From: Ascidia mentula
Taxonomy: Eukaryota > Chordata > Ascidiacea > Phlebobranchia > Ascidiidae
DNA: 64,000 nucleotides
Reading direction: 5' to 3'
NCBI GenBank assembly: GCA_947561715.1
Contig: OX387199.1
Coordinates: forward strand, 20,217,001-20,281,000
The first letter of the stretch is position 1, and each line of letters opens with the position of its first letter. The notes under the pieces were generated by a model. It was not told the DNA's origin. It did no database searches and worked only from the letters and a program-made list of their open reading frames with translations. The position numbers and the translations under genes were made by a program. Of the stretch, positions 1 through 64,000 are shown piece after piece.

Positions 1-182
1 CGATAATGCAATGCGTATCATCAACTCAAGGCCTCCAAAAACGAGGAAGATGTGCAAATGTTGCAAGCGCCCTATTTTCAATCGTCTCCATTACCGCATT
101 GGCAATCACCCATCGCCATTCCAAATACCTGTTGGTTAGAAATCCCTCAAAAAGAGAAGTAGGTCGCGTTTAAGCGTAAATT
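1..182 (-). mobile_element. Penelope-like element relic, RT portion, truncated by window edge
   Basis: This stretch is nearly identical to 29900-30090 and 55635-55830. Read on the minus strand, those copies carry the reverse transcriptase core of a Penelope-like element, with an AMGSP-type motif followed by a VDDTFCI catalytic block. Only the RT end of the relic lies inside the window here; the linker and GIY-YIG parts would be left of position 1. The element is degraded. It marks the left boundary used to phase the tandem units. Confidence 0.7.
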
Positions 183-1163
183 AAGCCCTTCTGCAATGTC
201 CTCGCGAGACAATAGCTTTCGCTCTTCAAGATTTTCGTCTTTTTGTAACCAGTCCATGAGGTTTTTTTTAATTTACAATGATTTAAAGTTAGAGGCTCTT
301 TAACATATGCAGATATGTTCCCAGCAAAATTGGTGGTCTAATGGTTTTGATGTTGTCGTTTGTGGCACACGCTTTTATTGCAACTACCTATTATCTGCTT
401 TTACAGATGATTGCAACAGAAGCAAATCAACCTTTCTTGTCCAGATTTTACTGCCCACAGTAATATTTTTGTGAGAAGTGGAGCCTACATTGATAGCACA
501 TGTGATAATAAATAACGGTGACAAGTGTTTGTTAAAATGTTGCAGAACAGACGTGTTTGCGCGCTTTTAGGAATATACTGCAATATTCCACAAAACGTTT
601 TCTGCTTGTATTTTATTAACCTAAGTACCTATTATGAGTCTCCATTTAAATACCTGATAAATATATCATGGTAGATATGCAAAGTTGTAGAAATGACGTA
701 GTTTATAGCAACCACTTTGCATAAACAGAATTAGTCCATACACACAGGGTATTTTATTTCCAAATGCTTTGCAAGTTTTATCATATAGATGACGTAATGA
801 AAAAACGCTGGAATAATGTTTAGTCAAAATACAAACACCAAGGTCTTCTTCCAAATGGAAATTGTGGGGTTATACACAAATGGAACCCAAGCTGCGCTAT
901 AGGCATCCTATTTCTGTGAATACAGTATTATGTTCATATTGATTACTTCCCGTACGTCTGGTGAATAAATTTCAAATGATTACAGGCATGGCTTTCGTTC
1001 GGCGAAACCTGCGAAATCCAAGCGGAGACAGGAGAGTCGATCTCTCAGGTTTTTCGGGTAAGGTGCGGGATTTGGAAGGAATTCAACCATCTTTCTCACA
1101 TTGAAGATTGCAATGACCACGATGTCCTCTTGGTAAAGAACGAGTTTCTTTTTCTTAACAACA
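183..1163. other. Shared non-coding unit segment, no gene seen
   Basis: This segment aligns with 34381-35199 in unit 2 (after the gypsy insertion) and with 55861-57384 in unit 3. Short open frames here do not keep a consistent reading between copies and show no recognisable domain. The Ty3/gypsy target site of unit 2 corresponds to about position 340, where this copy is uninterrupted. The foldback insertion of unit 3 corresponds to about position 1012. Confidence 0.5.
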
Positions 1164-4100
1164 CTCCCTGGTGGTATGTTAACGCTCCCTGGTGGTATGT
1201 TAACCCTCCCTGGTGGTATGTTAACGCTCCCTGGTGGTATGTTAGCGCTCCCTGGTGGTATGTTATCATTCCCTGGTGGTATGTTAACACTCTCTGGTGG
1301 TATGTTAACACTCCCTGGTGGTATGTTAACACTCCCTGGTGGTATGCTAACGCTCCCTGGTGGTATGTTAACACTCCCTGGTGGTAAGGTAACGCTCACT
1401 GGTGGTATGTTAACACCCTCTGGTGGTATGGTAACGCTCCCTGGTGGTATGTTAACACTCCCTGGTGATATGGTAACGCTCCCCGGTGGTATGTTAACAC
1501 TCCCTGGTGGTATGGTAACGCTCCCTGGTGGTATGTTAACACTCCCTGGTGGTATGTTAATACTCCCTGGTGGTATGTTAACACTCCCTGGTGGTATGTT
1601 AACACTCCCTGGTGGTATGTTAACACCCTCTGGTGGTATGCTAACGCTCCCTGGTGGTATGTTAACACTCCCTGGTGGTAAGGTAACGCTCACTGGTGGT
1701 ATGTTAACACTCCCTGGTGGTATGGTAACGCTCCCTGGTGGTATGTTAACACTCCCTGGTGGTATGGTAACGCTCCCTGGTGGTATGTTAACACTCCCTG
1801 GTGGTATGTTAACACTCCCTGGTGGTATGTTAACACTCACTGGTGGTATGTTAACACTCCCTGATGGTATGGTAACCCTCCCTGGTGGTATGTTAACACC
1901 CTCTGGTGGTATGGTAACGCTCCCTGGTGGTATGGTAACGCTCCCTGGTGGTATGTTAACGCTCCCTGGTGGTATGGTAACGCTCCCTGGTGGTATGTTA
2001 ACACTCCCTGGTGGTATGGTAACGCTCCCTGGTGGTATGTTAACACTCCCTGGTGGTATGTTAACGCTCCCTGGTGGTATGGTAACCCTCCCTGGTGGTA
2101 TGTTAACACCCTCTGGTGGTATGCTAACGCTCCCTGGTGGTATGTTAACACTCCCTGGTGGTAAGGTAACGCTCCCTGATGGTATGGTAACCCTCCCTGG
2201 TGGTATGTTAACACCCTCTGGTGGTATGGTAACGCTCCCTGGTGGTATGTTAACACTCCCTGGTGGTATGTTAACACTCCCTGCTGGTATGGTAACGCTC
2301 CCTGGTGGTATGTTAACACTCCCTGGTGGTATGGTAACGCTCCCTGGTGGTATGTTAACACTCCCTGGTGGTATGGTAACGCTCCCTGGTGGTATGTTAA
2401 CACTCTCTGGTGGTATGTTAACACTCCCTGCTGGTATGGTAACGCTCCCTGGTGGTATGTTAACACTCCCTGGTGGTATGTTAACACTCCCTGGTGGTAT
2501 GGTAAAGCTCCCTGTTGGTATGTTAACACTCCCTGCTGGTATGGTAACGCTCCCTGGTGGTATGTTAACACTCCCTGGTGGTTTGTTAACACTCCCTGGT
2601 GGTATGGTAAAGCTCCCTGTTGGTATGTTAACACTCCCTGCTGGTATGGTAACGCTCCCTGGTGGTATGTTAACACTCCCTGGTGGTATGGTAAAGCTCC
2701 CTGTTGGTATGTTAACACTCCCTGGTGGTTTGTTAACACTCCCTGGTGGTATGGTAAAGCTCCCTGTTGGTATGTTAACACTCCCTGGTGGTATGTTAAC
2801 ACTGCCTGGTGGTTTGTTAACACTCCCTGGTGGTATGGTAAAGCTCCCTGGTGGTATGTTAACACTCCCTGGTGGTATGTTAACACTCCCTGGTGGTATG
2901 TTAACACTCCCTGGTGGTTTGTTAACACTCCCTGGTGGTTTGTTAACACTCCCTGGTGGTTTGTTAACACTCCCTGGTGGTATGTTAACGCTCCCTGGTG
3001 GTATGTTAACACCCTCTGGTGGTATGCTAACGCTCCCTGGTGGTATGGTAACCCTCCCTGGTGGTATGTTAACACCCTCTGGTGGTATGTTAACACTCCC
3101 TGGTGGTAAGGTAACACTCCCTGGTGGTATGGTAACGCTCCCTGGTGGTATGTTAACACTCTCTGGTGGTATGTTAACACTCCCTGCTGGTATGGTAACG
3201 CTCCCTGGTGGTATGTTAACACTCCCTGGTGGTATGTTAACACCCTCTGGTGGTATGGTAACGCTCCCTGGTGGTATGTTAACACTCCCTGGTGGTATGG
3301 TAACGCTCCCTGGTGGTATGTTAACACTCCCTGGTGGTATGGTAACGCTCCCTGGTGGTATGTTAACACTCTCTGGTGGTATGTTAACACTCCCTGCTGG
3401 TATGGTAACGCTCCCTGGTGGTATGTTAACGCTCCCTGATGGTATGGTAACCCTCCCTGGTGGTATGTTAACACCCTCTAGTGGTATGGTAACGCTCCCT
3501 GGTGGTATGTTAACACTCCCTGGTGGTATGTTAACACTCCCTGCTGGTATGGTAACGCTCCCTGGTGGTATGTTAACACTCCCTGGTGGTATGGTAACGC
3601 TCCCTGGTGGTATGTTAACACTCCCTGGTGGTATGGTAACGCTCCCTGGTGGTATGTTAACACTCTCTGGTGGTATGTTAACACTCCCTGCTGGTATGGT
3701 AACGCTTCCTGGTGGTATGTTAACACTCCCTGGTGGTATGTTAACACTCTCTGGTGGTATGTTAACACTCCCTGGTGGTATGGTAACGCTCCCTGGTGGT
3801 ATGTTAACACTCTCTGGTGGTATGTTAACACTCCCTGCTGGTATGGTAACGCTCCCTGGTGGTATGTTAACACTCCCTGGTGGTATGTTAACACTCCCTG
3901 CTGGTATGGTAACGCTCCCTGGTGGTATGTTAACACTCCCTGGTGGTATGTTAACACTCCCTGGTGGTATGTTAACACTCCCTGCTGGTATGGTAACGCT
4001 CCCTGGTGGTATGTTAACACTCTCTGGTGGTATGGTAACGCTCCCTGGTGGTATGTTAACACTCCCTGGTGGTATGGTAACGCTCCCTGGTGGTATGTTA

Positions 4101-7100
4101 ACACTCTCTGGTGGTATGTTAACACTCCCTGCTGGTATGGTAACGCTCCCTGGTGGTATGTTAACACTCCCTGGTGGTATGTTAACACTCTCTGGTGGTA
4201 TGTTAACACTCCCTGGTGGTATGGTAACGCTCCCTGGTGGTATGTTAACACTCTCTGGTGGTATGTTAACACTCCCTGCTGGTATGGTAACGCTCCCTGG
4301 TGGTATGTTAACACTCCCTGGTGGTATGTTAACACTCCCTGGTGGTATGTTAACACTCCCTGCTGGTATGGTAACGCTCCCTGGTGGTATGTTAACACTC
4401 CCTGGTGGTATGTTAACACTCTCTGGTGGATTTGTTAACACTCCCTGGTGGTATGTTAACACTCCCTGGTGGTATGGTAACGCTCCCTGGTGGTATGTTA
4501 ACACTCCCTGGTGGTATGGTAAAGCTCCCTGTTGGTATGTTAACACTCCCTGGTGGTTTGTTAACACTCCCTGGTGGTATGTTAACACTCTCTGGTTGTT
4601 TTGTTAACACTCCCTGGTGGTATGTTAACACTCCCTGGTGGTTTGTTAACACTCCCTGGTGGTATGGTAAAGCTCCCTGTTGGTATGTTAACGCTCCCTG
4701 GTGGTATGTTAACACTCCCTTGTGGTATGGTAAAGCTCCCTGTTGGTATGTTAACACTCCCTGGTGGTTTGTTAACACTCCCTGGTGGTATGGTAAAGCT
4801 CCCTGTTGGTATGTTAACACTCCCTACTGGTATGTTAACACTCCCTGGTGGTATGTTAACACTCCCTGGTGGTTTGTTAACACTCCCTGGTGGTTTGTTA
4901 ACACTCCCTGGTGGTATGTTAGCGCTCCCTGGTGGTATGTTAACACTCCCTGGTGGTATGTTAACACTCTCTGGTGGATTTGTTAACACTCCCTGGTGGT
5001 ATGTTAACACTCCCTGGTGGTATGGTAACGCTCCCTGGTGGTATGTTAACACTCCCTGGTGGTATGGTAAAGCTCCCTGTTGGTATGTTAACACTCCCTG
5101 GTGGTTTGTTAACACTCCCTGGTGGTTTGTTAACACTCCCTGGTGGTTTGTTAACACTCCCTGGTGGTTTGTTAACACTCCCTGGTGGTATGTTAACGCT
5201 CCCTGGTGGTATGTTAACACTCTCTGGTGGTTTTGTTAACAATCCCTGGTGGTATGGTAAAGCTCCCTGTTGGTATGTTAACACTCCCTGGTGGTATGTT
5301 AACACTCCCTGGTGGTTTGTTAACACTCCCTGGTGGTTTGTTAACACTCCCTGGTGGTATGTTAACGCTCCCTGGTGGTATGTTAACGCTCCCTGGTGGT
5401 ATGTTAACACTCCCTGGTGGTACGTTAACGCTCCCTGGTGGTATGTTAACACTCCCTGGTGGTATGGTAACACTCCCTGGTGGTATGTTAACACTCTCTG
5501 ATGGTATGGTAAAGTTCCCTGTTGGTATGTTAACACTCCCTGGTGGTATGTTAACACTCTCTGGTGGTATGTTAACACTCTCTGGTGGTTTTGTTAACAC
5601 TCCCTGGTGGTATGGTAAAGCTCCCTGTTGGTATGTTAACACTCCCTGGTGGTATGTTAACACTCCCTGGTGGTATGTTAACACTCCCTGGTGGTATGTT
5701 AACACTCCCTGGTGGTATGTTAACACTCCCTGGTGGTTTGTTAACACTCCCTGGTGGTTTGTTAACACTCCCTGGTGGTTTGTTAACACTCCCTGGTGGT
5801 ATGTTAACGCTCCCTGGTGGTATGTTAACACCCTCTGGTGGTATGCTAACGCTCCCTAGTGGTATGGTAACCCTCCCTGGTGGTATGTTAACACCCTCTG
5901 GTGGTATGCTAACGCTCCCTGGTGGTATGTTAACACTCCCTGGTGGTAAGATAACGCTCCCTGATGGTATGGTAACCCTCCCTGGTGGTATGTTAACACC
6001 CTCTGGTGGTATGGTAACGCTCCCTGGTGGTATGTTAACACTCCCTGGTGGTATGTTAACACTCCCTGCTGGTATGGTAACGCTCCCTGGTGGTATGTTA
6101 ACACTCCCTGGTGGTATGGTAACGCTCCCTGGTGGTATGTTAACACTCCCTGGTGGTATGGTAACGCTCCCTGGTGGTAGGTTAACACTCTCTGGTGGTA
6201 TGTTAACACTCCCTGCTGGTATGGTAACGCTCCCTGGTGGTATGTTAACACTCCCTGGTGGTATGTTAACACTCTCTGGTGGTATGTTAACACTCCCTGC
6301 TGGTATGGTAACGCTCCCTGGTGGTATGGTAACGCTCCCTGGTGGTATGTTAACACTCTCTGGTGGTATGTTAACACTCCCTGCTGGTATGGTAACGCTC
6401 CCTGGTGGTATGTTAACACTCCCTGGTGGTATGTTAACACTCCCTGCTGGTATGGTAACGCTCCCTGGTGGTATGTTAACACTCCCTGGTGGTATGTTAA
6501 CACTCTCTGGTGGATTTGTTAACACTCCCTGGTGGTATGTTAACACTCCCTGGTGGTATGGTAACGCTCCCTGGTGGTATGTTAACACTCCCTGGTGGTA
6601 TGGTAAAGCTCCCTGTTGGTATGTTAACACTCCCTGGTGGTTTGTTAACACTCCCTGGTGGTATGTTAACACTCTCTGGTTGTTTTGTTAACACTCCCTG
6701 GTGGTATGTTAACACTCCCTGGTGGTTTGTTAACACTCCCTGGTGGTATGGTAAAGCTCCCTGTTGGTATGTTAACACTCCCTACTGGTATGGTAACGCT
6801 CCCTGGTGGTATGTTAACACTCCCAGGTGGTATGGTAAAGCTCCCTGTTGGTATGTTAACACTCCCTGGTGGTTTGTTAACACTCCCTGGTGGTATGGTA
6901 AAGCTCCCTGTTGGTATGTTAACACTCCCTGGTGGTATGTTAACACTCCCTGGTGGTATGTTCACACTCCCTGGTGGTTTGTTAACACTCCCTGGTGGTA
7001 TGGTAAAGTTCCCTGTTGGTATGTTAACACTCCCTGGTGGTATGTTAACACTCTCTGGTGGTTTTGTTAACACTCCCTGGTGGTATGGTAAAGCTCCCTG

Positions 7101-7829
7101 TTGGTATGTTAACACTCCCTGGTGGTATGTTAACACTCCCTGGTGGTATGTTAACACTCCCTGGTGGTATGTTAACACTCCCTGGTGGTATGTTAACACT
7201 CCCTGGTGGTTTGTTAACACTCCCTGGTGGTTTGTTAACACTCCCTGGTGGTTTGTTAACACTCCCTGGTGGTATTTTAACGCTCCCTGGTGGTATGTTA
7301 ACACTCCCTGGTGGTATGTTAACACTCTCTGGTGGTTTTGTTAACAATCCCTGGTGGTATGGTAAAGCTCCCTGTTGGTATGTTAACACTCCCTGGTGGT
7401 ATGTTAACACTCCCTGGTGGTTTGTTAACACTCCCTGGTGGTTTGTTAACACTCCCTGGTGGTATGTTAACGCTCCCTGGTGGTATGTTAACGCTCCCTG
7501 GTGGTATGTTAACACTCCCTGGTGGTATGTTAACGCTCCCTGGTGGTATGTTAACACTCCCTGGTGGTATGGTAACACTCCCTGGTGGTATGTTAACACT
7601 CTCTGATGGTTTGTTAACACTCCCTGGTAGTATGGTAAAGCTCCGTGGTTGTATGTTAACATTCTCTGGTGGTTTTGTTAACACTCCCTGGTGGTATGGT
7701 AACGCTCCCTGGTGGTATGTTAACGCTCCCTGGTGGTATGTTAACACTCCCTGGTGGTATGTTAACACTCCCTGGTGGTGTGTTAACACTTTCTGGTGGT
7801 ATGTTAACACTCTCTGGTGGTTTGTTAAC
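1164..7829. repeat. Giant 21-bp minisatellite array, about 317 copies
   Basis: A head-to-tail 21-bp repeat with core CCCTGGTGGTATGTTAACA fills 6.67 kb. Most copies contain the palindrome GTTAAC; common variants have GGTAAC, GGTAAAG or TTTG in place of TATG. Because 21 is divisible by three and the consensus lacks stops, several frames on both strands stay open for kilobases (7-residue repeats such as LTLPGGM). These frames are a by-product and not evidence of a protein. Occasional 22-bp variants shift the frame. Higher-order structure is present: the segment from about 4420 reappears from about 6505, an offset of about 2.08 kb. The same locus has only about 5 copies at 35200 and about 17 at 57385. 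Confidence 0.97.
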
Positions 7830-8291
7830 CGGATGTTCATTTTTCTGCCAATCTTTCTGCGTTGAGTTCTGCGGATAAAAGCGGAATTCCTTTTTAAAGA
7901 ATGCATGTGTTTTGCGTTATCAGCTTATTAACATAGAACTGTTATGAAGCTTTAAATGCAACCTTTGATCTCACCTTCTGTAACATGATCAACGTGTCGA
8001 CTGTGTCTTCTGACTCCTGTAGTTAACTGCAGACAAATTCGACTTGTACGGGTTTCTGAATATCATGATAAATCATTCTCTCTATATGTAAGCGAGTTTG
8101 TATCTAGAAGGTTGCGTTCGTTCACCACGTAATGTTTTGTTAGGTATGAGCACTTTCCAACACGTTGGTAGCAAATTGGATGATTTCGTGTGAATTAGGA
8201 TTGTGTTCGAAGATTAACCAACAACGGACATTGGGAATGGAGTAAATGACTCTGAATAGCCAAAGCTTATATGCCTATCATCACAAACACC
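7830..8291. other. Shared non-coding flank of the minisatellite
   Basis: This single-copy sequence follows the array in all three units (compare 35304-35790 and 57741-58199). I see no coding region or RNA gene in it. Confidence 0.5.
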
Positions 8292-9475
8292 CTTGGAACA
8301 CTGCTGTGCGCGTAATCAGTGCTGTGAGCTTTGGCTTTTCTGTTCAGTATCTTTCGCTGTAAGTTTTTGCAGCTATAGGCATGAAGCAATTATACAAAAA
8401 CAAAATTTCTGATCTCACTGTGAGTGCCAGGAGGAAATACACCAGTTGAGTGTCATCAGGTGGTGTCGATGGCCACTGCCGCCTCTTGTTTTCTTGACTC
8501 CTTAAAAGCACAAAATAAAAAAAGACAGAAAAATTAATTCAGGTGAGGAAATTTTTGTTGCAAGGGAATTTAAAAAAAAATAGCTTGCTTGTTAATTGTT
8601 TTACATTTTGTGAGATCAAAACCAATACAAATGGTTTGTTTTAGACTAAATGTTACGATGCCAAGACCATTTGGTGTGTTCCACCCAGCACCGATCGCTA
8701 TTTGGAGTAGGTGCTGGCAAAGTAAAACTATGCATTCATGAATCGTTTGAATACGTAGCAGTGAAGTTCATTGCTTTGGAGGGAAGTAATTCTGAACTGA
8801 AACAAAATAAAACTCGAAATGTTTCTTAATTTTATGTGTTCAATTATTAGTGAGTTCTAATGTTAAAATGACACAATTTTCAGAAACTAGCAGCTCAATG
8901 CAAGCTCGCATACAAGAAATACAAGATGAAAGAAAATGCAAGATCTGCCACGATCGCTTGGCTGATATTGTGTTTGTAACTTGTGGACATTTGTGTTGTT
9001 GTTCAAATTGCTCACCTGATGTTCAACGTTGTCCGATGTGCAAGAAGAAAGTCAAGGAAGCAATCCGCACATATATGTCAATAAAATTAACTCACCAACT
9101 TCTTCTGATTTAATGTAAATATGTATTCAGGTAATAATGCATAACGTTAAAAAAAATCTGTGGGCCTTCTTGTAATATTCCTTACTGTTCATTTCTGTGA
9201 CTGCCAGGTTTCAAAACTGAGGAAAAATGTGCTTTGTGCTTATTCCTTTATATGTCATTGTTTTCATTATTTAATTTTCTTTAAGCTAATTTTTACATCA
9301 TATGGGGTCTGTGATATCCTTCTCCATGGCGTGTTTATGCATATGTTAATTGCCTGGCAAGCTTAGTTAGAGTCTGGGGCTCCTGCAGTTAACCATTATT
9401 TCAAGTGAATGTTTGCGTGGATTGCATTGTATTATCCAATGCATGGATTGGGGTTTATTGTCCGAGTTGTTGTTA
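8292..9475. other. Unit 1-specific segment of about 1.18 kb
   Basis: Flanking sequence that is contiguous in unit 2 (about 35791) and unit 3 (about 58200) is split here. The shared left flank ends in CAAACACC and the shared right flank resumes at AGTTTTGTT. The segment carries the RING-finger exon at 8851-9113. No terminal inverted repeats or clear target-site duplication were found. It could be an insertion in unit 1 or a deletion from the lineage leading to units 2 and 3. Confidence 0.7.
8851..9113 (+). CDS. Last exon of an IAP-type RING-finger protein (partial gene or fragment)
   Basis: The reading frame contains a C3HC4 RING finger: CKICHDR, then FVTCGHLCCC, a Cys after Ser-Asn, and CPMC near the end. 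About ten residues then lead into a short tail before a TAA stop. The spacing and the CGHL-C...CPMC pattern match the C-terminal RING of inhibitor-of-apoptosis (BIRC/XIAP) and related E3 ubiquitin ligases, which bind E2 enzymes through this domain. A pyrimidine-rich tract ending in AG at 8849-8850 looks like a splice acceptor, so I read this as a terminal exon. An in-frame ATG also occurs at 8868. No BIR domain or other upstream exon was recognised nearby. The exon sits only in unit 1, so it may be a stray fragment and not a working gene. Confidence 0.55.
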
Positions 9476-11599
9476 AGTTTTGTTCGCGTTGATGTTGTTA
9501 AATTTTCCTTTCTGAAATTGCAGATCATGATTGTTGGGTTGGTTGTCTTTTTGTGCAGAAACCTATGCCGTTCTCACCAGACAAAATTTGTTGTGGAGCT
9601 GGCTGGTTTGTGTTTTGCTTTAAGTTAAGAGAGATACTTTGAACTACTAGGTTGAGAACCTTTATTCAAACAGGCAACGTGTAAAATGGCATCTGTTCAT
9701 CCGTCCAAGCCATTAGTGAGTTTTAATGGTTTATACAGAGAGAACAGAATTGCTGTGATATATTATCAACTTTTTTTGCTAATAGTTGTTCAATTGCTAT
9801 TAGTTGATTTGTTTATGGTCATTTGTTTGTTTGAATGTCTGCATCCTTGTCTCATTTTATTGTTATTGATTTTCAGGTTGTAGTTCTGTGTGTTTGTTTG
9901 TATTTGTGGCTTTTTAATCCCAGTAGTGACTGTTTTTTTTTATTTTAGTAGACTGGTTAGGGCTAAATAAAAAAAACCTTCAAATTTTTTTAACACTGTG
10001 TTGATTCAACCATTTTTTGCATTAATTAATAGAGATCAGTAGTTGCTATACATAGCCATCAGAAAATGTGAAACTGACTGGCCATGGCATGGGTGTAATT
10101 TAGAACTCTTCGCCATTTGTTTATTACATACATGTTGTTGGACGTCACAGTTAAGATTGGTGAATCCCAACGTTTTGTGGTCCTGTACCCCTGTGTTAAT
10201 TTTGACGGCTTTTCTGACAAACTAAATTGTATATTTGTTAAAATACGAGAATCATAAATATATTTGTAATTCAACAAAAAAAGTAAACAGAAACAAACAT
10301 AATTGCTGCATTTTTTGTGTGCTTTTGTTCGTTTACAGACCCCCAAAATCCATCCCACATTCACCTTTGGGGCTCATGAGCAACATTTGAATTTTAAAGT
10401 TTTCCCTTAAATTTTTGCAAAATTTTTTCGGTCATCGATAAATTTCTTCCTGTTAGGTCATTCAATATTTTTTTGTTCTTTATTGATTCATGGTGGCATG
10501 CTTTATACTTCCCTGTCATGCAGATATTTCCTAAAGGAATTCATTTGGAACACAAAACTAATAAATTTAAATATATCCATTATGCTTGTGACTGTAGACA
10601 AAAAAGGTTTGAGACAATATTTTTGTTTTGTTTCAGGTGACCAATTGTTGGCAAGAAGTAACTTTTTGTTATATTTTCGCAGCTTAAATTGTAGGAAATA
10701 TGTTTGCTTGCAGGCTAATTTTTTTCCAAATCTTTAACACCTAAAAATACAAATGCGTTTTACCTGTGGGAAAGTTCCCATTAGTGGGAAATTATATGGT
10801 GTTTGTGGGTAATTAGTGGGCACCAAGTGTACGAAGGTAGTTGTTATGTTCTGTATCCACCTAAAAATGTCTAAAGTGTATTACAGATATAGCGCAAATG
10901 CAATAATTAAATTCTACGGTAAAAATTTAAACACAAGTGGGAAAAAAGGATTCCCTTCACAAAAAATGGGGAAATGAGAGAAAAAGGTTAAGAACAACCA
11001 CTCTATTATAATGCTGATCGCCCAGATGAACCAAACCTTTATTTTATTTGAGAGTGGGCCAATTAGTGTACCTGGTGGAACTATTTTAGTGGCAAAAACC
11101 ATTGCGAAATGGACAGGACTAATTTGTTCTTTGAAAGTGGCTTGCGACCATAATAAATGAACAAAGAAACACATATTACCAAATATTGCAAAACGTGATT
11201 CATATGCGATTGCCACAGTTACCGGCAAAACGCTAATTTGCAATCAACGGTTTTCCTTTGTCATTCTGTTTTGTAATGTGACTTAAACGAATGAACAACA
11301 CCGCTGTATTGTTTGCCAAACTTCGGAGAACTAATAACATAACTTTTTTAAACATAGGAAGCGATTGAACAATACCGCCTGTGAGTCATATAGGCGTATT
11401 TTATGACGTGTTGATATTTTATAACTCACTGTGCAATGGACAAACATGATGGCGTATGACACAAATGTACCGCCTACATGTAAAGCCAGACAAGATCAAC
11501 GTATGGGTGATGGGTGACAAGGTTCTTAAATCAAAACGTTACTTATTTAACCATGTTCGTTTGCACAAGATTCAATAATTTTCACATTGCTTATTTCAG
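9476..11599. other. Conserved non-coding block with a short hydrophobic ORF
   Basis: This block is shared with unit 2 (35815-37739) and unit 3 (58205-60242). It contains a 65-codon open frame on the plus strand (9686-9883; 36001-36198; 58410-58607) of hydrophobic composition that is uninterrupted in all three copies. A possible exon with start ATG-CCG lies at about 9570. Neither shows a known domain. An AATAAA-type signal lies near 9965. Unit 2 lacks the part corresponding to about 10700-11180. I cannot support a gene here beyond this suggestion. Confidence 0.3.
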
Positions 11600-11811
11600 G
11601 ACAAAGTGCGCTATTTAATCCACGTATTCCTTAAACAAGCAACAAGAGTTGCTAACAGGCAGCCACGCTTGGCCGAAACAGACGGAAGTCCAACAAATAT
11701 CGATACATCAACAATTCTGTCTCAGAAATTAGTCCACTGTGGATTGATGTTTCGCATCTTAAATGGCGTTGGACAGAAACCGTAGCAAAACTGCAAAAAG
11801 AAAAGTTATGA
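11600..11811 (+). pseudogene. Unidentified exon relic (unit 1 copy), frame broken
   Basis: A pyrimidine-rich tract plus CAG precedes this segment like a splice acceptor. It matches the exon that is fully open at 60243-60475 in unit 3. Here the frame closes soon after the acceptor because a few bases near the start and a short block in the middle are missing relative to unit 3. The C-terminal residues (VSHL.WRWTETVAKLQKEKL in unit 3) remain recognisable in another frame. The function is unknown. Confidence 0.45.
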
Positions 11812-11927
11812 ACAAAATGATGATTTCATTATTTATAAAGGAAGGTGCTGATATGGTGTGCGTAGTTCATCTTCTATGTGTCATCGGGTAAATCCTCGCG
11901 TCGGTCTTGAGGTTTTGCAGCATTAAC

Positions 11928-12048
11928 ATGATGTCAGAAGGTGGTCCATTGAGGGTTTTTGGTGTCTTTTTTATGAGATTACTACACAACTTTCGATATC
12001 GCCAACAACCGTGTTGGATTCGCAACATTGGCGCCGGTTTCAAAGTGA
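11928..12048 (+). pseudogene. Pepsin-type aspartic protease last exon, broken (unit 1)
   Basis: The sequence matches the last exon seen at 60560-60703 in unit 3, where residues PLWVFGGMFMRNYYTTFD and NNRVGFA are typical of the C-terminal end of family A1 proteases (pepsin, cathepsin D). In unit 1, two bases are missing after the FMR codons, so the first half and the second half (YYTTFDIANNRVGFATLAP) are in different frames. No exons with the two DTG active sites were found, so this is a fragment. Confidence 0.6.
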
Positions 12049-12774
12049 TCAAGCCTAACATGAGCAGCAGTGACCACTTGAAAGCTTTGTCGTTGATACA
12101 CAAATGAAAAGAATTATATAATCAAGTGTAAATAATAGATTTTCATTCCAAGTAATTTTTCTGCATCAAATAACTCCAACCATTACTATATTGTTAGAAC
12201 GCTATTCTTTATCATGATACATTTTATATGAGGTTATAAAATACGAATATCTTGATCTGAAGCCCATCTCGTTCGTAATATTTGCATATTGGGATGCCCG
12301 CATTAATTACTGACTCAAATTTAGACATTTAAAGTCAGATGAAGAAAATATCCACAGGAGTTTGTGATAGAATCGCGCGGATTAAACAGTCTGTGAGTAT
12401 TGTGTTGACTTCTTCCCTCCTAAAGGATGTTTGAGAATTTGTGCAAAATTAAATTTTTACCTTGCCGGAGTTCCCGCTTCGTTTTCCCGCAGATTTTTAT
12501 TTCAACACTCGGCCTCCCTCTTCAACGGCTTGACGACTGATTTCCTGATCAGCGTTCAAATATTTCCATAATTATGACGATGAAACAATGGTTGCAAGTT
12601 GATTGACAGCTTCGTGCACGGCGCTCCTCGCCTGCCAGTCTGGCAAATTTAATGTTGGCTTCTTGACAGGATAACCCTTGTGGTTTTATCGGTGCCCATG
12701 ACATTTATATTCATTGTTTATGTTCAAGTACTTTTGTGCAAAATTAACAAGATTCGGTCAACATTCGGGTTTGG
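12049..12774. other. No gene seen
   Basis: Single-copy sequence shared with units 2 and 3. It has only short, non-conserved open frames and no recognisable RNA gene or mobile-element ends. Confidence 0.4.
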
Positions 12775-13698
12775 ATGAATATTAAAACATTCGGCGAATC
12801 CCGGACTTACAGAATACCCGAAAAACTATGTGAGATAGACATGATTACGGACAATTTTGCTGAACGTGGGCAAGTTTTGAAACTGTCAAAAAGTTTTGCT
12901 GCGCAGATAAAAGAGCTGTGTGTGCAAGAAGAGGTAATGGTTTCGTTCGATGTGTTTTCCTGTTCCCCAACGTACTGGTAATGTTGGCCGCGAACGTAGC
13001 AGCAGAAACATTTCGAAACGACTTAACATTGGAACAAAGATGCTCGTTGCTGTCACACATTGTAGATGTCTTCGTTTGGTCCTGAATGCCACCTACCTTT
13101 GTCTCAGAGGTGATCCTTTACGGCAATATGGTCTCCCCTTTCCGTTGCAGTTGCGAACTTCATGATGGTCGGTTGAACATTGGACAACGTTAGTCAGCCC
13201 TCCTCAGTTTTGGAGACGTTTTGTTGGTGACTCATTCGTTGCCATGCAACGGGATGACGTGCAGTCGCTGCTCTCACATCTCTGTTGAACCAAGTTCACA
13301 ATGGAGTGCGAGCAATGCAGTAGATTGTCTTCTTTCGATGTTTTTGTTCGAAGAGAAGAGCGGACAACCCTTTCCACAAAAGTATGCCACAAATTAACTC
13401 ATTCCGACAGATATTTGTCGTTCGTCTCGGCGCACCCGATCGCCCACAGGCGCGATTTTTTTACCACACTGAAGCTGAGTCATTAATAACAAATGACGTA
13501 AAGCAACAACAAGAGGTGGGTTACGCTGTAGAACGCAAACAATTATTACCGTTTTTTCTCGAACGTAACCGTGGCTTGTCGAGGAGGTGTGTTGAGGGCG
13601 AAATACGGGTGCAGTTGCTTAGCGATCAAACACAGGAAAGAACCTGTTTTGTTTTAGCCATGACGACAATTCAAACAAGAATCAACTCAAACAGGTGA
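12775..13698 (+). pseudogene. Unidentified host gene or gene relic (unit 1 copy)
   Basis: The first exon candidate, 12775-12933, encodes 53 residues beginning MNIKTFGESRTYRIPEKLC and ends at a good donor (GAG|GTAATG). Its length and frame are identical in units 2 and 3. A second coding-like stretch (about 12964-13080, residues such as NVAAE) follows. A third is open from 13384 to 13698 and includes FVVRLGAPDRPQA, then CVEGEIRVQLL and QERTCFVLAMTTIQTR. In unit 1 this third block is one continuous frame, while in units 2 and 3 a one-base indel separates its halves. Unit 1 lacks the AG acceptor that unit 2 has before the second stretch. I do not recognise the family. Either the splicing differs from my reading or all copies are decaying. 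Confidence 0.35.
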
Positions 13699-14631
13699 GG
13701 AATTCCTTAACAAACTTATGAAGTGTGGTTGAAACTTAAACCTCAACACAATCTACAAGTTCAAGAATACACACACTTTTACCCTCTCAACACTGTGTTT
13801 ATTGGTAACAACAACAAGTAGCACAAAATATGCGCAATCAGCAAACATTCAACAAAACGATTACATTTTCGTGGAAGTTTAAATTAGCCGCGAACGAACC
13901 AGTTGATATTGAGTGCCAAACAGTAATTGGTCGTTAGAAAAATAACTTGAAACAAAAATCTTAATGCTGAACATTTGATGCAATGTTAACGATAGAATGT
14001 GAATTATGATGCGATTTACACAGAGAGTTTGTCCTGCCATGAATTTTACGACATCTTGTTTGCATTAAAATATAATTATCAATGATATACAAAATACACA
14101 GGGCGAGGTTTATGTACAAGGCGTGTGAGAGGGGGTTTTGAGGGGGTGTTTTAAACTTTTTTTGGTGATATTTGAAGGTAGCAGATTATATTTTCATCTG
14201 TCGATAGTTTGTATTTCATGAGTTGGTTGCATGGAATGTTTCCAACATCATAACATCATATTTACAAGTAAGCGTTGATCCAGAGACAAAATGTAGTAGG
14301 GAAGTCCCTTGTATCAAGGGGAATCACCCGCATCATTGTAATGTCCAATACACAAAAGGAAGAACTACCACATACAACCAAAAAGCAAAACTAAGCAAAC
14401 TGAGTGCGTACACCAACCAAAATTCACGTATTTTTGTTCATTTGTTTGGATCTGACGTCAAATATGTTACTTTGTCCTACTTGTGAGGTTTTTGAATGGA
14501 AAGTTAAAACTTGATATATCAAACAAATGTTGTGATTACTTTTCCATCACAAACTAAATAGGATTCTACACAAAGAAGGTACGCGTGACGTCAAAAAAAA
14601 CAAACACATTTTGCACAAACTGAATGCAAGG
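13699..14631. other. Non-coding interval downstream of the receptor gene
   Basis: This region lies between the plus-strand relics and the 3' end of the minus-strand receptor. It is strongly conserved with 39773-40735 and partly with 62414-63043. I see no coding region. Confidence 0.4.
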
Positions 14632-14637
14632 TTTATT
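14632..14637 (-). terminator. Poly(A) signal AATAAA overlapping the receptor stop codon
   Basis: On the minus strand the stop TAA is followed directly by ATAAA, so AATAAA shares its first base with the last base of the stop codon. The same arrangement is kept in the other two copies. It implies a very short 3' UTR if this signal is used. Confidence 0.6.
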
Positions 14638-17600
14638 TACAGATCGGTTTCTGCTTCGACCACATGTAAGTTTTCTCGGTTAGCAACCACAACCACATTT
14701 TCCTGTTGCTCTTCCTGTGGTTGACGCCTGAAAATGGCACGTAGGCCATCCCGGACTCTATCATAAAGCAGTTTCGGGGCGTTGGAGTAGATGAGGGGAT
14801 TTAGAGAGCTGTTGATGGGGAGCAGGATAATTGCTGACACAGCGTACATCACTGGAGGCATAGGGACTCCACCGATGTTTACAAATGCCATGATGGAAAT
14901 TGGAACCCAGCAGAGAAAATCGGTAATTATCAGTCGAAGGATTTTCTTTTGCATTTCTGCCGAAACAAACGGCATTAATGGTATAATATGTCAGCAAATA
15001 CGAATGTGCTTACCTTTGTTTTGTGTTGCCTCCCTTCCATCTCGTGGCCTCTCGTTCACTTGCCTGGCACTGGCAGTTGACTTCTTGTAAATCCAAAAGT
15101 ACGTAATTGCAACGAACATGAAGGCCAGGAAGTTTAGAATAATAATAGCGATTGAATATCCCCATGCCTTGTCGTTGGCCGTTACATACAGTTTGCTGAT
15201 GCAAACACTGCTGCTGCTGTAATATCTACACATAAACAATTTTGTGGCGAAAATATTGAAGATTTAGCGCAAATAAAAACGAACCCCAAATATCCAGAAA
15301 TATCAAATAACTCAGTGTAATTGTAATCCTCTAGAATATCCATAAAATCCATCCAGGAATTAACATCATATACTCGCATGAGGGCAGTGTTGAGTACTTG
15401 GCAATCGTTGCTTGTGAAGTTGTGTTGGAAAGTTACAAATCGATCCATGAAGTTATTCATGCCTGTATACGCAAAGCTAGTTTAATTCAAAATTGGTTTC
15501 AACACCTACATCTACGACAATATCTTACTTGAGAAGTCGACTGCAAAATTGTCAAAAAACGGATTCTCATTCATCCAAGCTTTGGTTTCGAACAAATGTT
15601 GTAGTTGAGTTGTGAGTGGAATAAAAGCAATTGTAAACGAGAATGCCCAGGAGAGGATAATGGAAAGGATGACAGTTTTCAATTCCGGTTTCATGGATGC
15701 ATCGAACGGCTGAAACAAAGGGGAACATTCACGTGTTTTCATCAAAAACAATAAGTTTGCAAGCTCGGTGGTTATTTCAAACCGAAAGATGGGGAATGTA
15801 GTTGTCAGCTAGAATACCATCGGACTGGAAATTGTTTTCTCTTTCTCTAACTATAGTTCCCAAATTGGGCAAAACTGCGTCATTTTAATAATATTGGTTT
15901 CACTTTCGTTTCTCATGTCAGGCTTAGAATCAAGCGATAGCTGTGAGAGTGATAATAAATAGGTTATAATAGAAAAAAAAAATAATAGAAAGTTGTCATA
16001 AACTTTTGAAAAGGGACGTCACCTGTTCATCGAAGTTGGCAATAGCTGACTTAACAAAATACAATTGTTTCACTTACGTTTTTCACAGCATACAGTCGGA
16101 ATATGGTCAACAGAACCATTGTAAACACCGATGTTTCGCTTGAAAGCAAAACTAATACCCCCATAGTGGTGCAACTTCCGCTTGATCTCCAAATAAGGTC
16201 ATTGGCACAATAAGATCCGGTGTATCTGACACCAGCGGCTCCCAGCATGATCAGATAAACTCCCATGAATAGATCGGAAACGGATAGATTCAAAACGAGC
16301 AGATGGTTTGTGCGAAATGCAGCAGATTGTGATTCTGTCGTCGCCAACGTCTTGCCTTCCATTACCATGACAACCTCAAAACAAATTGGAGCAATATGTA
16401 AACACGTGTTCTTAATACGCCAAGACAAATCTTAGTTTAATTTACCAAATTTCCGGTAATGGCGAGCATCCCCATTATCCACACAATGGCTCGTAGAAAT
16501 GGGTTCGCAATCAACTCGTATCGTGATGAAAATATGTTTTCGTTGATCACTTTTGTATTTGTTGGGCACTCGTCTGACCAATCAGAGCAGTCGCCGACTC
16601 CATTGAATTTCTATATGGAGTAAATTAAAGAAAACTTTGTAGTTAAGTTGCTCATATTGGCGTCCGTAAACAACACATTGCGAAATTACTGTCTTGCATA
16701 TAATTTGCGAACACCGGAACTATGGAAATTAGACAAAAAATATGTACTGCAAGATGCGTGTGTAGTTTTGTGTACGTGGAAGGCGTGTGAAGCGCTAATT
16801 GGCCAGAAATCTGGCGACAAAAATAAGAATAAATTTGTAAACTGGCAGTTCTCATCTGGTGGCAAACGTTGAGGTGTGCTTGTGTGACTAGGTGTCAAGA
16901 AGATGATTTGTGAAGTGGGTCGTAATTAAATTAATGTTGTTTGGTGTTGGTCCTTTTTACATTGGGTGCTTCTATATAATTTTTTACTTTGACGTCAGTT
17001 TATTTAATTATAAAAGTAGCCACCTGTGTAGTTTTGCTCCCAACATTTGTTTTGACGGTGAGCCGTTAGTGCAGGGTGAACTGAGCGTTTACTATGGTTG
17101 GGGTTGGAGGCCCGCGTTAGTACATGGATCAGATATGGGGTAAACGGTTGGTTTAGATCAGAGATACTCAAATATTTTTAGTGCTAAATTAGAAACCTTA
17201 AGTTCATAAGGCTTTATTTAGACCTATTTTGTGACCGAATCGCACATTTTAATCCCGCGAAGATCAACTTTAAAAGTTTGGCGCCGAAAAAACGGAGAAA
17301 AGGTCTTCCTAAATCGGTTCTAAAACTTCCACACCCGCCATTCCAATAACTTATGTCCTAATTCGGGAACACTGAATTAATTTCGGTCACAACAGTAACA
17401 TGCACGGAATCAAAACATCTTTGCCACAGGACACAAAACTTTAAATATTGTCAACATGTGTTTACCTTCTCCTTCTTGACGAACAATGGATCTTTGTTTT
17501 CGCAATAAAACCTTCCGTCATTTGTGCAGTTTATTTCGTCACTTTGATCATCGCAGTTAATTGTGAGGTCACAAACATCCGATTTGTTGACAGAAATCTG

Positions 17601-20600
17601 TCGCAAAAGTCTGAGAAATACTTAAACCGTCTTTGTGGTTAACTGTGTGCGAAAGATTCAACAAAGGGCATTATGACAAACAATACTGAACAACAGACAC
17701 CGATACCTATTTGCTTTTTATAGTTAAAATACAGCTTCGAAGTGATTTTTTTCCAAACTCTTGTAATTAAGGTCTCAATTTTTTTGTGGTTTTGTTGACA
17801 AGAAATAACTTTACTTTGGCTCCATTTAACGTTGGACAGTAGAATCTTCCTTCCTTTGTGCAGTTTTGTTCTGGATATTCGTCACTTTCATCCTTGCAAT
17901 CGATGAAACCGTCGCATACTTTGGACATAGGAATATTGAGAAGTCCGTCTTTTGTGTCGCAGTGTTTCCGATGTTTGCAAAGTTGAGGATCTTCATCGTG
18001 GTCGAAGAATCGACGTGTGCCAGGAGTGTAGATCCAACCACTGCAATCCCGCCTCCCATCGCACAGTAGTTTGTTGTCGACCAACCTTCCCCCATACCAC
18101 GCACCCCTTTTCTGCATAAAACACATCACGTGGTTCCTGGTATGTTTTTGTGCAAACGATTTGTTGCTCATGCTGGAAGGAATATTTTTGTTATTATTTT
18201 AAACGAATGTTTTTTTAGTTATTGTCAGGCTTGTCAGGATTTCCTGGCTGAATCAGGTAGCGACAGACCAGCAGGGACCGAATTTTATACCTGGGAATGT
18301 GATCACTATGTGATTGTCATGCATTAAGATGTTTATTTTTTTCAAGTTTTGGTGAAGTTTTTGCATCAACCAGGTAAAGAACAAAGAAAATAGCAAAATA
18401 AGCTTGACGAACAAATACAATTTGTGACGAAAGCGAGAATTAACTCTTAAACGTGTGAAATGTGACAACGAAATTGACTTTTCACGCGACTCCTCTTCCA
18501 AACTCTTGTTGGAAATGTTTCGCAGTTTTCTCAGCATTTTACAATATTTTTTCCGCTGTGGTCGCAGTACTTTGAGTATCCACAAAAGCGATATGTCTAC
18601 TGGTATTTTGTGCCAATTGTTAAAAATGTGGGTATTACATATCAGTACTACATGCCTTGTTGGGTGGTTTAGTGCAACCCAAAAACCACATAAATTCCAG
18701 CCATTTCAACGTTGCATAGGCAACGCCTGGGAAACTCGGTACAAACACGAGTTCCAAATGTTAACTACCTTGAAAGTAATTCTTTAGTAATGTAATAGGG
18801 TTTTGCAAATAATTATTATCACGTATAATTGAAGTCTTGCACGGCGAAAGCCATATCCACCCTAGAGAAGCCGAATGCCACGCGCTTTGCAGGAATTAGT
18901 TAAACCCTGTGTTTTGTAGCAACGAAGTAGGTGTAGTGTGGTTATTGTGCATGATGTCACTGAATGTTCCCCATCAGTATATAACAACGTCTGTACAACG
19001 TAATCTTTGCACAAGCACATAAAGTGCATGTGACACGGACATGGCAACTTTGCGTAAAACTACTACAACCAACTTATATCCAAAGTTTTTCGGTTCTACG
19101 TCAACTAAACAATGTAGAAAACTGCACAAAAACTGGCGGCGACCAAAAATCGTAAACCTTTTGCACTGTGGCGAAATTGACATCATACAAGGCACTCGCG
19201 TCGAAAAAATGCATTGTTTAGATACCAGAAGGCGCCTTGTATTGCAGATATCAAATAGTTTCAAACATAGAAGAATCCACAGACTACATTACGTCAAAGG
19301 TCAGAACAGGGTTTTACATCACACAAAAATATGTCACTGTGACGTCACAAACCAAAGGATTATTTGTCCCTAATTATCTAAAGACCAAAGGGTATAGCAG
19401 CAACGACATTACTCTGTACTTCGATGAGACGGGGTTGGTGCGTTTCATTGCTCAGTGACATTACATGACGCCATTTTTTGGTAACTTTAACTTTCCTCTT
19501 TGCATTGACTTTAATTTGAAAATGATTCCAGCATCATTTCTAGTTTTAGTGGTTGATTGTGGCGAATTAAATGAATCATTTATGACTCGAACTCGTAGGC
19601 AACACTACTGCAACGCAAAACGTGGTACTATGACAGAATCACTGTGTTGCATAAACAGCTAATTTCGTCGGTTTTTCCTGGCGGTTTTTGCCAGCCTCAA
19701 AATTCAATAAACCTACTTCTATCTTTTGCTGTGAGTGGACAAAACGACAATGCTAAACTGACGGTTTGTCTCTCTCGTGTTTTCAAAAGTTTATGTATCA
19801 CGTTAACGATCATAAATGCCTATAACAACTAGAACACCCAGTCCCAATAACTGTTTTATTATTACACAACTAAATAAGACATAATAGGTCTAAAAAGCGG
19901 TCATCTGTCTGCAGCTCAAATTAACATCAAAATCCGTTTGTTGCACTTTAAAGTTATGAACATCTTTTAGTTTAATTATTTACATGTTTGATTTTTCCGT
20001 GTCACATGCACTTTAAACTTCTGCGCAGTGTGACGTTCTGTTATCATATAAGAATGAAGCATTTTATTAAAAAATCTTTCCATTGTGCTTTGTGGATTAG
20101 TTCGCTTTGAAACGAGTAAAATTGCAAAACCACAACATTGGTTGTAACTCGCTTCATGTCTCTGAATGTTGGTTTGTTCCACAGTAGTTTAGAAAACTAC
20201 AGAAACCAAACCATTGAGGTAACAAATATTAATGTTTGCCGAAGTAAGTTCGTGTAATAATTACGTTCAACTGCGTAAACATTGTTGCAAACGTTTGTTT
20301 AAACTGGAGTTTGTCCAGCAAGTGAGTAAGTACATTGTGTTGGTAAGAACCTACAAATGTACGTAAACATCTAAACTCTGGTAAACCTATTTCTGACAAA
20401 ACAATAAGTTATGCATTCTCACTTACCCAACACGTCCACCTCCCCTGTATGTAGTTGGTTGTTGCTGTTGTTGAGCAGTCGTTCTTCACTTCGTCATCCA
20501 CACTGAAAATATTTGAATGTTTCGCGTTTATTTATTATAATTAAAAACTCCAATTGAATGCAGATGAGATTTACATGCGACTCCTGTAGTAATTAAATAT

Positions 20601-23600
20601 AAGTTTTTAAAACCCATACACGGGAATTCAGCTCAGAACTGACCCAAAATTACGAAAAGACGCTTAACCTCCAAACACGTACTGCAGGGCAGCTGAGGAA
20701 CAGACAAACATATTGAAACCACTTTAAAACAACTAAAACTGTCAACTTGATATTATGCAAATTTCCTATGGTTGGTCGCCCATTATTGAAACACTGTTGC
20801 GTCACCAAGGTTGCCCGCTTGTAGTGCCCAGATATGCAATGACTTGCATTTAAAGTCTTTTTCGACTACAATACTTTGTATTCAAGGTCTAAAACGACGC
20901 CTTTATGATGTCATGACAGTAAATGAAAGGGTATTTTCCTACAGCGGCGAAATACATCATTTTAAACTACATTATTCATGAGTCATGCCAATGAAAACAA
21001 GTCATGCCAATGAAAACAAGTCATGTAGTATTTACAGACACTTAACACACCTTATACTATTGTAAGTCATAGAATTCTGGTGACGCATTGGATGTCAGTG
21101 GTTTTAATCTTATGGATAAACTAATGCTTTATCACTTACTAATGAAACTTGCCACAATCTTTGGTTTTCCCAGGTTGACAAAAACATTCGTCACTTTTGT
21201 CGGGACAATCGATGACGTCATCACATACACGTGACCTTGAGATGATCATAGGGTCATTTGTACATTGGAAGCATGAACGATGATTAAAGGTCCCCAAACT
21301 TCGAATGTCTCTGCAAATAACACAAGTCAATTCCGTCTTATCTCAACGAAAGGTATTTTCAACCAACCACAACAGTTCACAAATACCTGACATCTCCATT
21401 CTCCGAGGTGTAACACAAATCAGATTTATCATCACAATCTGCAATGCCGTCCCATAGAAACATTTGCGGAAGATTGCAATTCCTGCCATTCCGAACACAT
21501 TTGAATCCATGTCCATTATTCCAGTGTTGGAAAGCTGGACAGTCATTGCAAGTATCGCCATCACAAACAGTCGAACGTTTCCAACAAGCTGAATTTGGAC
21601 ACTGGAAGTGGGAGGGGCAGAGGTACTCACATGGGGAATTCCCCAGACAATGAGCAAAGTCGCAGATTTCATTTTTTGAGTTACAGGAAAAGTTGGCTGC
21701 ATCCAATGTGTTGTAACAGACTCCATTTTTGTCGAAACAATTACAACGTGGTTTTGAACTAAATAAAATCAATAGTTATTTGCATCAACGAAATAAAAGG
21801 TATTTTCATAACTACAAAAATACCCTATATTGTTGTTGCTGCACTGCTGATGGAATTTCCCATTACAACTGGCTTCATCACTCATATCAGGGCAATCTAT
21901 GAAGTCATCACAAACACTTGACATTGAGATGATCATAGGGTCATTTGTACATTGGAAACACAGTCGTTCGTTCAGAGATGAAGAAGTACGAATGTCTCTG
22001 CAATAACAAATTTGTTTATAGATGCCATACTTTGCCCATAAGCAGGCAGTTAAAGCTGTTCATTTTATTATCATAACCATTAATATAAACAACAAAGTTC
22101 ATATGACTAAAATTATATTTAACTCTAAAACGTTTCTTTTTTTTCGTTTTCACTGCAATAGGAAGAATGACGCCAGTAGAAACACCGATCCAATGGCGTT
22201 GAAAGAAAATATGATGTATAGTAAGATAAGGAACACATTGGGAGAGGGAAGTCTGGGGCAGTGCTGGCAAGTATGCACATGCAAAACACAATCAAAAACG
22301 AATTACCTGACATCTCCATTCTCCGAGGTGTAACACAAATCAGATTTATCGTCACAATCAGAAATACCGTCCCATAGAAGCATCTGCGGAAGATTGCAAT
22401 TCCTGCCATTCCGAACACATTTGAATCCATGTCCATTATTCCAGTGTTGGAATGCTGGACAGTCATTGCAAGGATCGCCATCACAAACAGTCGAACGTTT
22501 CCAACAAGATGAATTCAGACACTGGAAGTGGGAGGGGCAGCTGAAGTCACACAGCGTTTTTCCAACACATTGGATGTTTCCTTTACAAAACTCCTCCACT
22601 CTTAGGGCGCATACTATCTTTGAATCGTGGTAGTCAAACTTGTTATCGCAACTGTAACAAAAGTAAAGTATTACGTCCTATAACAAAAGTTTTGAAAGAT
22701 TTGTGTTAGTTAATGTTTAAAAATGAAGAGTCGTCATGGCTGATAATCAGTAAATGTTGTAGGTTTGGTTTTAAATAAACCAGATTAATGCCAATTAGTC
22801 ATGCACGACTGGGTATGCAGATGTGTGAATAACAAAACACAACCTACGACTTCACAATAATTTCGCGTAACATCTGCTGAAAAAAAACTAATAGAAAGCA
22901 AATTGGAGCCAATATTATAAATTGTGTGAGCCATAAACAGTTGACCATTGTTTCGTTCTATAAGGTCTCATCAGTGCTGCGACTGATGCTGACGATCATG
23001 CCGACCATCCGGTCAGGCAAATACTTCTACTTTGTGGTGACGATACAGCCACCGTCATCCGTTGGGCACCAAACTAGGTGCATCCATACGGAGAAAACAA
23101 GGTGGAGTAAACTATTGGAATCAGGTAATTATTCGTGTAACTCTTTCAAGCAATGCTAAATTTATCAAATCTTTCGCGAAGATTTCTATTCCTTCGAAAG
23201 GATTTCGACAAATGTCAACAAACGAAAAGCAGCTGCAAACGAGGCAGCAGACGCAAAACCACCGCAAACCGTAGATAAGAGCAAGACAGACGCCTGACCC
23301 GTTTCTTAACCTGGGTTTAAATCCCGGTGTGGTAAAAAAACGATACCGCCACAACTCCCGTGGTTCCTCCAGAAGCAACCAGTTGCCACAAGTCAACCAT
23401 GTGGGACGACGGCATTACCGAAATGCGGTCCCACAAACGGAACAAAACACTGGCGCCTACTTCCTACATACGTGTGTGCATTTAGGACTTCTGGTCCCAT
23501 CCTCTTAAACTCGGTGCCTCTGCAGGCATTGGTTGTTACGAGATGGTCAACATCCCCCTCTTTGCTGACCTCTCACCTCTCTCTTCTTTTAAAACAATAT

Positions 23601-26214
23601 TACAAACCCCGCATAAACTGGAAACCCCCACAACACCCCAACTATCCGTCATTGAATACAACCTTGAAATTCCCTAAATTACTCGACCTTCGAATTAGAA
23701 ACACGCACTTCTAAATATGAACACCACCTTCTTTGACACCGCTGCACACCTAAACTTTCCCAAACTCCCACAACCTAACACAACCTACGCCACAACCCTT
23801 ACAGCCCTTCTGAACACCTCTTTGTTGCCATTCCATTTCGAAAACTCGTAACTAAATCCGCAGTGACCTTCGCCCTTTGAACAAGACCCCCCAACACCTC
23901 ATCCAATCCCTTAAACAGTCCATAAACTTCAAGTTCGTAATCCAGCGGAACTGGGACAACACCTTTCCTGAAGGCGTCCTGGCCGATGTCAAACATTCTA
24001 TCAATATAAATTAATTAACCTTCTCTCCACCCCATTCTTACATCAACAAAACTTAATCCTGTACCATTACGTAATTTGTTTTTTTTGCTATTCACGTTTA
24101 ACATAGTTTACTTTTTCTGACGTTTTTTTTCTCTTATTCTCTTTTCTCTTCTCCCACATTTTTCTTTTAATACCTTTTTCTCTTTTTTTGCCATCGTTTA
24201 TTTTATTTCTGTTTCCATTGCTTTGTGTAAATTTTTGTGTGATATTCGTTGTGGCGGATTAGTTTTCCAGAATACAAAAATACACAGTGGCCATCTGTCT
24301 GCAGCTCACAGCATTCATATTATTGGCTCCGCTTTGCTTGTGTATAAGATCAGCAACGCCTGATAAAAATCTTTAACATGAAACTTGCTAGTGGGAATAC
24401 ACTAAATGCATTATGATTGTAACGTATTTATACCACCTACAATATCAAAAATATTTTATCTTTCGTTTTGCGCCTAAAATGTTTTTGCTGAGGTAACCTA
24501 AAACTGATAATAAAGGCACATAGTGTTGCTTCTTTTTGTTACCAAACAATTCCACATGTATGGTCTTAATGCCACGTTTTACGTAACAATGCCACGTGTT
24601 GCGTAACATTGCCACGTGTTTGGTAACAATGCTCAATTTAAAAACAATGTGTGAAACAGGCGAACATAAAACTTTTAGTTTTCTTGGTAAATTTTGCAAA
24701 AAGATTGACGATTACGTTTATTTGAAATTTTGTAAAGTCTACGCAAACTGTGATGCGATCGACGTGTTGGCCACCCCTGATATCAACCTCTACTTATCTT
24801 AGATTCACTCTTTGCGCCACCCACTGGCCACTTCTTACCTCAACAACATTATTGTTACATGTGAGTGTTTCGCAATCAATAATTCCCTTCAAATATTGAA
24901 AACACTTCTAAACGCGTGGGGTTTTGAAACTTTCTTATTTGACCCGACTTTATTATAAACTGTTCAAAATTGGTTATTTTAATAGAAGTCAAACCCTGAT
25001 AACATCGTCTATTGGTTGGTCACCACTAATACAACGAATGTAGGGAACATATTTAAGTGCTTTCACCTCATGTAAGGACTGGTTGGGTTTTCAGGATAAG
25101 TGGAAAAATTGGCCGGTTTCTCATCACTTCTGTCCCTGCAACTGCCATATACACCATTACAAAACCACGCAGCCCCCACCTCCCTCCCATCATCGCAAGT
25201 GAAATCTGCACAAAACACATGAACGTAAATCGATTTGAAATCCATTAAAATCTGCAAAACTAACCAATATATTAAATTAATTTAGAGTTTTTGATTTGTG
25301 ACAAAATACTTACTTTCGCCACGTGTATACCGTGCTGAAGCAAATGTGATGAAGGAGAGCAGGATTCCAACTTCCTTCAACCAATACCTGACAAAAACAC
25401 AAAGAGTTTATATCTTGCAATAATATATTTCTCTTATTCAGGGGAATGACGTCATCGTGAATTTTTGTGGAGTTTTACAAACTTTATGTCCAAGGAACAC
25501 TGCAACGTTATTTAAGTTAACATGTAATCTCCAAAATTTCAATGGCTTTTTATGTAAACTGTCGTCACTTTTTTCTGTTTGTTTTTATTCTCATCCGCTT
25601 GTTGCCCAAACGCTTAGAATAAATATTCAGTAGTTTTCGCCAAATCTTGACAGCCCACGGAACCATTCGTGTTTTTTGATAAAGCATATTCAAAGGGGTT
25701 TATTGTCATTTTTGGAAAACAAAAGTTTATTCTCAACACTGGTTCAACCATATGTCTGATATAAATACTTTAAACCACGTTTAGTTTACTCCAGCCGATC
25801 CGTCGGGATTCCATCGCTTACAAAAAGCGGGCAAATATTGTAAGCGACCGTTTATAACCAGATGTCAGATTATGACCAGGCATAATTTTTGTGAGATATT
25901 AAGGAACCAATATTTCGTCCCGGGCTCACAATGCGCCTGGAGAAGCGTGAGACACCGTGTAAGTTCATAACACCTGTTAACTTTACAGACCAGACCGAGT
26001 TTAACCTTACTCTATAAACCGTAGCCCCAACCATGCTAAGACTTGCATAGAAATAACAAATTAAAATTTAAACGTGCACGCTTAGACGGGGTAGATATTT
26101 ATGTTCATTATTATCCCTCGCCAAAAATTATGCATATTTATTGTTTTTCCGACAAAAATGTGGTTATATTTCACCATGTATAGAATTTAAATAGCTCACA
26201 AACCTTGCTCCCAT
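14637..26214 (-). CDS. LDLa-repeat G-protein-coupled receptor, relaxin-receptor/GRL101-like, copy 1
   Basis: Exons (minus strand, in order): 26214-26204, 25387-25314, 25205-25067, 22651-22307, 21997-21824, 21758-21387, 21310-21140, 20502-20427, 18172-17815, 17597-17466, 16610-16446, 16374-16078, 15709-15529, 15462-15285, 15225-15014, 14956-14637. Splice phases agree at every junction except 8/9, where an unseen exon or another donor is needed. The protein starts MGARYW with a signal peptide (LKEVGILLSFITFASA). About eight or nine LDLa-type modules follow (acidic motifs DRSDE, DDKSD, DMSDE, DKSDE, DESDE, DQSDE, DWSDE), which in this family bind calcium and contact ligand. The 7TM domain has GNLVVMV (TM1), LNLSVSDLFMGVY (TM2), TIFRLYAV where DRY would be, CW in TM6, and NSSLNPLIYS (TM7). 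The tail ends ETDL, a class I PDZ ligand. No leucine-rich repeats were seen, unlike RXFP1/2. A plasma-membrane receptor is inferred; the ligand is unknown. Confidence 0.88.
18978..18984 (+). promoter_or_regulatory. TATA box of the intron-nested gene, copy 1
   Basis: TATATAA lies 57 bases before the ATG at 19041, inside receptor intron 8 and on the opposite strand. The box and the 20-40 bases around it are kept in the unit 2 copy at 45163-45169. Confidence 0.5.
19041..19458 (+). pseudogene. Small gene nested antisense in a receptor intron, copy 1, frame-shifted
   Basis: This is the counterpart of the two-exon gene at 45226-45651. Exon 1 would be 19041-19151 (donor ATC|GTAAAC) and exon 2 19248-19458 (acceptor TTGTATTGCAG). 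A TATA box precedes it. Exon 2 keeps the same frame as unit 2 (RTGFYITQKYVTVTSQTKG, then LFVPNYLKTKGY). Exon 1 is two bases shorter than in unit 2, so the spliced frame does not join from this ATG. An unspliced 110-codon frame (19041-19373) is also open, but its basic, His-rich composition looks like an off-frame reading. The family is not recognised. Confidence 0.4.
23060..24293. other. Degraded coding-like relic with C-rich plus strand, origin unknown
   Basis: This region lies in receptor intron 3 and is shared with unit 2 (49250-50515). Plus-strand fragments such as EAADAKPPQTVDKSKTDA and, near the end, FVIQRNWDNTFPEGVLADV followed by a stop look like decayed protein sequence, but they sit in different frames. 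The block from 24038 to 24293, with a long pyrimidine tract, is absent from unit 2. Unit 2 instead has a cysteine-rich stretch (about 49650-49925) that is missing here. A transposon-derived ORF is one possibility, but I see no terminal repeats and cannot name a family. Confidence 0.3.
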
Positions 26215-27124
26215 TTTTAGTCTGTCGGACCCTTCCCTGATCCGTCTCAAATTCTCCCTCTGATCAACCAACGACTTTTGCAGCAACACAAAATGTTTTG
26301 AGTTGTTACAGTTTAAGAAATCCTCGCAAAGTAGCCAGAATTAAACGACTTTATCTGATATAATGTTTGTTGACGTGGATTCGTAACAACCAATCTACGC
26401 ATACCTGTATAAGGTTGAAAAAGTTGTTGGCAAATAAGCTAGCCTAGATCACAGCAAAATATCCAACTCCAACGAAAAAATTTTCCCTAGGTAAATATCA
26501 ATGTATATTGTTATGTATGATGTCCAGTCTATATTCATGCAACCTTACTATCGTCCTTAGATTTGCTTTCGTACTAAACATCGCCAGCGATTAAATATAG
26601 ACAGGCATTGTTACGCAAATGACATGGATATTCTGCATTGTTCCTATTACCGTTCCTATTCATTATGACGATATTTGTTTTTTCTTTGCACTTCCTATTG
26701 TCCCAACACGAGACAAGGGCACAAGGGCCACACGGTCGGGCATTGCGCGGCTTCCATACGATTGTCTTTCTACAAACTAATATCACGTGACGCAATATTT
26801 ATTCACGGCGTAATTGTGTTTTGCTTACTTACGAACGCAACTCTGCCTCACAAATAAGAAACTTCTTACTTCAAGTAAATGGGACTGAACTTGGGGTCAC
26901 AAGTTATGTTTGTTACCCTTCGGGCTAAACTTGGACTTCGTCTGGGACAATTTGGATTTATTCCATCAATGGTTTCATCGACCCATGATATTTTGTGTTC
27001 ATATTTGTTGTTCAACAGCGTAGTTAGCGCGAAAAAAAAATGATGGGATTTGTGAATATTTAGTGATGCTGCAACTTTCATGATTCAGGTAAAAATGTAA
27101 TCGTGCAAGATATTGTGTATATTT
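26215..27124. other. Upstream region of receptor copy 1
   Basis: This region should hold the 5' UTR and promoter of the minus-strand receptor. The start ATG context is AAAATGG. A possible donor (ACAG|GTATGC, minus strand, exon end about 26405) suggests a non-coding first exon. It is conserved in unit 2 (52499-53319). No TATA box was identified with confidence. Confidence 0.35.
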
Positions 27125-27132
27125 GATTAAAC

Positions 27133-27794
27133 AAGTGGCTCCCAAAATAGGCCCAATCGTACGGGGGGCGCTGGAGACCAAATGGGCGATTGGGGGGCGC
27201 TAGGAAATAAATGTGCGCTTTGTGACAGGGCAAATTTTCTCTTATAGCGTAAGTCAGTGTTTCCCAACCGGTGGTACGTGTACAACTAGTAGTACGCGAC
27301 CGCATTCCAGGTGGTACGTGAGCACCTTTCCGTAATTTGCGAATATAGTTCGAATTTAATAAATCGTAACTGATTTCAAAATTTCGGATAGTTCATCCCC
27401 TATGTTACTTTGTAACACTCAACTAGGTGGTACACGACGAAATTGTTTTACCTCCAAGTGGTACGCAACCACAAAAAGGTTGGGAATCACTGGCCCAAAT
27501 GATTCAGTCCAATCTTTGTATAATTTATGCTAATGCAAAAAGGGCTTTTCTCGCATGCTGAACTAGAAGTCAAAATGAGAATTTTCGGTGGTAAGGTTTA
27601 CTTGTTGTTAACTAGAGTTTGGTATTCAAATATTAGAAATCAGACGAAATTGGTGTCATTCCACCAACCTCACCCATCGCATTAATTGACAAGCAACAAA
27701 TAAATTCGTTATGTTTTTTGTCTGTTCTGTTGGGCGTTGTTAAATGACTAATGTGTTTAAAGGGCGGTACTTAAAAAAAGTTTGAGAAACACTG
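27133..27794. mobile_element. Non-autonomous hAT-like element (outer), copy 1
   Basis: The ends are AAGTGGCTCCCAAA on the left and GTTTGAGAAACACTG on the right. They form imperfect hAT-type terminal inverted repeats (CAGTGNTTCYCAAA type). A perfect 8-bp target duplication, GATTAAAC, lies at 27125-27132 and 27795-27802. No transposase frame is present. A second hAT-like element sits inside it. The same pair occurs in unit 2 at 53328-53987, so it predates the unit duplication. Confidence 0.75.
27255..27492. mobile_element. hAT-like MITE (inner, nested), copy 1
   Basis: The terminal inverted repeats are CAGTGTTTCCCAACC and GGTTGGGAATCACTG. The interior repeats GGTACG motifs (GTGGTACGTG, AGTACGCGAC, GTGGTACACGA) that also occur in the MITE at 29415. 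Flanking octamers (GCGTAAGT / GCCCAAAT) match only partly, so the target duplication has decayed or the ends are slightly misplaced. Confidence 0.7.
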
Positions 27795-27802
27795 GATTAA
27801 AC

Positions 27803-28626
27803 AAATCGCTTGCAATGTCAATGAACATATGTTTAACTCAATGCACGCTGGTAAAAACCAATCAAATTATTTGACGGCCATCGGATCTAACATTTCTTTT
27901 TAATGACCACGTGCGGTCAACAACCTGATGGCGGAATAAAACGTCGTTGTGTCAAACGACTGCATATATGTAGGCTGCATTAAATAACTCCAACCATTAC
28001 TATATTGTTAGAACGCTATTCTTCATCATAATACGTTTTATATGTCGTCATGTTAAAAATACGAATATCTTTATGCGAGGCCCACCTCGTTCGTATACTA
28101 GAGTGCTGTAATATTTGCATGTTGAGACGCACGCATCAACTACTGACTCAAATTAGACAATTAAACGGATGTTTCAAGTTAATTTGCAATAGAGGAACAG
28201 CCAGGAAGTGGTCGAACGGGCCAAATTATTGAAATAACTTGCCATTATTCCTTTGATGATCTAAAACATAAGATTGTTGGATTCAAAACAATGTTTAATT
28301 ACGGACGACGCTTGCAATATAGTTTCCAAATTTTCGGTCAAAATTAACCTGCGCGCCATTGGCAATAGCGCGCCCTGTGGTGTGAACACCGGTATAAACT
28401 ACAAAGATAATGTTGCTGTTCCTGCCAGGCATATTATATTTCAATAGTTCGTTTTTCACGTAAAACCGTAACTCATATTCACCGACGCTTCGCTTGCTAT
28501 CCAGCTAAGCTTTCATAGGCTAATGGTTCAGCACACAACCAACACCAAGAAAACGTAACACGAAAAAATAACGCTAACACCCCTGATGATATCACGTGAT
28601 GTTATAAAAAGGGCTGGAAACAACAG
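27803..28626. other. No gene seen
   Basis: Single-copy sequence between the hAT pair and the PLE relic, shared with 53996-54789. A tract near 27980-28180 resembles 12170-12320 (ACTCCAACCATTACTATA and flanks), so part of it is an older dispersed repeat within the unit. Confidence 0.4.
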
Positions 28627-30100
28627 TTACAGCAAGTTGTTGTAAAGCACCAGGAAATATACGCACTGTTTCCTATCATTAACACAGCGATTGTTCTTGT
28701 GGATATGGATCGCTTCGAGAAAAAGGCGCTTTGTATGATCCACCTCCCTTTCAAGAACCTTGTCCTTGTCGAAGGCAATCCGATGACCTTTTAAGGCAGC
28801 ATGCTTGGCCAACGCTGTCTTCCTTGCGACTTTTGATGCAACGTCGCGGCGGTGCTCCTCAATTCTGGTTTTCAGGGCTCTTCCGGTATCCCTGTAGTAG
28901 ACCCCCTTGCACTCTCCACATGGAAGTGAGTAAACCACTCATTTTGGTTACGGTGCTTCCGTAGTAATGAGGTGCGACAATAATCTACGGAATGTTGTGT
29001 GGGGCCTAATGTAGACCCTAATGTCATAATCGGTCAGCATCCGCTGTAAAATCTCGGTGAGTGTGGAGACATAGGAAAGAACCACCGAACCGAAGGTTGG
29101 CGTCGGGTCATTTGATGTGACGCCCGACCTTCTACGTGATATCCACGAGGGGTACGAGTTTTCCCGCAGCTCGTGTCGAATGATATTGATCTCTTCGTCA
29201 TGATCTTCTTCGCTTGAGACCAAAACATCAGCTCTTGCTATAAGGGACTTCACAACCGCCTTTTTGTGTTGTAATGGATGCGCGGACTAGAAAGAAAGGT
29301 AGCGGTTTGCGTGAATCGGCTTACGGTAGACGCGAGCGCCGATTTTGCCGTCCACGTTTCGGTACACTTCCACATCGAAGAATGGTAGTTTCTTATCAAT
29401 TTCTTCCTCTAGAACAGTGTTTCTCAAACTTTTGCCAATCACGTACCGCTCATTTGTTTTTTTAATACACTGCGTACCACCGTATTACTATACCATAACT
29501 GTTATGACATAACACCAATGAATAACAATTTAGCCAATATCACCAGTTGCTTGGATTTCTTTATTGTGCATTTGTGACGCAATAGTATCAACGTGAAATT
29601 GTTGCACAGTTGAATACACGATGTCAGAATTACTTCAACAGTGCAACAATTTCACGTTGATACTATTGCGTCACAAATACACAATAAAGAAAACCGACAT
29701 CATGTATTTGCAGCGGCTTTGGCTTCTGCAAAGTGCGGCAAATTGTATAGAGTAGACTAAATCGCGTACCACTTGAAAAGCTCTCGCGTACCACTAGTGG
29801 TACGCGTACCACAGTTTGAGAACCACTGCTCTAGAGTAAACTTTATAGAATCGCCAATGCCGTTCTGGTGGGCAAGGAAGGAATGGAGGACCGATACATC
29901 AATAATGCAAAACGTATCATCAACTCAAGGCCTCCAAAAACGAGGAAGATGTGCAAATGTTGCAAGCGCCCTATTTTCAATCGTCTCCATTGCCACATTG
30001 GCAATCACAACGGAGACGGGGAACCCATCGCCGTCCCAAATACCTGTTGGTCAGAAATCCCTCAAAAAGAGAAGTAGGTCGCGTTTAAGCACAAATTAAG
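28627..30100 (-). mobile_element. Penelope-like element relic at the unit 1/2 boundary
   Basis: On the minus strand the parts run in PLE order. An RT catalytic core is at about 30090-29840 (AMGSP motif, then VDDTFCI). A linker typical of PLEs is at about 29400-28960 (YRKP, HKKAVVKSLIARAD, then a Pro-rich block ending IRVYIRPHTTFRRLL). A GIY-YIG endonuclease domain is at 28938-28627 (YSLPCGECKGVYYRDTGR...KTRIEEHRR). The relic is broken in several places and has no intact 5' part. A hAT MITE has inserted between RT and linker (29415-29828). Copies lie at window position 1 and at 54790-55860. Confidence 0.8.
29415..29828. mobile_element. hAT-like foldback MITE inserted in the PLE relic (unit 2 side)
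   Basis: The ends are CAGTGTTTCTCAAAC and CAGTTTGAGAACCACTG, flanked by the 8-bp duplication CTCTAGAA / CTCTAGAG (29407-29414 and 29829-29836). The equivalent site near 55565 in the next PLE copy is empty and shows one CTCTAGAG. Inside, two 53-bp arms (29555-29607 and 29641-29693) form a nearly perfect inverted repeat around a 33-bp loop. There is no coding capacity. Confidence 0.92.
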
Positions 30101-30250
30101 CCCTTCTGCAATGTCCTCGCGAGACAGTAGCGTTCGCTCTTCAAGATTTTCGTCTTTTTGTAAACGGTCCATGAGGTTTTTTTTAATTTACAGTGATTTA
30201 AAGTTACAGGCTCTTTAACATATGCAGATATGTTCCCAGCAAACATGGTG
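30101..30250. other. Unit segment left of the gypsy insertion
   Basis: This segment continues the sequence seen at 183-340 in unit 1 and 55861-55995 in unit 3. It holds no gene. Confidence 0.5.
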
Positions 30251-30254
30251 GCCT

Positions 30255-30389
30255 TGTAGCGCTCACATTACCGCATTTTAGCGAAGCGGATTAATTGCCT
30301 TTTTCGCCGCGTTTCTCTTTTGCTGCTGTTGCGTAGACTCGTTGATTCTTTCTTAACTTTGCAACAGAATAAAGCTGTGTAACGCCTTA
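30255..30389 (+). repeat. 5' LTR of the gypsy element
   Basis: It starts TGTAGCGCTCACATTACC and contains an AATAAA signal near its end. The stretch directly downstream (GTGGTGACCCCGACGAG) is the likely primer-binding site region. It is nearly identical to the 3' LTR. Confidence 0.93.
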
Positions 30390-33300
30390 GTGGTGACCCC
30401 GACGAGTCAGAAACGTATATTTCTTGACATAAATTTCAAGTTAAGATGGATGGTAGTGATCAGAACGCTGTGGCTATTAAACTCCCCACATTTTGGATGT
30501 CGCAGCCACGTGTTTGGTTCCAGCAAGCTCAATTTGCTTTGAAGAAAGTGACAGCTGACGAAACCAAGTACTTTTACATTGTGTCAGCTCTCGATCAGAA
30601 CAAAGCAAGTCGTTTGATTGATTTACTTGAACAACCGCCGCATGAAGACAAGTATGCAGCAATTAAGGAGCGATTGCTGACTACTTTTACTTTAACACCG
30701 TCACAAAGAGCTCAACAATTACTCCACATGCCAACTTTGGGTGACCGGCTGCCAACTGCCCTAATGGACGAAATGCTGGCGTTGCTTGGGAGTGAGGAAC
30801 CTTGTTTTTGTTCAAAGAATTATTCCTGGAGAAGATGCCCGCTGCCGTACGCACGGGTTTGGCTGGAAAGGATTTTCCTTGTGCTCGCGTTTTAGCGCAA
30901 CAGGCGGATGCTCTGCTCTTGGCTAGTAGAAAAGACGAGGAATACGCGGTGTTAAAGGTGCGACGCTCGAAGTTCAGTACTACTACACCACAACAAGTAA
31001 GAAACGCTCAAACATTATGCTTTTACCACCGTCGTTTCGGTAAAAACGCACGTCAGTGTTGTCCTCCATATGCGTTTCGGGGAAACGAGCAAGCCGACCG
31101 TCTTTAGCGGCTGCGACGGCCGGCAAAACGAGCAGCCTCTTTTTTTTAATAGACCGCATATCTGGGCGTAATTTTCTTGTCGACACGGGGGCAGAAATCA
31201 GCGTTTTTCCACCGACTCGCTTTGAGCGCCACACGAACAGGCCCGGCAAAACCCTTGTGGCTGCGAATGGCAGCAGTATTCGGACGTACGGCTCACGTCT
31301 GATCTCGCTTAATTTGCCCGCTGGGAAGTTTAAATGGAATTTTGTTTTGGCGGATGTCTCCAAGCCATTGCTCGGCGCCGACTTCTTGAGAGCACATTCT
31401 TTGTTAGTTGATCTTCAACGACAGCGTTTGGTCAGCGCACAAACGTTTGCAAGTTTTCCTATTCGAAAAGCCGGATCTTTATTTCAACGCATAAATGTTC
31501 TCACCTCAGACAAGTGCGATTACGCGCGTTTGCTGGCCGCATTTCCCGCAGTTACAGCGCCTCACTTCTCTGAATTGCTCCCCAGGCACGGAGTGCAGCA
31601 TTTCATAACAATAAGTGGACCTCCAGTTCACGCGCGTGCTCGGCGCCTTCCTCCTGAGAAACTCACATTGGCAAGAAATGAGTTCGCCAATATGTTAAAA
31701 ATGGGGATTGTCAGACGCTCGTCCAGCCCCTGGGCTTCGCCACTACACATGGTTCCAAAATCTACAGGCGGTTGGAGGCCGTGTGGAGATTACAGGCGAT
31801 CAAATGCTGCTACTCTGCCAGATCGTTATTCTATTCCTCACATTCAGGACTTTTCCGCAAGTTTGGCAGGATCTACCATTTTTTCCAAAATCGACCTTGT
31901 GCGTGGCTACCACCAAGTTTCAGTTGCCCCCGCGGATGTTGCCAAAACGGCGGTAATTACACCTTTCGGTCTTTTTGAATTTCTGCGCATGCCATTTGGG
32001 TTAAAAAATGCCGCCCAAACATTTCAACGTTTAATGGGCACAGTTTGTCGGTCTCTTGATTTTGTGTACCTCGATGACATCTTAGTAGCCTGCAAAACAC
32101 CTGCTGATCACTACAACCATTTAAAACGACTTTTTGCACGGTTGGCAGATCATGGTCTGGTCATCAACGTAGCCAAATGCCAGTTTGGCGTTGACCAAAT
32201 TGATTTCCTCGGTCACAGAGTCAATATGCATGGTGCGTGTCCGTTGCCTCACAAAGTGAAAGCAACCCAGCAGTTAGTTTCCTCGTCCTACAACCATCAA
32301 GGGCCTTCAGGAATTCGCGGGTATGATAAATTTCTACCACAGGTTCATACCAAACGCAGCACGCATCATGTCCCCAATCTATGAAGCGTTTTCGGGCAAA
32401 GCAACACAACTCGTCTGGAGCAATCGACTGACTTCAGCGTTTGAAAAAGCGAAGGCAGCACTTGTGCGCGCGACGCTTTTACACCACCCTCTGCCTCAAG
32501 CGCCAACTGCCCTCACTACTGACGCGTCACAAACATCGGTTGGAGCAGTGTTGCAGCAATTCATTGATGGTGTCTGGCGACCGTTAGCATTTTTCAGTAA
32601 ACGTCTTCGACCACCAGAAGTAAAGTATAGTGCATTTGACAGAGAACTTCTCGCTTTGCATTTGTCCATCAGACATTTTCGCTACTTTCTGGAAGGTCGC
32701 TGTTTTGCGGCTTACACTGACCACAAACCGTTGATTTTTGCCTTCACAAAAGTTTCCCAACCTTGGTCTCCGCGACAACAACGTCACTTGACCGCCATTT
32801 CCGAGTTCACTACCGATGTGCGATACATCAAAGGAAAGCAAAATCAGGTCGCAGATGCTCTATCCCGCGCCTCCATCGACTCCATTGAATTTCCTTTGGA
32901 CTTGGATTACTCCGCTTTAGCAACCGCGCAGCTTGATCCGGAAGTTCAAGCATACCGCACGGCTGTGACCAATGTCAAGTTGCAAGACATACAGTATGGT
33001 ATTTCCGAGAACACCATACTCTGTGATGTCTCTAAAAACGTCCCACGCCCCATTGTACCCAAGTCTTGGCAGCGTAAAATTTTTGAAATTGTGCATGGTT
33101 TGTCGCACCCATCTATTCGAGCCACCCGCCAGCTAGTTGCTTCCAAATTCGTGTGGCATGGGATGAAACAACAGGTTGGATTATGGACCCGCAACTGCGC
33201 ATACAATGTCAAAAATCGAAAATACAACAACATGTACGTTCACCGCTCGAAAACTACCCGCCTCCACGGGCTCGTTTTGCTCATGTTAATGTGGACATAG

Positions 33301-34241
33301 TCGGTCCACTTCCGTCTTCACAGGGCAATACCTATTTGTTTACAATGGTCGACCGCTTTACGAGATGGCCAGAAGCTGTGCCTCTTCCTGATGCTACCAC
33401 GCCAACGTGTGCTAGGGCATTTGTTTACCACTGGGTGTCGCGTTTTGGTGTACCTTTGGACATTTCCTCCGACCGTGGTCCACAATTCACGTCTGATTTA
33501 TGGACATCTTTCAATAGGTTTCTTGGTGTCAAGCTTCATCGCACGACGGCTTATCATGCCCAATCAAATGGTCTGGTCGAACGTTTCCATCGCCACTTGA
33601 AGAGTGCCCTTATGGCTCGGCTCACCGACAGCAATTGGATGGACGCTCTGCCCTGGGTTATGCTTGGAATCCGCACCGCTCCAAAAGAAGATCTCGGGAC
33701 ATCGTCTGCTGAGCTCGTTTACGGTTCACCGTTGACTGTACCTGGCGATTTCATTGGTTCAACACCCACTGAACCGTCCCCGCGTCAACTTTTGCCCGCT
33801 TTGCGGTCGGCTGTTTGCAGGTTCCTGCCTACACCAATGTCGCGTCACTCACATCCGCATGAAAATGTTCCAAAGTCATTGGACACTAGCGCTTATGTAT
33901 TCTTGCGCACAGACAAACATCGCCCGCCTTTGACACCTCCGTATGATGGGCCATACCGAGTCATAGCAAGAACACACAAAAGTTTCACGCTGGACTTCGG
34001 TGGACGCCAACAGACAGTTTCTGTTGACCGTTTAAAACCTGCCCACGTCGACCTGACACAACCGGTCCAAACGGCTCAACCACCGCGTCGAGGAAGGCCT
34101 TGCAAACAGGGTCGAGTTCCATCCAACGGGCAACCAACATTATCACCAGACTCTATTCAATGCACGCGCTCTGGTCGCATTACTCGCCCTCCTGCCCGTT
34201 TTTGTTTGTAAATTTTGTTGTCCGCTTCTGGCGGGGGGTTA

Positions 34242-34376
34242 TGTAGCGCTCACATTACCGCATTTTAGCGAAGCGGATTAATTGCCTTTTTCGCCGCGTT
34301 TCTCTTTTGCTGCTGTTGCGTAGACTCGTTGATTCTTTCTTAACTTTGCAACAGAATAAAGCTGTGTAACGCTTTA
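34242..34376 (+). repeat. 3' LTR of the gypsy element
   Basis: A 135-bp copy of the 5' LTR, preceded by a G-rich tract (GGCGGGGGG). It is followed by the second copy of the GCCT target duplication. Confidence 0.93.
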
Positions 34377-34380
34377 GCCT

Positions 34381-35199
34381 AATGGTTTTAATGTTCACGT
34401 TTGTGGCACAGGTTTTTATTGCAACTACCGATTATCTGCTTTTACAGATAATTGCGACAGAAGCAAATCAACTTTTCTCAAAAGCAAACTTGTCCACTGC
34501 CCACAATAATATTTGAAGTCGGGCCTACATTGATAGCACATGCAATAATAAATAACGGTGACAAGTGTTTGTTAAAATGTTGCAGAACAGACGTGTTTGA
34601 GCGCTTGTATGAATATACTGCAATATTCCACAAAACATTTTCTGCTTGTATTTTATTAACCCAAGTACTTATTATGAGTCTCCATTTAAATACCTGATAA
34701 ATATATCATATTTTTGCAAAGTTGTAGAAATGACGTAGTTTATAGCAACCACTTTCCATGAACAGAATTAGTCCATACACACAGGGTTTTTTACTTCCAA
34801 ATGCTTTGCAAATTTTATTATATAGATGACGTAATAAAAAAACGCTGGGATAATGTTCACTCAAAATACAAACACCAAGGTCTTCTTCCAAATGGAAATT
34901 GTGAGGTTATACACAAATGGTATCCAAGCTGCGCCATAGGCATCCTATTTCTGTGAATACAGTATTATGTTCTTATTGATTACTTCCCGTGCGTCTGGGG
35001 AATAAATTTCAAATCATCACAGGCATGGCTTTCGTTTGGCAAAACCTGCGAGTTCCAAGCGGAGACAGGCGAGTCGATCTTTCAGGTTTTCCGGGAAAGT
35101 GCGAGATTTGGAAGGAATTCAACCATCTTTCTCACGTTGAAGATTGCATTGACCACGATGTCCTCGTAGTAAAGAACGATTTTCTTTTTCTTAACAAAA
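34381..35199. other. Shared non-coding unit segment, unit 2
   Basis: This is the continuation of the unit after the gypsy insertion, aligned with 341-1163 and 56005-57384. No gene was seen. Confidence 0.5.
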
Positions 35200-35303
35200 C
35201 TCCCTGGTGGTATGTTAACACTCTCTGGTGGTATGTTAACACTCCCTGGTGGTATGTTAACACTCTCTGGTGGTTTGTTAACACTCTCTGGTGGTTTGTT
35301 AAC
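35200..35303. repeat. 21-bp minisatellite, contracted allele-like array, about 5 copies
   Basis: The same 21-bp repeat and the same flanks as 1164-7829 and 57385-57740, but only about five copies. The last copies carry TTTG in place of TATG and run into the shared flank GTTAACCGGATGTTC. Confidence 0.95.
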
Positions 35304-36866
35304 CGGATGTTCATTTTTCTGCCTATCTTTCTACGTTGAGTTCTGCGGATAAAAGCAGGAATTGCTTGTAAAGAATGCATGTGTTTTGCGTCATCAGCTG
35401 ATTAACATAGAACTGCCATGAAGTTTTCAATGCAACCTTCTTTGATCTCATCTTCTGTAACATGACCAATGTGTCGACTTTGTCTTCTGAGTCCGGTAGT
35501 TAACTGCAGACAAATTCGACTTGTACGGGTTTCTGAATATCATGATAAATAATTCTTCCCATATGTAAGCAAAATAGCAGTATATATGTAAGCAAGTTTG
35601 TATCTAGAAGGTTGCGTACGTTGACCACAAATGTTTTGTTAGGTATGAGCACTTTCCAACACATTGGTAGCAAATTGGATGATTTCTTGTGAATTAAGAT
35701 TGTATTCGAAGATTAACCAACAACGGACATTGGGAATGGAGTAAATGACTCTGAACAGCCAAAGCTAAAATGCCTATCATCACAAACACCAGGTTTGTTG
35801 GTGTTAATGTTGTTAAATTTTCCTTTCTGAAATTGCAGATCATGAATGTTGGGTTGGTTGTCTTTTCGCGCAGAAACCTATGCCGTTCTCACCAGACAAA
35901 ATTTGTTGTGGAGCTGGCTGGTTTGTGTTTTGCTTTAAGTTCAGAGAGATACTTTGAACTACTAGGTTGAGAACCTTTATTCAAACAGGCAACGTGTACA
36001 ATGGCATCTGTTCATCTGTCCAAGCCATTTGTGAGTTTTAATGGTTTATATAGAGAGAACAGAATTGCTGTGATACATTATCAACTTTTTTTGCTAATAG
36101 TTGTTCATTTGCTATTACTTGGTTTGTTTATAGTCATTTGTTTGTTTGAATGTCTGCATGCTTGTCTCATTTTATTGTTATTGATTTTCAGGTTGTAGTT
36201 CGGTGTGTTTGTTTGTATTTGTGGCTTTTTAATCCCAGTAGTGACTGTTTTTTTTTTATTTTAGTAGACTGGTTACGACTTAATAAAAAAAACCTTTCAA
36301 ATTTTTTTAACACTGTGTTGATTCAAGCATTTTTTGCATTAATTAATAGAGATCAGTAGTTGCTGTACATAACCATCAGAAAATGTGAAACTGACTGGTC
36401 ATAGCATGGGTGTAATTTAGAACTCTTCGCCATTTGTTTATTATCTACATGTTGTTGGAAGTCACAGTTAAGATTGGTGAATCCCAACGTTTTGTGGTCA
36501 TGTACCCCTGTGTTAAATTTGACGAAAGCTTTTCTGACAAACTAAATTGTATATTTGTTAAAATACCAGAATCACAAATATATTTGTAATTCCATAAAAA
36601 AAGTAAACAGAAACAAACATAATTTTGCGGCAAATTTTTGTGTGCTTTTATTCGTTTACAGACCGCCCAAAATTCATCCCACTTCCACCTTTGGGGTTCT
36701 GAGCAACATTTGAATTTTAAAGTTTTCCCTCAAATTTTTGCAAAAATTATTTCGGTCATCGATAAATTTCTTCCTCTTCTTCTCAGGTCATTCGTTATTT
36801 TCTTGTTCTTTAATGAGTCATGGCGGCATGCTTTAAACTTCCCTGTCATGCAGATATTTCCTAAAG
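35304..36866. other. Shared non-coding block, unit 2
   Basis: Aligned with 7830-8291 plus 9476-10530 of unit 1. The RING-bearing segment is absent here. It includes the 65-codon hydrophobic frame at 36001-36198. No gene can be supported. Confidence 0.4.
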
Positions 36867-37150
36867 CAGTATTTTTCAACCTTTATGAGCCACGGAGGAC
36901 TTTTTTTATTGAAATAATCTTGCGGAACACCTAACTGTTGGAAGTATTGCAGCATTATACTTCACCAGCATCAGGCTCGCACAAATACATTGATTACTTT
37001 CATAAAGCTATTTACGCCCCTCGTGATAAACAGGTGATTTCTGACCCGTGTTCCACGGAATATCAGTGAAACTAATAAATTTCTTGCGGAACACCTGACG
37101 ATCTTTCAGGGAACACTGGTGTTCCGCGGAACACCGGTTGAATATCACTG
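36867..37150. mobile_element. hAT-like MITE, unit 2 only
   Basis: The terminal inverted repeats are CAGTATTTTTCAACC and GGTTGAATATCACTG. A perfect 8-bp target duplication, TCCTAAAG, lies at 36859-36866 and 37151-37158. Units 1 (about 10530) and 3 (about 59256) have the uninterrupted site with a single TCCTAAAG. The interior has repeated GGAACACC motifs in both orientations and no coding capacity. Confidence 0.92.
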
Positions 37151-37739
37151 TCCTAAAGCAACTCATTTGGCACATGAAACTAATAAATTTAAATATATCT
37201 ATTGTACTTGTGACTGTAGACAAAAAAGGTTGGAGACAATATTTTTTCTGTTTTATGTGACCAATTGTAGGCAAGAAGAAACTTTTTGTTATATTTTCGC
37301 AGCTTAAATAGTAGCAAATATTGCAAAACGTGATTCATATGCGATTGCCAAAGTTACCAGCAAAACGCTAATTTACAATCAACGGTTTTCCTTTGTCATT
37401 CTGTTTTGTAATGTGACTAAAAATGTGAATTAAACGAGTGAACAACACCGCTGTATTGTTTGCTAAACTTCGGAGAACTAATAACATAACTTTTTTAAAC
37501 ATAGGAGGCGATTGAACAATACCGCCTGTGAGTCATATAGGCGTATTTTATGACGTGTTGATATTTTTTGACTCACTGTGTAATGGACAAACATGATGGC
37601 GTATGACACAAATGTACCGCCTACATGTAAAGCCAGACAAGATCAACGTATGGGTGACAAGGTTCTTAAATCAAAACGTTACTTATTTAACCATGTTCGT
37701 TTGCACAAGAGTCAATAATTTTCACATTGCTTATTTCAG

Positions 37740-37951
37740 GACAAAGTGCGCTATTTAATCCACGTATTCCTTAAACAAGCAACAAGAGTTGCTAACAGGC
37801 AGCCACGCTTGGCCGAAACAGACGGAAGTCCAACAAATATCCATACATCAACAATTCTGTCTCAGAAATAAGTCCACTGTGGATTGATGTTTAGCATCTT
37901 GAATGGCGTTGGACAGAAACCTTAGCAAAACTGCAAAAAGAAAAGTTATGA
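37740..37951 (+). pseudogene. Unidentified exon relic (unit 2 copy), frame broken
   Basis: This is the counterpart of 60243-60475, with the same acceptor-like TTATTTCAG. Like the unit 1 copy, it lacks bases present in unit 3 and closes after a few codons. The function is unknown. Confidence 0.45.
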
Positions 37952-38067
37952 ACAAAATGATGATTTCATTATTTATAAAGGAAGGTGCTGATATGGTGTG
38001 TGTAGTTCATGTTCTATGTGTCATCGGGTAAATCCTCGCGTCGGTCTTGAGGTTTTGCAGCATTAAC

Positions 38068-38188
38068 ATGATGTCAGAAGGTGGTCCATTGAGGGTTTTT
38101 GGTGTCTTTTTTATGAGATTACTACACAACTTTCGATATCGCCAACAACCGTGTTGGATTCGCAACATTGGCACCAGTTTCAAAGTGA
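38068..38188 (+). pseudogene. Pepsin-type aspartic protease last exon, broken (unit 2)
   Basis: Same sequence and same two-base loss as the unit 1 copy at 11928-12048, relative to the open copy at 60560-60703. The C-terminal FDIANNRVGFATLAP-like part is readable only in a shifted frame. It is a fragment of a host protease gene. Confidence 0.58.
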
Positions 38189-38853
38189 TGGTTATCAAGC
38201 CCAACCTGAGCAGCAATAATTTAAAAGCTCTGTCGTTGAAATAGAAATGAAAAGAAATATAGAAATATATAAAATCAAGTGTAAATAATACATTTCCATT
38301 GCAAGTGATTTTTCTTAAATAACTCCAACCATTACTATATTGTTAGAACACTATTCTTTATCGCACGCATTCATTACTGACTCAAATTTAGACATTTAAA
38401 GTCAGATGAAGAAAATATCCACAGGAGTTGGTGGTAGAATCGCGCGGATTAAACAGTCGGTGAGTATTGTGTTGACTTTTTCCCTTCAAAAGGATGTAGC
38501 GTAATGTTGAAGAATTTGTGCAAAATTTAATTTTAACCCTTGGCGGAGTTCCCGCTCCGCTTTCCCGCAGATTTTTGTTTCAACACTCGGTCTCCCTCTT
38601 CAACAGCGTGACGACTGATTTCCTGCTCAGCGTTCAAATATTTCCATAATCATGACGATGAAACAATGGTTGCAAGTTGATTGACAGCTTCGTGCGCGGC
38701 GCTCCTCGCCTGCCAGTCTGGCAAATTTAATGTTGGCTTCTTGACAGGATAACCCTTGTGGTTTTTATCGGTGCCCATGACATTTATATTGATTGTTTAT
38801 GTTCAAGTACTTTTGTGCAAAATTAAAATGATTCGGTCAATATTCGGGTTTGG

Positions 38854-39761
38854 ATGAATATTAAAACAATCGGCGAATCCCGGACTTACAGATTACCCGA
38901 AAAACTATGTGAGATAAACATGATTACAGACAATCTTGCTGAACGTGGCCAAGTTTGGAAACTGTCAAAAAGTTTTGCTGCGCAGATAAAAGAGCTGTGT
39001 GTGCAAGAAGAGGTAATGGTTTCATTCGATGTGTTTTCCTGTTCACCAACGTACAGGTAATGTTGGCCGCGAACGTTGCAGCCGAAAGATTACGAAACGA
39101 CTTAACTTTGGAACAAACGTTGCTCGTTGCTGTCACACATTGTAGATGTCTTCGTTTGGTCCTGAATGCCACCTACCTTTGTTTCAGAGGTAATCCTTGT
39201 GAAAAGATTTTTGTTACAGCCATTTGTTCTCCACTTTCCGTTGCTGTCGCGAACTTCATGATGGTCGGTTGAACATTGGACATCGTTAGTCAGCCCTCCT
39301 CAGTTTTGGAGACGTTTTGTTGATGACTCATTCGTTGCCATGCAACGGGATGACGTATAGTCGCTGCTCTTACATCTCTGTTGAACCAACTTCACAACGG
39401 AGAGCGAGCAAGGCAGTAGGTTGTCTTGTTTCGATGTTTTTGTTCGAAGAGAAGAGAGGGCAACCCTTTCCACAAGAGTATTCCACAAATTAACTCATTT
39501 CGACAGATATTAGTCGTTCAGCTCGGCGCACTCGATCGCCCACAGGCGTGTTTTTCACTGTATACTGAAGCTGAATCATTCATAACAAATGACGTAAAGC
39601 GACAACAAGAGGTAGGAAACGTTGATATAGCGCAAACAATTATCCCCGTTTTTTTGTCGAACGTAACCATGGCTTGTCGAGGAGGTGTGTTGAGGGCGAA
39701 ACACGGGTGCAGTTGCTTAGCGATCAAACACAGGAAAGAACCTGTTTTATTTTCGCCATGA
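38854..39761 (+). pseudogene. Unidentified host gene or gene relic (unit 2 copy)
   Basis: The 53-codon exon 38854-39012 matches units 1 and 3 in length and frame, with donor GAG|GTAATG. Here a CAG acceptor (ACGTACAG) does precede the second stretch (VMLAANVAAERLRND), giving a 44-bp candidate intron with matching phase. Further stretches (VVQLGALDRPQA; VLRAKHGCSC) follow in different frames. No family was recognised. The lack of one consistent frame through the 3' part suggests decay or unrecognised introns. Confidence 0.35.
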
Positions 39762-39772
39762 CGACAATTCAA

Positions 39773-40735
39773 ACAAGAACCAACTCAAACAGGGGAGGAA
39801 TTTCTCAACAAACTCATGAAGTGTAGATGGAACTTGTACCACATCAGAATTTACAAGTTCAAGAATACACACACTTTTACCCTCTCAACACTGTGTTTAT
39901 TGATAACAACAACAAGTAGCACAAAATATGCGCAATCAGCAAACATTCAACAAAACGATTGAATTTTCGTGGAAGTTTAAATTAGCCGCGAACGAACCAG
40001 TTGATATTGAATGCCAAACAGTAATTGATCGTTAGAAAAAAAAACTTTAAACAAAAATATTGCTGCTGGACATTTGATGCAATGTTAACGATGGAATGTG
40101 AATTGTGATGCTATTTACACAGAGAGTTTGTCCTGCTAAGAATTTTACGACATCTTTTTTTGCATTAAAATATAATTATCAATGATATACAAAATACACA
40201 GGGCAAGGTTTATGTACAAGGCGTGTGAGAGGGGGTTTTGGGGGGGTGTTTTTTTGAACTTTTTTTGGTGATATTTGAAGGTAGCAGATTATATTTTCAT
40301 CTGTCGATAGTTTGTATTCCATGAGTTGGTTGCAGGGAATGTTTCCAACCTCATAACATCATATTTACAAGTAAGCGTTGATCCAGAGACAAAATGTAGT
40401 AGGGAAGTCCCTTGTATCAAGGGGAATCACCCGCATCATTGTAATGTCCAATACATAAAAGGAAGAACCACCACATACAACCAAAAAGCAAAATAAGCAA
40501 ACTGAGTGCGTACATCAACCAAAATTCACGTATTTTTGTTCTTTTGTTTGGGTCTGTCGTCAAAGATGTTACTTTGTCCTACTTGTGAGATTTTTGAATG
40601 GAAAGTTAAAACTTGATATATCAATCTTATGTTGTGATTACTTTTCCATCACAAACTAAATAGGATTCTACAAAAAGAAGGTACGCGTGACGTCAAAAAA
40701 CAAACAAACACATTTTCCACAAACTGAATGCAAGG
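39773..40735. other. Non-coding interval downstream of receptor copy 2
   Basis: Aligned with 13699-14631. I see no coding region or RNA gene. Confidence 0.4.
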
Positions 40736-40741
40736 TTTATT
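40736..40741 (-). terminator. Poly(A) signal overlapping the stop of receptor copy 2
   Basis: The minus strand reads TAAATAAA at the stop codon, exactly as in copies 1 and 3. Confidence 0.6.
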
Positions 40742-43700
40742 TACAGATCGGTTTCTGCTTCAACCACATGTAAGTTTTCTCGGTTAGCAACCACAACCAC
40801 ATTTTCCTGTTGCTCTTTCTGTGGTTGAGGTCTGAAAACGGCACGTAGGCCATCCCGGACTCTATCATAAAGTAGTTTCGGTGCGTTGGAGTAGATGAGG
40901 GGATTTAGAGAGCTGTTGATGGGGAGTAGGATAATTGCTGACACAGCGTACATCACTGGAGGCATAGGGACTCCACCGATGTTTACAAATGCCATGATGG
41001 AAATTGGAACCCAGCAGAGAAAATCGGTAATTATCAGTCGAAGGATTTTCTTTTGCATTTCTGCCGAAACAAACGGCATTAATGGTATAATATGTCAGCA
41101 AATACGAATGTGCTTACCTTTGTTTTGTGTTGCCGCCCTTCCATCTCGTGGCCTCTCGTTCACTTGCCTGGCACTGGCAGTTGACTTCTTGTAAATCCAA
41201 AAGTACGTAATTGCCACGAACATGAAGGCCAGGAAGTTTAGAATAATAATAGCGATTGAATATCCCCATGCCTTGTCGTTGGTCGTTACATACAGTTTGC
41301 TGATGCAAACACTGCTGCTGCTGTAATATCTACACATAAACAATTTTGTGGCGAAAAAATTGAAGATTTTGCGCAAATAAAAACGAACCCCAAATATCCA
41401 GAAATATCAAATAACTCAGTGTAATTGTAATCCTCTAGAATATCCATAAAATCCATCCAGGAATTAACATCATATACTCGCATGAGGGCAGTGTTGAGTA
41501 CTTGGGAATCGTTGCTTGTGAAGTTGTGTTGGAAAGTTACAAATCGATCCATGAAGTTATTCATGCCTGTATACGCAAAGCTAGTTTAATTCAAAATTGG
41601 TTTCAACACCGACATCTACGACAATATCTTACTTGAGAAGTCGACTGCAACATTGTCAAAAAACGGATTCTCATTCATCCAAGCTTTGGTTTCAAACAAA
41701 TGTTGAAGTTGAGTTGTGAGTGGAATAAAAGCAATTGTAAACGAGAATGCCCAGGATAGGATAATGGAAAGGATGACAGTTTTCAATTCCGGTATCATGG
41801 ATGCATCGAACGGCTGAAACAAAGGGGAACATTCACGTGTTTTCATCAAAAACAGTAAGTTTGCAAGCTCTGTGGTTATTGCAAATCGAAAGATGGGGAA
41901 TGTAGTTGTCAGCTAGAATCCCATCGGACTGGAAATTGTTTTCTCTTTCTCTATAGTTCCCAAATTGGGCAAAACTGCGTAATTTTAATAATATTGGTTT
42001 CACTTTCGTTTCTCATGTCAGGCTTTGATTCCAGCGATAGCTGTGAGAGTGATAATAAATAGGTTATAATAGAAAAAAAAATAATAGAAAGTTGTCATAA
42101 ACTTTTGGAAAGGGACGTCACCTGTTCAACGAAGTTGGCAATAGCTGGCTTAACCAAATAAAATTGTTTCACTTACGTTTTTCACAGCATACAGTCGGAA
42201 TATGGTCAACAGAACCATTGTAAACACCGATGTTTCGCTTGAAAGCAAAACCAATACCCCCATAGTGGTGCAACTTCCGCTTGATCTCCAAATAAGGTCA
42301 TTGGCACAATAAGATCCGGTGTATCTGACACCAGCGGCGCCCAGCATGATCAGATAAACTCCCATGAGTAGATCGGAAACGGACAGATTCAAAACGAGCA
42401 GATGGTTTGTGCGAAATGCAGCAGATTGTAATTGTGTCGTCGCCAACGTTTTGCCTTCCATCACCATGACAACCTCAAAACAAATTGGAGCAATATGTAA
42501 ACACGTGTTCTTATTGCGCCTAGACAAAACATAGTTTAATTTACCAAATTTCCGGCAATGGCGAGCATCCCCATTATCCACACAATGGCTCGTAGAAATG
42601 GGTTCGCAATCAACTCGTATCGTGATGAAAATATGTTTTCGTTGATCACTTTTGTATTTGTTGGGCACTCGTCTGACCAATCAGAGCAGTCGCCAACTCC
42701 ATTGAATTTCTATGTGGAGTAAATTAAAGAAAACTTTGTAGTTAAGTTGGTCATATTGGCGTCCGTAAACAACACATTGCGAAATTACTGTCTTGCATAT
42801 AATTTGCGAACATCGAAACTAAGGAAATTTGACAAAAAATATGTACTGCAAGATGCATGTGTAGTTTTGTGTACGTGGAAGGCGTGTGACGCGCTAATTG
42901 GCCAGAAAGCTGGCGACAAAAAAAAAAGAATTGATTTGTAAACTGGCAGTTTTCATCTGGTGGCAAACGTTGAGGTGTGCTTTTGTGATTAGGTGTCAAA
43001 AACATGATTTGTGAAGTGGGTAGTAATTAAATTAATGTTGTTTGGTGTTGGTCCTTTTAACATTGGGTGTTTCTATATAATTTTTTACTTTGACGTCAGT
43101 TTATTTAATTATAAAAGTAGCCACCTGTGTAGTTTGGGTCCCAACATATGTTTTGACGGTTTAGCCGTTAGTGCAGGATGAACTGAGCGTTTACTATGGT
43201 TGGGGTTGGAGGTCCGCGTTAGTACACATTCATAAGGCTTTATTCAGACCTATTTTGTGACCGAATCGCACATTTTAATTCCGCGAAGATCAACTTTAAA
43301 AGTTTGGCGCCAAAAAAAACGGAGAAAAGGTCTTCCTAAATCGGTTCTGAAACTTCCATACCCTCCATCCCAATAACTTTTGTCCTAATTCGGAAACGCT
43401 GAATTAATTTCGGTCACAATAGTAACATGCACGGAATCAAAACATCTTTGCCACAGGACACAAAACTTTAAATATTGTTAACATGTGTTTACCTTCTCCT
43501 TCTTAACGAACAATGGATCTTTGGTTTCGCAATAAAACCTTCCGTCATTTGTGCAGTTTATTTCGTCACTTTCATCATCGCAGTTAATTGTGAGGTCACA
43601 AACATCCGATATGTTGACAGAAATCTGTCGCAAAAGTCTGTGAAATACTTAAACCGTCTTTGTGGTTAACTGTGTGCGAAAGATTCAATAAAGGGCATTA

Positions 43701-46700
43701 TGACAAACAATACTGAATAACAGACACCGATATCTATTTGCCTTTTATACTTAAAATACAGCTTCGAAGTGATTTTTTTCCAAACTCTTGTAATTAAGGT
43801 TTCAATTTTTTTGTGGTTTTGTTGACAACAAATAACTTTACTTTGGCTCCATTTAACGTTGGACAGTAGAATCTTCCTTCCTTTGTGCAGGTTTGTTCTG
43901 GATATTCGTCACTTTCATCCTTGCAATCGATGAAACCATCGCATACTTTGGACATAGGAATATTAAGAAGTCCGTCTTTTGTGTCGCAGTATTTCCGGTG
44001 TTTGCAAAGTTGAGGATTTTCATCGCGGGCGAATAATCGATCGGTGTCAGAATTAAAGATCCGACCACCGCAATCCCGCCTCCCATTGCACAGTAGTTTG
44101 TTTTTGAACCTCCCCCAACTCCACAACACTCGATCCTGTGTAAAACACATCACGTGGTTCCTGGTATGTTTTTGTGCGAACGATTTGTTGCTCATGCTGG
44201 AAGGAATATTTTTGTTATTATTTTAAACGAATCTTTTCTTAGTTATTGTAAGGCTTGTCGGGATTTCCTGGCTGTTACATTAGGTTTTATCATGGGTTTT
44301 GAAGCAGATTTCGCCACAATATCTGTAAATCCGGTGGCGACAGACCAGCAGGGGACGTATACTTTTGTTACAAACTCAATTTGTCAGGTAACAGTGCCCA
44401 TGTGGGACACTTAGAAACGTCGAACGACACATCGACAGCAACAGATGTCATGACAGCAAACTTGTTCGAGACTTTATACATGGGAATGTGATAACTATGT
44501 GATTGTCATGCATTACAAGATGTTTATTTTTTTTGTTAAAGTTTTACATCAACCAGGTAAAAAACAAAGAAAATAGCAAAATAAGCTTGACGAACAAATA
44601 TAATTTGTGACCAAACTCTTAAACGTGTGGAATTAGACGACGAATTTGACTTTTCAGGCGACTCCTCTTCTAAACTCTCGTTGGAAAGGTTTCGCAGTTT
44701 TCTCAGCATTTTACAATATTCTTTCCGCCGTGGTCGCAGTACTTTGAGTATCCACAAAAGGGATATGTCTGCTGTTATTTTTGTGCCAATTGTTAAAAAT
44801 GCGGGTATTACATATCAGTATACTGTACTATAGTACATCCCGTGTTGGGTGGTTTAGTGCAACCCAAATACCACATAAATTCCACGCATTTCAACGTTGC
44901 ACAGGAAACGTCTGGGGAACTCGGTACAAACACGAGTTCCAAATGTTAACGCCCTTGAAGGTATTTCTTTAGTAATGTAATAGGATTTTGTAAATAATTA
45001 TTATCACGTATAATTGAAGTCTTGCACGGCGAAAGCCATATCCACCCTAGAGAAGCCTAATGTCACGCGCTTTGCAGGAATTAGTTAAAGCCTGTGTTTT
45101 GTAGCAACGAAGTAGGTGTAGTGTGGTTATTGTGCATGATGTCACTGAATGTTCGCCACCAGTATATAACAACGTCTGTACAACGTAATCTTTGCACAAG
45201 CACTTAAAATGCATATGACGCGGTCATGGCAACTTTGCGTAAAACTACTACAACCAACTTATATCCAAAGTTTTTCGGTTCTATACGTCAACTAAACAAT
45301 GTAGAAAACTGCACGAAAACTGGAGGCGACCAAAAATCGTAAACCTTTTGCACTGTGGCAAAATTGACATCATACAAGGCACTCGAGTCGAAAAAATGCA
45401 TTGTTTGGATAGGAGAAGGCGCCTTGTATTGCAGATATCAAATAGTTTCAAACATAGGAGAAATTTCAAACATAGGAGAAACAGATTACGTTACGTCAAA
45501 GGTCAGGACAGGGTTTTACATCACACAAAAATATGTCACTGTGACGTCACAAACCAAAGGATTATTTGTCCCTAATTATCTGAAGACCAAAGGGTATAGC
45601 AGCAACGACTACTTCGATGAGACGGGGTTGGTGCGTTTCTTTGCTCAGTGACATTACATGACGCCATTTTTTGGTAACTTTAACTTTCCTCTTTGCATTG
45701 ACTTTAATTTGAAAATGATTCCAGCATCATTTCTAGTTTTAGTGGTTGATTGTGCCGAATTAAATGAATCATTTATGACTCGAACTCGTAGGCAACGCTA
45801 CTGCAACGCAAAACGTGGTATTATGACAGAATCACAGTGTTGCATAATCAGCTAATTTCGTCGGCCTTTCCTGGCGGCTTTTGCCAGCCTCAAATTCATT
45901 TAACCTACTTCTATCTTTTGCTGTGAGTGGACATAACGACAATGCTAAACTGACGGTTTGTCTCTGTCGTGTTTTCAAAAGTTCATGTATCACGTTAACG
46001 ATAATAAATGCCTATAACAACAAGAACACCCAGTCCCAATAACTGTTTTATTATTACACAACTAAATAAGACACAATAGATCTAAATAGCGGCCATCTGT
46101 CTGCAGCTCAAATTAACATCAAAATCCGTTTGTTGCACTTTAAAGTCATGAACATCTCTTAGTTTAATTATTTACATGTTTGATTTTTCTGTGTCACATG
46201 CACTTTAAACTTCTGCGCAGTGTGACGTTCTGTGATCATATAAGAATGAAGCATTTTATTAAAAAATCTTTCCATTTTGCTTTGTGAATTAGTTCGCTTT
46301 GAAACGAACAAGTAAAATTGCAAAACCACAACATTGGTTGTAAATCGCTTCATGTCTCTGATTGTTGGTTTGTTCCACAGTAGTTTAGAAAACAACAGAA
46401 ACCAAACCATTGAGGTAACAAATATTCACGTTTGACGAAGTAAGCCAAAATCTTTGTAAGTTCGTGTAATAATTACGTTCGACTGCGTAAACATTGTTGC
46501 AAACGTTTGTTTAAACTGGAGTTTGTCCAGCAAGTGAGTAAGTACATTGTGTTGGTAAGAACCTACAAATGTACGTAAACATCTAAACCATTTTCATTAA
46601 GTCTGGTAAACTTTTTTTCGACTAAACAATAATTATGTATTCTCACTTACGTAACACCACCAATCACCCTGTATGTAGTTGGTTGTTGTTGTTGTTGTTG

Positions 46701-49700
46701 TTGAGCAGTCGTTCTTCACTTCCTCATCCACACTGAAAATATTTGAATGTTTTGCGTTTATTTCAAATTAAAAAACTTCAATTGAATGCAGATGAGATTT
46801 GCATGCGACTCCTGTAGTAATTAAACAAACGTTTTTAAAACCCATACAAAGGAATTCAGGTCAGAACTGACCCAAAATTACGAAAAGACGCTTAACCTCC
46901 AAACACGTACTGCAGGGCAGCTGAGGAACAGACAAACATATTGAAACCACTTTAACCCAACAACTAAAACTGTCAATTTGATAATATGCAAATTTCCTAT
47001 GGTTGGTCGCCCATTATTGAAACACTGTTGCGTCACCAAGGTTGCCCGCTTGTAGTGCCCAGATATGCGATAACTTGCATTTAAAATCTTTTTCGTCTAC
47101 AATACTTTGTATTCAAGGTCTAAAACGCCTTTATGATGTCATGACAGCAAAGTAATGGGTATTTTCCTACAGCGGCGAAATACATCATTTTAAACTGCAT
47201 TATTCATGAGTCATGCCAATGAAAACAAATCATACCAGTGGAAACAAGTCATGTAGTATTTACAGACACTTAACACACCTTACACTATTCCAAGTCATAG
47301 ATTTCTGGTGACGCATTGGATGTTAGTGGTTTCAATCCAAAGAATAAACTAATGCTTTATCACTTACTAATGAAACTTGCCACAATCTTTGGTTTTCCCA
47401 GGTTGACAAAAACATTCGTCACTTTTATCAGGACAGTCGATGACGTCATCACACACACTTGACCTTGAGATGATCATAGGGTCATTTGTACATTGGAAGC
47501 ATAAACGATGATTAAAGGTCCCCAAACTTCGAATGTCTCTGCAAATGACACAAGTCAATTCCGTCTTATCTCAGCGAAAGGAATTTTCAACCAACCACAA
47601 CAGTTCACAAATACCTGACATCTCCATTCTCCGAGGTGTAACACAAATCAGATTTATCATCACAATCTGCAATGCCGTCCCACAGAAACATCTGCGGAAG
47701 ATTGCAATTCCTGCCATTCCGAACACATTTGAATCCATGTCCATTATTCCAGTGTTTGAAAGCTGGACAGTCATTGCAAGGATCGCCATCACAAACAGTC
47801 GAACGTTTCCAACAAGATGAATTTGGACACTGGAAGTGGGAGGGGCAGAGGTACTCACATGGGGAATTCCCCTGACAATGAGCGAGCTTGTCGCAGATTT
47901 CATTTTTTGAGTTACAGGAAAAGTTGTCTGGATAAATTTTGTTGTAACAGACTCCATTATTGTCGAAACAATTACAACGTGGTTTTGAACTAAATAAAAT
48001 TAATAGTTATTTGCATCAACGAAATAAAAGGTATTTTCATAACTACAAAATTACCCTATATTGTTGTTGCTACACTGCTGATGGAATTTCCCATTACAAC
48101 TGGCTTCATCACTCATATCAGGGCAATCTATGACGTCATCACAAACACTTGACCTTGAGATGATCATAGGGTCATTTGTACATTGGAAACACAAATGTTC
48201 GTTCAGAGATGAAGAAGTACGAATATCTCTGCAATAACAAATTTGTTTATAGATGCCATACTTTGCCCATAAGCAGGCAGTTATAGTCGTTCATTTTATT
48301 ATTTATAACCATTAATATAAACAGCAAAGCTCATATGACTAAAATTATATTTTACTTTAAAACGTTTCTTTTTTTTCGACGCCAGTAGAAAACACCGATC
48401 CAATGGCGTTAAAAGAAAATATGATATATAGTAAGATAAGGAACACATTGGGAGAGGGAAGTCTGGGGCAGTGCTGGCAAGTACGCATATGCAAAACACA
48501 ATAAAAAACGAAATACCTGACATCTCCATTCTCCGAGGTGTAACACAAATCAGATTTATCGTCACAATCGGCAATGTCGTCCCATAAAAACATTTGCGGA
48601 AGATTGCAATTCGTGCCATTCCGAACACATTTGAATCCATGTCCATTATTCCAGTGTTGGAAAGCTGGACAGTCATTGCAAGGATCGCCATCACAAACAG
48701 TCGAACGTTTCCAACAAGATGAATTCGGACACTGGAAGTGGGAAGGGCATCCACCGTCACAAGGTGTTTTTCCAACACATTGGATTATTCCTTTGCAAAA
48801 CTCTTCCACTCTTAGGGCGCATACTTTCTTTGAATTGCCGTGGTCAAACTTGTTATCGCAACTGCAACAAAAGTAATCTATTACGTCACACATCAATAGT
48901 TTCGCAAGATATTGTGTTTGTTAATGTTAAACATGAAGAGTCGTCATGGCTTTTTTTTAAATAAACCAGATTAACGCCAACTTGTCATGCACGATTGTGT
49001 ATGCAGATGTGTGAATAACAAAACACAACCTACGACTTCACAATAATTTTGCGTAACATCTGCTGAAAAATAACTAATAGAAAGCATATTGGAGCCAATA
49101 TTATAAATCCTATGAGCTGTAAACAGTTGACCATTGATTCGTACTATAAGGTCTCCACAGTGCAGCTTGGTGCGACTGATGCTGACGATCATGCCGACCA
49201 TCCGGTCAGGCAAAGACTTCCACTTTGTGGTGACGATACAGTCACCGTCATCCGTTGGGCACCAAACTAGGTGCATCCATACGGAGAACAAGGTGGAGTA
49301 AACTATTGGAATCAGGTAATTATTCGTGTAAATCTGTCAAGCAATGCCAAATTTATCAAATCTTTCGCGAAGATTTCTATTCCTTCGAAAGGATTTCGAC
49401 AAATGTCAATGAACGAAAAGCAGCTGCAAACGAGGCATCAGACGCAAAAACCACCGCAAACCGTAGATAAGAGCAAGACAGACGCCCGACTCGTATCTTT
49501 ACCTGGGTTGAAATCCCGGTGTGGTAAAAAAACGATACCGTGACAACTCCCGTGGTTCCTACAGAAGCACCCACGCAACCAGTTGTCACAAGTCAACTAT
49601 GCGGGACGACGGCATTACCGAAATGCGGTCCCACAAACGGAAGAAAACATCTTACGGCCGCACTACATACGCAACATTAGGCAAGCATCTTAAATGTCTA

Positions 49701-52498
49701 TGTGGCAAAGTACATTCAAAATACCGCTGCTCCGAATGAAGTCCATGCCGTTGTAACAACACAAACAGCCAGTGTTTCTTGATTAGTTGTACATGTGGCA
49801 CATGTTATAATCTAATGCCCGGAGAGAAGGTTATGTATAACTATAAGGCAATAATACCAAATCACTTCAACACAAACTGTTTTTAGCAATCCAATATCTT
49901 GTACTTTTGTTATTGTTTTTGACAATGGCGCCTACTTCGTACATACGTGTGTGCATGTAGGACTTCCGGTCCCATCTTCTCAAACTCTGCGCCTCTGCAG
50001 AGCTTGGTTGTTACGAGATGGTCAACATCTCCCTCTTTGCTGACCTCTCACTTCCCCTTTCCTTTAAAACAATATTTCAAACCCCGCATACTGGAATCCC
50101 CCACAACACCCCAACTTTCCCTCATTGAATATAACCTTGAAATTCCCTAAATTACTCGACCTTCGAATTAGAAACACGCACTTATTAATATGAACACCTT
50201 CTACTTTGACACCGCAGCACACCTAAACTTTTTCAAATTCTCACAACCTAACACACACTACGCCACAACCCTTACAGACCTTCTGAACACCTCTACGTTG
50301 CCATACCATTTGAAAAACCCGTAACTGAATCCGCAGTGACCCTTGCCCTTCGAACAACATCCCCCAACACCTCATCAAGTCCCTCAAACAGTCCATAAAC
50401 TTTAAGTTTGTAATCCAGCGGAACAGGGACAACACCTTTCCTGAGGGCGTCCTGGCCGATGTCAAACATTCTATAAATATAAATTAATCAACCTTCTCTC
50501 CACCCCATTCTTGGCCATCTGTCTGCAGCTCACAGCATTCATATTATTGGCTCCACTTTGCTTGTGTATAAGATAAGCAACGCCTGCTAAAAATCTTTAA
50601 CATGACACTTGCTAGTGGGAATACACTTTTCGTGCGCTATAATCGTCAATTCCTCAACACAAAGTTTTAGAAGTAATTGCATTATGATTGTAACGTATTT
50701 ATACCACCTACAATATCAAAAATATTTTAACTTTTGTTCTGCGCCAAACTGTTTTACTGAGGAAACCTGATACTGCCAATAAAGGAACAGAGTGTTGCTT
50801 CTTTGTATTACCGGACAATTCCACATGTTTGGTCATAATGCCACGTTTTACGTAACAATGCCACGTGTTGCGCAACATTGCCACGTGTTTGGTAACAATG
50901 CTCAATTTACAAACAATGTGTTGAACAGGCGAACATGAAACTTTTGGTTTTCTCGGTAAAATATGAAAAAAGATTGACGATTACGTTCATTTAAAATTTT
51001 GTAAAGTCAACGCAAACTGTGATGCGGTCGACGTGTTGGCCACCCCTGATATAAACCTTTACTTATCTTAGATTCACTCTTTGCGCCACCCACTGGCCAC
51101 TTCTTACCTCAACAACATTATTGTTACATGTGAGTGTTTCGCAATCAATAATTCCCATGAAATATTAAAGAAAAAACACTTCTAAACGCGTGGGGTTATG
51201 AAACTTTCTTATTTGACCCGACTTTATTATAAACTGTTCAAAATTCGTTATTTTAATAGAAATCAAACCCTGATAACATCGTCTATTGGTTGATCAACAC
51301 TAATACAACGAATGTAGAGAACATATTTAAGTGTTTTCACCTCATGTAAGGTCTGATGAGGTTTACAGGATAAGTGGAAAAATTGACTGGTTTCTCATCA
51401 CTTCCGTCCCTGCAATGGGGACCACGAGGATGTTCATCACAAAACGACCAAGCCTTCACCTTCCTCCCATCATCACAAGTGAACTCTGCACAAAACACAT
51501 GAACGTAAATCGATTTGATATCCATCATAATCTGTAAAACTAACCAATATTTTAAATTAATTTAGAGTTTATGATTTGTAACAAAATACTTACTTTCGCC
51601 ATATTCATACCGTGCTGCAGCAATTGTGATGAAGGAGAGCAGGATTCCAACCACCTTCAACCAATACCTGATAAAACACAAAGATGTAATATATCTTGCA
51701 ATGATATATTTTTCTAACTCAGGGAATTGACGTCATCATGGATTTTAGTGAAGTTTTACAAACATTAAATCCAAGGAACACTGCAATATTATTTAAGTTA
51801 ACTGGTAATCTCCAAAATTTCATTGGATTTTAAAATAAACTGTCGTCACTTTTTTCTGTTTGTTTTTATTCTCATCCGCTTGTTGCTCAAACGCTTAGAA
51901 TAAATATTCAGTAGTTTTCGCCAAATCTCGACAGCTCACGGAACCATTCATATTTTTTGATCAAGCTTATTCAAAGGCTTTTATCGTCATTGTTTGGCAA
52001 ACAAAAGTTTAATCTTCACACTGGTTCAACCATATGTCTGATTTAAATACTTTAAACCACGTTTAGTTTAATCCAGCCGATCCGTCGGGATTCCATCGCT
52101 TACAAAAGGCCGGCACATATTGTAAGCGACCGTTTATAACCAGCTGTCAGATTATGTACAGGCACAATTTTTGTGCGATATTAAGGAACCAAAATTTCGT
52201 CCCGGGCTCACAATGCGCCTGGAGAAGCGTGAGACACCGTGTAAGTTAATAACACCTGTTAACTAGATCACAGACCAGACCGAGTTTAACCTCACTCTAT
52301 AGTCTGTAGCCCCAACCATGCTAAGATTTGCATAGAAATAACAAATTAAAATTTAAACGTCCACGCTTAGACATGGTAGATATTTATGTTCATTATTATC
52401 CCGCGCCAAAAATATGCCTATTTATTGTTTTTCCGACAAAAATGTGGTTATATTTCACCATGTTAAGAATTTAAATAGCTCACAAACCTTGCTCCCAT
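40741..52498 (-). CDS. LDLa-repeat G-protein-coupled receptor, relaxin-receptor/GRL101-like, copy 2
   Basis: Exons (minus strand, in order): 52498-52488, 51667-51594, 51485-51341, 48861-48517, 48228-48055, 47989-47615, 47538-47368, 46732-46651, 44196-43842, 43624-43493, 42709-42545, 42473-42177, 41813-41633, 41566-41389, 41329-41118, 41060-40741. All are open and in phase, with the same unresolved 8/9 junction as copy 1. Lengths differ from copy 1 only by multiples of three, in exon 3 (+6), exon 6 (+3), exon 8 (+6, extra Thr codons) and exon 9 (-3). The 7TM domain is almost unchanged (LNLSVSDLLMGVY; NSSLNPLIYS; tail ETDL). The first LDLa module and the start of exon 9 are strongly changed (for example FCDEHPRGPHCRDGSDE against FCNGVYGSCRDRSDE). 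It is probably functional; the ligand is unknown. Confidence 0.88.
45163..45169 (+). promoter_or_regulatory. TATA box of the intron-nested gene, copy 2
   Basis: TATATAA lies 57 bases before the ATG at 45226, with a conserved surrounding sequence shared with copy 1. Confidence 0.5.
45226..45651 (+). CDS. Small two-exon gene nested antisense in a receptor intron, copy 2
   Basis: Exon 1 (45226-45338) ends at ATC|GTAAAC and exon 2 (45435-45651) begins after TTGTATTGCAG. Joined, they give 330 bases, a 109-residue frame from ATG to TGA. A TATA box lies 57 bases upstream. The protein begins MATLRKTTTTNLYPKFFG, has an NCT glycosylation-type site, and a beta-rich, Tyr/Thr-rich second half (RTGFYITQKYVTVTSQTKG). 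No signal peptide or known domain was recognised. An 18-bp in-frame tandem duplication (SNIGEI repeated) is specific to this copy. An upstream ATG in another frame exists, and the two-base difference from copy 1 makes the true start uncertain. Confidence 0.45.
49250..50515. other. Degraded coding-like relic, unit 2 copy, with cysteine-rich stretch
   Basis: This is the counterpart of 23060-24293 in receptor intron 3. Between about 49650 and 49925 it has extra sequence that reads, across a stop, HLKCLCGKVHSKYRCSE and then CRCNNTNSQC..CTCGTC, a pattern that could be a metal-binding cysteine cluster. The downstream part again ends in a frame resembling TFPEGVLADVKH. No terminal repeats were found. 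A transposon-derived protein is suspected but not shown. Confidence 0.3.
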
Positions 52499-53319
52499 TT
52501 TTAGTCTGTCGGACCCTGCCCTGATCCGTCTCAAATCCTCCCTCTGATCAACCAACGACTTCTGCAGCAACACAAAATGTTTTGAGTTGTTACAGTTTAA
52601 GAAATCCTCGCAAAATAACCAGAATTCAATAACTTTATCTGATATAATGTTTGTTGATGTGGATTCGTAACAGCTAATCTACACATACCTGTATAAGGTT
52701 GAAAAAGTTGTTGGCAAATAAGCTAGCCTAGATCACAGCAGAATATCCAACTCCAACGAAAAAATGTTCCCTAGGGAAATACCAATATATCAATGTATAT
52801 TGTTAAATAGATGCCGAGTCTATATTCATGCAACCTTACTATTGTCCTCAGATTTGCTTTCGTACTAAACACAGCCAGCGATTAAATATAGACAGGCATT
52901 GTTACGCAAATAATATGGATATTCTGCATTGTTCCTTTTACCGTCCCTATTGTCCCAACACGAGACTGAGGCTAGGGCACAAGGGCCACACGGTCGGGCA
53001 TTGCGCGGCTTCCATACGATTGTCTTTCTACAAACTAATATCACGTGACGCAATATTTATTCACGGCGTAATTGTGTTTTGCTTGCTTACGAACGCAACT
53101 CTGCCTCACAAATAAGAAACTTCTTACTTGACTTCGTCTGGGACAATTTGGATTTATTCCATCAATGGTTTCATCGACCCATGATATTTTGTGTTCATAT
53201 TTGTTCAACAGCGTAGTTAGCGCGAAAAATAAAAATGATTTGATTTGTAAATATTTAGTGATGCTGCAACTTTCATGATTCAGTCAAAAATGTAATCGTT
53301 CAAGATATTGTGTATATTT
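52499..53319. other. Upstream region of receptor copy 2
   Basis: Aligned with 26215-27124. It holds the presumed promoter and 5' UTR; the ATG context is AAAATGG as in copy 1. No other gene was seen. Confidence 0.35.
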
Positions 53320-53327
53320 GATTAAAC

Positions 53328-53987
53328 AAGTGGTTCCCAAAGTGGGCGCAATCGTACGGGGGGCGCTGGAGACCAATTGGGCGATTGGGGAGCGCTAGGA
53401 AATAAATGAGCGCTTTGTGACAGGGCAAATTTTCTCTTATAGCGTAAGTCAGTGTTTCCCAACCGGTGGTACGTGTACAACTAGTAGTACGCGACCGCAT
53501 TCCAGGTGGTACGTGAGCATCTTTCCGTAATTTGCGAATATAGTTCGAATTTAATAAATCGTAACTGATTTCAAAATTTCGGATAGTTCATCCCCTAGGT
53601 TACTTTGTAACATTCAATAAGGTGGTACACGACGAAATTGTTTTACCTCTAATTGGTACGCAACCACAAAAAGGTTGGGAATCACTGGCCCAAATGATTC
53701 AGTCCAATCTTTGTATAATTTATGCTACTGCAAAAAGGGTTTTTCTCGCATGCTGAACTAGAAGTAAAAATAAGGATTTTCGGTGGTGTGGTTTACTTGT
53801 TGTTAACTAGAGTTTGGTATTCAAATATTGGAAATCAGACGAAATTGGTGTCATCCCACCAACCTCACCCATCGCATTAATTGAGAAGCAACAAATAAAT
53901 TCGTTATGTTTTTTGTCTGTTCTGTTGGGCGTTGTTAAATGACTAAGGTGTTTGGGGGGCGGTACTGGAAAAGTTTGAGAAACACTG
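53328..53987. mobile_element. Non-autonomous hAT-like element (outer), copy 2
   Basis: Same element and same site as 27133-27794. The left end is AAGTGGTTCCCAAAG and the right end is GTTTGAGAAACACTG. The target duplication is GATTAAAC / TATTAAAC. It holds the nested element 53450-53687. Confidence 0.75.
53450..53687. mobile_element. hAT-like MITE (inner, nested), copy 2
   Basis: The ends are CAGTGTTTCCCAACC and GGTTGGGAATCACTG. At 238 bp it is the same length as the unit 1 copy at 27255-27492, as expected if it was copied along with the unit. Confidence 0.7.
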
Positions 53988-53995
53988 TATTAAAC

Positions 53996-54789
53996 AAATC
54001 GCTTGCAAAGTCAATGAACATATGTTTAACTCAATGCACGCTATTAAAAACCAATCAAATTGTTTGACGGCCATCGAATCCAATATTTTGTTTAATGACC
54101 ACGTGCGGTCAACAACCTGATGGCGGAATAAAACGTCGTTGTGTCAAACGACTGCATATATGTAGGCTGCATTAAATAACTCCAACCATTACTATTATGT
54201 TGAAGCAGTATTATTCATCATAATACATTACGTCGTTATGTTGAAAATGCGAATATCTTTATGCGAAGCCCACCTCGCTCGTATGCTAGAGCGCTGCAAT
54301 ATTTGCATATTGAGACTCACTCATCAACTACTGACTCAAATTAGACAATTAAACAGATGTTTCAAGTTAATTTGCAATAGAGGCACAGCCAGGAAGTGGT
54401 CGAACGGGCCAAATTATTGAAATAACTTGCCATTGTTCCTTTGATGATCTAAAACATAATATTGTTGGATTCAAAACAATGTTTAATTACGGACGACGCT
54501 TGGAATATAGTTTCCAAATTTTCGGTCAAAATTAATCTACGCGCCATTTTCAAGGCAATCTAGCGCCCTGTGGTGTGAACACCGGTATAAACTACGAAGA
54601 TAATGTTGCTGTTCCTGCCAGGCATATTATATTTAAATAGTTCGTTTTTCACATATAACCGTAGCTAAGCTTTCATAGGCTAATGGTTCAGCTCACAACC
54701 AACACCAAGAAAACGTACCAACACGAAAAAATAACGCTAACACTGCTTATGATATCACGTGATGTTATAAAAAGGGCTGGAAACAACAG
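53996..54789. other. No gene seen
   Basis: Aligned with 27803-28626; non-coding. Confidence 0.4.
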
Positions 54790-55860
54790 TTACAGCAATT
54801 TGTTGTAAAGCACCAGGAAATATACGCACTGTTTCCTATCATTAACACAGCGATTGTTCTTGTGGATATGGATCGCTTCTAGAAAAAGGCGCTTTGTATG
54901 ATCCACCTCCCTTTCAAGAACCTCGTCCTTGTCGAAGGCAATCCGATCACCTTTTAAGGCAGCATGCTTGGTCAACGCTGTCTTCCTTGCGACTTTTGAT
55001 GCAACGTCGCGGCGGTGCTCCTTAATTCTGGTTTTCAGGGCTCTTCCGGTATCCCTGAAGTGGACACCCTCGCACTCTCCACATGGAATTGAGTAAACCA
55101 CTCATTTTTGTTCCGCTGCTTCCGTAGTAATGAGGTGCGACAATAATCTACGGAATGTTGTGTGGGGCCTAATGTAGACCCTAATGTCATAATCGGTCCG
55201 CTGTAAAATCTCGGTGAGTGTGGGGACATAGGAAAGAACCACCGAACCGAAGGTTGGTGTCTGGTCATTTGATGTGACGCCCGACCTTCTACGTGATATC
55301 CACGAGGGGTACGAGTTTTCCCGCAGCTCGTGTCGAATGATATTGATCTCTTCGTCATGATATTCTTTGCTTCAGACCAAAACACCAACTCTTACTATAA
55401 GGGACTTCACAACCGCCTTTTTGTGTTGTAATGGATGCGCCGACCTGAAGGAAAGGTAGCGGTTTGCGTGAGTCGGCTTACGGTAGACGCGAGTGCCGAT
55501 TTTGCCGTCCACGTTTCGGTACACTTCCACATCCAAGAATGGTAGTTTCTTATCAATTTCTTTCTCTAGAGTAAACTTTATAGAATCGCCAATGCCGTTC
55601 AGGTGGGCAAGGAAGGAATGGAGGACCGAAATATCGATAATGCAAAACGTATCATCAACTCAAGGCCTCCAAAAACGAGGAAGATGTGCAAATGTTGCAA
55701 GCGCCCTATTTTCAATCGTCTCCATTACCGCATTGGCAATCACAACGGAGACGGTGAACCCATCGCTGTTCCAAATACCTTTTGGTTAGAAATCCCTCAA
55801 AAAGAGAAGGAGGTCGCGTTTAAGCATAAATTAAGCTCTTCTGCAATGTCCATAAATTAA
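54790..55860 (-). mobile_element. Penelope-like element relic at the unit 2/3 boundary
   Basis: Same parts and order as 28627-30100, with a GIY-YIG domain at 55101-54790 (CGECEGVHFRDTGR), a linker, and an RT core towards 55830. It lacks the hAT MITE and so preserves the empty site near 55565. It is degraded, with several breaks. Confidence 0.78.
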
Positions 55861-56684
55861 GCTCTTCTGCAATGCGAGACAGTAGCGTTCGCTCTTCAAG
55901 ATTTTTGTCATTTTGTAAACGGTGCATGACGTTTTTTTAATTTACAATGATTTAAAGTTGGAGGCTCTTTAACATATGCAGATATGTTCCCAGCAAACAT
56001 GGTGGCCTAATCGTTTTAATGTTCTTGTTTGTGGCACACGCTTTTATTGCAACTACCGATTATCTGCTTTTACAGATAATTGCAACAGAAGCAAATCAAC
56101 TTTTCTCAAAAGCAAACTTGTCCACATTCTGCTGCCCACAATAATATTTGAAGTCGTGCCTACATTGATAGCACATGTGATAATAAACAACGGTGACAAG
56201 TGTTTGTTAAAATGTTGCAGAACAGACGTGTTTGCGCGCTTTTAGGAATATCCTGCAATATTCCACAAAACGTTTTCTGCTTGTATTTCATTAACCTAAG
56301 TATTTTTCATGAGTCTCCATTTAAATACCTGATAAATATATCATATTTTTGCAAAGTTGTAGAAATGACGTAGTTTATAGCAACCATTTTGCATAAACAG
56401 AATTAGTCCATACACACAGGGTATTTTACTTCCAAATGCTTTGCAAGTTTTATCATACAGATGACGTAATGAAAAAACGCTGGAATAATGTTCACTCAAC
56501 ATACAAACACCAAGGTCTTCTTCCAAATGGACATTTTGAGGTTATACACAAATGGAATCCAAGCTGTGCTATAGGCATCCTATTTCTGTGAATACAGTTT
56601 TATGTTCTTTTTGATTACTTCCCGTACGTCTGGTGAATAAATTTCAAATGATTACAGGCATGGCTTTCGTTTGGCAAAACCTGC
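55861..56684. other. Shared non-coding unit segment, unit 3
   Basis: Aligned with 183-1012 and, without the gypsy insertion, with 30101-30250 plus 34381-35045. No gene was seen. Confidence 0.5.
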
Positions 56685-57228
56685 CATATAGGCAGGTAGA
56701 GCGTCCAAGATCAGTAAACAGGACAAAATCGGTAACCTAAACACGTGACTGCAGCGGCAAACAGGGAAGGTACATATTTTCATCCAAGGGGAGTAATTGA
56801 AATCATTTAACCTGTACTGCGTCATCGATAGGTAACTTCATTAATTGTTACGGGAATCACGCTATACCTTGCACTGTGTCCACATAATGCAAGGTATAGC
56901 GTGACTGCCTTAACGTTTAACAAACTTACCTATGATGGACATAGTGCAAGGTATAGCGTGACTACCTTAACGTTTAACAAAGTTACCCATCATAGACATA
57001 GTGCAAGGTATAGCGTGACTACCTTAACGTTTAACAAACTTACCTATCGTGGACATAGTGCAAGGTATAAAGTAAATGATTTCAATTACCCCCCTTGGAT
57101 GAAAATATGTACCTTCCCTGTTTGCCGCTGCAGTCACGTGTTTAGGTTACCGATTTTGTCCAGTTTACCGATCTTGGACGCTAACCTATGTTGGCCGTAA
57201 CGTTGCAGCCCCTACTCAAAAATGCTGC
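56685..57228. mobile_element. Foldback/MITE-like element with internal 57-bp tandem repeats, unit 3 only
   Basis: This block interrupts sequence that is contiguous in units 1 and 2 (AAACCTGC next to GA[AG]). CTGC stands on both sides and may be a 4-bp target duplication. Two 109-bp arms (56701-56809 and 57073-57181) form a near-perfect inverted repeat beginning GCGTCCAAGATC. Between them a 57-bp unit is repeated directly from 56889, 56946, 57003 and (partial) 57060, and an inverted, diverged copy adjoins the left arm. There is no coding capacity. The family is not recognised. Confidence 0.82.
56889..57072. repeat. 57-bp tandem repeat, three copies plus a partial one
   Basis: Copies start with GCAAGGTATAGCGTGACT at 56889, 56946 and 57003; a partial copy starts at 57060. 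They are nearly identical, which suggests recent expansion inside the foldback element. Confidence 0.93.
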
Positions 57229-57384
57229 GAGTTCCAAGCGGAGACAGGCGAGTCGATCTCTCAGGTTTTTCGGGTGAAGTGCGGTATTTGGAAGAAATTC
57301 AACCATCTTTCTCACGTTGAAAACTGGATTGGCCGCGATGTCCTCGTAGTAAAGAACGAGTTTTGTTTTTTTTGCTTAACAACA

Positions 57385-57740
57385 CTCTCTGGTGGTATGT
57401 TAGCACTCCCTGGTGGTATGTTAACACTCTCTGGTGGTTTGTTAACACTCCCTGGTGGTATGTTAACACTCCCTGGTGGTATGTTAGCACTCCCTGGTGG
57501 TATGTTAACACTCTCTGGTGGTATGTTAACACTCTCTGGTGGTATGTTAACACTCTCTGGTGGTATGTTAACCCTCCCTGGTGGTTTGTTAACACTCCCT
57601 GGTGGTGTGTTAACACTCCCTGGTGGTATGTTAACACTCCCTGGTGATATGTTAACACTCCCTGGTGGTATGTTAACACTCCCTGGTGGTATGTTAACAC
57701 TCCCTGGTGGTATGTTAACATTCTCTGGTGGTTTGTTAAC
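57385..57740. repeat. 21-bp minisatellite, medium array, about 17 copies
   Basis: Same repeat and flanks as 1164-7829 and 35200-35303. The CTCTCTGG variant is more frequent here than in unit 1. The open frames across it are a consequence of the 21-bp period. Confidence 0.95.
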
Positions 57741-60242
57741 CGGATGTTCATTTTTCTGCCTATCTTTCTACGTTGAGTTCTGCGGATAAAAGCAGGAATT
57801 GCTTGTAAAGAATGCATGTGTTTTGCGTCATCAGCTTATTAACATAGAACTGCCATGAAACTTTCAATGCAACCTTGTTTGATCTCATCTTCTGTAACAT
57901 GCGTGTCGACTTTGTCTTCTGAGTCCGGTAGTTAACTGCAGACAAATTCGACTTGCACGGGTTTCTGAATACCATGATAAATAATTCTTCCTATATGTAA
58001 GCGAGTTTGTATCTAGAAGGTTGCGTTCGTTGACCACAAATATTTTGTTAGGTATGAGCACTTTCCAACACATTGGTAGCAAATTGGATGATTTCGTGTG
58101 AATTAAGATTGTATTCGAAGACTAACCAACAACGGACATTGGGGATGGAGTAAATGACTCTGAATAACCAAAGCTAATATGCCTATCATCACAAACACCA
58201 GTTTTGTTGGCATTGATGTTGTTAAATTTTCCTTTCTGAAATTGCAGATCATGATTGTTGGGTTGGTTGTCTTTTCGTGCAGAAACCTATGCCGTTCTCA
58301 CCAGACAAAATTTGTTGCGGAGCTGGCTGGTTTGTGTTTTGCTTTAAGTTAAGAGAGATACTTTGAACCACTAGGTTGAGAACCTTTATTCAAACAGGCA
58401 ACGTGTACAATGGCATCTGTTCATCTGTCCAAGCCATTTGTGAGTTTTAATGGTTTATATAGAGAGAACAGAATTGCTGTGATACATTATCAACTTTTTT
58501 TGCTAATAGTTGTTCATTTGCTATTAGTTGGTTTGTTTATGGTCATTTGTTTGTTTGAATGTCTGCATGCTTGTCTCATTTTATTGTTATTGATTTTCAG
58601 GTTGTAGTTCTGTGTGTTTGTTTGTATTTGTGGCTTTTTAATCCCAGTAGTGACTGTTTTTTTTATTTTAGTAGACTGGTTAGGGCTAAATAAAAAAAAC
58701 CTTCAAATTTTTTTAACACTGTGTCAATTCAAGCATTTTTTGCATTAATTATTAGAGATCAGTAGTTGCTATACATAGCCATCAGAAAATGTGAAACTGA
58801 CTGGCCATGGCATGGGTGTAATTTAGAACTCTTCGCCATTTGTTTATTACATACATGTTGTTGGAAGTCACAGTTAAGATTGGTGAATCCCAACGTTTTG
58901 TGGTCCTGTACCCCTGTGTTAATTTTGACGGCTTTTCTGACAAACTGCATTGTATATTTGTTAAAATACCAGAATCATAAATATATTTGTAATTCAACAA
59001 AAAAAGTAAACAGAAACAAACATAATTGCTGCATTTTTTGTGTGCTTTTGTTCGTTTACAGACCCCCAAAATCCATCCCACATCCACCTTTGGGGCTCAT
59101 GAGCAACATTTGAATTTTAAAGTTTTCCCTCAAAATTTTTGCAAAATTTTTTCGGTCATCGATAAATTTCTTCCTGTTAGGTCATTCAATATTTTCTTGT
59201 TCTTTATTGATTCATGGTGGCATGCTTTATACTTCCCTGTCATGCAGATATTTCCTAAAGGAATTCATTTGGAACACAAAACTAATAAATTTAAATATAT
59301 CCATTATACTTGTGACTGTAGACAAAAAAGGTTTGAGACAATATTTTGTTTTGTTTCAGGTGACCAATTGTTGGCAAGAAGTAACTTTTTGTTATATTTT
59401 CGCAGCTTAAATTCTAGCAAATATGTTTGCTTGCAGGCTAATTTTTTTCCAAATCTTCAACACCTAAAAATACAAATGCGTTTTACCTGTGGGAAAGTTC
59501 CCATTAGTGGGAAATTATGTGGTGTTTGTGGGTAATTAGTGGGCACCAAGTGTACGAAGGTAGTTGTTATGTTCTGTATCCACCTAAAAATTTCTAAAGT
59601 GTATTACAGATATAGCGCAAATGCAATAATTAAATTCTAAAAAGGTTAAGAACAACCACTCTATTATAATGCTGATCGCCCAGATGAACCAAACCTTTAT
59701 TTTATTTGAGAGTGGGCCAATTAGTGTACCTGGTGGAACCATTTTAGTGGCAAAAACCATTGCGAAATGGACAGGACTAATTTGTTCTTTGAAAGTGGCT
59801 TGCGACCATAATAAATGAACAAAGAAACACATATTACCAAAAATAGTGATTCATATGCGATTGCCACATTACCGGCAAAACGCTAATTTGCAATCAACGG
59901 TTTTCCTTTGTCATTCTGTTTTGTAATGTGACTTAAACGAGTGAACAACACCGCTGTATTGTTTGCCAAACTTCGGAGAACTAATAACATAACTTTTTTA
60001 AACATAGGAAGCAATTGAACAATGCCGCCTGTGAGTCATATAGGCATATTTTATGACGTGTTGATATTTTATAACTCACTGTGTAATGGACAAACATGAT
60101 GGCGTATGACACAAATGTACCGCCTACATGTAAAGCCAGACAAGATCAACGTATGGGTGACAAGGTACTTAAGTCAAAACGTTACTTATTTAACCATGTT
60201 AGTCAGCACAAGAGTCAGTAATGTTCACATTAATTATTTCAG
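57741..60242. other. Shared non-coding block, unit 3
   Basis: Aligned with 7830-8291 plus 9476-11599. It contains the 65-codon hydrophobic frame at 58410-58607. It lacks the RING segment of unit 1 and the MITE of unit 2. No gene can be supported with confidence. Confidence 0.35.
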
Positions 60243-60475
60243 GACAAAGTGCGCTATTTAATCAACGTACCTATTCCTTAAACAAGCAACAAGAGTTGCT
60301 AACAGGCAGCCATGCTTGGCCAAAACAGACGGAAATCCAGCAAAACAACAATTTGACCTATATCGATACATCAACAAATTCTGTCTCAGAAATTAGTCCT
60401 CTGTGGATTGATGTGTCGCATCTTGAATGGCGTTGGACAGAAACCGTAGCAAAACTACAAAAAGAAAAGTTATGA
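60243..60475 (+). CDS. Unidentified terminal exon, open only in unit 3
   Basis: Preceded by TTATTTCAG, the frame runs 77 codons (GQSALFNQRTYSLNKQQE, then PLWIDVSHLEWRWTETVA and a Lys-rich end) to a TGA stop. The acceptor, length and stop fit a terminal exon. Units 1 and 2 have the same exon with deletions that close the frame. No family was recognised and no upstream exon was found nearby, so it could be a leftover exon. It lies just 5' of the aspartic protease exon, but the sequence does not link them. Confidence 0.4.
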
Positions 60476-60559
60476 ACAAAATGATGATTTCATTATTTAT
60501 AAAGGAAGGTGCTGATATGGTGTGCGTAGTTCATGTTCTATGTGTCCACGGTTATGGTC

Positions 60560-60703
60560 TTGGGGTTTTTTGGCGATAACATGATGTCAGAAGATCGTCC
60601 GTTGTGGGTCTTTGGTGGCATGTTTATGAGAAATTACTACACAACTTTCGATATCGCCAACAACCGTGTTGGATTCGCAACATTGGCGCCGGTTTTAAAG
60701 TGA
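60560..60703 (+). CDS. Pepsin-type aspartic protease, last exon (open in unit 3)
   Basis: The frame reads LGFFGDNMMSEDRPLWVFGG, then MFMRNYYTTFD, then NNRVGFATLAPVLK and a TGA stop. This matches the C-terminal end of family A1 proteases (pepsin, renin, cathepsin D: PLWILGDVFI..YYT.FD..NNRVGFA), which act in lysosomes or outside the cell. The Asp of the usual LGD is Gly here. The Cys expected upstream is not seen, and no DTG-bearing exons were found in this window. The start of the segment is set by similarity and not by a clear acceptor. It is most likely a surviving fragment; the unit 1 and 2 copies are frame-shifted. Confidence 0.6.
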   Translation: MGFFGDNMMSEDRPLWVFGGMFMRNYYTTFDIANNRVGFATLAPVLK

Positions 60704-61348
60704 TCAAGCCTAACATGAGCAGCAGTAACCACTTGAAAGCTTTGTCGTTGATACACAAATAAAAAGAAATATATAACCATGTGTAAATAATAGATTTTCG
60801 TTCCAAGTAATTTTTCTGCATCAAATAACTCCTACCATTACTACATTGTTAGAACGCTCTTCTTTATCATAATACATTTTATATGAGGTTATAAAATACG
60901 AATATCTTTATCTGAAGCCCATCTCGTTCGTAATATTTGCATATTGAGACGCCCGCATTAATTACTGACTCAAATTTAGACATTTAAAGTCAGATGAAGA
61001 AAATATCCACGGGAGTTGGTGAGAGAATTTTTACCTTGCCGGAGTTCCCGCTTCGTTTTTCCGCAGATTTTTATTTCAACACTCGGCCTCCTTCTTCAAC
61101 GGCTTGACGACTGATTTCCTGCTCAGCGTTCAAATATTTCCATAATTATGACGATGAAACAATGGTTGCAAGTTGATTGACAGCTTCGGGCGCGGCGCTC
61201 CTCGCCTGCCAGTCTGGCAAATTTAATGTTGGCTTCTTGACTGGATAACCCTTATGGTTTTATCGGTGCCCATGACATTTGTATTGATTGTTTATGTTCA
61301 AGTATTTTTGTGCAAAATTAAAATGATTTGGTCAACATTCGGGTTTGG
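60704..61348. other. No gene seen
   Basis: Aligned with 12049-12774 of unit 1, with a small deletion near 61025. Non-coding. Confidence 0.4.
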
Positions 61349-62413
61349 ATGAATATTAAAACATTCGGCGAATCCCGGACTTACAAAATACCCGAAAAAC
61401 TATGTGAGATAGACATGATTACGGACAATTTTGCTGAACGTGGGCAAGTTTTGAAACTGTCAAAAAGTTTTGCTATGCAGACAAAAGAGCTGTGTGTGCA
61501 AGAAAAGGTAATGGTTTCGTTCGACGTGTTTTCCTGTTCACCAACGCACCGGTAATGTTGGCTGCGAACGTTGCAGCAGAAAGATTACGAAACGACGGAA
61601 CATTGGAACAACGTTGCTCGTTGCTGTCACACATTGTAGATGTCTTCGTTTGGTTCTCGATGCCACCTACCTTGTTTCAGAGGTATAATCCTTATAAAAA
61701 GATTTTTGTTGCGGGAATATGGTGTCCTCTCTCCGTTGCTGTTGCCAACTTCATGATGGTCGGTTGAACATTGGACAACGTTAGCCAGCCCTCCTCAGTT
61801 TTGGGGACGTTATGTTGATGACTCATTCGTTGCCATGCAACGGGATGACGTGCAGTCGCTACTCTCGCATCTCTGTTGAACCAAGTCCACAATGGAGTGC
61901 TAGCAATGTAGTAGGTTGTCTTGTTTCGATGTTTTTGTTCGAAGAGAAGAGCGGGCAACCTTTCCACAAGTGTATGCAACAAATTAACTCATTCCGACAG
62001 ATATTTGTCGTTCGGCTCGGCGCACCCGATCGCCCACAGGCGTTTTATTCACTGTACACTGAAGCTGAATCATTCATAACAAATGACGAAAAGCGACAAC
62101 AAGAGGTAGGTAACGTTGATATAGCGCAAACAATTATCCCCGTTTTTTTCTCGAACGTAACCATGGCTTGTCGAGGAGGTGTGTTGAGGGCGAAACACGC
62201 GTGCAGTTGCTTAACGATCAAACACAGGAAAGAACCTGTTTTATTTTCGCCATGACGACAATTCAAACAAGAACCAACTCAAACAGGGGAGGAATTTCTC
62301 AACAAACTTATGAAGTGTGGTCGGAACTTGTACCACATCAGAATTTACAAGTTCAAGAATACACACACTTTTACCCTCTCAACAATGTGTTTATTGATAA
62401 CAACAACAAGTAG
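61349..62413 (+). pseudogene. Unidentified host gene or gene relic (unit 3 copy)
   Basis: The 53-codon exon 61349-61507 (MNIKTFGESRTYKIPEKLC) is kept as in the other units. The second stretch is longest here: 61549-61767 reads AANVAAERLRND, then LLSHIVDVFVWF and a hydrophobic end (AGIWCPLSVAVANFMMVG). A third part (about 62009-62115) reads FVVRLGAPDRPQA. A fourth (62168-62413) reads CVEGETRVQLLNDQTQERTC to a stop after NNNK. The parts suggest a multi-exon protein with a possible membrane segment. The acceptor before the second stretch is missing. No known family was recognised. Confidence 0.35.
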
Positions 62414-63043
62414 CACAAAATATGCGCAATCAGCAAACATTCAACAAAACGATTGAACTTTGGTGAAAGTATAAATTAGCTGCGAACGAACCAGTTGATA
62501 TTTAGTGCCAAACATTAATTGATTGTTAGAAAAAAAAACTTCAACCAAAAATCTTGCTGCTGAACATTTGATGCAATGTTAACGATGGAATGAGAATTTG
62601 ATGCAATGTTAACGATGAAATGATTTACACAGAGAGTTTGTCTTGCCAAGAATTTTACGACATATTTTTTGCATTAAAATATACTTATCAATGATATACA
62701 AAAAACACCGGGCGAAGTTTATGTACAAGGCGCGTGAGAGCGGGTTTTGAGGGGGTGTTTTCAAATTTTTTTGGTGATATTTAAAGGTGGCAGAGTATAT
62801 TTTCATCTTCCGATAGTTTGTATTCCATGAGTTGATGGCATGGAATGTTTCCAACATCATAACTATTTGTGAGATTTTTAAATGGAAAGTAGTAAGGTAT
62901 ATCAATTTTATGTTGTGATTACTTTGTCACCACAAACTAAATAGGATTCTACACAAAGAAGGTGCGCGTGACGTCAAAAAAAGATTCGGTTCTATCTATT
63001 CGATGCCAGGAAAATACACATTTTGCACAAACTACATGCAAGG
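62414..63043. other. Non-coding interval downstream of receptor copy 3
   Basis: A shorter version of 13699-14631; a stretch corresponding to about 14250-14480 is missing. No gene was seen. Confidence 0.4.
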
Positions 63044-63049
63044 TTTATT
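63044..63049 (-). terminator. Poly(A) signal overlapping the stop of receptor copy 3
   Basis: Same TAAATAAA arrangement at the stop codon as copies 1 and 2. Confidence 0.6.
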
Positions 63050-64000
63050 TACAGAGCAGTTTCTGCTTCAACCTCATGTAAGTTTTCTCGGTTAGCAACC
63101 ACAACCACATTTTCCTGTTGCTCTTCCTGTGGTTGACGTCTGAAATAGGCACGTAGGCCATCCCGGACTCTATCATAAAGCAGTTTCGGGGCGTTGGAGT
63201 AGATGAGGGGATTTAGAGAGCTGTTCATGGGGAGCAGGATAATTGCTGACACAGCGTATATCACTGGTGGCATAGGTACTCCACCGAAGTTTACAAATGC
63301 CATGATGGAAATTGGAACCCAGCAAAGAAAATCAGTAATTATCAGTCGAAGGATTTTCTTTTGCGTTTCTGCCGAAACAAACAGCATTAATGGTATAAAA
63401 TGTCTGCAAATATAAATATGCTTACCTTTGTTTTGTGTTGCCGCCCATTCATCCCTTGGTCTCTCGTTCACTTGCCTGGTACTGGCAGCTGTCTTCTTAT
63501 AAATCCAAAAGTACGTAATTGCCACGAACATGAAGGCCAGGAAGTTAAGAGTAATAATAGCGATTGAATATCCCCATGCCTTGTCGTTGGTCGTTACATA
63601 CAGTTTGCTGATGCAAACACTGCTGCTGCTGTAATATCTACACATAAACAATTTTGTGGCGAAAAAATTGAGGATTTTGCGCAAATAAAAACGAACCCCA
63701 AATATCCAGAAATATCAAATAACTCAGTGTAATTGTAATCCTCAAGAATATCCATAAAATCCACCCAGGAATTAACATCATATACTCGCGTGAGGGCAGT
63801 GTTGAGTACTTGGGAATCGTTGCTTGTGAAGTTGTGTTGGAAAGTTACAAATCGATCCATGAAGTTATTCATGCCTGTTACGCAAAGCTAGTTTAATTCA
63901 AAATTAGTTTCAACACCTACATCTACGACAATATCTTACTAGAGAAGTCGACTGCAACATTGTCAAAAAACGGATTCTCATTCATCCAAGCTTTGGTTTC
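63049..64000 (-). CDS. LDLa-repeat GPCR, copy 3, 3' exons only (runs off the window)
   Basis: The exons present, in coding order, are 64000-63940 (partial exon 13), 63874-63697, 63637-63426 and 63368-63049. Phases and lengths equal those of copies 1 and 2. They encode the extracellular loop 2 region (NNFMDRFVTFQHNFTSND), TM5 (WGYSIAIITLNFLAFMFVA), TM6 (ITDFLCWVPISIMAFVN) and TM7 (NSSLNPLIYS). The tail ends ETAL, still a class I PDZ-type motif. All exons are open. The ectodomain lies beyond the right edge. Confidence 0.87.

Follow-up and report, generated by a model that had tools for sequence, protein, structure and literature searches.

How do two neighboring receptor genes come to share a signaling domain that hardly differs between them, when short segments of their extracellular parts differ heavily? 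The question arises from a 64,000-nucleotide stretch of chromosome 3 of Ascidia mentula (the window), in which a first-pass annotation had recognized tandem receptors and proposed diversifying selection on ligand recognition in a locally duplicating family. That interpretation, taken as a whole, is partly supported. The span assigned to the pair, 14637..52498, runs from the stop codon of copy 1 (14637-14639) to the first base of the copy 2 ATG (52498). Both genes are on the minus strand, copy 1 at 14637..26214 (ATG 26214-26212, stop TAA 14639-14637) and copy 2 at 40741..52498 (ATG 52498-52496, stop TAA 40743-40741), and the units that carry them are spaced ~26 kb. Each gene has 16 exons, modeled in copy 2 with AG/GT borders, and encodes a putative signal peptide, ~10 LDLa-type modules, and a relaxin-receptor-like 7TM domain.

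The spliced copy 2 protein has 1051 residues. Its putative signal peptide (51594..52498) is encoded by exons 1 (52498-52488) and 2 (51667-51594), and its first LDLa-like module is encoded by exon 3 (51341..51485). Exons 4 (48861-48517) and 5 (48228-48055) form cysteine-rich module pair A (48055..48861), which resembles module pair B (47368..47989), formed by exons 6 (47989-47615) and 7 (47538-47368). Exon 8 (46651..46732) holds a threonine run of variable length followed by a variable end, GDWWCY (46651-46668). Exon 10 (43493..43624) encodes a constant LDLa module, and exons 11 to 16 (40741..42709) encode the last LDLa piece and the near-constant 7TM domain, which has a long second extracellular loop.

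The start of exon 9 had to be corrected. The residues CFTQ and CMQ, previously taken as its beginning, are intronic, and the acceptor AG follows directly after them. The exon thus begins with DRVLWSWG in copy 2 (43842..44135) and with KRGAWYGG in copy 1 (17815..18111, minus strand; KRGAWYGGRLVDNKLLC...) and is linked to exon 8 by a phase-0 junction. In several copies the supposed leader is interrupted by a stop while the exon past the acceptor is open. A pattern search found the phase-0 acceptor in 12 of 20 long copies (and none in the other 8) and in 43 of 50 copies of a wider set. Because the earlier exon-9 frame did not join exon 8, an additional exon lying between the two was considered; it was rejected, since the acceptor immediately preceding the variable stretch gives phase 0.

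The kind of receptor is already known. The copy 2 protein matches the Pfam families PF00057 (LDLa; E 9.8e-18, with 10 stretches passing E 10) and PF00001 (rhodopsin-type 7TM; E 1.3e-17), and no leucine-rich repeat family is among its three Pfam matches at E values up to 10. The best solved-structure match of its 7TM part is RXFP1 (relaxin receptor 1; E 7.7e-25). This combination of an INSL3/relaxin-receptor-related 7TM domain with N-terminal LDL-A repeats, and without leucine-rich repeats, is that of the LDLRR-GPCRs of Ciona intestinalis, which passages of PMC2396169 describe as a lineage-specific expansion of rhodopsin-type receptors with LDL-A repeats that are single or occur 2 to 10 in tandem. 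The Lymnaea snail GRL101 and GRL101-like receptors also carry LDLa repeats on a relaxin-receptor-like 7TM domain. However, leucine-rich repeats between LDLa and 7TM parts, the mark of GRL101 and of the RXFP receptors (LGR type C), were not found in the A. mentula receptors; GRL101 is described as having such repeats besides its LDLa repeats (PMC2396169), and RXFP1 is described with leucine-rich repeats and a single LDLa module, whereas the A. mentula receptors have many.

The suggestion that the locus represents an undescribed system therefore needs to be narrowed, because Ciona has receptors of this family, described as LDLRR-GPCRs in PMC2396169; what is new is the scale and the hypervariable loops. 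The Ciona family is given 14 confirmed members in the same source, compared with ~110 close copies in A. mentula. The passages of PMC2396169 on the Ciona family mention no hypervariable loops, and the term “positive selection” is absent from the paper. Among the matches listed, no report of hypervariable LDLa GPCRs was found in the open-access literature.

The proposal of a locally duplicating family holds well beyond the window. We searched one assembled haplotype of A. mentula (195.8 Mb in 79 contigs; the kaAscMent1.1 assembly is given as 197.0 Mb in 95 scaffolds in the part of PMC11109543 consulted). An exon-3 probe gave 109 genomic matches to part of the exon, with 114/114 candidates scored; counted by eye, 97 of these matches fall within chromosome 3 (14.6-23.1 Mb) or chromosome 7 (15.8-19.5 Mb). 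For exon 12, ~110 matches of at least 85% identity over nearly the whole exon were counted by eye among the 150 scored of 338 candidates. More distant groups lie on chromosome 2 (14.1-14.7 Mb) and chromosome 3 (21.67-22.13 Mb). The A. mentula family thus comprises ~110 copies, most of them in two chromosomal regions.

Most of these copies are open in exon 3 where it could be read. None of the 109 exon-3 matches contains a stop codon within its matched portion, which is a weaker criterion than an open exon. At the 102 of the 109 places where exon 3 was read whole, 93 sequences are open and in phase, with AG and GT splice sites present; the other nine (L115, L128, L135, L141, L147, L148, L156, L157, and L158, L numbers being our labels for copies) fail this strict check, some perhaps only through a pattern misfit at the splice sites. 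Twenty copies were retrieved as 10-kb stretches and make up, with the two window copies, a set of 22 long copies. An automatic parse found all of exons 3 to 12 in 8 of the 22, which undercounts whole genes because in at least some cases (such as L009/L023 and L020/L103, judged by position) exon 3 sits upstream, beyond the stretch. Where exons 13 and 14 are whole in the 20 retrieved stretches and the two window copies, they have 94-100% DNA identity to copy 2, one exon 13 being cut off and several exons only partly covered. L081 apparently lacks some sequence toward the end of exon 13.

Variation is concentrated in portions of exons 3, 4, 6, 8, and 9. The four contrasts in residues that had been quoted between copies 1 and 2 are all present in the DNA, and the quoted variable segments are real, although two more had been missed, at the end of exon 8 and, as a second stretch, in exon 9 (9b). 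In exon 3, the first hypervariable stretch of copy 2 (KVKAWSFCDEHPRGPHCR; 51409..51462) takes in the residues preceding the second cysteine and the loop to the following cysteine, and its counterpart in copy 1 is EVGAAWFCNGVYGSCR (25135..25182). Exon 9 of copy 2 holds stretch 9a (DRVLWSWGRFK; 44103..44135), which has 5-13 aa across 42 copies, and stretch 9b (GGRIFNSDTDRLFARDEN; 44016..44069). Shorter variable segments of copy 2 are the start of exon 4 (FDHGNSKK; 48825..48848) and a stretch in exon 6 (NKIYPDNFS; 47917..47943), all of these features being on the minus strand. Copies 1 and 2 differ at 18/42 nucleotides in the exon-3 stretch, 18/33 in 9a, 14/54 in 9b, 6/27 in exon 6, and 5/24 at the start of exon 4, compared with 8/297 in 7TM exon 12 and 2/165 in exon 11. 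To call the introns of the two copies nearly identical is a little generous, as 500-bp windows that include introns are 90-97% identical. A single converted tract as the source of the variation was rejected, because the variable stretches are spread over several exons.

Across the family, almost every copy has its own version of these stretches. Among the 93 open exon-3 sequences there are 82 different versions of the variable string. The loop enclosed by the final two cysteines has 5-11 residues and takes 68 distinct forms in 91 of these sequences. In a looser set of 99, which includes sequences failing the strict open-exon check, column entropy is close to zero for the cysteines and for the F preceding the second cysteine, reaches 2.7-3.0 bits across most of the loop, and amounts to 3.1 and 3.3 bits for two residues a short way upstream of the F. 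There are 37 distinct forms of 9a and 36 of 9b in 42 exon-9 sequences, a set obtained from 50 by leaving out 7 that were unparsed (L013, L014, L015, L017, L019, L047, and L057) and 1 with a stop (L055). By eye, L019 and L047 are apparently open, and L057 is frameshifted. Exon 8 terminates in a variable xWxCx motif that abuts the intron preceding exon 9, and this end and 9a therefore form one variable region split by that intron. Assembly error is an unlikely source of the variation, because the same pattern is found at ~100 loci and the quality value given for the assembly is QV 64.9 (in the part of PMC11109543 consulted).

An exon-3 profile aligns to the LDLa modules of VLDLR (E 2.1e-9) and places the variable stretch around a Trp-x-Cys and the loop after it. 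The face of an LDLa module that matches this stretch is the one that holds calcium and ligands. Unlike in the modules of VLDLR/LDLR, the third cysteine (GQC) is replaced in A. mentula exon 3 (GRK), and the exon-3 module may therefore be incomplete. Exon 9 modeled by itself with AlphaFold2 reached a pLDDT of 43, too low to be informative. The alignment to VLDLR brings in the possibility that pathogens or toxins dock on the LDLa modules and that the loops change to evade binding, not to recognize anything: the VLDLR modules with which the variable stretch aligns top the match list, and several of the top-matching structure entries are, we presume, viral complexes. Escape alone would nevertheless leave ~100 mostly open copies with length-changing loops unexplained, and we regard it as very unlikely.

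The contrast between variable ectodomain and near-constant 7TM domain recurs in copies beyond the window. When copies 1 and 2 are excluded, the variable stretches differ at p = 0.14-0.39 and the constant coding parts at 0.03-0.08, except for one exon-4 stretch at 0.13. For the intron flanks adjoining exons 3 and 9 (at most 120 nt each), the differences are 0.128, 0.072, 0.099, and 0.144, compared with 0.25-0.39 for the variable stretches there. Flanks of the remaining exons examined differ by 0.08-0.19, with the exception of the 3' flank of exon 4 (0.314), probably because some copies lack exons 5 and 6. In 500-nt intron stretches of 12 long copies, mean differences are 0.158, 0.249, 0.198, and 0.141 and medians at the same scale are 0.108, 0.163, 0.126, and 0.112; the means are pulled above the medians by pairs whose differences exceed 35% of sites, a level that unrelated stretches would show. 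The exon-3 and exon-9 stretches clearly exceed their introns, but the exon-4 stretch (0.24) is not above every intron stretch.

The variable segments were initially picked by eye and then tested on other copies. Pairwise pN/pS was 0.310/0.149 for the exon-3 stretch, 0.426/0.252 for 9a, 0.270/0.171 for 9b, 0.285/0.212 for the end of exon 8, 0.255/0.172 for the start of exon 4, and 0.189/0.025 for the exon-6 stretch, compared with 0.019/0.067 for exon 12 and 0.018/0.063 for exon 11. By codon resampling, pN exceeded pS in exons 3 and 6 (P < 0.001), 9a (P = 0.015), and 9b (P = 0.044), and the excess was not significant for exon 4 (P = 0.17) or exon 8 (P = 0.28). Codon models run with copies 1 and 2 excluded favored an omega above 1 for exon 3 (3.24; 2dlnL 24.0), 9b (2.27; 14.1), and 9a (1.97; 5.9), in each case over an omega of 1, and gave 0.24 for 7TM exon 12 (2dlnL 28.8) and 0.24-0.88 for the constant parts. 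Omega was also above 1 for the exon-4 and exon-6 stretches, but an omega of 1 was not rejected (2dlnL 2.2 and 2.5), and the exon-8 value was at the program's bound. For exon 3, pN/pS and the codon models drew on 40 sequences (L034 and L080 were unparsed), from which copies 1 and 2 and duplicates were removed for the codon models (n = 36).

An alignment-free comparison of disjoint pairs of the same length, using 88 exon-3 strings from the looser set, agreed at a 30% divergence limit, with dN/dS of 1.66 for exon 3 (P = 0.007), 2.28 for 9b (P = 0.001), 2.75 for 9a (P = 0.047), and 0.23 for exon 12. At a 15% limit, exon 3 remained significant (P = 0.027), 9a was borderline (P = 0.053), and 9b was not significant (P = 0.4). 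The share of gaps that are multiples of three carries no weight: it was 92% for exon 8, 68% for exon 9, and 63% for exon 3, and although the flanking introns of exons 8 and 9 had 8-26%, those of exon 3 had 79% and 46%.

Replacements thus outnumber silent changes in exons 3 and 9, and the 7TM part is under purifying selection. The comparison of dN/dS with introns, set beforehand as the check on the first-pass annotation, gave replacement rates in exons 3 and 9 above both silent and neighboring-intron divergence. Per-segment dN/dS and intron controls over ~100 copies therefore bear out diversifying selection for these two exons, whereas exons 4 and 6 by themselves are not significant in the codon models. 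That mutation-prone stretches merely drift in relaxed or dying copies is highly improbable. The stretches of exons 3, 8, and 9a are indeed G-rich (40-55% G), 9a has slightly elevated silent divergence (0.25), and nine of the 102 exon-3 sequences fail the open-exon check; however, the codon tests oppose drift for exon 3 and also, under the 30% limit, for exon 9, the other 93 exon-3 sequences are open with splice sites, the cysteines are kept, and the 7TM domain is constrained.

The variable stretches may move between copies. In 17 copies, 9 of which were paired by distance and strand only, distances in the exon-3 stretch had no detectable linkage with those in 9a or 9b (r = −0.11 and 0.02, at low power), which is consistent with reshuffling. 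The constant parts of exons 3 and 9 are likewise uncorrelated in these copies (r = −0.07), and the test, given its low power, therefore does not distinguish reshuffling from lost signal. Individual pairs show mosaic likeness: exon 9 is nearly identical in copy 1 and L041, and the exon 3 assigned to L041 is unrelated; copy 2 and L003 are 96-99% alike across the exons 3-5 part and 91-97% beyond it. Among 12 long copies, most parts are weakly correlated, but the block of exons 4-7 correlates with the exon 9-12 part at 0.91, and exchange is therefore not uniform. In 13 copies, the exon-4 and exon-6 tails of the same gene differ by 0.046, tails from different genes differ by 0.047 (exon 4) and 0.037 (exon 6), and the difference across the two exons is 0.047; being as different within genes as between them, the tails show that sequence has been exchanged across exon positions.

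Many paralogues, a constant frame, and diversified stretches, all found in this family, are the features of a hypervariable recognition repertoire, and a constant 7TM domain with varied LDLa loops fits a family that would give one signal to different partners. Ligand recognition, and the choice among immune, chemosensory, and self-recognition roles that had been offered for the locus, are what we infer from the sequence. The reading that we favor, with an evenly balanced chance of being right, is that the locus provides haemocytes with a germline repertoire of recognition receptors, for which non-self recognition would be the likeliest setting. The haemocyte setting is favored because blood tissue and haemocytes are given as the source of most EST matches of the Ciona LDLRR-GPCR models (in passages of PMC2396169). 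Tandem duplication would supply receptor copies, conversion and unequal crossing-over would homogenize the signaling frame and reshuffle the loops, and selection would retain new loop variants, such that each receptor would use its LDLa surfaces to bind a different macromolecular ligand, with one G-protein signal common to all. A bolder version, which we put forward tentatively and which probably goes too far, has ~100 GPCRs on blood cells forming a combinatorial germline repertoire, in which hypervariable, tryptophan-rich LDLa loops, each reshuffled independently, would cap a constant signaling domain as an antibody-like display wired directly to G-protein signaling.

The main rival to a haemocyte repertoire is a chemosensory one, in which copies would be tuned to different waterborne peptide or protein cues in sensory cells of the siphon or the larval papilla. 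Large tandem GPCR families, of which this is one, are typical of chemoreceptors, and the vertebrate olfactory and vomeronasal receptors are large, fast-evolving families too; in those, however, the 7TM domain is not the near-constant part that it is in A. mentula, where variation lies in the LDLa ectodomain. LDLa modules usually bind proteins and not small odorants, a habit that speaks against tuning to odors. Starfish sensory tentacles are described as overexpressing a GRL101-like receptor that carries six LDLa motifs (a passage of PMC6267866), but the predominance of blood and haemocyte ESTs among the Ciona relatives (PMC2396169) points away from sensory cells, and we consider a chemosensory role rather unlikely. 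Self or gamete recognition, in which allelic and paralogous variation would mark individuals in fertilization or haemocyte allorecognition, is quite unlikely: ascidians are described as having highly variable loci in their systems of self-sterility and allorecognition, but more than 100 loci would be an unusual design for a self-marker. The described systems, moreover, use other proteins.

For a repertoire of haemocyte recognition receptors, the central observation is that a signaling body that barely changes is joined to short loops that are different in almost every copy, which is the pattern expected under selection for many partners. GPCRs are not usually regarded as hypervariable recognition receptors that vary only in an LDLa ectodomain. 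Regardless of function, the family offers a natural case of frame homogenization alongside loop diversification, with ~100 copies that can be compared. Should the ligands prove to be molecules of microbes or of self, the sister group of the vertebrates would possess a large recognition repertoire, and the question of the diversified receptors of invertebrate chordates would become directly testable.

Among the 150 scored exon 12 matches (338 candidates), two more distant receptor groups were found, one on chromosome 2 at 14.1-14.7 Mb, with exon 12 identities of ~69-78%, and one on chromosome 3 at 21.67-22.13 Mb, with identities of ~59-65%. The second extracellular loop of the 7TM domain is very long (41389-41813 in copy 2), with ~84 residues that do not align to relaxin receptor 1, and is near-constant across the receptor copies compared. 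In the ectodomain, exons 4-5 and 6-7 (47368-48861 in copy 2) look like internal duplicates of each other; a single exon pair, rather than two, is seen in four other genomic copies (L007, L012, L013, and L017).

Between the two genes in the window lies a retroelement-like insertion (30255-34377) with direct repeats of 136 bp, 99% alike, at its ends; comparison of units within the window revealed no counterpart at the corresponding site near 56010. An insertion with inverted arms (56685-57224; arms of 110 bp, 97% complementary) contains a 57-bp tandem and likewise has no counterpart in the corresponding unit near 1010 within the window. A palindromic pair with 62-bp arms, 95% complementary, lies at 29553-29695. 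Three arrays of a 21-bp minisatellite of the AACACTCCCTGGTGGTATGTT type, at 1160-7829 (~317 copies), 35199-35303 (~5 copies), and 57381-57740 (~17 copies), occupy an equivalent position in consecutive units of the window.

In the receptor copies read, G makes up 40-55% of the variable parts of exons 3 and 8 and of the first variable stretch of exon 9 (9a), and tryptophan is abundant in all three. These G- and tryptophan-rich stretches could possibly be a substrate for slippage or faster mutation.
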